From an uncultured Bacteroidales bacterium (GTDB lineage Bacteria; Bacteroidota; Bacteroidia; Bacteroidales; Muribaculaceae): a DNA stretch of 34,686 bases. Location: contig CADBDH010000035.1 of the NCBI GenBank assembly GCA_902793405.1, forward strand, positions 1-34,686. The letters run 5' to 3'. How positions within the stretch are numbered: position 1 is the first letter of the stretch; every line of letters begins with the position of its first letter. The position numbers were made by a program, and so were the translations under genes. Positions 1 through 34,686 of the stretch are shown here, one piece after another. Under the pieces are notes generated by a model that made no database searches, had not been told where the DNA came from, and saw only the letters and a list, made by a program, of their open reading frames with translations.

Positions 1-1195
1 CATAAAGGTGCCTGATGTAGTTGCGTTGCTTGATATTGCTGCGAACAAGTAATACCAACGCAATCAGGATGATGGCGGCAATCAGACTCATCATGAGCAA
101 CAACTGATGGGCGCGTTCATGCTTGGCCTGAATCTGCTCCACCTGCTCATTGACACGGCGCATCTCTTCCAGGAACCGCGATTTCTCTAACCTCTCGGCA
201 TGGCTCTTCTGGATAAACCTGTCACGCGTCTTGAGGTAAATGTATTCAAACTCATTGGCTTTCGGCTCATTACCCATTGCCTTATAGACTCGGATCATCT
301 CTTGATAGGTGTTGATCAGGTCGGTATCCAAGCCCTGACTCTGTGCATCGGCCACATTCTGCTCGAGACACGCAATGGCTTCGGTATAGCGATGCAAGGC
401 AGCCAGCACTTCAGCCTGCTTCATTCGGGCCATGATGATGCACTGCTGGCGGTTAGTCGTCAGGTGCTCGGCCTGTAGCGCCATCTGCTTGTAGAAAGCC
501 AATGCTTGAGAATACTGCCCTGCCAGAAAAGCCTCCACGCCTTGGCAAAACATGAGGGTACTCTGCCACATCTCCACGCTCTGGTCGAGTGGCAACTGCT
601 TAAAACGGTCCAATTCGGGCTTAATCGGCCGAATGCCAGACTTGCTGTCCACCATGGTCAACATATTATAGACACTCGTCACGGCCACGTTCCATTCCTT
701 GACCTTAACAGCCTGATTAAAAGCGAGCTTTGTATTATCAAGAGCTTCACTCGATAGCGTTTCCTCACCAATGAGTTCATCACGGCTATCCATCAGCGAG
801 GCCAAGTTCATGTAGGCATAGGCTTTATTGACCTCAAAGCCATATTGTTCAGAGATTTCAAGCGAACGGTTCAAACTCTCATAAGCCTTCTCATAGTTGA
901 AGTAATAAGCGCCATAGATATAGCCTAGATTATTGAAGGCGCGCGCCACGAGATACACCGAGTCGCGGTTCAGACTCTTATCAGTGACCCGATTTGACAC
1001 AATGGTGTAACACACAAGCGCACTATCGACTTGACACAGATCCTGCAAAAAATGCTGCCCGCGATGCATCAGCTCAGACGTGCTCAGTTTAGTCCAGCGA
1101 TTGTATTGGTCCACACTGTAGGGCATGTGAGTTGCCATCGCTACTAGGTAAAGTATTGATGTTAAAAGAATGGTATATCTCCGTTTTACATTCAT
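1..1195 (-). CDS. TPR-repeat transmembrane signalling protein, C-terminus beyond the window
   Basis: The reading frame opens at an ATG (1193-1195) and stays open to the window edge, giving 398 residues. An N-terminal hydrophobic stretch (residues about 8-22) looks like a signal peptide or signal anchor. Residues about 40-320 are helical and TPR-like, with motifs such as NNLGYIYGAYYFNYEKAYE and YSQALAFYKQM. A charged coiled-coil-like stretch (about 325-362) leads into one clear transmembrane segment (about 366-385), after which about 13 cytoplasmic residues are visible. Bacteroidetes proteins of this shape usually end in either a LuxR-like helix-turn-helix or a histidine kinase; the output domain lies outside the window, so the type cannot be decided. 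It follows the C10 peptidase gene on the same strand but is separated from it by a strong terminator, so it is probably transcribed on its own. Confidence 0.8.
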   Translation of the reverse strand, partial: MNVKRRYTILLTSILYLVAMATHMPYSVDQYNRWTKLSTSELMHRGQHFLQDLCQVDSALVCYTIVSNRVTDKSLNRDSVYLVARAFNNLGYIYGAYYFNYEKAYESLNRSLEISEQYGFEVNKAYAYMNLASLMDSRDELIGEETLSSEALDNTKLAFNQAVKVKEWNVAVTSVYNMLTMVDSKSGIRPIKPELDRFKQLPLDQSVEMWQSTLMFCQGVEAFLAGQYSQALAFYKQMALQAEHLTTNRQQCIIMARMKQAEVLAALHRYTEAIACLEQNVADAQSQGLDTDLINTYQEMIRVYKAMGNEPKANEFEYIYLKTRDRFIQKSHAERLEKSRFLEEMRRVNEQVEQIQAKHERAHQLLLMMSLIAAIILIALVLLVRSNIKQRNYIRHLY

Positions 1196-1218
1196 TATCC
1201 GGTCAGCGCCTAGGGATG

Positions 1219-1226
1219 CAAAGGTA
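1219..1226 (-). promoter_or_regulatory. Bacteroidetes -7 box for the TPR gene
   Basis: The minus strand reads TACCTTTG followed by CA, matching TAnnTTTG, 23 nt upstream of the ATG at 1195. No TTTG was found 19-21 bp further upstream, so only half of the consensus is present. Confidence 0.45.
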
Positions 1227-1262
1227 ATTCTTTTTTGATAACCGCGCCGCATATCCACCAAC

Positions 1263-1296
1263 AAAAAGTTGGGACCCATGCAAGATGGACCCCAAC
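1263..1296 (-). terminator. Intrinsic terminator downstream of the first C10 peptidase gene
   Basis: On the minus strand a 12-bp stem (arms 1285-1296 and 1268-1279, two G-U pairs) with a 5-nt loop is followed directly by five T (1263-1267). It lies about 32 nt after the peptidase stop codon and upstream of the TPR gene promoter. Confidence 0.85.
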
Positions 1297-1327
1297 ACAG
1301 TTTTTCACACTTTTAAGCGGACTTCTA

Positions 1328-3703
1328 TCATTTGCCGGCAAGCAGCATGTCGATGAGTCTGGCCACGTCGGCGATATTGATTTCGCCGTCGCCGTCAACA
1401 TCGGCACAGATGCTGCAAATGTCAGTGCTGCCGGCCAGCAGGCTGTCGGCCAGTTCGGCCACATCGCTGATGTTGACAGTACCATCGTGGTTCACATCGC
1501 CCAGCTGATAGGAATGGCCGTTGTCGAACAATGTCACAACCTGTGACTTGCTCCAGCCGCTCTGGGTGCCGTCGGTGTACAGGGCCTTTACCCTGAAGAA
1601 GAACGTGCCGGCCTCGGTCAGGTTCTGCACCAGGTAATGCTTGTCGGTGATACCCTTGACAAGGCGGTAGTCCTCGCCACCTTCCTCGGAAACAGACTTG
1701 AACGAAGTCAAATCGTTGACATCGCCTGCATAGATCTTGATCATGCTCATGTCGGGCGAGAAGTAGTCATCGGTCGAGGTAATGGTGATTTTCTCGCCTT
1801 CGCTGGCAATCACTTGCCAGGAATAGGTCTCACCACTGGCAAACATATGGCCGGCAGGGGCAGTCTGCCCGGAGCCAACCGTGAGGTTACCGCGGCCATA
1901 GCTGCTGTTGATCGTGGTAATCTGCATGGTGAAGATATCGTTCACATAACCGTCGGGCACGGTGAAGGAGATGAAGCCGTCATCGTTATAATTGGTGAAA
2001 TAGATAGCGCTGTTGCCCACTCTAATGCCGTAGCCGTCCCAGGGAGCCGTGAGATCCATCGCCTCATAGCTACCGGGGTAGATGCTGCCGTCGATCGAGT
2101 CGAGCAGCTGGACACTGGGCTTGGTGTTCACCTCAAGGGTATAGCTGTCCACATACTTGCCGGCGGTCTCGTCGGTCCAGTCGGCACGGAACTGCGTCAG
2201 ATTGATGTAGGCCTCGTCGGCGGGCAACATGACGGGCAGATAAGTTTCGAGGGTGGCCACGCCACTGATGGTGACCGTCTTGTCATCGACGCCAGGGCTG
2301 CTCAGGGTGATGGTGGCGGTGTGGTTACCGCTCGCCTGGGGAGCATAGGTCACGGTGATGACCTTGCCAGCCTCTTGATCGGCAACTGCCACGCTGCTGG
2401 CATCCATCGAGAAGAAACCACTCTCATCGTTGAGTGTCAAGGTGATGGCACCCGTGAGTTCCTGGCCCTTGACAGTAAAGGTGGCTGTGGCGCTCTGCTC
2501 TACATAAGCCTCGAAGTTGAGCCTCGACGGATTGACCTTGATGCCGGGCCCCTGGACGGGAGGCTGGATACCCATAATCATCTGCTGCTCGATATCGAAC
2601 GTGTAACCACCGCTGGAGAACGCATTCAGGACAAAGTCGCCATTGCCGTCACCGCTCCAGCCCCAGTTCACATGGTAGGTGTCGGTGCCGGCGGTGTAGC
2701 CGTCGACGTTAAAGGCGTGGCCGCTCCAGCCCCAATAGGAATAGTCATAGCCGCAGTAAACGACAGGACGGCCCTGGGCGAGCTCGTTCTGGAGCAATTC
2801 GGCCCACTCGTCATCGGTGTAATAGACAGCCGTATCGGTGCCATAGTCATCGGTGCGGGTCTTGAAAACGAGCTGAGCCATCTCCTCATCGTAGCCAAAG
2901 AACTTGACGGCACGCAAGATGTCGTCGCCCATGGCACCGCTGCCGCTGGGCGTATAGTCCATGTGCTCCTCCTGCCCCACATAGCGCATCAGCCATGCCA
3001 CGGCATCGGCCTGGGCGGGGGTATAGGAGCCGGTGTACTTGTCCAGCATATTGTCCCAATCAAAGGTGATTGAGGGCAGGGGCTCGACCTGGAAGCCGTA
3101 GCTCTCGTTGGTGTAACCCTCGACAGGAGGCGTCGGGTCGGTGGGATATTTCCAGTAATAGAACACCATCGACAACGACGTGGCGGGACAACCCGTCAGG
3201 CAGTAAGAGCCGTTGTACTGGGGACAATGGTTATAGTAGGGGGCATCCTGGTCCCACTCGGCCGTGAGCATCGGAGCGACGGTGGGCGTGGTGAGACGTT
3301 TTTTTAACTTGGGCTGGTCAACGACCAGGCCGGGATGCAGCTGGAGGTACTCGATCTGGGTCTTGTAGGTGCTGAGCCAGAACTTCATGTTGTCGGGCAT
3401 GCGCTTCATGTCCAGCGGACGGTCGCCATAGGCCAGAATCTGATGGGCGCGGTCGTCGCCGGCAACGATGACAAAGCCGCGCTGGCTATTAAAGATGTAA
3501 TACACAGGCTGGTCGGCGCGGGCAGTACTAGCCTCGGCGTGAATCAATTTGACATCACTGACAGGGACTCCGTTAAAACGTAACCCCGCCTGGCTCTGCA
3601 TGAAGCGGTGAGCCGTCATCTTGGCCATGGCCATATCCACATGGGCTGCGGAGACCTGCATGGCAGCCACCACCAAGGTGGCAATGAGCAGTAATTTCTT
3701 CAT
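1328..3703 (-). CDS. Secreted C10 (streptopain-like) cysteine peptidase with C-terminal dockerin pair
   Basis: The 791-residue protein starts with a signal peptide (about 1-19). A propeptide of the C10 type follows, including FVIVAGDDRAHQILAYG. The papain-fold catalytic domain has the nucleophile Cys172 in TGCPATS, His329 in SGHAFNVDGY and the Trp pair in HVNWGW (344-349). Residues about 388-480 form an Ig-like module of the kind common on Bacteroidales secreted proteins (begins VNPSRLNFEAY), followed by a fibronectin-III-like region. Residues 735-791 (DNA 1331-1501) carry two dockerin-type calcium-binding repeats, GDVNHDGTVNISDVAELADS and ADVDGDGEINIADVARLIDM; these diverge most from the window consensus. 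Known C10 members (streptopain, interpain A) are secreted endopeptidases that self-activate. The catalytic residues look intact. It has its own -7 box and terminator, so it appears monocistronic. Confidence 0.93.
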   Translation of the reverse strand: MKKLLLIATLVVAAMQVSAAHVDMAMAKMTAHRFMQSQAGLRFNGVPVSDVKLIHAEASTARADQPVYYIFNSQRGFVIVAGDDRAHQILAYGDRPLDMKRMPDNMKFWLSTYKTQIEYLQLHPGLVVDQPKLKKRLTTPTVAPMLTAEWDQDAPYYNHCPQYNGSYCLTGCPATSLSMVFYYWKYPTDPTPPVEGYTNESYGFQVEPLPSITFDWDNMLDKYTGSYTPAQADAVAWLMRYVGQEEHMDYTPSGSGAMGDDILRAVKFFGYDEEMAQLVFKTRTDDYGTDTAVYYTDDEWAELLQNELAQGRPVVYCGYDYSYWGWSGHAFNVDGYTAGTDTYHVNWGWSGDGNGDFVLNAFSSGGYTFDIEQQMIMGIQPPVQGPGIKVNPSRLNFEAYVEQSATATFTVKGQELTGAITLTLNDESGFFSMDASSVAVADQEAGKVITVTYAPQASGNHTATITLSSPGVDDKTVTISGVATLETYLPVMLPADEAYINLTQFRADWTDETAGKYVDSYTLEVNTKPSVQLLDSIDGSIYPGSYEAMDLTAPWDGYGIRVGNSAIYFTNYNDDGFISFTVPDGYVNDIFTMQITTINSSYGRGNLTVGSGQTAPAGHMFASGETYSWQVIASEGEKITITSTDDYFSPDMSMIKIYAGDVNDLTSFKSVSEEGGEDYRLVKGITDKHYLVQNLTEAGTFFFRVKALYTDGTQSGWSKSQVVTLFDNGHSYQLGDVNHDGTVNISDVAELADSLLAGSTDICSICADVDGDGEINIADVARLIDMLLAGK

Positions 3704-3796
3704 AAACTTGCTGTTAAATATTTAATGTTAATGATAAATGATGGCAATTCAGCTAATTGCAAGCCAAAGCTGGCAAAACATGACAAAATGCGACCG

Positions 3797-3804
3797 CAAA
3801 TATA
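3797..3804 (-). promoter_or_regulatory. -7 box for the first C10 peptidase gene
   Basis: The minus strand reads TATATTTG, a full TAnnTTTG match, about 94 nt upstream of the ATG. The DNA upstream is AT-rich, but no TTTG sits at the expected -33 spacing. Confidence 0.45.
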
Positions 3805-3881
3805 CGAATAATTCTTATTTTATTACTATTTTTGGTGTATTTTTAGAAAAATGATACTTTGCCTAAATCACCCTGGCACAC

Positions 3882-3909
3882 AAAAAAACCGCCACGCGGG
3901 AGCATGGCG
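3882..3909 (-). terminator. Intrinsic terminator of the TonB-C-domain gene
   Basis: On the minus strand CGCCATGC (3902-3909) pairs with GCGTGGCG (3890-3897) around a 4-nt loop, followed by a T run (3882-3888). It lies 32 nt after the stop codon at 3942. Confidence 0.85.
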
Positions 3910-3941
3910 ATTCATATATCTATGGTCTGTTTTTGACTGTT

Positions 3942-4382
3942 TTAGAGCCTGAAGTTGATGGGCAGCACCACCCTCACGGGAACGGCCTGCTTGCCCACCT
4001 TGCCCACGCTCCACTTGGGCATCTCGCCAATCACGCGGATGGCCTCACGGTTCAGACTCTCGTCGCCCGCACCGCGGATCACGCGCACGTCGCTCACGCG
4101 GCCGTCGGTGCCCACGATGAAACTGCACAGGACACGTCCCTGAATGCGCTTCTTGTAAGCGTAATAGGGATATTCACGAGTCTTGTTGATGAAGTTGATC
4201 AGGCCACGCTCGCCGCCAGGGAACTGCGGCTGGATGTCCACATAGTCATACTCATAGACTTCCATATATGACTGCTTGGACTGCGGATTGACCGTGGTGA
4301 CATGACGCACCTGCGCTGCCATGGGTAGCACTGCCGTCAATGCCAAAAATGCCAATAATCCAATGCGTAATTGTCTGAGCAT
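3942..4382 (-). CDS. Small secreted protein with TonB C-terminal domain
   Basis: From the ATG at 4380-4382 this encodes 146 residues; I prefer it to an in-frame ATG 16 codons upstream because it begins directly with a good signal peptide (MLRQLRIGLLAF, cleavage near AQV). Nearly all of the rest is a TonB C-terminal domain: PQFPGGERGLINFI, the basic YKKRIQGRVLCSFIVGTDGRV strand region, and the terminal PVRVVLPINF strand. Unlike true TonB energy transducers it has no proline-rich spacer and no convincing retained membrane anchor, so it is more likely one of the small periplasmic TonB-C proteins common in Bacteroidetes. Whether it contacts the SusC-type receptors is unknown. It has its own promoter and terminator. 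Confidence 0.85.
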   Translation of the reverse strand: MLRQLRIGLLAFLALTAVLPMAAQVRHVTTVNPQSKQSYMEVYEYDYVDIQPQFPGGERGLINFINKTREYPYYAYKKRIQGRVLCSFIVGTDGRVSDVRVIRGAGDESLNREAIRVIGEMPKWSVGKVGKQAVPVRVVLPINFRL

Positions 4383-4442
4383 AGGCCTTCTAGATTGTTT
4401 AAATAATGGGAAGAAAGACGGTTTTTCCACCTTTCAACGGCA

Positions 4443-4474
4443 CAAATATAGAGTTACAAACGCAAACCTCAAAA
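4443..4474 (-). promoter_or_regulatory. Bacteroidetes-type promoter of the TonB-C-domain gene
   Basis: The minus strand shows TTTG (4470-4473), a 19-bp spacer and TATATTTG (4443-4450), matching both halves of the Bacteroidetes consensus at the right spacing. The predicted leader is about 55 nt when the start at 4382 is used. Confidence 0.7.
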
Positions 4475-4579
4475 TCAATTAGTTTGTTTTTGCAAACAAT
4501 TAGCATTGTTTCAATCTTTTTGACTAAAACCCGCAAAATTCAAAAAAAATGTAAATATTTTCAATTCTGAATCAAAAAG

Positions 4580-6208
4580 TTAGAATTCGGGCGGTGTTTC
4601 CAACGTCATTTCGCGGCCCGTGTCAGGGTGCACTAGGGTGATGGATTGGGCGTGAAGCATCAGGCGCGTGGCAGCCGTGCCGTAGAGACGGTCGCCCACA
4701 ATCGGGCAGTTCAGGCCCTGGGGGTGCGAGCAGTGGACGCGCAGCTGGTGGGTGCGGCCTGTGAGGGGCTCGAGCGCTATGCGGGTCATGCCGCCACTGC
4801 GTTCCAGCACGCGGTAACGCGTCGTGGCGGGTTTGCCCTGCTCGTGATCCACCCGCTGGCGGGGTCTATCGTACACATCGGGCATCAACGGCAGGTCGAT
4901 GAGGCCCTCGTCGTGTGCCACCTGGCCATCGAGCACGGCGACATACCGCTTTTTAATCGTGTGATTCTCAAACTGCTGCTGCAAAGCCTTGTGGGTGGCC
5001 TTATCCTTGGCGAAAACGACCAGTCCTGAAGTTTCCTGGTCCAGGCGGTGCACCACGACAGGCCCATGTGCCTCGGGGAAAGCGGTCTGATAACGGGTCA
5101 ACAGGCTGTCCTCGAGCGACTTACCTGGTACAGTGAGCATCCCCGACGGCTTGTTCAATACCGTGAGCCACCGGTCATCATAGACGACATCCAGCGGCGT
5201 TTTGTCCTCCATGGGCATTTCCAGCGGATTGTCTTCCACGTCAAGACCCTGCAGCATGAAATCGAGGATGGGTTTGCACTTGCTGCGGCAGGCGGGATAG
5301 AAGTGCCCGTGATGACGCACCTCGCCCACGGGCGATGCGCCCCACCAGAATTCGGCCATGCATACGGGACGTAATCCGTTGATATAGGAATAGTTGAGCA
5401 TGCGCGGGGCACAACACTCCCCTGCCCCGGCTGGCGGCAACGTGCCCAAGGGTTTGAACACCTCGACCAGGTCCCGCTTCTCGCCACGCGCGTTGCTCAC
5501 GACGAAGAGCCTGAAAATGCGCTCCTGCAGGGTTTCGCTCATGGCCTTGCGGCGGGTCTTCAAGTCATTGATGTGACGGCAAAAAACGTCCATTTCATCG
5601 CGGATTTCCTGCAATTGGGCCTCCAGGCGCTGGCGGATGCGCTTGAGTTCGGCTTTCTCAAAGCGGCTCTGGTTCAACAGTTCCTCCTGTTCGCTGGCAG
5701 TGAGGTTGCCGGCTGCACGCCGCTCGTCGCGCTGTTGCTTGTGAAGGGCCATTAACGCCTTGAAATTGCCGATTTCATCGGCGATTTTACGTTGGGCATC
5801 GGCTTCGCGCTGCTGCAACCGGGCCCATTCGGGCGATTGCTCCAGGCGCTCCACCTCATGGTTGATGGCGGTAATCTGCGCCTCGCCCTGCTTGAACTCG
5901 CCTTGCGGGTCGAGCAGGTCATATACCGGCGGCACAAAAAAGTCATGGTGCACGCTTCCAGCCAGATTGCCCGAGAAAGCCGCAAGATAGCCCAAACGGC
6001 CGTCGTCGTCGCTAGCCACCAACACGCCCAGCATCTTCCCGGCGCCCATTTCATCGGCCCAATCGGCCCTTGATGCTACATAGCGCTGCACCTGCTCCAC
6101 CGCCATCAGCGCCAGCCGATGCGGCTCATAGCAGAACGGACAGGTGAACTGCCGCGGCAGCTCCACCGCCGCCACGTCGCCGTCGAACAGATGAAATTTC
6201 CCCATCAT
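4580..6208 (-). CDS. RluA-family pseudouridine synthase with long N-terminal extension
   Basis: The protein is 542 residues, well above the roughly 220-330 of ordinary RluA/TruC enzymes. The C-terminal half (about 335-535) is the synthase: WLTVLNKPSGMLTVPGK, the catalytic motif HRLDQETSGL with Asp391, and GRTHQLRVH (484-492). The N-terminal part starts with a CPFCYEPHRL motif, then a charged coiled-coil stretch (about 105-230), then a cysteine-rich segment (GECCAPRMLNYSY, then FYPACRSKCKPIL). This long form, with the AEFWWGASP region, occurs in several bacterial groups as an RluA-family protein. The enzyme isomerises uridine in rRNA or tRNA; the target cannot be read from sequence. The gene is divergent from the DUF4250-xth run. 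Confidence 0.9.
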   Translation of the reverse strand: MMGKFHLFDGDVAAVELPRQFTCPFCYEPHRLALMAVEQVQRYVASRADWADEMGAGKMLGVLVASDDDGRLGYLAAFSGNLAGSVHHDFFVPPVYDLLDPQGEFKQGEAQITAINHEVERLEQSPEWARLQQREADAQRKIADEIGNFKALMALHKQQRDERRAAGNLTASEQEELLNQSRFEKAELKRIRQRLEAQLQEIRDEMDVFCRHINDLKTRRKAMSETLQERIFRLFVVSNARGEKRDLVEVFKPLGTLPPAGAGECCAPRMLNYSYINGLRPVCMAEFWWGASPVGEVRHHGHFYPACRSKCKPILDFMLQGLDVEDNPLEMPMEDKTPLDVVYDDRWLTVLNKPSGMLTVPGKSLEDSLLTRYQTAFPEAHGPVVVHRLDQETSGLVVFAKDKATHKALQQQFENHTIKKRYVAVLDGQVAHDEGLIDLPLMPDVYDRPRQRVDHEQGKPATTRYRVLERSGGMTRIALEPLTGRTHQLRVHCSHPQGLNCPIVGDRLYGTAATRLMLHAQSITLVHPDTGREMTLETPPEF

Positions 6209-6213
6209 ATCGG

Positions 6214-6221
6214 CAAAATTA
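6214..6221 (-). promoter_or_regulatory. Possible -7 box giving a near-leaderless pseudouridine synthase mRNA
   Basis: The minus strand reads TAATTTTG, ending 5 nt before the ATG at 6208. If used, transcription would begin at or very near the start codon. No matching -33 TTTG was found. Confidence 0.3.
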
Positions 6222-6266
6222 CTGATTTTTACCCTGCTTTGGGGTGATTTTCGCCGAAATTTGCAC

Positions 6267-6274
6267 TATATTTG
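6267..6274 (+). promoter_or_regulatory. -7 box for the DUF4250-xth-permease-miaA run
   Basis: TATATTTG followed by CA matches TAnnTTTG, 31 nt upstream of the DUF4250 start at 6306. The nearest upstream TTTG (6238-6241) is 25 bp away, longer than the usual spacer. Confidence 0.5.
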
Positions 6275-6305
6275 CAAGCTCATCTACAATCAAGGCGCAG
6301 TCACG

Positions 6306-6485
6306 ATGAATTTGCCGCAAGATCCCTACATGAAGTCACAGTATGTGAACATGCTGCTCAAGTCCAACAACATGGACTTGAATACCTTGTGCGTGAGTGC
6401 AAACATCGACATGATTTCCCTGCTCGATGAGCTGGGCCGTGCGGGCATCGCTTATGATTCCGCCAGTCGACAATTCAGAACTTAA
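6306..6485 (+). CDS. DUF4250 domain protein
   Basis: A 59-residue protein beginning MNLPQDPYMKSQYVNMLL, the characteristic opening of DUF4250, and ending with the family's YDSASRQF-type tail. An in-frame TTG further upstream (6261) was not chosen, because it overlaps the -7 promoter box and family members begin at MNLPQDPYM. No biochemical function is established for this family; the middle is predicted helical (NTLCVSANIDMISLLDELG). It is the first gene of a plus-strand run and ends 20 nt before exodeoxyribonuclease III. Confidence 0.85.
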   Translation: MNLPQDPYMKSQYVNMLLKSNNMDLNTLCVSANIDMISLLDELGRAGIAYDSASRQFRT

Positions 6486-6505
6486 ACCATAAAACATCAT
6501 CAGCA

Positions 6506-7261
6506 ATGAAATTCATCTCGTGGAACGTGAACGGCCTGAGAGCCGTGGTGGGAAAAGGCTTTGGCGACATCTTCAAGGAACTGGATGCCGACTTCTTTTG
6601 CCTGCAGGAAACCAAGATGCAAGCGGGTCAGCTCGACCTGGAATTTGACGGCTACCGCTCCTACTGGAACTATGCCGACAAGAAGGGCTACTCGGGAACG
6701 GCCATCTACAGCCGCCATGAACCGCTGAACGTGACCTACGGCATAGGCATCGACGAACACGACCACGAGGGACGCGTCATCACGCTGGAGATGCCCGACT
6801 TCTACCTGGTGACCTGCTACACGCCCAACAGCCAGGACGGATTGCGCCGCCTGGACTACCGCATGACGTGGGAAGACGCCTTCCGCGCCTACCTGCTCAA
6901 GCTGGACGAGAAGAAACCCGTCATCGTGTGCGGTGACCTGAATGTGGCACATCAGGAGATTGACCTGAAGAATCCCAAGACCAACCGCAAGAACGCCGGT
7001 TTCACCGACGAGGAGCGCGAGAAGATGACCGTGCTGCTCGATGCGGGCTTTACCGACACGTGGCGCTTCTTTAACCCCGACGTTACCGACGTCTACTCGT
7101 GGTGGAGCTACCGCTTCAAGGCCCGCGAGAAGAATGCAGGGTGGCGCATCGACTACTTCCTGGTGAGCAACCGCCTGCAAGCCCAGCTGACCGATGCCAA
7201 AATCCACACCGAAATCTTCGGCAGCGACCACTGCCCCGTGGAGGTGGATGTTAGGTTTTAG
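6506..7261 (+). CDS. xth: Exodeoxyribonuclease III / AP endonuclease
   Basis: The 251-residue protein is a full-length exonuclease III family enzyme, acting in base-excision repair by cutting DNA 5' of abasic sites and trimming blocked 3' ends. The metal-binding and catalytic residues are all visible: Asn7 in SWNVNG, Glu35 in LQETK, Tyr105 in CYTPNS, Asp144 and Asn146 in GDLNVAH, and Asp241-His242 in GSDHCPVE. The substrate-loop segment SWWSYRFKAREKNAGWRIDY is typical of the ExoA/APE1-like branch. It follows DUF4250 closely and precedes a permease gene after an 85-nt heptamer-repeat gap. Confidence 0.96.
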   Translation: MKFISWNVNGLRAVVGKGFGDIFKELDADFFCLQETKMQAGQLDLEFDGYRSYWNYADKKGYSGTAIYSRHEPLNVTYGIGIDEHDHEGRVITLEMPDFYLVTCYTPNSQDGLRRLDYRMTWEDAFRAYLLKLDEKKPVIVCGDLNVAHQEIDLKNPKTNRKNAGFTDEEREKMTVLLDAGFTDTWRFFNPDVTDVYSWWSYRFKAREKNAGWRIDYFLVSNRLQAQLTDAKIHTEIFGSDHCPVEVDVRF

Positions 7262-7346
7262 TTAGTTAGGAGTTAGAAGTTAGAAGTTAGAAGTTGGGCG
7301 GAGGCCCACTAAAAACTAAGAACTAAGAACTAAAAACTAAGAACAT
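7262..7346 (+). repeat. Heptamer-repeat array with central GC hairpin
   Basis: The whole 85-nt gap between xth and the permease is built on a 7-nt period. The left arm repeats RAGTTAG units, the centre is a GC hairpin (GGGC-GGAG-GCCC), and the right arm repeats AACTAAR units up to the next start codon. The arms are roughly complementary in register (AGTT against AACT). Confidence 0.85.
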
Positions 7347-8531
7347 ATGTCACAGACAGTTCAAAAGAAATATGACTTTGACCGCGTGGTGAGGATGGTG
7401 CTGACCCTCATCAGTGTGGGCGTGGGCGTGTGGCTCGTCAACTACTTGAGTCCCGTGCTCATGCCGTTTGTCGTGGGCTTTATCCTGGCCTACCTCATCG
7501 AGCCGCTGGTCGAATGGCTGCAAAAGAAGATGCACATCAAGGCGCGCGGCATCGCCGTGGTGCTGGCCCTTCTCATCGTCATTGCCGTCATTACAGGCTT
7601 GTGCTGGCTCATCATCCCCTATCTGATTGACGAGTTCGGGGAGATGTCCAAGCAGTTGGCGGCCTATGCCAAGTCATCGTTGAGGATACCCTATGTGCCC
7701 GCCGAAATCAACGAGTTCATCCAGCGCTACATCGACCTGGAGAAGATCAACGAGATGTTCAGCAAGCAGCAGTGGATGGAGATCATCAACAAGGCTGCTT
7801 CGGGCGCATGGTCGGTTGTGGGCGGCACCATGAGTGTGATTTTCAACATCCTGTCATGGTTCATCGTGCTGTTGTACATGTTCTTTATTCTGCTGGACTT
7901 CAATAAGTTATCTCGCGGCTTCAAGGCTGCGATTCCCGGCAAGTACCGCCGCATGGCATTACGCATCTTTGGCGACGTGGCCGACACGATGAGCCGCTAC
8001 TTTCGCGGTCAGGCCGCCGTTTCGTTCTTTGTGGGCGTAATCTTTGCCATCGAGTTCTATATCATCGGGTTGCCCATGGCCATCGCCTTCGGCATGTTTG
8101 TGGGCTTGCTCAACATGGTACCCTATCTGCAGCTCGTCTCCATCCCCATCGCCGCCTTCCTGTGTCTGGTGGCCACGGCTGCTACGGGTGCCAGTTTCTG
8201 GGTGATGTTCGCCTGGGTCATCGTGGCCTACATCATCTGCCAGGTCATCCAGGACATGGTGCTCATCCCCACCATCATGAAGAACCAGATGGGCCTGAAT
8301 CCCGCCATCATCTTCCTGTCGTTGTCGCTGTGGGTGTATGTGCTGGGCTTTATCGGTCTGATTATCGGCCTGCCGTTGACCACGCTGATCATCTCCTATT
8401 ACTGCGAGTATGTGCTGCACCAGCCTAATCCGCTGCACAAGTCCAAAAAGAAGGAAGCACAAAGCAAGAAAGCGCCACTGACATTAACGTCCAACTTCCT
8501 CAACCAGTACGGCAACGATGAGAGGAAATAG
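7347..8531 (+). CDS. AI-2E family transporter (PerM/TqsA-like permease)
   Basis: The 394-residue polytopic membrane protein has an N-terminal cluster of hydrophobic segments (about 15-35, 38-56, 68-92), a long amphipathic central region (about 95-150), and further membrane segments to about residue 350. The family pattern is visible: PFVVGFILAYLIEPLVEWL near the N-terminus, GLLNMVPYLQL in the centre, and GLPLTTLIISYY near the end. The C-terminus is a basic cytoplasmic tail. Characterised members export small molecules such as autoinducer-2 or act in ion transport; the substrate here is unknown. It sits between xth and miaA, with heptamer-repeat gaps of exactly 85 nt on each side. Confidence 0.92.
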   Translation: MSQTVQKKYDFDRVVRMVLTLISVGVGVWLVNYLSPVLMPFVVGFILAYLIEPLVEWLQKKMHIKARGIAVVLALLIVIAVITGLCWLIIPYLIDEFGEMSKQLAAYAKSSLRIPYVPAEINEFIQRYIDLEKINEMFSKQQWMEIINKAASGAWSVVGGTMSVIFNILSWFIVLLYMFFILLDFNKLSRGFKAAIPGKYRRMALRIFGDVADTMSRYFRGQAAVSFFVGVIFAIEFYIIGLPMAIAFGMFVGLLNMVPYLQLVSIPIAAFLCLVATAATGASFWVMFAWVIVAYIICQVIQDMVLIPTIMKNQMGLNPAIIFLSLSLWVYVLGFIGLIIGLPLTTLIISYYCEYVLHQPNPLHKSKKKEAQSKKAPLTLTSNFLNQYGNDERK

Positions 8532-8616
8532 GAGTTAGAAGTTAGAAGTTAGGAGTTAGGAGTTAGAAGTTAGAAGTTAGAAACTAGGGACTAGAAACTA
8601 GAAACTAAAAACTAAA
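8532..8616 (+). repeat. Heptamer-repeat array between permease and miaA
   Basis: The 85-nt gap divides into twelve 7-mers plus one base: seven RAGTTAG units followed by five RRACTAR units. The last unit runs into the miaA ATG. Unlike the preceding gap there is no GC hairpin at the turning point. Confidence 0.85.
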
Positions 8617-9510
8617 ATGACGTTGATTGTCATTACCGGCCCAACCGGTGTGGGCAAGACTGCGGCAGCCATCGAGCTGGCGCAGCAGCTCCATTGTGAC
8701 ATCATCAACGCCGACTCACGACAGATCTATCGCGGCATTCCCATCTGCACCGCTGCCCCGACTCCCGAGGAGCTGGCGGCCGTGCGGCATCACTTTGTCG
8801 CGTTCAAGGACCTGGAAGAGAGCTACAGCGCGGCACAGTTCGAGAGCGATGTGCTGCAGTTGCTGCCCTCGTTGTGGCGGCAAGGCGAGTGTGCCGTGAT
8901 GTGCGGCGGCTCGATGCTCTATGTGGACGCCGTGTGCCGCGGCATCGACCAGCTGCCCGACATCAGCCCCGAAGTGCGCACCGCCGTCAAGGAGAAACTG
9001 GCCCGTGAGGGATTAGAAAGTCTTGTTGAGGAGCTGGAACGGCTCGACCCGCAATATGCCGCAACCATCGACCGCAAGAACACCAGCCGCGTGTGCCACG
9101 GCGTGGAAATCTGCCGCCAGGCCGGCGTGCCCTACTCCACCCTGCGCACCGGCACAGCCAAGCAACGCGACTTCAAAATCATCAAGCTGGCCCTGAACAT
9201 CGAGCGCGAGCAGCTGTTTGACCGCATCAACCGGCGCGTGGACCGCATGGTCGAGATGGGACTGGAGCAGGAGGCGCACAGCGTCTATCACCTGCGGCAC
9301 CTCAACTCATTGAACACCGTGGGCATGAAGGAGATGTTTGCCCTGTTCGACGGTACGATGGACCGGCACACCGCCATCGAGCGCATCAAGAAAAACACCC
9401 GCGTCTATGCCAAAAAACAACTCACCTGGTACCGCCGCGACCCCGACATCACCTGGGTCACCCCCGACAACGCCGTCACCACCGCCCTCAAGCTCCTCAG
9501 CCCTGCCTAA
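8617..9510 (+). CDS. miaA: tRNA dimethylallyltransferase
   Basis: The 297-residue protein matches MiaA in length. It has the P-loop GPTGVGKT (8-15), the substrate motif DSRQIYRG (33-40) and the family's CTAAPTPEELAAVRHHF segment. The C-terminal part contains the NTVGMKEMF and KKQLTWYRRDPDI motifs that contact the tRNA anticodon stem. MiaA adds the dimethylallyl group to A37 of tRNAs reading UNN codons. It is the last gene of the DUF4250-xth-permease-miaA run; the nearest intrinsic terminator lies about 460 nt downstream. Confidence 0.96.
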   Translation: MTLIVITGPTGVGKTAAAIELAQQLHCDIINADSRQIYRGIPICTAAPTPEELAAVRHHFVAFKDLEESYSAAQFESDVLQLLPSLWRQGECAVMCGGSMLYVDAVCRGIDQLPDISPEVRTAVKEKLAREGLESLVEELERLDPQYAATIDRKNTSRVCHGVEICRQAGVPYSTLRTGTAKQRDFKIIKLALNIEREQLFDRINRRVDRMVEMGLEQEAHSVYHLRHLNSLNTVGMKEMFALFDGTMDRHTAIERIKKNTRVYAKKQLTWYRRDPDITWVTPDNAVTTALKLLSPA

Positions 9511-9529
9511 CAACCGTAAATCCGAATTC

Positions 9530-9794
9530 TTTGGCCCCACGCTAAACCGCTAAGGTTTTTATCGTCGGCATTTTTTTGTCTACGAATTATACGAATTTAA
9601 CGAAGGCTTCCGCTTCCTTTTGCTCCACGCTAAGGCGCTATGACTCTAAGATTATAACTGTCTGCGAACCTTTAGCTCGGCGTAGCCAATTTAGCGAATG
9701 AGACTGATTGCATCCGCGTTGTTTTCTTGTCGGCGGATTATAAGGATTAAGATGATTGGCATCCGCGTCCTTTTGCCTTTAGCGTGGGGTCAAA
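9530..9794. repeat. Repeat-rich non-coding element bounded by a 17-bp inverted repeat
   Basis: The 617-nt gap 9511-10127 has no convincing gene. Its first half is bounded by TTTGGCCCCACGCTAAA (9530-9546) and its inverted copy (9778-9794, 16 of 17 matching). A third related copy lies inside near 9618-9645. The interior also has 9-nt direct repeats of ACGAATTWW type (about 9577-9605) and two copies of GCATCCGCGT. This looks like a degenerate non-autonomous element or an intergenic repeat mosaic. Confidence 0.55.
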
Positions 9795-9972
9795 ACGGCT
9801 GGATACTTTAAATTATGGTGGTGCGGGATTGATAAAAAATGTTAATATTTTCATGTAACGCATTGGTTTTGAGCCTATTGTACTCTTTGTGTGTTTTTGT
9901 GGTTTCATGGCTTTGTCTCCTTTCGTTTTTTGTTGGCAAAGATAGGTGATGAGGGAACTGTTGTCAATGACA

Positions 9973-10002
9973 AAAAGCAGGCGCACGCGCCTGCTTTTCT
10001 TT
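9973..10002. terminator. Two-way intrinsic terminator between miaA and the CotH gene
   Basis: Stem GCAGGCG (9977-9983) / CGCCTGC (9988-9994) with a 4-nt loop is flanked by an A run on the left and TTTTCTTT on the right, so it can end transcription in both directions. It serves the converging genes miaA (plus) and CotH (minus, stop at 10128). Confidence 0.85.
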
Positions 10003-10127
10003 ACAATGCGGATAAGAACTGCTTATACATCCAGCTTGAAAATGACTGCGTTCTTAACCGGGAAACGTTCATGTAAATTACATTGGATTTCGGCTAAATA
10101 CTGTTCAATAGATGCAAATCCAAACGT

Positions 10128-11558
10128 CTACTGTTGGATTCCCCACTGGTTGTTGAGGAAATCGACCTTTTCCCGCATTCTCATCTTATAATATTCGTTC
10201 TGGACTTCAAGACTATCCCAGTATTTGCCAGGCCATCGCATTCGGTCGGCTTCGCTCGCCGACGATATCCTGTTTATCAGAGAGTCGATATAACTCTCCA
10301 TAGTTTCCATCTGGGACGGGTAGAATTGTTTCCAGTGATTCCTCACCAATTCCTGAAACCAGTCACTTTGGACCATTTTTTCCAGCCAATAAGGCTTGAA
10401 CATTTCATCTGTGTTCTCATACAAGAAACACGGGTCCTCATAATCTGGATGTCCAAAGGCGCATCCAAAGTCCCACACCGGTCCGAACAGCAGTTTGGTG
10501 CTGTCCCCGCGATGTTTGTGAAGAAAAAGGCTGCCTTTAAAAGATTCGATGTCATCAACAACTTCATTCACAATGTAGAAACACGCGAGTGTATCCAAAT
10601 CGATATACTTTTCCCACTCGCTTTCGGAGCCCTCATTAATTGCTTTGTCTGTTTGCAGCATCAGGTTGTAGATATAGTCCATTTGTGCGTCTGAAAGGCT
10701 GTCAGGGCTATGGTACTTGACGGGCAACACCTTACCGTCATCCTCTGGGATAAAGAACTGGTTTTCATCACTATGCCCGTCTATTTCAAGGAGCCATCCT
10801 CCAGTTATCAGCCCCTCGTCGGTCTCACCGTTCTCCTGTTCTGTGATGTTCACCCTGTGTTTGCCGACCCGAATTTTCTCGGTAATGAAGTACAGACCGA
10901 TGTAAATGCCGTTGAGTACTACTTCCACCGGCTCTTGGGCTGGTGTGTAGGCAAGTCCTATCCGCCGGCTCAGCTCAAACCCGACGGGATTTGCCCAAAA
11001 GTCATGTGCCAACAGGCAGAAGTGCCTATTCTTCTTCAGCCCCATCAGCGACTGTTTAGTGTCGAGTTTTATCCGATAAGGCTTTTTGTCCGAGTGCTCC
11101 CAAGTATAGTTGCCTCGCCCCTTGATTTGCATCCCCAGCGGATGTTGCTGGGATCCGAGGGACTGATAGCTCTCAATCCCACCTGCGTCGAGCCACCATT
11201 CGGCATGGATGTAGTCCGACTTGTCCTTTCCTGTTATCTCGCGGTGGCCCTCGGTGTTGATGTACAGTACCGGCAGTGTGCCCGAGAAGGTAGGCATCGG
11301 TGGAAGTTCGCCTCCCATAATTGCTCCGATGAGGGCATTGATGTCAGCTATATTGACCTCGCCATCCCCGTTCAGATCTTTATCAAAGTAGTCTTGATAA
11401 GAGGTTCTCCCTAAAATAATGTCAATGAGTGTGTTGATGTCGGCAATGTTGATTTCCCAGTCGCAATTCACATCACCCCGCGGTCGCAGCGGGCTTTGGC
11501 CACTGCTGCATAAAGCAACAGTTGGCCAAAATATAAGAAGTAATAATAATATCTTCAT
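10128..11558 (-). CDS. Secreted CotH-family kinase with N-terminal dockerin pair
   Basis: The 476-residue protein has a signal peptide (1-17), then two dockerin-type repeats at residues 28-82 (DNA 11313-11477): GDVNCDWEINIADINTLIDI and KDLNGDGEVNIADINALIGA. The CotH fold fills about 95-465: the KGRGNYTWEHSDKKPYRIKL segment (146-165), the LNGIYIGLYFITEKI segment (216-230), and the catalytic-type GPVWDFGCAFG with Asp363. Studied CotH proteins are atypical protein kinases that phosphorylate serines on extracytoplasmic proteins such as spore-coat CotB and CotG. The dockerin pair is at the front, whereas every other tagged protein here carries it at the C-terminus. The start lies 2 nt after the stop of the beta-helix gene, so the two are very likely co-transcribed. 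The DNA is AT-richer than the clusters on either side. Confidence 0.88.
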   Translation of the reverse strand: MKILLLLLIFWPTVALCSSGQSPLRPRGDVNCDWEINIADINTLIDIILGRTSYQDYFDKDLNGDGEVNIADINALIGAIMGGELPPMPTFSGTLPVLYINTEGHREITGKDKSDYIHAEWWLDAGGIESYQSLGSQQHPLGMQIKGRGNYTWEHSDKKPYRIKLDTKQSLMGLKKNRHFCLLAHDFWANPVGFELSRRIGLAYTPAQEPVEVVLNGIYIGLYFITEKIRVGKHRVNITEQENGETDEGLITGGWLLEIDGHSDENQFFIPEDDGKVLPVKYHSPDSLSDAQMDYIYNLMLQTDKAINEGSESEWEKYIDLDTLACFYIVNEVVDDIESFKGSLFLHKHRGDSTKLLFGPVWDFGCAFGHPDYEDPCFLYENTDEMFKPYWLEKMVQSDWFQELVRNHWKQFYPSQMETMESYIDSLINRISSASEADRMRWPGKYWDSLEVQNEYYKMRMREKVDFLNNQWGIQQ

Positions 11559-11560
11559 GT

Positions 11561-13240
11561 CTATAGATTTTGAATACAGATATTTCCATTAACAATACTG
11601 TCACCGACGTTTGTTATGTATTTTAGCATGTTTTCAATGCTGTTGATTCCCCTTAACAAGTTGTTCCTTACCTCAAGTTTGTTAAAACGCATTGAGGACG
11701 TGGGATTTGAGTTCCAATGGGCCATCAACTTTCCGCCATTGGTTTTTACAAATACGTTGTTTTCATTAAAAACCAGGCTGCCTGTTGTCGCGAATTCCTG
11801 AAGAAAGAAAGTCATGCTATTGGACATGAATATGTTCTTTCTGAAATACAAGTTCAATGTGTCAATGGCGTTGCAGTAGATTTTTGTGTCCCCATGGAAT
11901 GTGTTACCTTCAGCGGCTAATTTAAATTTGGATATACCATTCCCTGCCTCTACCCTTGCTATATTCTTAAGATTCTGGCTAATGTTGTTGCGAAGTGTGA
12001 CATCACCACCAGCTTCACCACACCACACCAGTGTTACCCCGATATCAGAATTAGTTGCAGTATCGTTGGTAACATAATTAGACAGGATATTGCTTTCCAG
12101 GCATATACGGCTTCCCTCTACCAAGAAATATGCTGCACCATTACCATCATATATATTAACAACGGGATTATAGTTTCTGAACACATTGTTCCTAAAAAAC
12201 ACCGTGTCAGGATACAACGGATTGCCATATACCTCTATATCATTGCGATAGTATCGTTTGATGCTGCCGATATAATTGTCAATGAATGTGTTATTATTGA
12301 ATTCCACATTTGAGAAAGTGTCCTCATCATTGAAACGGATTGAGATAGTTCGTTTAACCAGGTCATCTATCTGGAACCTGTTATTCGAAAACAAAAAATT
12401 GTTTGTTGCGCAGCAATAAGGAGAAGAATCACTTGAAATCAGTGAAAACTGCATATCATTGAATATGTCGTTCTTGTCCCCTCCATCATATTTGTAGTAG
12501 AAGTCGTTATCTTTTATAATTATGTTGGAACGGGTAACATCACCCGAAGTATTAGTGTTGGCATCAACTAATTGACTGAAAAACGCCAAACTCTCATCGT
12601 TACCATACTTATAGAATCTATTCCCTGATATATTGATATCATGCATTGCTCCACGCAGCCACAAGCACCCACCTGTCAAGCAGTTGTTATAATTTACCAG
12701 ATTACAGTTAGTAACATTAACGTTTGAGCAAACGCGTAAGTCAAAGTTTGTGCATACAGCATTTTTCAAGTAACTGTCCACGTTATTAATGGTTACGCCG
12801 TTTGCATGGTAGATCTTCACTGCGTATTTTTCAGCCGATTCCCACCAGAGACCGGTATGTTCCTTCAACTTGAAAGACAAATCAGTTATTGTTACTGAAA
12901 TGTTATGTTCCGATGTGCCTCTAAAAACGAAAAAAGAATCATCTTTAAAGGCGATGAAATCTTGCTGATTAGTACCATTATCAAGAATAACAGTGCTTTT
13001 GCAGCGCCCCTTCCCTGACATGATGACATTGCAATGCGCTGTCACAGTTCCACATACTGTATCTGTTCCTATCTTATCAAAATTGATGATAATAGAATCA
13101 TTATATGTTAGTCCTTGTACCTGCTGTCGCAAGGCCCTGGTTAGTTCTCCCTGTAGTTCACTCACGTTCACGACACGTGTAATTGCGTTCAAGGAATTTG
13201 CCAGCAGGCACAAAAGTGCCAAAATATAAAATTTCTTCAT
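11561..13240 (-). CDS. Secreted right-handed beta-helix-like protein, function unknown
   Basis: The 559-residue protein has a signal peptide (about 1-19, ending LNA). The rest is rich in Asn, Ser and aromatic residues and repeats rung-like motifs (GNRFYKY, NNTFIDNY, NNVFRNY, RNNISQN, RKNIFMS, RNNLLRG) about every 20-30 residues, the pattern of a right-handed parallel beta-helix such as pectate-lyase or chondroitinase-B folds. No lyase catalytic motif was recognised, so an enzymatic role is not claimed; it could be a structural or glycan-binding surface protein. There is no dockerin. It is followed after 2 nt by the CotH kinase gene, which makes it a candidate substrate or partner. Composition is clearly AT-rich relative to the C10 and PUL genes. 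Confidence 0.65.
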   Translation of the reverse strand: MKKFYILALLCLLANSLNAITRVVNVSELQGELTRALRQQVQGLTYNDSIIINFDKIGTDTVCGTVTAHCNVIMSGKGRCKSTVILDNGTNQQDFIAFKDDSFFVFRGTSEHNISVTITDLSFKLKEHTGLWWESAEKYAVKIYHANGVTINNVDSYLKNAVCTNFDLRVCSNVNVTNCNLVNYNNCLTGGCLWLRGAMHDINISGNRFYKYGNDESLAFFSQLVDANTNTSGDVTRSNIIIKDNDFYYKYDGGDKNDIFNDMQFSLISSDSSPYCCATNNFLFSNNRFQIDDLVKRTISIRFNDEDTFSNVEFNNNTFIDNYIGSIKRYYRNDIEVYGNPLYPDTVFFRNNVFRNYNPVVNIYDGNGAAYFLVEGSRICLESNILSNYVTNDTATNSDIGVTLVWCGEAGGDVTLRNNISQNLKNIARVEAGNGISKFKLAAEGNTFHGDTKIYCNAIDTLNLYFRKNIFMSNSMTFFLQEFATTGSLVFNENNVFVKTNGGKLMAHWNSNPTSSMRFNKLEVRNNLLRGINSIENMLKYITNVGDSIVNGNICIQNL

Positions 13241-13337
13241 GATAAATAAAATTAAAGTTTAACGAATATTTAATTAAAAGATGTTGCCATTTCATCGGGA
13301 AATTCAAGGGTCATTCTTGCATAAAAATGAGACCAAG

Positions 13338-13706
13338 CTATAATGTGAATGTTCCCTCGAAGACATTGCCCGAGGGAGAAGTGATGGTGATGACGTGTGC
13401 GCCTGTGGGCAGTGAGGAAATGCTGAAGGTGTCGTAGGTGCCGTCGACCTGAGTACTGATCTCGACCGTATTGGTCACTGGCGAGGAAATCTCCACGTCA
13501 TAGTAGCTTACCACTCCGCCACCATCGATTGTAATCTCCTGGGTCTTAATATCATACTCATAATATGCCGCAGGCATATCAGGGTAGAAGTGAGTACCAG
13601 ATCTATCATCGATTGCGCCGCCCTTGTGAATAACAATTGGATTACGTTGTGCAAATAGACAAAAGCTACTAAAAACTACTAAAAACAAAATGAGATTCTT
13701 TTTCAT
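13338..13706 (-). CDS. Small secreted DUF3244-like protein
   Basis: The 122-residue protein has a signal peptide (about 1-19, ending LFAQ) and a short beta-rich domain with alternating hydrophobic strands (EITIDGGGVVSYYDVEISS, GAHVITITSPSGNVFEGTF). Size, signal peptide and Ig-like strand order resemble the DUF3244 family of small Bacteroidales secreted proteins, but this was judged by eye. It has the best-formed promoter of the AT-rich island and lies 97 nt upstream of the beta-helix gene, which it may lead in a transcript. Confidence 0.6.
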   Translation of the reverse strand: MKKNLILFLVVFSSFCLFAQRNPIVIHKGGAIDDRSGTHFYPDMPAAYYEYDIKTQEITIDGGGVVSYYDVEISSPVTNTVEISTQVDGTYDTFSISSLPTGAHVITITSPSGNVFEGTFTL

Positions 13707-14055
13707 CGTGCCAAAGATTTAAATGATTAAATGAACTTTACAAAATTACTGCTGTTTTGTCTGTTTTTCCAAATTTTTTCGTAATACAAATAGATTTTAT
13801 TTATCTGATAATCAGGATGTTGTGTTTTTAAAAATAATACATGCAGGAAATGGAACGATACGAGGTAAAACAGGTGGAGTATCGTCCCGATGGGGCATTA
13901 ATCAAACTGGTTGTTCTATGAATACAGGGTGCACATGGCTGTTCCTAGAATCATTCCCGCCTATACCTTGATCATACCTCACAGCTATGTTCTTTGGATT
14001 TTAGAGGATGAGGTGTTGCGCGTTTGCCTAAACCCTTGACTACGATTAACAATGC
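13707..14055. other. 349-nt intergenic region
   Basis: It holds the DUF3244-like gene promoter at its left end. Two tiny plus-strand ORFs (13841-13921, 26 codons; 13935-14039, 34 codons) have no recognisable relatives and no clear ribosome-binding site, so they are not called. Nothing else was recognised. Confidence 0.5.
13741..13773 (-). promoter_or_regulatory. Bacteroidetes-type promoter of the DUF3244-like gene
   Basis: The minus strand reads TTTG (13770-13773), a 21-bp spacer, then TAATTTTG (13741-13748). Both boxes match the consensus, and the predicted leader is about 30 nt. Confidence 0.7.
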
Positions 14056-15660
14056 TTATTGAGCATTGTTTTTGTTGTTGATGATGCTATCGATGTAGTC
14101 ATTTAATGATCCTTGAAGGTGCATTTTCTTGGCCAGCCTCTGCTTGATGGTGCTGACACTTGTGGCATTGGAGTACCCCATGATGATGGCAATTTGGATA
14201 TAGGAGAAGCCCAGACATACTAGTGCGATAAGCATCAGTTCTTTGTCATTCAGTTGCGGATAGGTGTCTTGTGTCTTGGAAATCAGATTATTGTAGGCGG
14301 CATCAATATAATGATATAGCTGTGTCCACTTCTGCCCATTGTGTTGCTGGAACTGTACAATTTTTTTTAATTGTTCAGTCAGCTTGCTTTGCGGGTTGTG
14401 GTAGCAGGCCTCAATCATCTCCCTCATCAGGTCAAAATGCGATGATATGAAACACTTGAGCTGATTGTCTTGGATTTTGAGGTTTTCAATGGTATCATTT
14501 AAAATCGACAAGTCATTTAATTGGTCGGCTGACTGCTGTTTGATACCTTCTATGATTCTGTCGTATCGGTGAACATGGCGATAATAGATGAGAGATATTA
14601 CTGATAATACTAGAAAGCATAAACCAGCAAGCCAGGAAAAAGACCTTTTATGCTCTTGCTTTAATGCGGTTTGGACTGCTATATCAAATTCATTCTCTGA
14701 ATTAAGGATTTTTATCGTTTTCTGTGTGGCTATAAGGGAGTCGAAGAGATTCTTGGATTTTTGTTCGAATTGCAAATACCTTAAACTATCCCCTTGTTCT
14801 AGCGCAATGGCACTTTTGGCTTCATAAAGAGATATCATGTCTTCGGGCTCTTTAATCCGTTTGTTACTTGAGATTGATAATAAATTTTCAGCAGAATCTA
14901 TCATGCCTAGTTTGGCATAAACTCTGGCAGAAGTTGTAAGTCCTAAATGGCTGATCATGCTTTGGGGAAACAACATGAGATGGTTGATCAGTTTTCTCGC
15001 CTGCTCATACTTGTCACAGTGGTCGTATAAAGCAATCAAGTTCTGAATGCATGTTACATAAGCGCTTGAGTCATTCATCTCTTTGGCCATGGACATAGCT
15101 TCCTTAAGCATGGTTTCGGCTCTATCTGGATTGTTGAGTCGATACAAAGTTCCAAGGTTAATCTTGCAGCGCAGTTGGTAATGCTTGTCGTCTGTAAGCT
15201 TTAAATACTTGTTAGCCAGTTCATACTTTTCTATATCCTTTCCATCCAGTGAGTAGTGCTCACGATAGAGTGCCCCCATGCGCATATTGACGTATCCTAG
15301 TGTAAAGTAGTCCTTGGGGGCGGCGTTGGCTTCGGCGGTCTTGTAGTAGAACATGGCGCTGTCGATGTGGCCCAGTTCTTCCATGACGGCGCCCTTGTAG
15401 AGGTAGGCGCGGGTCAATTCGGTGATGTCGGCATAGCACTTGTAGCGCGCCTGGGTCAACAGCAGGTCGCGATAGGCAAGATTGCCCTCGCCCGTGAGGC
15501 TGTCGATAGCGGTGAGTGTGGCCAGGGCGCTGTCGGGATCGGGCTGCATCAGGCTGTCGGCCTGCACAAGCCGCTCGTCATAACGGTGCGCACCACCGCA
15601 GCCCGTGACCAGGGTCACGAGTACTGCCGCAATCAATATGGATAACATAAAACTTCGCAT
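14056..15660 (-). CDS. TPR lipoprotein-type regulator with transmembrane segment and helix-turn-helix
   Basis: I start at the ATG 15658-15660 (534 residues) and not at an in-frame TTG 27 nt upstream, because that TTG lies upstream of the -7 box. The N-terminus has a signal sequence with a lipobox-like LVTGC (Cys21). TPR-like helices fill about 35-330, a transmembrane segment spans about 341-360, and a coiled-coil-like linker follows. The C-terminus (about 469-515) is a LuxR-like helix-turn-helix: LNDKELMLIALVCLGFSYIQ, then GYSNATSVSTIKQRLAKKM. This TPR-membrane-HTH layout is a common Bacteroidetes sensor-regulator type; the ligand is unknown. The combination of a lipobox with a second membrane segment leaves topology uncertain. 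It lies directly downstream of the second C10 peptidase gene, with a mobile-element-like repeat between them. Confidence 0.85.
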   Translation of the reverse strand: MRSFMLSILIAAVLVTLVTGCGGAHRYDERLVQADSLMQPDPDSALATLTAIDSLTGEGNLAYRDLLLTQARYKCYADITELTRAYLYKGAVMEELGHIDSAMFYYKTAEANAAPKDYFTLGYVNMRMGALYREHYSLDGKDIEKYELANKYLKLTDDKHYQLRCKINLGTLYRLNNPDRAETMLKEAMSMAKEMNDSSAYVTCIQNLIALYDHCDKYEQARKLINHLMLFPQSMISHLGLTTSARVYAKLGMIDSAENLLSISSNKRIKEPEDMISLYEAKSAIALEQGDSLRYLQFEQKSKNLFDSLIATQKTIKILNSENEFDIAVQTALKQEHKRSFSWLAGLCFLVLSVISLIYYRHVHRYDRIIEGIKQQSADQLNDLSILNDTIENLKIQDNQLKCFISSHFDLMREMIEACYHNPQSKLTEQLKKIVQFQQHNGQKWTQLYHYIDAAYNNLISKTQDTYPQLNDKELMLIALVCLGFSYIQIAIIMGYSNATSVSTIKQRLAKKMHLQGSLNDYIDSIINNKNNAQ

Positions 15661-15668
15661 CGCGCCAA

Positions 15669-15676
15669 CAAAGATA
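15669..15676 (-). promoter_or_regulatory. -7 box for the TPR-HTH regulator, near-leaderless
   Basis: The minus strand reads TATCTTTG, 8 nt before the ATG at 15660, so the leader would be only a few nucleotides. A weak -33 candidate (TTTC) lies 20 bp upstream. Confidence 0.45.
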
Positions 15677-15784
15677 ATACTTTTCAAGATACTGGTGAAA
15701 ATTCAGGTCACCTTGCTTGCCAAATATCAAAAACCACTCCGCCAACTTGGACAACAATTGCAATATAAAAGAAGAAAACAATTA

Positions 15785-16010
15785 TTAGTGTCCGGTAAAA
15801 AAACGATAAAACCACATAAGTGCCTCAATATAATGCTATTATGTTATTTTCACATAAAGGGGCTCACTTTGAAGCCCGTTAGGGCTGGTCAGGGCTTAGG
15901 CAGGGGTGGAGCGTAGCGGAACCCCTGTAAAAGTAAATCCAACATCAATTAACCCCGTTAGGGGTGACAGATTCCTGGACGCCCCTAGCGGGGCTTTCCC
16001 CGGACACTAA
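15785..16010. mobile_element. 226-bp MITE-like element with 11-bp terminal inverted repeats
   Basis: TTAGTGTCCGG (15785-15795) and its perfect inverted copy (16000-16010) bound a segment with no ORF. Inside are four compact palindromes: GCCC-GTTA-GGGC (15874-15885), CAGGGGT/ACCCCTG (15901-15927), ACCCC-GTTA-GGGGT (15952-15965) and GCCCC-TAGC-GGGGC (15981-15994). If the ends are trimmed by one base, the element is flanked by AT on both sides, a possible short target duplication. It has terminal repeats but no transposase, as expected of a non-autonomous element. Confidence 0.6.
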
Positions 16011-16012
16011 TG

Positions 16013-16083
16013 GAAAACAACAAGTACAATAAATACAAAATTCTGATTTTCAACAGATTGTATTTATTGTACTTGTTGTTTTC
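16013..16083. repeat. Perfect 26-bp inverted repeat with 19-nt loop
   Basis: Arms 16013-16038 and 16058-16083 are exact reverse complements, beginning GAAAACAACAAGTACAATAA. It lies 27 nt past the stop of the second C10 peptidase gene and touches the MITE-like element. There is no T run outside the stem on the minus strand, so it is not a classical intrinsic terminator, although it would form a very stable RNA hairpin. Confidence 0.85.
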
Positions 16084-16110
16084 TGATTATTTGCTATTGA
16101 TTGTTGTCAA

Positions 16111-18675
16111 TCAGGTGTTTAGGATGATGTTGATGATGGCGTTGACGTCGGCAATGTTGACCTCGCCGTCGTTGTTGACATCGGCTGCCGCATTGGCGGT
16201 TCCTGTCAAGATGAAGTTGATGACGGCATTGACGTCGGCGATGTTGACCTCGCCGTCGCCGTTCACGTCGCCTGCCAGTTGGATATCGGTATAATACAGG
16301 GAGATGTCATCGACGTAGGTCGCGCCGGCACCACCGGCAATCATGGCAATGCGGAAGTTGGCCGGCTGGTCGGTAGTGAGATTGAGAATCCAGGTGGCCA
16401 GCACCTTGCTCTTCTTGTCCACCTCGAATGCATCCAGGCCGTCGATGGTAGCGGCCGCCTCCCATGAGGCGCCTCCGTCCAGCGAGTATTCCAGTTTGTA
16501 TTTGGCCAGCGTTGTGGTCGGGTTGAAGAATACGGCCTGAGCCATGAAGAAGTCGTGACTCAGGGGCTGGGTGGTCGCGATGGTGCTGGGCTTCTTCATC
16601 ATGACAGAGTTGGTGCCATTGCACTTACCCTCGCCCGGGGCACGCACGCCACTCTTGTTAAAGCTCCAGGTGGTGAAGTTGCCTTGCACATTCCTGTCGC
16701 TGGTGCTGCTGTTGGGCGTCATGGCCTCAAAGTCCTCGACGAACCTGTTGCAGACGGGTAACACAAAGAAGGTTGTGACGGCATCCTGCTGGTCAAATGA
16801 CCATCCCTGAGGGGTCATCATCATGCGAGTGCCACTCTCGTCATTCAAGGCCAGTTTGTAGCGTCCCCACTCGGCGGGTGCCGTCAGCTGCATCTGGTAG
16901 GTTTTGGGGGTGTTGGCATGAAGCTGCACCTGGCAGAGGTCGCTGGTGGCCACTTCCTCGTCATCATCGTTGAGCAACGACAGATAGACATTGCCCACAG
17001 GGCCAACATTTGATGACCACCAAGTGCGGTAATTCAAATCCACGTCCACGTCAAAGGGCTCGTTGATCGTCACACCCGCGGGCAAGGCAAAGCCATCTAC
17101 GGTATAAAGGTCGGAGAGGAAGCGGTCGGACAGATAGGCCGTATCGTTGCGCACCGTCATATTGAGGTAAAGGTCCTTGCCGTAATGGTGGCGCACCTCA
17201 TGGTCATAGTTGGCTCCGCCATCTTCGGAATAGAGCAGTTTAATCTTGTATTCACCCTCCTCGAGCGAGGTTGGCAAGACCATATAGAATGACCAGTCAT
17301 CAGAATAGCGACCATGCCCGATGATCTCGTTATCGACATAATACTCGCTGTAACGCTCAACGCCATTGCTGTCAAACACGCTCAGCGACAGGGGTATTTC
17401 GACATAATTGTATAGTTCGCCGTTATACTCCTGCTGACCCGTGGTTTTGTTGCCCTGAACCAAAAAGTCCTCGGCATCTATAATCATCTCCTCGCCCAAC
17501 GGGGCCGCCGAGGTAACAGGGGTCAAACGGCTGCGGATGTGCATGACTTCTTGAACCAAATCGGACTGGGGCTCGGGAACCAGACCGAAAACGCCGTCCT
17601 GCATATACTTGAAATCCATGTTGGAAGAGGGTGCGAGCAACGAAACCACAAAGTAGCCGTCGAAGGAACCGCCCCAGCCCCAATTGACATGGAAATTGCC
17701 ATCGGCATCAAAGCCGTCGAGAATAAAGGCATGGCCGCCGTCGTCGGCATAACCGCAATACATGACCGGGCGGTTCTGGCTGATTTCATCAACCAGGAAC
17801 TGATCCCACTCGTCGGCACCGTAATAGTCGCGGTCCAGCCAATAAAACTTATCGGTGTAATCAAAATAACGATGCATGGCGTCGGTAGCGGCATACTCTG
17901 ACGCGCCGCTGCTGTCGCCATAACCCATATCCATCGAGATGCCCACATCAGACATCAGCCTTGCGACAGCGTCACACGACTCCTCGCTGCTGTTGGAATC
18001 ATAGAAGTCAAGCATCAGGTCCCAGCGATAGACCGACTGGCTGAAGTCGGCGCTGAGTTCGGTCGGTGTCGTGCCGTTCACATTGCAGGTATAGGAATGG
18101 CTTCCCCTGCCGACAGCGGGCCACTGATAATAGTTCATCATCTGGGCTGTAGCCGTGGCCACGCATCCCGATGCCGCATGTGTTTCAATGCCATCGGAGT
18201 TCGTGTAGGTGGGGCAGTAGTTGTTGTAGGGCTCGCCTTGGTCCCACTGGGTCTTTATCAAGGGTTCAACAATCGTCTCGCGCTTGGCCGGCTTGTGGGC
18301 CGCAACGCCATCGTGGGACTGCAGGTAAGCAATCTGACTGCTTATCTCATCCATCCAGTACTGCACTGCAGGGGGCAGTGTGCTGACCGAGAAATCGCCC
18401 TTGCCGCCGTATCCCAGCACCTGGGGCAAGCGGTCGTCACCAGCCACGATGACAAAGCCGTTGCGCTCGCCGCGGTCATAGACATAAAAACGTCCGCCCT
18501 GGGCCGTATAGGCCAAACGGGTTGCCATGCCGCCGGCTGGCGCCATGAAACGGGCAGATTGTTGAGTAAAAAACCTGTTGGCCACTTGACGGGCTTGGGA
18601 TTCGCTTACTTGACCGGCCATCAGACCGAAAACGGCAGCCAGGGTGAAATATGAGATAAAGAATAGTCGTTTCAT
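16111..18675 (-). CDS. Secreted C10 (streptopain-like) cysteine peptidase with C-terminal dockerin pair
   Basis: I start at the ATG 18673-18675 (854 residues); a GTG two codons upstream is less likely. After a signal peptide (about 1-21) comes the C10 propeptide (GFVIVAGDDRLPQVLGYGG), then the catalytic domain with Cys171 in ASGCVATATAQMM, His315 in GGHAFILDGF and the HVNWGWGG strand. About residues 375-800 are beta-rich accessory modules; the last resembles a carbohydrate-binding jelly roll (NFRIAMIAGGAGATYVDDIS). Residues 802-854 (DNA 16114-16272) are two dockerin repeats, GDVNGDGEVNIADVNAVINF and ADVNNDGEVNIADVNAIINI. All catalytic residues are present. Compared with the first C10 protein it keeps the more usual GCVATATAQ around the nucleophile and has a different accessory region, so the two are not a recent duplication. 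Confidence 0.93.
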   Translation of the reverse strand: MKRLFFISYFTLAAVFGLMAGQVSESQARQVANRFFTQQSARFMAPAGGMATRLAYTAQGGRFYVYDRGERNGFVIVAGDDRLPQVLGYGGKGDFSVSTLPPAVQYWMDEISSQIAYLQSHDGVAAHKPAKRETIVEPLIKTQWDQGEPYNNYCPTYTNSDGIETHAASGCVATATAQMMNYYQWPAVGRGSHSYTCNVNGTTPTELSADFSQSVYRWDLMLDFYDSNSSEESCDAVARLMSDVGISMDMGYGDSSGASEYAATDAMHRYFDYTDKFYWLDRDYYGADEWDQFLVDEISQNRPVMYCGYADDGGHAFILDGFDADGNFHVNWGWGGSFDGYFVVSLLAPSSNMDFKYMQDGVFGLVPEPQSDLVQEVMHIRSRLTPVTSAAPLGEEMIIDAEDFLVQGNKTTGQQEYNGELYNYVEIPLSLSVFDSNGVERYSEYYVDNEIIGHGRYSDDWSFYMVLPTSLEEGEYKIKLLYSEDGGANYDHEVRHHYGKDLYLNMTVRNDTAYLSDRFLSDLYTVDGFALPAGVTINEPFDVDVDLNYRTWWSSNVGPVGNVYLSLLNDDDEEVATSDLCQVQLHANTPKTYQMQLTAPAEWGRYKLALNDESGTRMMMTPQGWSFDQQDAVTTFFVLPVCNRFVEDFEAMTPNSSTSDRNVQGNFTTWSFNKSGVRAPGEGKCNGTNSVMMKKPSTIATTQPLSHDFFMAQAVFFNPTTTLAKYKLEYSLDGGASWEAAATIDGLDAFEVDKKSKVLATWILNLTTDQPANFRIAMIAGGAGATYVDDISLYYTDIQLAGDVNGDGEVNIADVNAVINFILTGTANAAADVNNDGEVNIADVNAIINIILNT

Positions 18676-18718
18676 ATGCACATTTATAGTAAAATCACCT
18701 TTTTTTGTTATGATTCTG

Positions 18719-18751
18719 CAAAAGTAATGAATCTTGCCCCATTAGTAGCAA
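18719..18751 (-). promoter_or_regulatory. Promoter of the second C10 peptidase gene
   Basis: The minus strand reads TACTTTTG (18719-18726), matching TAnnTTTG, with a TTG (18749-18751) 22 bp upstream, slightly longer than usual. The predicted leader is about 40 nt. Confidence 0.45.
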
Positions 18752-18803
18752 GATTCACCACCTTTTTTCGTATCGTAACCAGAAAAACTATAAATGCCGA
18801 CCG

Positions 18804-19556
18804 TCAATCCAATAACCGGGCGATGGTGGCGGCAACACGGCGCGGTGTGGTATAGTCCAGTGCGGCCTCGTTGGCGCCCGGACGGCCCATGTACAGGTTG
18901 GGGTTGACATATTGCATGGCGCTGGGCTGCGGTTCGCGGCCCGAAAAATGGAACTCGTGCAAGCCTGTAGCCTCATGCAGCTCGCGGATGTTCTGCTCGG
19001 TCACGCCGCTGCCTGCCATGAGGATGATGCGGCCTGTTGCCTGGCGGTTCAGGCGGGCCAACAGTTCGGCGCCCTGAATGGCCTTGGGCTGCTGGCCCGA
19101 GGTGAGGATGCGGTCAAAGCCCAAGTCGATGATGGTTTCCAGCGCCTGCTCAGGGTCAGCCGTGCGGTCAAAGGCACGGTGGCAGGTCGCACTCATGCCG
19201 CGTGAACACTCCATCAGGTAACGGTTCTTTTCAACGTCGACCGTGCCGTCGGCTTTCAGGCAGCCGAACACCACACCGTCCACACCCAAGTCGCGGCACA
19301 CGGCGATGTCGGCCGCCATGCGCTCCACTTCCAGGTCGCTGTAGAGGAAATCACCGCCGCGCGGACGGATGATGACGTGCAGGCGCGTAGTCGTCAATAC
19401 ACGACGCGCCACCTTGATTTCGCCATAACTGGGCGTTGTGCCGCCCTCGGGGATGCCGGCGCACAGTTCCACGCGGTCGGCTCCCCCCTCCTGTGCTGCC
19501 AAGCAGGACTCTACCCCATTGGCACACACTTCCACCATAAATTCTTCTCTTCTCAT
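18804..19556 (-). CDS. cutC: CutC family protein
   Basis: The 250-residue TIM-barrel protein has the CutC signature throughout: VEVCANGVESCLAAQEGGAD near the start, RVELCAGIPEGGTTPSYG, VIIRPRGGDFLYS, GVVFGCLKADGTVD, CHRAFD, LTSGQQPKA and the C-terminal HFSGR motif. An alternative start six codons in is possible, but Bacteroidales CutC proteins normally carry the short leader kept here. CutC was named for copper homeostasis, but its molecular activity is poorly settled. It starts 17 nt after the phosphodiester glycosidase gene and so appears to be the last gene of the PUL-like transcript, an unexpected cytoplasmic passenger. Confidence 0.92.
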   Translation of the reverse strand: MRREEFMVEVCANGVESCLAAQEGGADRVELCAGIPEGGTTPSYGEIKVARRVLTTTRLHVIIRPRGGDFLYSDLEVERMAADIAVCRDLGVDGVVFGCLKADGTVDVEKNRYLMECSRGMSATCHRAFDRTADPEQALETIIDLGFDRILTSGQQPKAIQGAELLARLNRQATGRIILMAGSGVTEQNIRELHEATGLHEFHFSGREPQPSAMQYVNPNLYMGRPGANEAALDYTTPRRVAATIARLLD

Positions 19557-19573
19557 CAGTTACTTATATCTCT

Positions 19574-21943
19574 TTAATTAAGGATGATGCCGATGACGGC
19601 ATTCACGTCGGCAATGTTGATTTCGGTATCGCCATTCACGTCGCCCGCGGGACGCATGTTACCGGTCAGTATCATCTCGATGATGGCATTGACATCGGCG
19701 ATATTGACTTCACCGTCACCGTTCACGTCGCCCGTCAAGGTCTCGTCCTGCGGCATGCTGGCATAGACCAGTTCCATGCCCGGAATCTTGAGGCTGTACT
19801 GCTCGCCTGTGGTGACCGAGTTGAACGTGAGGTAGTAATAGACCAGATGCAACGGGAAGTTGCCCAGGTCGGCCGCATCGCAGATGTCAGCGACAGGAAC
19901 GTCGAGGGTAATCATCTGTGCATCGCCAGCGCTCTCGACGGGATATTCCACCTGCACGCGTTCGCCATAGGCCGTCTCAACGAGCAGTTTGACCGTCTTG
20001 AACTGGATGCCGCCAGGAATCATGCGCAAGCGCAGGGTGTCGGGCAGTCCCCACATCTGCACCGCTTTGGCAATCTTGATGTAGGGGTTGCGGGACGAGG
20101 CCCCTGTGAAATCCATCTGCAAGCCGTTATCCAGCGTAGTCCATACACAAGACTTGCCGCCACTCATGGTCACAGCCCAAGTGTCAGGATCGATGGACGT
20201 GTTCTCGACGGTGGTCACCCGTGCCTTGGGATTCTCGACCCGCACGAGCAGCGAATCGGCCAGCAAGGGATGACTGGAGCCGACAAACGTCTGCCCGTCG
20301 GCCACAGCGGTGATGATACCTTGTTCGTTCACGACACAGACCCCCACGTCCGAGGAAGTCCATGCCACTACACTAGGGTCCACCTTATCCAGGCCATAAC
20401 CGCTAATGCCGTTGATGTTGATGGGATAGTCGTGGAAACGGTCCACCACCACGCTGTCGCTCACCAACTGCCATTGTGCCTCCATGATGGTCACAGGCTG
20501 GGTTGCGGTGATGCCATTGTAGGTCGCATAGAGGTTACCCGCGGCAGGCGTCGAAACGGCATGGAAGTAACCCTCGTCGTCGAAGTATCCCACCTGGGGG
20601 TCACACGAGAAGGTGCAGCCCTGCAGGTCACGCGTCTTCAAAACACCATACTGGTTGTATCCCCAAACATCGAACGACGTCGTGGCCGAAATCGACAGGT
20701 TGTAGCACCGCGGCTCAAAATTGATGATGCCGATCCCGTTATCCTCGGGAGCGACCGAAACCAGCAGACATCCATTGCCCACGGCGCGCACCGGACCGTC
20801 GCTGGGGTGATTCAGCACCTCGTCGTTGGCCAGGATGCATGACGAGCCGCCACCATCCAGGTTCACGGCATTGACGGCCCCCAGGGCGTCAAAGATGCCT
20901 TTCATCTCCCAAAGCGTCACGCCCACCGACGTCATGTGGCGCCCGTCGACCACGACAAAGTAGAGACGGGTGCTGTCGGCATTAAAGCCGATAGCCGTGC
21001 GGGGATGGCGCTCGGCCCAGTCCTCCATGAACTGCCCGTTCTGCATGATGATGTGGTTGCTGCCACCTATCAGCTGGTGGATGTTCACGTCGCGGGGGCC
21101 ATTATTGAGGGTAAGGCTGAAACTGATGTCCAGCACATCACCCACGTTCATCCATTCGGTCTGGTTGGCATAGGTGCCCTTGAGCCACAAGATGGCCTTG
21201 CCGTCGGGGATGGTCGTCGAGCCCTTGGCATCGAAGATGTCCTCGATGACACAATGCTCCTGGCCGTTGGCCAGCCAACGGAAGTCGCCCTCGACAGGCC
21301 GCAGCAGCACCATCTTGCCCGAGTTGGACGCGTCATAGGTCACAGGACCGTAACTGCGGGTGAACAGGAAAGACTGGTTGGCAGCGATGTTCTCATAGGC
21401 ATAGCGCATGCGGTTCACCAGATTGAGCGCGAACGAATGGTCACCGCCGGTCACGCTGCCCGTGAAGGTCAATCGGTCGATGTAAGGGTGGTTATCCTCG
21501 TCCAGCACCAGGCAAGCACGGTTGTGGCTGCTCAGCACCAATTCATCGTTGCGCACCTGGCCACTCAGCGGCAGGCCCACCTCGTTGGTAGGCGAGGTCA
21601 TGAAGAAGTCACCGTTGACGGCGCTCACGACCTCGTGCCCCGGCCAAGTGTTGCGTGTGGCCATACTCACCGGCGTCTCGCAAGCCACCGATTTCTCGCC
21701 ACCCAGGCAGGTCTCCATCACGATATAGGGGTTGGTCAAGTCCATCTCGACCACGCTCACCTTGAGCGGCAATGCGGGAATATCATACTTGGCGGCAATC
21801 ACGCCCGGCCCTGCAAGATGCGGGAAGATGAGCGTGTCCACATCATAGGCCTTGTCGCCGATGGTCCACTGGTCACGGGCAGCACCCGTGACCGTTCCCA
21901 TCAGCAACAGCGCCAGTGTTGCCCAAAAAATTGAACGTCTCAT
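19574..21943 (-). CDS. Secreted phosphodiester glycosidase (NAGPA domain) with C-terminal dockerin pair
   Basis: The 789-residue protein has a signal peptide (about 1-20) and an NAGPA/DUF2233 catalytic domain. Typical motifs are AVNGDFF (108-114), RHPRTAIGF (312-320), VVVDGR (330-335), GVTLWEM (341-347), VNLDGGGSS (360-368) and VRAVGN (385-390). The founding member removes GlcNAc from a GlcNAc-phosphodiester; bacterial relatives act on phosphodiester-linked sugars. Ig-like and lectin-like beta modules fill about 410-735. Residues 738-789 (DNA 19577-19732) are two dockerin repeats, GDVNGDGEVNIADVNAIIEM and GDVNGDTEINIADVNAVIGI. The start codon overlaps the stop of the preceding 461-residue gene by 4 nt (ATGA), implying translational coupling. 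Confidence 0.92.
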   Translation of the reverse strand: MRRSIFWATLALLLMGTVTGAARDQWTIGDKAYDVDTLIFPHLAGPGVIAAKYDIPALPLKVSVVEMDLTNPYIVMETCLGGEKSVACETPVSMATRNTWPGHEVVSAVNGDFFMTSPTNEVGLPLSGQVRNDELVLSSHNRACLVLDEDNHPYIDRLTFTGSVTGGDHSFALNLVNRMRYAYENIAANQSFLFTRSYGPVTYDASNSGKMVLLRPVEGDFRWLANGQEHCVIEDIFDAKGSTTIPDGKAILWLKGTYANQTEWMNVGDVLDISFSLTLNNGPRDVNIHQLIGGSNHIIMQNGQFMEDWAERHPRTAIGFNADSTRLYFVVVDGRHMTSVGVTLWEMKGIFDALGAVNAVNLDGGGSSCILANDEVLNHPSDGPVRAVGNGCLLVSVAPEDNGIGIINFEPRCYNLSISATTSFDVWGYNQYGVLKTRDLQGCTFSCDPQVGYFDDEGYFHAVSTPAAGNLYATYNGITATQPVTIMEAQWQLVSDSVVVDRFHDYPININGISGYGLDKVDPSVVAWTSSDVGVCVVNEQGIITAVADGQTFVGSSHPLLADSLLVRVENPKARVTTVENTSIDPDTWAVTMSGGKSCVWTTLDNGLQMDFTGASSRNPYIKIAKAVQMWGLPDTLRLRMIPGGIQFKTVKLLVETAYGERVQVEYPVESAGDAQMITLDVPVADICDAADLGNFPLHLVYYYLTFNSVTTGEQYSLKIPGMELVYASMPQDETLTGDVNGDGEVNIADVNAIIEMILTGNMRPAGDVNGDTEINIADVNAVIGIILN

Positions 21944-23325
21944 GACTTCAAGATAATTTCAATCACCGCATTCACATCGGCAATATTCACCTCAAGGTCC
22001 CCGTTGACGTCACCCCTAGACTCATTGACGCCACCGAGAATCATCTCGATGATGGCGTTGACGTCGGCGATATTCACCTCGCCGTCACCGTTCACATCAC
22101 CCTTGATGCCCGGCTGTTCACCGGCATCCACGTTGCGGCCAATCTTATAGACCGCCATGCCGTTGTAAGCCTTGAACGTGAACAAAGTCACCTCTTCAAA
22201 GCCCTCATCATCAACGCCATATTCCACGGCAAAGCAGTGCACACGCAGGCCGCTGTCGTTGACCTTGCCCAGGCTGTCGGCGGGAATTTTCCAGTACTTG
22301 GTCATGCCGGCCAGCGACTGTCCCTCGCCCAACTCACAGATGTTGGCCTGGCAACCATATCCGTCGCCGTTCATGTCGGCAATGACATAGGACAGGAAGT
22401 CACGTCCCTCGAGGTGGAACTCGATGCAGCCGTTAGGAGCCGCCTTGGGCCACAGTTCAGGAGCCACGTCCTCGAACGAGTCGATGACCGAGCCCGAGAA
22501 GTCGTAGATGACCGGAGCCGTGTCAAAGCAGTCGATGTAGAACATCTCGCCACTATAGCGCGAGTCCTCGTCAGGTCCCTCAATCATCTTGATGACCGGA
22601 GCCAGCGAGAAGCCCGTTTTGGTCTCGGGGTAGAAATTGATGATATCCATGTAGGGGTCGCCGTCAAAGCCACCTTCCCAGTCGCCGCCCTGGTCGGCAT
22701 GCATGCGGTAGAGCGTGGGGAAGCCGGGATCGGCCGTCGAACCCGCAACGGTCATGATGTTGCACTCGGCCTCCTCGAGGGTGAGGTCACCGATGACGTC
22801 CAGATAGTCGGTGCGCTGCGGAGCGTCGCCCTTGTCGAGTTCGACAACGAGTGTGAGTTCGCCTGTCTCGGTATCCACCAGATAGACAGGAACATACTGT
22901 TGCACGTTACTCGTCATGGGAGCCACCCAGATGTGGTGGAAATTGTCCTTGCCGATGCTGGCCACGCCCAAGAAACGGCCGTAAGGGGCACCGTTGAGCG
23001 TCAACGGGAGGTCTTCCAACTGGCTGCCGTCGGCTGCCGAGAAACGGTGAATTACCGACTGAGAAATGGTGTCGGTGCCGATGACGACCGCTTTTTCCTC
23101 GCTGCGGGCCACATAGATGATGCCCTGGTCCATCGTCGCCGTGCGGGCGCGCTGATTGCAGATGACATTGCTGGTATAATCATTGCCACTGTGCACACGG
23201 TCAAAAATCCACTTGTTGACAATCTTGATGCCGTTGACCTCGGGATAGGTCTGGCCGTCGGTTACCGCCATGGCACCCAAGGCCGAAACAAACACAACAA
23301 ACAAAAGAAGTAATGATTTTTTCAT
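21940..23325 (-). CDS. Secreted dockerin-tagged protein of unknown function, paralogue A
   Basis: The 461-residue protein has a signal peptide (about 1-20, ending AMAVTDG). The body alternates short strands and loops and repeatedly names a value and its display (YVARSEEKAVVIGTDTISQS, PVYLVDTETGELTLVVELD, MAVYKIGRN), which suggests a beta-propeller-like fold; no family was recognised. The central motif HADQGGDWEGGFDGDPYMDI is almost identical in the neighbouring paralogue. Residues 409-461 (DNA 21943-22101) carry the dockerin pair, the second repeat being GDVNGDLEVNIADVNAVIEI. It overlaps the phosphodiester glycosidase gene by 4 nt. A terminator-like hairpin lies 46 nt upstream of its start, between it and paralogue B. 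Confidence 0.85.
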   Translation of the reverse strand: MKKSLLLLFVVFVSALGAMAVTDGQTYPEVNGIKIVNKWIFDRVHSGNDYTSNVICNQRARTATMDQGIIYVARSEEKAVVIGTDTISQSVIHRFSAADGSQLEDLPLTLNGAPYGRFLGVASIGKDNFHHIWVAPMTSNVQQYVPVYLVDTETGELTLVVELDKGDAPQRTDYLDVIGDLTLEEAECNIMTVAGSTADPGFPTLYRMHADQGGDWEGGFDGDPYMDIINFYPETKTGFSLAPVIKMIEGPDEDSRYSGEMFYIDCFDTAPVIYDFSGSVIDSFEDVAPELWPKAAPNGCIEFHLEGRDFLSYVIADMNGDGYGCQANICELGEGQSLAGMTKYWKIPADSLGKVNDSGLRVHCFAVEYGVDDEGFEEVTLFTFKAYNGMAVYKIGRNVDAGEQPGIKGDVNGDGEVNIADVNAIIEMILGGVNESRGDVNGDLEVNIADVNAVIEIILKS

Positions 23326-23370
23326 ATCAAACGGGTTAAATGAGATGAGTAATTGCTATTCCAGAACGGT

Positions 23371-23424
23371 AAAAATCGCCGCGGATTGACGCGGATGTGG
23401 TATTCACTCCGTGCAATCCGCGGC
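23371..23424 (-). terminator. Terminator-like hairpin between the two 461-residue paralogues
   Basis: On the minus strand GCCGCGGATTG (23414-23424) pairs with CAATCCGCGGC (23378-23388) across a 25-nt loop, followed by GATTTTT. The 11-bp stem and T run fit an intrinsic terminator, although the loop is large. A second small inverted repeat (TTCCCG/CGGGAA, near 23440-23457) lies beside it. Confidence 0.5.
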
Positions 23425-23463
23425 TATATGATGAGTATCATTCCCGTCATGCGGGAAATGACA

Positions 23464-24849
23464 TCAACCCTTCAAGATGATGCTGATAACGGCATTCACG
23501 TCGGCAATGTTCACCTCGAGGTCACCGTTCACGTCACCCCTGGGATCATTGACGCCCCTGAGAATCATATCGATGATGGCGTTCACATCGGCGATGTTCA
23601 CCTCCTCGTCACCGTTCACGTCACCCGTGATGCCGGGCTGCTCGCCACCGCCCACGTTAGAACCGATCTTGTAAACGGCCATACCGTTGTAGCACTTGAA
23701 GATGAACAGGGTCACTTCCTCGTTACCCTCGTCGTCGACACCATATTCCACGTTCATGCTCTGCACACGCGTGCCACCGTCACTCACGGCACCCAACTCA
23801 TCGGGCACCATCCAGTAACGCTGCATGCCACCGAGCGACATGCCCTCGCCCAACTCGCAGATGTACACCTGACAGGCCTTGTTTACCATCGTGGCCTCGT
23901 CAACACCGGTGTACTGGGCAGCCACAAAGACGATAAAGTTGCGGCCGTCGAGCGTGAACTCACACACACCGTTGGCACCAACGTCCATGGGCCAGAATGC
24001 GGGGTCAACATTCTCGAAGTTGTCCACCATGGTACCCGTCACATCATAGAGGATGGGCGATGACGAGAAACCGTCGATGTAGAACAGTTCACCGGCATAG
24101 TTGCCTTCTTCCTCCAGAACCATCTTGGCCACGGGAGCATAGCCCCACTGGGTCACGGTCTCGGGATAGAAATCCAAAATGGCAAGATAGGGGTCGCCGT
24201 CAAAGCCACCTTCCCAGTCGCTGCCCTGATCGGCATGCCAGCGGTAGATATACTCTGAACTGGCACCCACCGTCATGATGTTGCACTCGTCCTGCTCACG
24301 GGTGATGTCACCCATCACATCGATGTAGTCGCAACGCTGCAAGGCGTCACCCTTGTCGAGTTCACCCATCAGAGTGAGTTCGCCGGTCTCCTTATCCACC
24401 AGATATACGGCCTGAATGGTCGACAGGTTGCTCGAGAACGGGGCCATGTACAGGTTGCCGTAATTGTCGAGGCCCACCGTGTTGCTGCTCAAGGTAGCAC
24501 CACCGTAGATCTTGCCATCCAGCGTCAGAGCCAATTCCTTGACCATCTCGCCGTTGGTAGCATCCAGCTTGTAGATGACGCTCTGGCTCAAGGTGTCGGT
24601 GCCTTGAATGATGGTGTTGGCATTGGAACGCGCGATGTAGATGTAGCCGTCACCCATCACCGCAGTACGGGCACTGGTGTTGCAATAGGGCTTGTTGCTC
24701 CACACATCGGGCGTGTGGGCACGGTCCTGAATCCACATGTTAACGATATTGATACCGTTAACCGGTTCATACTTCACTCCATCGGTCACGGCCCACGCAG
24801 TGGCAGCAGCCGAAACCATCAACAGGGAAAGTAGTAAAAATTTCTTCAT
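23464..24849 (-). CDS. Secreted dockerin-tagged protein of unknown function, paralogue B
   Basis: Also 461 residues, this is a tandem paralogue of the following gene. They share the opening MKK...AVTDG, GTDTLSQSVIYKL, YLVDKETGELTL, HADQGSDWEGGFDGDPYLAI, QVYICELGEG and VEYGVDDEGNEEVTLF. The signal peptide ends near residue 20. Residues 409-461 (DNA 23467-23625) hold the dockerin pair, with an unusual GDVNGDEEVNIADVNAIIDM first repeat. The mature domain again looks propeller-like, with no known family or catalytic motif. It has its own well-spaced promoter in the gap after the CotH lipoprotein gene, so its level may be set apart from the upstream PUL genes. Confidence 0.85.
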   Translation of the reverse strand: MKKFLLLSLLMVSAAATAWAVTDGVKYEPVNGINIVNMWIQDRAHTPDVWSNKPYCNTSARTAVMGDGYIYIARSNANTIIQGTDTLSQSVIYKLDATNGEMVKELALTLDGKIYGGATLSSNTVGLDNYGNLYMAPFSSNLSTIQAVYLVDKETGELTLMGELDKGDALQRCDYIDVMGDITREQDECNIMTVGASSEYIYRWHADQGSDWEGGFDGDPYLAILDFYPETVTQWGYAPVAKMVLEEEGNYAGELFYIDGFSSSPILYDVTGTMVDNFENVDPAFWPMDVGANGVCEFTLDGRNFIVFVAAQYTGVDEATMVNKACQVYICELGEGMSLGGMQRYWMVPDELGAVSDGGTRVQSMNVEYGVDDEGNEEVTLFIFKCYNGMAVYKIGSNVGGGEQPGITGDVNGDEEVNIADVNAIIDMILRGVNDPRGDVNGDLEVNIADVNAVISIILKG

Positions 24850-24908
24850 AATTGCTTGATTTTAAATAGTTTATATCATTGTTATTGTTTTAATCCCGTT
24901 AATTGTAG

Positions 24909-24939
24909 CAAAGTAACGAAAAAAACTGCAGATTTCAAA
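24909..24939 (-). promoter_or_regulatory. Promoter upstream of paralogue B
   Basis: The minus strand reads TTTG (24936-24939), a 19-bp spacer, then TTACTTTG (24909-24916), one mismatch from TAnnTTTG. It lies about 60 nt upstream of the start codon, inside the otherwise collinear PUL-like cluster. Confidence 0.55.
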
Positions 24940-24973
24940 AATTTTTTGTCCGTTAGTTTGCTGATGTCCAGCC

Positions 24974-26392
24974 TTAGTTATCAACGGGTTGATAGCCCAA
25001 TTGCTCGTCCATCCAGGCGATGCGGTCGTGCAGCCATCGCTTGAGGTAGGCAATCTCGTCGTTGAAGTCCTTGGCAATATAGTAGTTGGGCCACACATAC
25101 TGCCCCCAGCGGGGCCAGGCCTGGCTGTTGCGGGCCTCGGCGCCGTGCGAGGTGAGCAGGGTGGCCAGCGAATCGACGGTGGCCATGATGCGGCTCTCGC
25201 TCAGGTTGGCGGCACGCATCTGCGCCCAGCGGGCCTTGAGCGCATTGGTATAGTCCGGGTCGCTGTTCAGGCGATACCACCAGAACGGCACCAGATACAC
25301 CTCGCCCGCGCCATAGAGCACATCGTTGCTCTGATAAATCCAGGTGTCGGTGCGCCAGCCTTCGCAGTTCTTGGTGTTGCCATAGGCCAGATTGGTGTCC
25401 CAAATTGCCATCTTGAAGCGCCCGTCGAGGCCATCGCGGCGCTTATAGAACTTGCCGCTCAGGCGGTAGCCGTCCACATTGTGGCCCAGTTCGGTGGCCA
25501 ACTGGTAATCGATGAACGAGGCCACGTCGATGTAGCGACGATAACCCGTCTGCGGGTTGCGATAGTCCTGGGTGGCCAAAGCGGCCTCCATCTGGTTGAT
25601 ACGGCCGTTGATATAGGCCAACTGGCGCTCGTTCAACTCGTCCAGGTCGGGCGACTTGTACTGGATAAGGATTACCTTGTCCTTGTAGGGCACGCCCTGG
25701 CTGCTCACGGGGTGATAATGCGAGGTGTAGGTCGGCTCGTCGTTACAGTCCACTTCCAGCAGGTAGTCGCCCGTGAGGGCATCGCCATCCTTGCCGGGTT
25801 TGTCCAGATTCAGGCGGTGCTTCCCCTTAGAAACCACTTCACACAGGATATACACGCCATAGTAGGTGCCGTTGAGGAACACCTCGCAGTAGCGCCCCCG
25901 CGGGGTGAACTCCATCCAGGGACGCATCAGTTCGTAGGTGAGCATGTCGCGCATCATGCTCTTGTCGGAATACGGCGCTATCAGGGCCCAGTTGTCGTCC
26001 TTGCCCATTCCCAGGATTTTGACCTTCTTCTTGGAGCCATACTTGAGTGTGCCATCCAAGGTGCGGAACGAGTAAGGCTTCTTGGGCGAGTCGTTGTAAG
26101 TCGAGTTGCCGCGGTAACGCAGGGCGATGTGCCCGCTGTAGTCGATGCGCTGACCGGGATGGGCAACCGTGTCGGCATAGTTGAGGTTTGCTGGTCCGTT
26201 GTCGATGATTTTCATGCGGGCATCGATGCGACGATAGCGGTCAATGTCCCTGGCGCCCACCTCAATCCACACGATGGGCAGATTGGTCGAGGTGAGTTCC
26301 ACCCTTGTGTCGTCAGGAGGGAAATTGGCCTTCTCACGCTTGCAAGCCAGCAGCGTGAGCATCAGCATCATTATGAAAATCAGTCGCTTCAT
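24974..26392 (-). CDS. CotH-family kinase lipoprotein
   Basis: The 472-residue protein has a lipoprotein signal peptide with lipobox LTLLAC (Cys17) and a CotH domain over about 35-460. Visible segments are HIALRYRGNSTYNDSPKKPY (88-107), EVFLNGTYYGVYILCEVV (170-187) and MAIWDTNLAYG with Asp332, the counterpart of the catalytic aspartate. CotH proteins are atypical kinases acting on secreted proteins. Unlike the CotH protein of the AT-rich island it has no dockerin and is predicted to be lipid-anchored, so it could act at the cell surface on the tagged proteins encoded beside it. It lies 38 nt after the GHL10 hydrolase gene and is probably co-transcribed with it. Confidence 0.9.
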   Translation of the reverse strand: MKRLIFIMMLMLTLLACKREKANFPPDDTRVELTSTNLPIVWIEVGARDIDRYRRIDARMKIIDNGPANLNYADTVAHPGQRIDYSGHIALRYRGNSTYNDSPKKPYSFRTLDGTLKYGSKKKVKILGMGKDDNWALIAPYSDKSMMRDMLTYELMRPWMEFTPRGRYCEVFLNGTYYGVYILCEVVSKGKHRLNLDKPGKDGDALTGDYLLEVDCNDEPTYTSHYHPVSSQGVPYKDKVILIQYKSPDLDELNERQLAYINGRINQMEAALATQDYRNPQTGYRRYIDVASFIDYQLATELGHNVDGYRLSGKFYKRRDGLDGRFKMAIWDTNLAYGNTKNCEGWRTDTWIYQSNDVLYGAGEVYLVPFWWYRLNSDPDYTNALKARWAQMRAANLSESRIMATVDSLATLLTSHGAEARNSQAWPRWGQYVWPNYYIAKDFNDEIAYLKRWLHDRIAWMDEQLGYQPVDN

Positions 26393-26430
26393 ATCAATTA
26401 TTACATCAAAAGAACCGTCCCTATTTTACC

Positions 26431-28995
26431 CTAGGTGAGGATAATGTCGATGATGGCGTTGGCGTCGGCGATATTGACCTCGCCGTCACCGTTCACGTCG
26501 CCGGCAATCGTCATGTCGCCCGAGAGAATCATGTCAATGATGGCATTGACATCGGCAATGTTGACCTCGAGGTCACCGTTCACGTCGCCCGTGACGGCCT
26601 CGTGGTAAACAAAGGAGCGGATATCGGTATAGTCGGTGTACTGTACTGCGGTGCCGGTGGCTATCGTGCGATAGGCAAAACGAGCACGCACATAGTAGGT
26701 ATTGCCATCGGTCAGTTTGCCAGCCCCCTTGATGTCACCCAGGCGGGGCGTCTCAAAGATGCCGCCGTCTATCGTGCCACTATAGGTCGTGCGCGACGGG
26801 AACGTCTCAGACGAACTGATCTGTACCCTCAACGAGCCAACGCCCTCGACGGGCTCTACCTTGACCACATCGGTCGAATAGAGCACCGCATCCTCCTCGC
26901 CAGGAACGACAAACACGGGCACGGGCGGAATCACCTCGGCAGTGGTGAACGACGATACCGGGGTGGTCACCGTCGTCTCGCGATAGGTCGCAGAAACGCG
27001 CACGTAATAGGTCGTGGCGCCGGCCAGCAGGTACTTGGGCACCTGCCATTGCGGCCTGATTTGCAGCACGCTGTCGGGGTTGCTCATGGTGGATGAGGTG
27101 GACAATTCCAAGATATAGACCGTGCCGGGTACTCCTTCGGTCCACGTGATGGTGGGGGTCAAGGGTACGTCGGTAGCGCCATCGGCAGGCGAGGTGATGC
27201 GCATCTGCCCCAGGGTGAACTGCCGCAATTCGCTGGCGTTGTCCCACTGGTTGAGGCCTCGTGCGACCACGCGCCACCAATAGGTGCCGCTTGTCAGGCC
27301 AGGGATTCTGGTCAGCGGGCACGTCATCGACTCCATCTCGACCTGTGCCACGAGCGAATCCATCTGCTGGTCGGCATAGACCTGCACCATGAAGGTCGTG
27401 GCGTTGCAGTACCATTGCAGGGACGAGAGTTCCGACACCTCGGCTCCGTCCTCGGGATAGGTCAATATTGGTTGCTCGGCCTGTGTCGGCACCACACCCG
27501 GCGTGGCGGGGGCATACTCGTTCTCCCAACGGTCGAGGATGGTCACCGCATAGTGATAACCCTCACGCTTCTTGCTGGGCACGGTATAGGACGCCCAGTA
27601 ACTGACGCCGTCGATGTATTGCGCCTGGCAACGGAATTCGCCATCCGTCACCTCATCGGGGATGGCATAGATGACGTAGCGCACATTGGGAATGCTGTCC
27701 CAGGTGAGCCGGCCATCGCTGTAATCCAGGTTGGTTACCGTGGTATAGGTCTGGTCGGGCTTGAGCCACGCAGGGGCGGGATTGAGGGCAATGGTCGAAT
27801 AGAGGCTGTCCTTGAGCCAGGTGCGCAGTTGGCGGACCTTGCCGTCGATGACCTCCTTCTTGTTGCGCCACGTGCCGTAGCGGAAATAGACCATGCCCGG
27901 ATTGCCGCCAGCAGCCATCGCCTCGCGCATGACGCGTCCCTGCTTGACGAACTCGGCAAGCGTCCAGCCCTCTTCGTCGGGAATCCACTGGCTGATGAAG
28001 ATGTGACGGTTGAAGCGTGCAGCCATCTTGCCCCACCAGGTGGTGACCCCGGTAAAGGTGCCGGTCGTCTTCCAATAGACCTGCGGCGCCAGGAAATCGA
28101 TGGTGCCACGGGTCACCCATGCCATGGGGTCGCTGTAAATCTGGTTATACTGCCAGTCGCTACCCACGGGACAAGGCTCCACACCATACTTGTCGGCCAC
28201 GGCTTGGGAGGTGCAGGCCACACCGGCGGGGCCGATGCCGAAGCGCACCCACGGCTTGGTCGTCTTGACCATGTCGTTGACGTCCTTGACCATCTGGTTA
28301 ACGTTCTCGCGGCGCCAGTCGCCCTGCGACATCGTGCCGCCCGCAGCCCGATAGTCGCTATACAGGTCGGCATCGAGCGAGAACGACGGGTTGTCCTGAT
28401 TGTAGAAATAGTCGTCAAACACCAGTCCGTCAACGTCATACTTGACCAAAATGTCCTTGCACACGTCAACGATGCGCTGACGCACCTCGGGGATGCCGGG
28501 ATTGAGTACCGTCTCATAACTAGTGGTCAAGAGCCACTCGGGATGGGTATAGACGTAGTCCCGCTCGCTTTGCCCCCACATGTTGTCGCCGTGGCCATAA
28601 CGGTAGGGATTGACCCAGGCATAGACCTCGATGCCGCGCTTGTGGGCCTCCTGAACAAGATACTCAAACGGGTCGAAGGCCGGAGCCACGCCACGGGTGC
28701 CCGAAACGTAACTCGACCAGGGCTCGTAGGCCGAATTGTACATCGCGTCGCACATCGCCCTGACGTGGTAATAGACCACATTGATGTGGTTGACGAGCAT
28801 CGTGTCGAGCATCTTGCGGCAGGCATTCTGCATGATGGGCGTGTTGCTTGCCGTGATGGCACCGCTGGGCCAGTCGCTCAGGTAGGCCGTCATCCAGATT
28901 CCGCGCTGTTCACGCTTGGGCGGCATGTCGGCAGCAATGGCAAAACTGGCGACAAATGTCACCAGCAATGCTATTATGGTTATTCTTCTCTTCAT
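26431..28995 (-). CDS. Secreted GHL10-type glycosyl hydrolase (DUF187/YngK-like) with C-terminal dockerin pair
   Basis: I start at the ATG 28993-28995 (854 residues), which begins a clear signal peptide (MKRRITIIALLVTFVASFAI); the longer frame to 29064 runs into a repeat element. The TIM-barrel GHL10 domain spans about 28-400: KREQRGIWMTAYLSDW, VVYYHVRAMCDAMY, VYAWVNPYR (124-132), VDGLVFDDYFY (188-198, likely acidic residues Asp194/Asp195) and FLAPQVYW (301-308). Three fibronectin-III-like modules follow (about 425-795). Residues 803-854 (DNA 26434-26589) are the dockerin pair GDVNGDLEVNIADVNAIIDM and GDVNGDGEVNIADANAIIDI. Members of this group are inferred glycosidases; several relatives are linked to peptidoglycan or exopolysaccharide, but the substrate here is not known. 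Confidence 0.9.
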   Translation of the reverse strand: MKRRITIIALLVTFVASFAIAADMPPKREQRGIWMTAYLSDWPSGAITASNTPIMQNACRKMLDTMLVNHINVVYYHVRAMCDAMYNSAYEPWSSYVSGTRGVAPAFDPFEYLVQEAHKRGIEVYAWVNPYRYGHGDNMWGQSERDYVYTHPEWLLTTSYETVLNPGIPEVRQRIVDVCKDILVKYDVDGLVFDDYFYNQDNPSFSLDADLYSDYRAAGGTMSQGDWRRENVNQMVKDVNDMVKTTKPWVRFGIGPAGVACTSQAVADKYGVEPCPVGSDWQYNQIYSDPMAWVTRGTIDFLAPQVYWKTTGTFTGVTTWWGKMAARFNRHIFISQWIPDEEGWTLAEFVKQGRVMREAMAAGGNPGMVYFRYGTWRNKKEVIDGKVRQLRTWLKDSLYSTIALNPAPAWLKPDQTYTTVTNLDYSDGRLTWDSIPNVRYVIYAIPDEVTDGEFRCQAQYIDGVSYWASYTVPSKKREGYHYAVTILDRWENEYAPATPGVVPTQAEQPILTYPEDGAEVSELSSLQWYCNATTFMVQVYADQQMDSLVAQVEMESMTCPLTRIPGLTSGTYWWRVVARGLNQWDNASELRQFTLGQMRITSPADGATDVPLTPTITWTEGVPGTVYILELSTSSTMSNPDSVLQIRPQWQVPKYLLAGATTYYVRVSATYRETTVTTPVSSFTTAEVIPPVPVFVVPGEEDAVLYSTDVVKVEPVEGVGSLRVQISSSETFPSRTTYSGTIDGGIFETPRLGDIKGAGKLTDGNTYYVRARFAYRTIATGTAVQYTDYTDIRSFVYHEAVTGDVNGDLEVNIADVNAIIDMILSGDMTIAGDVNGDGEVNIADANAIIDIILT

Positions 28996-29049
28996 AGTTC
29001 CTGTTATGTAGAGACGCAAAATCTTGCGTTTTAATTCTCGCCTCTCGCT

Positions 29050-29224
29050 AAGAGGCTGTATCATTTCACCTCAGGGTTTTCAATCGGCCTATCGGCCGAG
29101 AAATTAAACAAAATTATTAATAAAATTAAAATGACAATTATATTTAATTTTTATACAAATTTTGTTTAATTTCTCCGTGCGAAGCGCGGATATTATTGCG
29201 AGCTAGATTTATGACACAGCCCTT
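29050..29224. mobile_element. MITE-like element with imperfect terminal repeats and an internal 18-bp inverted repeat
   Basis: AAGAGGCTGTATCAT (29050-29064) and ATGACACAGCCCTT (29211-29224) are inverted copies with one mismatch and one indel. Inside, an 18-bp perfect inverted repeat (29098-29115 and 29158-29175) surrounds 42 very AT-rich bases, with small hairpins on both sides (TCGGCC-TATC-GGCCGA and CCGTGC-GAA-GCGCGG). The minus strand also has TAATTTTG (29109-29116) in one arm, a possible -7 box for the GHL10 gene. No ORF is present. Confidence 0.5.
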
Positions 29225-29236
29225 ACATTCTTGGGT

Positions 29237-30967
29237 TTAGAACAGGCTGGTCAGGCGCGGGTTGATGCACAGGCCCAGGATCCTGTCCTTGTTGCCGTTG
29301 AAGTTATAGACCTTGCCGTCCTCGGGATTGAAGTAGTACAGGCCCGTGGTGTAGGTCTTCTCGGTCGCAGCGGCGCGGAAGCCGAAATAGACGTAGTGCG
29401 TCTGGGCATCGACGGCCAACTGGGTCGTGTAAACGCCCTCGGCATCGGTCGTGTTGATGGGATCGGCCTCCATGGTGATGAAGTGGATATACTTATCGTA
29501 GGTCACCGTGGCGTTCTCGGCCGGGATGGCATACTGGGTGAAGCCCACACCAGGCGTGGTACCCTTGGTCATCCACACATACAGGTAGCCCAAGTCCTCA
29601 TCGAGGGTGAAGCCACGCGGCTGCGTCGTCTCGAGCACGATGGGATGCGGAATGGGTACACCGGTACCGGTCTTGCCGATGTCGCTCGGGCGGAAACGGT
29701 AGATACCGTTACCCGAGTAATTCTTACCCCACCAGAACATACCCGTGCGGTCGAGATACAGACCCGTGTGGATAGCACCATAGGCAATACCCTGGCCATA
29801 GTAACTCAACTGGTTGTTGACCACATAGTAGCCAGCGGTGCTGTTGAAGTTGGTCTGCTCGGTCTCGCCACGTGCCGTGAGCGGGAGGGTGCGGATGCCC
29901 GTGTTACGGTCGGTGTAGTAGAGGGTTGTGCCGTCGGTGCAACCCTGGAAGGGATCGTTGAACGCAGGACCGCCCACGTTGGTCACCATCACGTTAGTAA
30001 CCGAGCCATCGGCACTCATGACGGTAATCTTGCCATCGCCCAGATTGCCTGCCTCGTCGTTGATGTAGTAATACTGCTTGCCACAGTCCAGGATATAGAC
30101 GTTATCCTGCTCGATGGTGGCGCTGTCGGTCACGGTCTTCTCGGTGGCAAACACGAGCGTGGTGGGCATATTGCCCGAGCTGACGCCCATGTCAAACGGC
30201 AGGTTCTTGGTGCCAGGAGGCAGCTTGGAGAGATCCACAAGTTTCACTGCCATGATGTTGCCGCCCTGTGTGGCATAATAGAGTGTGGGAGCGGGAATCG
30301 ACGAGCCCACCTGCACATTGACATAGCTGTCCTCCAGACGGCGGTTCTCGCCATTGATGTCAAACCACGTCTGCAAGGTAATCTTCTGGGAACCGATGTT
30401 GCTGAAGGTCAACTTGCCGGGATTGTCAATCGTTCCGTCGGCATGGCTATAGCCCTCAAAGGTCGAGATCAGGTTGCCCTCGGCGTCACGTGTACCCTCG
30501 GGGAACGTCCACACATACTTGCACACCAGATTCTCGGGATTGGGCAGCTCGATATCGAGTTTAACGTTCACATCGTTGATGACAACCGGTGTCGCACTCT
30601 GCTCAACCACGCTCAACAGGGGAGCGATGTCGTAGATGAGCAACGGATAGGTGCGACTGCCCACGCCGTCAACCGTCAGTGTCACCTGATAGATGCCGGC
30701 CTTGTCATACTTGTGAGAAGGGTTCATTTCGGTCGAGGTTGTTCCGTCGCCGAAGTCCCACTTCACCTGTCCCGACTTGGACGAAGTATTGGTGAACAGG
30801 ACCGTCGATACCACATAGAAGTCCAGACCGTACAGGTCGTCATCCACTCTATAGGTGAAGTCCACGTCCTTGGTGGCAAAATTGTCATAGCCGGGCGTCT
30901 TGTCAATACACGACACCGCCATTATCGCCATCAGTATCAGAAATGATATTTTATTGAATGTCTTCAT
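29237..30967 (-). CDS. Surface lipoprotein with PKD domain and propeller-like C-terminal region
   Basis: I start at the ATG 30965-30967 (576 residues), not at the in-frame TTG three codons upstream. The signal peptide ends in lipobox MAVSC (Cys20). A PKD domain follows (about 33-110) with the hallmark VKWDFGDGTTS and HKYDKAGIYQVTLTV, then a second Ig-like module (about 115-210). The C-terminal part (about 220-576) has repeated strand-turn units (TLYYATQGGNIMAV, NGIYRFRPSDIG, GLYYFNPEDGKV), suggesting a propeller-like binding domain. Its place after SusC/SusD and one other lipoprotein suggests a surface glycan-binding role, though no SusE/F family was recognised. It lacks a dockerin, so it is anchored by lipid. 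A 93-nt heptamer-repeat gap precedes it. Confidence 0.8.
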   Translation of the reverse strand: MKTFNKISFLILMAIMAVSCIDKTPGYDNFATKDVDFTYRVDDDLYGLDFYVVSTVLFTNTSSKSGQVKWDFGDGTTSTEMNPSHKYDKAGIYQVTLTVDGVGSRTYPLLIYDIAPLLSVVEQSATPVVINDVNVKLDIELPNPENLVCKYVWTFPEGTRDAEGNLISTFEGYSHADGTIDNPGKLTFSNIGSQKITLQTWFDINGENRRLEDSYVNVQVGSSIPAPTLYYATQGGNIMAVKLVDLSKLPPGTKNLPFDMGVSSGNMPTTLVFATEKTVTDSATIEQDNVYILDCGKQYYYINDEAGNLGDGKITVMSADGSVTNVMVTNVGGPAFNDPFQGCTDGTTLYYTDRNTGIRTLPLTARGETEQTNFNSTAGYYVVNNQLSYYGQGIAYGAIHTGLYLDRTGMFWWGKNYSGNGIYRFRPSDIGKTGTGVPIPHPIVLETTQPRGFTLDEDLGYLYVWMTKGTTPGVGFTQYAIPAENATVTYDKYIHFITMEADPINTTDAEGVYTTQLAVDAQTHYVYFGFRAAATEKTYTTGLYYFNPEDGKVYNFNGNKDRILGLCINPRLTSLF

Positions 30968-31060
30968 CTTTTTCAAGTTTTAAGTTTTTAGTCCTTAGTT
31001 TTTAGTCCTTAGTTTGTCGGCGGATGCCAACTCTAAACTCTAAACCTTAAACTCTAAACT
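30968..31060 (-). repeat. Heptamer-repeat array with central GC hairpin
   Basis: On the minus strand, units of TTAGAGT type form the left arm, a hairpin GTTGGC-ATCC-GCCGAC forms the centre, and AACTAAG/GACTAAA units form the right arm. In register, AGTTT pairs with AAACT every seven bases, giving short helices separated by 2-nt internal loops. Confidence 0.8.
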
Positions 31061-32107
31061 CTAATTAAGTGTCACTTCTTTGTTATCGGTAGTTACGCCC
31101 ACTTTACCGTCGGTGTCATACACGCGGAATTGGGGTTCCAGGAAATAGGTGCGGCTAAAGTTCACCGTGTACACCTTGTCGGCCGTGTTGTAAATCCACG
31201 ACGTGAAGGGTATCGTCTCGAGCATACTCTTGAAATAGGGCATGTACTGTCGGCGCACCGTGGTGATCTTTCCACCCGTGTCGTCGCTGTAACGCGAGAA
31301 GAGCCAGAAGGCAGATTTGTAAACGGGTTGCACGTTGGCGCCAGCAGGGGCATCGCTCACATTGGCAATCTCGTGATAGACAGCAGTGCCATCCTCGAGA
31401 ATCGTGATGTAGTAGTAATGGTCTACCTCATCGGTGGTGAACCAGGCGTTGGACTTGTCGTCGGACGTGGTATCGGTCGGGAAGTCAATCTTGTACTGGT
31501 CATTCAACTGCTCGAAGAGTTCGATGGGAAAGTTGTACTTGATATAGACGTTGCGCAGGTCGTTATAATAGGTGCTGTCCTTGGTCAACGCCTCGACCAT
31601 ATGGGCCGTAAACTCGTCCTGGAACGTTGAGGGATAGTAGCTGTCAAACTTCTCCTGATCCCATTCCTCGGGATTTACCCAAGTCACGGGGGCCAGGGTG
31701 CGCGAGGTGGGGAAACTGTCGGTCAGCACATACTCGTAACCGTCCCACTCTGCTTTGCTGTGAGGATAGGTGGCCACCATCTGGCTGGAGCGCACGGTGT
31801 CGGTCAAGGAGTAGCTCTTGGTATAAGCCAGCGATGTGGTCAACTTGCTCGTTGCCGTGGCGGCTTGCTCGCGCTTGATGAGGCACCACACCTCGCTGTG
31901 GTCAATCGCCTTCTCGCTAGTGGTGTAATACTTTCCCTTGAAGGAGGCATAGCGGCCAGCCTTGACCACTGTGGAGCCCTGCTCCCAGTCCACGGTGGGC
32001 AGTACCTGACCGAGCTGGCCGTTGTCGGCAAACGGGTCATGTATCGCACACGACGAGGTGAGCAAAGCCACCAGGGCTATCATTCCATATATTATCTTGT
32101 GTTTCAT
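31061..32107 (-). CDS. PUL-encoded lipoprotein of unknown function
   Basis: From the ATG 32105-32107 the protein has 348 residues; an in-frame TTG upstream is ignored. The signal peptide ends in lipobox LTSSC (Cys20). No known domain was recognised. The mature protein is rich in Tyr, Thr and Asp, with many short predicted strands (DHYYYITILEDGTAVYHEIA, PQFRVYDTDGKVG). Its position directly after SusD suggests a surface or periplasmic accessory role in substrate capture. It is flanked on both sides by heptamer-repeat gaps. Confidence 0.75.
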   Translation of the reverse strand: MKHKIIYGMIALVALLTSSCAIHDPFADNGQLGQVLPTVDWEQGSTVVKAGRYASFKGKYYTTSEKAIDHSEVWCLIKREQAATATSKLTTSLAYTKSYSLTDTVRSSQMVATYPHSKAEWDGYEYVLTDSFPTSRTLAPVTWVNPEEWDQEKFDSYYPSTFQDEFTAHMVEALTKDSTYYNDLRNVYIKYNFPIELFEQLNDQYKIDFPTDTTSDDKSNAWFTTDEVDHYYYITILEDGTAVYHEIANVSDAPAGANVQPVYKSAFWLFSRYSDDTGGKITTVRRQYMPYFKSMLETIPFTSWIYNTADKVYTVNFSRTYFLEPQFRVYDTDGKVGVTTDNKEVTLN

Positions 32108-32147
32108 AATTGTTGTCAACTATTATCTATTAACTGTTAACTGTTAA
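32108..32147 (-). repeat. Short heptamer-repeat gap after susD
   Basis: The 40-nt gap on the minus strand divides into 7-mers TTAACAG, TTAACAG, TTAATAG, ATAATAG, TTGACAA before the ATG. It is a shorter, single-arm version of the other arrays, with a different core. Confidence 0.75.
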
Positions 32148-34067
32148 CTACTCTTGCGTCAACGAGGTGACTTCGCCATAGTTGTGGGCCCAAATCATGG
32201 GTTCCTGCAACCACTTGTAGTTCTTGTAGGCGCCCAGGCGCTCGAGTTCCTGACGGTTGTACTTCTCCTCGGTCTCGGGGTCATAGTTGATGCGCTGGAT
32301 CCAGGTATTCTCCTTCTGCTCCTCGGTCAAGCCGTCAATCCAGTAGGCTGAATAGAGGTTGTAAGGACGACGCAGGGTGGGATAAACGATCTCCTGGTTG
32401 TCACCGATACCGTAGTGGTTACGGTTGTTGCTGTAGTGGTAACGGCGCATGTCGGTCCACTGCTCGGGCTGCAGATACATGGCGATATACTTCTGCTGCA
32501 TGAGGTCGCTCAACGTGAACTCACTGGGATTGAAATACCAGTGCTTGTTGCCGCGGTCGGTCACCTTGTGGACAGCAGGCGTGCTGCTCGTGCCACGGAA
32601 GTAGTCCTCATTGTCGAGGAACGCGGCCACCTGACCTTCCCAGTACTCGGCAGCCTGATAGCCGGGCTTGCCGCCGGCAACCGAATTGCCCGGATATTTG
32701 TTGTCGGTGTTGGCATTATAGTTCTCGTTGGGATAGAGTCGCAAGAAGGCTGCGAGGTGACGCTGGATATTCCACTGTGTAGCTTCCTTAGCCAGCGCGC
32801 AAGCCTCGGTCTTCTTGCCCATCCAGTACATAGCCTCGGCCTTGATGAAGTAGAGTTCCTCCATCGTGAAGATGGGGTTATAGGCGTCGGCTGCACCGGC
32901 ATAGGCGCCCAGGTACAGGTTGGGATAGTTGGCAATCTTGTAGGACGTACCCATACCGATGTTGTTCTCCAGGTAACGCATCTTGATGCGCTCGCTGGTC
33001 ACAGAAGGGCTTGCAGGTCCCGTGCGGGCAATCATCAGCAGTCCGCAGCGCGGGTCATTGGCAAAGCCGTCGTGTGCTCCCTCGGCATTAAACATGCCGC
33101 AGGTCATCTCGTTGTCGGGCTTGCTGATACCCAGCAGATCCACCATAAAGAACTTGCTCGGGATGGCGCTGCCCAACAGGTTGCCGCGCGACTCCCACGA
33201 GTTGATGACGGGCTGGGCTACGCTCCAAACGGCATTCTGCGTGCCCGTGCCACCGTCCCAGTAATAGCGGGGCTCGTTGCCGAACCATGCGTCACGGCCG
33301 CCCTGATAGTCAAACACGTCGCCCTTGCGCCACTGGTTGATGGCGGCATCGGCAGCATCGATAATCTTCTGGCACATCGCAGGGCTGCGATCCACATTGG
33401 GGATGTTGCGCAGCAGCAGGCGGGCTTTGATTGCATAAACCAGACCTTTCCACTTCTCGAGGTCACCGCCATAGACGCGGTCTTCCTTGGCCGTGAGGGG
33501 CTGGTTGTCGGGGTTGTTGATGACCGCAGGGTCCTCATACATCTTGATGAGGTCTTCGCACTCCTGCATCATCCAGGCATATACCGAAGCCTGGGTGTCA
33601 TAGGTGGGAGCGATGCTCTGATAAGCCTCGCTGCGGGGGATGTCGCCAAAAGCATCAGTTGTCAGCTGGGTGGACATCAGCATGATGGTGCGGCCTATCA
33701 ACTCGTAGTTGGGTGAATTGATGGCCTTGGAATTATCGATCAGATTGACGGTGTTCTTGCCGATGTCATAGAAATGACGGCGCCACATCGGGTGGCGGTT
33801 CATCGTCAGCATCTCCCACTCGCACTTGTAGCTGTAGGCACCCACCGAACTCTTGCCGCCGGTGGTAAGCATTTGGGAGAAGTAGGCGTAGTATTCGCTA
33901 TGGTCATAAACAATCTGCTGGGCGTAATAGATGATGACGGGCAGACCGTCCTTGGCCTCTATCTTATGGGCCCTGTCGGGGTTGACATTGTCATCGAGCA
34001 CATCATTGCAGCTCACCGACACCAGGCCAACCAGCATCAATAATGCAAAAAACTTAATCTTTTTCAT
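32148..34067 (-). CDS. SusD/RagB-family outer-membrane nutrient-binding lipoprotein
   Basis: The 639-residue protein has a lipoprotein signal peptide with lipobox VSVSC (Cys20) and the SusD-like helical fold. Typical features are the NDVLDDNVNPDRA opening, the TPR-like helices with QLTTDAFGDIPRSEAYQ, the KWKGLVYAIKARLLL segment and the C-terminal PEQWTDMRRYHYSNN segment. The opening and the DAFGDIP region point to the SusD-like_2 branch. It forms the lid of the SusC transporter and binds glycan or peptide at the cell surface. It lies 17 nt after the susC stop and is surely co-transcribed with it. Confidence 0.92.
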   Translation of the reverse strand: MKKIKFFALLMLVGLVSVSCNDVLDDNVNPDRAHKIEAKDGLPVIIYYAQQIVYDHSEYYAYFSQMLTTGGKSSVGAYSYKCEWEMLTMNRHPMWRRHFYDIGKNTVNLIDNSKAINSPNYELIGRTIMLMSTQLTTDAFGDIPRSEAYQSIAPTYDTQASVYAWMMQECEDLIKMYEDPAVINNPDNQPLTAKEDRVYGGDLEKWKGLVYAIKARLLLRNIPNVDRSPAMCQKIIDAADAAINQWRKGDVFDYQGGRDAWFGNEPRYYWDGGTGTQNAVWSVAQPVINSWESRGNLLGSAIPSKFFMVDLLGISKPDNEMTCGMFNAEGAHDGFANDPRCGLLMIARTGPASPSVTSERIKMRYLENNIGMGTSYKIANYPNLYLGAYAGAADAYNPIFTMEELYFIKAEAMYWMGKKTEACALAKEATQWNIQRHLAAFLRLYPNENYNANTDNKYPGNSVAGGKPGYQAAEYWEGQVAAFLDNEDYFRGTSSTPAVHKVTDRGNKHWYFNPSEFTLSDLMQQKYIAMYLQPEQWTDMRRYHYSNNRNHYGIGDNQEIVYPTLRRPYNLYSAYWIDGLTEEQKENTWIQRINYDPETEEKYNRQELERLGAYKNYKWLQEPMIWAHNYGEVTSLTQE

Positions 34068-34084
34068 AGTCGTTGGCCTCCTGT

Positions 34085-34686
34085 TTAGAATGTTGCTTTA
34101 AGTGTGAAATTGAAACTGCGCGTGCTGGGCACGTTGTAATTGTCGATACCAGCGCTACCGGTACCGCCGCCGGTACCTGCAAGCACGGCGGGGTCATTGC
34201 CGCGGTACTTGGTCAACAGGAACAGGTTGCGTGCTGTAGCGGTAAGCGACAAGCCCTTGACGGGCCAAGTGCGCTTGAAGTGCTTGCCGATGTCATAGCT
34301 CAGCGTCACATAACTCAAGCGGATATAGGAACCGTCCTCGATAAAGTTGGACGATACAGTCGAGTAATAGGTGTTGATGAAAGCGGTATTTGTCATAGAG
34401 GCTGCTCATGCCGTTGGTGATCTGGCTGCGACCCGTGACGTTGACCACGTCACCGCCCTTGCGGCCGTCGAACAGGAAGGACAGGCTCGCGTTCTTGTAA
34501 CGCAAGGTGCTGCCGATACCCAACAGCCAGTCGGGCTCACGGTTACCGATGTAGAGGCCCTTGGCGGCATCGATGATGGGATAACCATTCTCGTCACACA
34601 CGACACGACCTTCGGGGTCACGCACGTAGTCTTTACCCGAGATACCCGTCGATGACTCGTGCAATCGGGCAACGGGGAAGATGTCG
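34085..34686 (-). pseudogene. SusC/RagA-family TonB-dependent receptor, C-terminal part, with apparent frameshift
   Basis: Two frames together give the C-terminal beta-barrel of a SusC-type receptor. The upstream frame, open from the window edge, reads through DWLLGIGSTLRYKNASLSFL and GRKGGDVVNVTGRSQ, then loses family likeness after SSLYDKYR. The downstream frame continues FINTYYSTVSSNFIEDGSYI and ends in the normal SRSFNFTLKATF-like barrel terminus (here STRSFNFTLKATF). They join at the AAA at 34380-34382 (TTT on the coding strand): removing one base there restores YDKYRFINTYYS. This is either a sequencing or assembly error in a homopolymer or a real frameshift; the intact susD and downstream genes favour error or a recent mutation. 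Most of the gene lies outside the window. Confidence 0.8.

Follow-up and report, generated by a model that had tools for sequence, protein, structure and literature searches.

A candidate cohesin-dockerin system encoded by gut Bacteroidales

Seven secreted proteins of differing families, all encoded within the window (the whole 34,686-nucleotide stretch of DNA analysed here), carry the same kind of short paired repeat, which raises the question of what this repeat is and what it binds. The initial annotation described it as one uniform dockerin-type tag with a single partner specificity, and placed its receptor elsewhere in the genome or in a new fold. We consider it likely that Bacteroidales themselves encode a cohesin-dockerin system and that the repeats of the window are its client side.

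Dockerins of the window and of the genome

All seven proteins are present on the minus strand and match PF00404 above the gathering score (E 4.1e-5 to 2e-11), and Pfam bears out the partner families named earlier: two C10 peptidases, a CotH protein, an NAGPA-type glycosidase, a GHL10 protein and two paralogues. The features are listed below with a second CotH protein as comparator; dockerin coordinates come from a PF00404 search of the own genome, and classes T and N are defined further on.

1328–3703, minus: C10 peptidase with I69 propeptide and C-terminal class T dockerin (PF01640 E 7e-47, PF13734 3.7e-18, PF00404 4.1e-10)
1340–1504, minus: its dockerin, class T
10128–11558, minus: CotH-family protein, dockerin just after the signal peptide (PF08757 E 1.1e-28; PF00404 2.5e-6 at aa 28–80)
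11319–11477, minus: its N-terminal dockerin, class N
16111–18681, minus: C10 peptidase with I69 propeptide and C-terminal class N dockerin (PF01640 E 1.8e-64, PF00404 2e-11)
16120–16275, minus: its dockerin, class N, the one modelled (16114–16296; also AF2/Foldseek)
19574–21943, minus: NAGPA-type phosphodiester glycosidase, C-terminal dockerin (PF09992 E 5.4e-29, PF00404 4.7e-8)
19583–19732, minus: its dockerin, class N
21940–23325, minus: unknown-family protein, paralogue 1, C-terminal dockerin (PF00404 2.3e-7)
21952–22104, minus: its dockerin, class N
23464–24849, minus: unknown-family protein, paralogue 2, C-terminal dockerin (PF00404 4.1e-5)
23476–23625, minus: its dockerin, class N
24974–26392, minus: comparator, second CotH protein with no PF00404 match (PF08757 E 1.6e-50)
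26431–29064, minus: GHL10 glycosyl-hydrolase-like protein, C-terminal dockerin (PF02638 E 1.1e-51, PF00404 2.4e-6)
26440–26589, minus: its dockerin, class N

The dockerin occupies the extreme C-terminus in six of the seven and is N-terminal in the CotH protein. The two CotH proteins, with and without dockerin, share 24% identity, and the N-terminus of the second resembles, by eye, a lipoprotein signal (..LLACKREK). The two paralogues are 57% identical and match no Pfam family besides dockerin. The 14 half-repeats are indeed arranged in pairs, although the HMM puts the pair at 51–54 residues instead of the 52–57 claimed, and the Ile-Ala described after the Asn recurs as N-I-A in 13 of them and as N-I-S in one.

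By sequence these repeats are true dockerins, as the initial annotation had supposed, and the predicted fold agrees for the one modelled. The annotation had allowed that the pair might fail to fold in this way; structure prediction returned a dockerin (AF2 mean pLDDT 90.7, pTM 0.75), and dockerin chains make up 30 of 31 among the Foldseek matches listed against the PDB, with a best E of 7.4e-3, TMq of about 0.7 and none at E≤0.001. The Foldseek listing includes a dockerin mutant named S45A, T46A. A dockerin profile (A6) matches the solved dockerins 2mte/1daq at 2e-12. Genome-wide, positions 3 and 5 are occupied by the calcium ligands expected there in 283 of 293 parsed half-repeats, the half-repeat pattern itself requiring two of the ligands, Asp at 1 and 12.

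A profile search of the whole genome located the tag in 152 ORFs, fragments included (4 of them under 110 aa long, and 19 truncated at a stretch edge). A rough rule assigns 101 of these dockerins to class T and 46 to class N, with 5 in neither. The description of a uniform tag thus stands for six of the seven window dockerins, which are of class N (..ADVN.. or ..ADIN..), and fails for the C10 peptidase at 1328–3703, which is of class T (..ISDVAEL.. and ..LIDMLL); with two main classes, the single partner specificity is not upheld. Specificity of dockerins for cohesins would instead run class to class.

Of the 133 dockerin ORFs that no stretch edge cuts, 122 have a signal peptide, five with a lipobox-like stretch, as scored by a rough rule of our own and not by SignalP. 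The dockerin lies at most 15 residues from the C-terminus in 120 of the 152 ORFs and near the N-terminus in 12, all 12 with a start that looks by eye like a signal peptide; these N-terminal dockerins speak against the dockerin being a C-terminal sorting signal by itself. Client families were read in two batches covering 148 ORFs (best 25 of 39 and best 25 of 44 families matched). Among the families listed, LRR_5 occurs in 32 and C10 peptidase in 25, beside M6 and S8 proteases, BspA-like LRR, CotH and FGE-like proteins and some glycosidases; the mixture of proteases with glycosidase-like proteins first noticed in the window is therefore seen among the clients at large. Some clients carry alpha-amylase, CBM26 or GH53, no cellulase family appears in these two lists, and the clients listed are not mainly plant-polysaccharide enzymes, as those of a cellulosome would be. 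Our literature search on dockerin together with peptidase C10 found no paper. Contamination of the metagenome-assembled genome (MAG) by a cellulosomal Firmicute was rejected because the window encodes a SusD-like protein, the contamination listed is 0.68%, and all 36 sampled congeners have dockerin matches, at least 29 to 89 in each.

Candidate cohesins and their two-gene locus

The receptor was expected outside the window, and candidate cohesins are indeed encoded elsewhere in the genome. PF00963 alone detects two above its cut-off (0–4 per congener), and an initial reading of "almost no receptor" was overturned by a lineage-specific Bacteroidales profile, A1, built after weak PF00963 matches in long ORFs had led to cohesin arrays. 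A1 detects seven cohesins at E<1e-10 in six proteins, five of the seven being seen with A1 only and not above the PF00963 cut-off; four are themselves rows of A1, and three (C4:81809, C4:83863 and C3:76440) are not. The best PDB sequence matches of A1 are scaffoldin cohesins, from R. flavefaciens (2.6e-8) and C. acetobutylicum (1.8e-7). Judged from these profile matches, the candidate receptor domains are cohesins, and the suggestion of a new fold can be dropped. A cohesin fold is also predicted for the Coh-Doc-Coh protein of a relative (L154, not the own genome's copy), modelled with a pLDDT of 85.2, which matches PDB cohesins such as 2xdh, 4dh2, 3ul4 and 6kge at TMt 0.62–0.79.

Three of the seven cohesins lie in a two-gene locus made of a Coh-Doc-Coh gene, whose product has the architecture LRR-Coh-Doc-Coh-tail, and a neighbouring Coh-Doc gene with one cohesin and one dockerin. 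The other proteins are two LRR-Doc-Coh, one small Coh-tail and one LRR-Coh-Doc, so that at most two cohesins per protein were found in this genome (90% complete). The two-gene locus has a counterpart in 28 of 37 related loci, whose records are titled Bacteroidales, Muribaculaceae or Prevotellaceae (33), Porphyromonadaceae (3) and Caldithrix (1). Viral contigs, scanned with a 277-aa segment of the Coh-Doc-Coh protein, yielded no match. Larger arrays occur in relatives: a congener (G011) has a six-cohesin protein (L030) with a dockerin at its end, and in other families arrays of 4 to 10 cohesins adjoin a dockerin gene, the one of 10 being in G084.

A tail resembling a sorting domain (profile A4, built from a seed of nine tails, of which cohesin proteins supplied eight) is present in 5 of 8 cohesin proteins versus 1 of 147 dockerin-only ORFs (p 5e-7, by a Fisher test chosen after the table was seen). 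Pfam and NCBIfam give no match to this tail on the cohesin proteins, and none of these proteins contains TIGR04183, the type IX C-terminal domain, which the genome has in 7 places above the cut-off. SprA (TIGR04189) is found at 2616 bits, and together with the tails it suggests a surface location for the cohesin proteins.

The proposed system and its alternatives

We propose that clients exit the cytoplasm via Sec signal peptides, their crossing of the outer membrane not being explained by the model, and that the dockerin of each would plug into a cohesin on one of a few scaffold or anchor proteins encoded elsewhere. The C-terminal tails probably route most cohesin proteins through type IX secretion to the surface. 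It would then be the dockerin, and not a sorting domain in the client itself, that holds clients there or joins them in small complexes. Proteins with both cohesin and dockerin may act as adaptors, and we infer a function in protein degradation and adhesion. On this reading the dockerins would bind the cohesins, and this bacterium probably builds cellulosome-like assemblies. Against this main reading stand the excess of 152 dockerin ORFs over seven cohesins in six proteins and the exceptions to the co-occurrence described below.

The dockerin could go further and be a stand-in for the type IX sorting domain, addressing the secretion system in trans. Some 150 clients, almost none of them with a sorting domain, would reach the surface only via cohesin proteins with a tail, and would bind cohesin perhaps already in the periplasm. 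We hold this extension to be doubtful.

Another explanation is that in most clients the dockerin pair has no cohesin to bind and is a calcium-stabilised terminal cap, or a secretion or stability module, multiplied in the genus, while the few cohesins serve other ends. The ratio of dockerins to cohesins, about 20 to 1, favours it, as does the position of the dockerin close to the C-terminus in most ORFs; the 12 N-terminal dockerins, however, are unexplained by a C-terminal cap or sorting signal, and R. albus offers a precedent for few cohesins and many dockerins (PMC6118326). The distribution of the two domains bears on the same question. Cohesins occur in 36 of 37 genus genomes, the own included, versus 2 of 24 genomes of other families, which weighs against a partnerless cap, but in the remaining congener (G013, 83% complete), with its at least 41 matches to dockerin, no cohesin reaches E≤1e-6. 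Among 294 Bacteroidales genomes, a dockerin match was found in 27 of 27 cohesin-positive versus 79 of 267 cohesin-negative genomes (Fisher p 1e-13, a test likewise chosen after the table was seen, and p-values are overstated because relatives are not independent). Only 1–3 dockerin matches occur in 16 of the 27, and some of these matches adjoin the cohesin gene or lie inside it (e.g. G252, G168, G209, G259), which means that the co-occurrence is partly that of a single locus; seven cohesin-positive genomes have at least 10. Eight genomes have at least 12 PF00404 matches and no cohesin (G088, G127, G139, G148, G151, G218, G263, G308), which again suits a cap or module. In G127, G148, G151, G218 and G263 most or all of the matches listed begin at model position 8–11 and may represent another calcium repeat; G088 has a fuller match among those listed. 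Taken as a whole, the cap or module seems to us improbable.

We find it very unlikely that the cohesin-like domains receive no dockerin and are instead cohesin-related beta-sandwich modules for adhesion or sugar binding. They do lie largely in LRR proteins, often with a dockerin in the same chain; the PDB matches of A1 include modules of carbohydrate enzymes that resemble cohesins (NagJ), and the fold matches of L154 extend, at low TM-score, to integrins and other adhesins. Against this, the top sequence matches are scaffoldin cohesins, cohesins predominate among the single-domain fold matches, several having been solved with a dockerin, the arrays of 4 to 10 in other families and of 6 in the congener are scaffoldin-like, and the domains co-occur with dockerins. 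A true cellulosome acting on plant cell walls is an extremely improbable reading: the genome does encode cohesin as well as dockerin, the titles of several related MAGs give ruminant guts as their source and there are some alpha-amylase, CBM26 and GH53 clients, but 32 of the 148 clients scanned have LRR_5 and 25 have C10 peptidase, and cellulases are missing from the families listed.

Relation to known systems

In sequence and in predicted fold, the two domain families of the cohesin-dockerin system proposed here are those of the type I cellulosomes of Clostridium, Acetivibrio and Ruminococcus. The dockerin recognition pair of C. thermocellum is Ser-Thr, in contrast to Ile-Ala or Ile-Ser here, and cellulosomes are attached to the surface via Gram-positive anchors, in place of which we find C-terminal tails. 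The host also differs, being a member of the Bacteroidales, as do the many protease and LRR clients and the maximum of two cohesins found per protein. Common to both are proteins with cohesin and dockerin together and a large client set, P. cellulosolvens having 206 dockerin genes (PMC11557425). For R. albus it has been suggested that a cohesin tethers individual enzymes to the cell and does not build a complex (PMC6118326). Many dockerins with few cohesins liken our system to that tether; the phylum and clients are different, and here it is mainly LRR proteins that contain the cohesins, tails being present on most. The Limousia mucinolysome (2026), which has dockerin peptidases (PMC12997984), and the R. 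bromii amylosome are likewise cellulosome-like and directed at other polymers, both in Firmicutes. With TIGR04183, the dockerin would share the role of an address at the protein's end, in a genome that has SprA; unlike TIGR04183, with its seven places, the dockerin is found in 152 ORFs and also near the N-terminus.

According to the 2026 paper, cellulosome systems outside Firmicutes had not been described, and the occurrence of dockerin with cohesin in Bacteroidetes, in 78 MAGs, was called surprising and in need of study (PMC12997984). Earlier reports describe dockerins in Bacteroidetes from the rumen of camel, cow and moose, with a role "not defined yet" (PMC7480376, PMC6071333). Cohesins were likewise reported in certain Bacteroidetes: Bin136 is tabulated with 5 dockerins and 1 cohesin gene and named among bins having two to four tandem cohesins (PMC6071333), and one Prevotellaceae MAG encodes a two-cohesin protein (PMC5830445). 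The co-presence of the two domains in Bacteroidetes is thus already in print; the accessible parts of the rumen reports, unlike the present analysis, describe no conserved cohesin locus, anchor tail or comparable client set.

The present analysis names candidate cohesin proteins, a conserved two-gene locus and a client list, which bring a test of binding within reach of a few purified domains. If the proposal is true, the plug-and-socket principle extends to proteases and adhesin-like proteins of Gram-negative gut bacteria, and a function could be given to many dockerin annotations in Bacteroidales.

Dockerins in the window and across the genome

The Pfam Dockerin_1 model (PF00404) scored above its cut-off in all seven minus-strand proteins of the window that the initial annotation had described as sharing one dockerin-type tag, at positions that agree with a search of the whole genome. 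The domain lies at the extreme C-terminus in six of them and behind the signal peptide in the CotH protein. The reading of its 14 half-repeats was equally accurate, with N-I-A in 13 and N-I-S in one. One window dockerin of the seven, that of the C10 peptidase at 16111-18681, was modelled with 40 other sequences (mean pLDDT 90.7), and its repeat pair is predicted to adopt a dockerin fold: 30 of the 31 PDB matches listed are dockerin chains (TMq about 0.7), with a best Foldseek E-value of 7.4e-3 that is weak taken alone, and a dockerin profile search against solved dockerins gave a strong match (2e-12).

Two CotH homologues with 24% identity are encoded in the window, one with an N-terminal dockerin (10128-11558) and one without a dockerin (24974-26392), whose N-terminus is lipoprotein-like. 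Dockerin and lipid anchor are perhaps alternative anchors in this pair. Three genes immediately upstream of the run of dockerin genes, here with their Pfam results, possibly form one nutrient-uptake locus:

29237-30976, PKD protein
31061-32119, protein without Pfam match
32148-34067, SusD-like_2 protein

The genome (3.19 Mb, 90% complete, 0.68% contamination) contains at least 150 PF00404 matches, these being the best 150 of 270 candidates. A genome-wide profile search for the dockerin variant, as the initial annotation had suggested, returned 152 dockerin ORFs (own profile, E<=0.01) once stretches around all 143 dockerin places outside the window were included, a count in which four ORFs fall below 110 aa and 19 are truncated at the edge of a stretch. 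In 120 of the 152, the dockerin reaches to 15 or fewer residues from the C-terminus, and in 12 it lies near the N-terminus. PF00404 matches range from at least 29 to at least 89 per genome among 36 congeners (best 87 or fewer places scored), and from 0 to 2 among 24 genomes of other families, except for 38 in G039.

An approximate rule, based on residues that follow the helix start, assigns 101 of the genome's dockerins to class T (DVT/DVA..LID) and 46 to class N (DVN..), with one mixed and four others; by the same rule, the window holds six of class N and one of class T. The first recognition position is Ile or Val in 277 of 280 parsed half-repeats; at the second, among 293 parsed, Ala accounts for 54% and Ser for 25%. 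Since the two main classes coexist and the recognition residues vary, the single partner specificity considered likely from the window is not supported for all dockerins; judged from sequence, two specificities are plausible.

Pfam domains were scanned in 148 dockerin ORFs (67, 70, 4 and the 7 of the window, with the four short ORFs left out), and PF00404 matched in 146 at the thresholds used. Family counts are lower bounds, as they cover 25 families per batch and edge-cut ORFs lose domains: LRR_5 (BspA type) occurs in at least 32 and Peptidase_C10 in at least 25 of the 148, followed by M6 (at least 8), FGE-sulfatase (at least 7), alpha-amylase (at least 5), CotH (at least 5 plus 1 in the window) and GHL10 (at least 2 plus 1 in the window), with at least 4 Peptidase_S8 and 3 Endonuclease I in the batch of 67. 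A rough rule assigned signal peptides to 122 of 133 uncut dockerin ORFs.

Candidate cohesins and their locus

The initial annotation had placed the receptor elsewhere or in a new fold; the former agrees with candidate cohesins found elsewhere in the genome, and their being cohesins argues against the latter. The Pfam cohesin model gave two matches over cut-off in this genome, each in an LRR protein that has a dockerin as well. Weaker matches in congeners and G039 pointed to proteins with several cohesins, including two adjoining G039 proteins with eight and five cohesins and one protein of congener G011 with six cohesins plus a dockerin. Profile A1, made of 53 cohesin domains from such proteins, matched the solved scaffoldin cohesins 5n5p (2.6e-8) and 6kgc (1.8e-7). 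It found nine places in the genome under study, seven at E<1e-10, of which four are rows of A1 and three (on contigs C4 and C3) are not. The architectures are:

C11, LRR-Big2-Coh-Doc-Coh-tail protein, adjoined by Coh..Doc-FGE
C4, two LRR-Doc-Coh proteins, one with a short tail
C19, LRR-Coh-Doc protein
C3, Coh-tail protein of 235 aa
C4, two weak cohesins (E 5e-4 and 0.04) in tail proteins

An AF2 model of a relative's Coh-Doc-Coh segment (locus L154; pLDDT 85.2, pTM 0.65) matches PDB cohesins and, at low TM-score, integrins and other adhesins.

When the Coh-Doc-Coh alignment was run against 84,980 species genomes, it recovered 37 loci, titled as Bacteroidales, Muribaculaceae or Prevotellaceae (33), Porphyromonadaceae (3) and Caldithrix (1); seven of the titles give a ruminant source (goat duodenum or rumen, sheep, roe-deer abomasum, water-buffalo omasum). 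The Coh-Doc-Coh gene is paired with a Coh-Doc gene (in most cases some 220 aa long) in 28 of the 37 loci, stands alone in L168, and seven other loci have Doc-Coh plus Coh-Coh. In the Caldithrix-titled locus, a dockerin protein adjoins a three-cohesin protein that has a sorting-domain-like C-terminus. Among other families, the multi-cohesin protein often follows a dockerin protein (20 loci, picked for having cohesins).

The second gene of the locus is sometimes longer than Coh-Doc: L040:6072-8708 extends into an FGE-like domain whose score against GldK, a ring protein of the type IX system, is below cut-off, and L154:6276-7691 and L157:10085-11077 look similar at the end. Some congener ORFs longer than 2,100 aa have a single N-terminal cohesin and adjoin a dockerin gene (L024:5972-13579, L025, L026, L028). 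In G084, from a different Bacteroidales family, one ORF truncated at the contig end (L191:2670-7853) encodes ten cohesins.

Co-occurrence and earlier reports

In an even sample of 294 Bacteroidales genomes, 27 had an A1 match (19 of 180 genera), as did 12 of 296 across the phylum, the genome under study included in both. PF00404 matched in 27/27 cohesin-positive vs 79/267 cohesin-negative Bacteroidales genomes (Fisher p 1e-13; kinship among genomes makes all p-values too small). Sixteen of the 27 have only one to three dockerin matches, some within or adjoining the cohesin gene, and part of the co-occurrence is therefore one locus. At least 12 matches occur in eight cohesin-negative genomes, and at least 10 in seven cohesin-positive ones. 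The counts of G127, G148, G151, G218 and G263 are unsafe, because most or all of their listed matches begin at model position 8-11 and may represent another calcium repeat; among the matches listed for other dockerin-rich cohesin-negative genomes, G088 has a fuller one and G308 both kinds, and G139 lies outside those listed. G148 shares its genus with the cohesin-positive G237. At E<=1e-6, cohesins were found in 36 of 37 genomes of the genus under study vs 2 of 24 others, the sole exception being G013, with no cohesin at that threshold despite 41 dockerin matches.

In excerpts of the published record, PMC12997984 calls it 'surprising' that Bacteroidetes account for 78 of 4333 human-gut MAGs carrying both modules and states that cellulosome systems are undescribed outside Firmicutes; PMC11557425, as excerpted, counts 33 cellulosome species among 305,693 genomes, with 'Bacteroid' in its reference list only. 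Other excerpts report rumen Bacteroidetes dockerins of a role undefined there (PMC7480376), a two-cohesin protein in one Prevotellaceae MAG (PMC5830445), one rumen Bacteroidetes genome without cohesin or dockerin (PMC5831590), camel rumen cohesins confined to Firmicutes_A bins (PMC9177762) and R. albus dockerin enzymes possibly anchored by a cohesin (PMC6118326). The excerpted PMC6071333 describes Bacteroidetes bins with dockerins and lists Bin136, with five dockerins and one cohesin gene, among tandem-cohesin bins; co-presence had therefore been noted in 2018. Further reports may exist beyond the open-licence literature.

Candidate anchor tail and proposed assembly

The genome encodes the type IX secretion component SprA (2616 bits) and nine places matching the sorting domain TIGR04183, seven over cut-off. 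Alignment A4 describes a tail of about 48 residues, shorter than TIGR04183, with the pattern ..V.YFN.AGQ....G..IVVTTY.DG....KVIK and 34 places in this genome at E<=0.01, for example:

C4:95595-95738, short C-terminal tail
C10:166327-166470, short C-terminal tail

It has no Pfam or NCBIfam match in the proteins scanned and resembles a type IX sorting domain in shortened form. A4 matched in 5 of 8 cohesin proteins vs 0 of 147 dockerin-only ORFs (p 5e-7 with L060 counted, a dockerin-only ORF with a below-cut-off TIGR04183 match), a contrast in which A4 leans towards cohesin proteins because eight of its nine seed tails are theirs, four from this genome. By our own pattern, a tail closes 19 of the 30 Coh-Doc-Coh ORFs in the 37 loci.

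The analysis shows the domains, their predicted folds and numbers, the loci and the co-occurrence; for binding, specificity, location and export route, we infer the following. Clients would be exported via Sec, and their dockerins would bind cohesins on tail-bearing proteins, which the type IX system would place at the surface. Proteins that combine cohesin and dockerin would link the classes. In the boldest reading, clients would cross the outer membrane in trans on the cohesin protein. The dockerin-rich cohesin-negative genomes and the earlier mention in PMC6071333 lower our confidence; with both weighed, we judge it fairly probable that these modules constitute a Bacteroidales cohesin-dockerin system, with putative binding of many protease and LRR clients, that is expanded in this genus and predates it.
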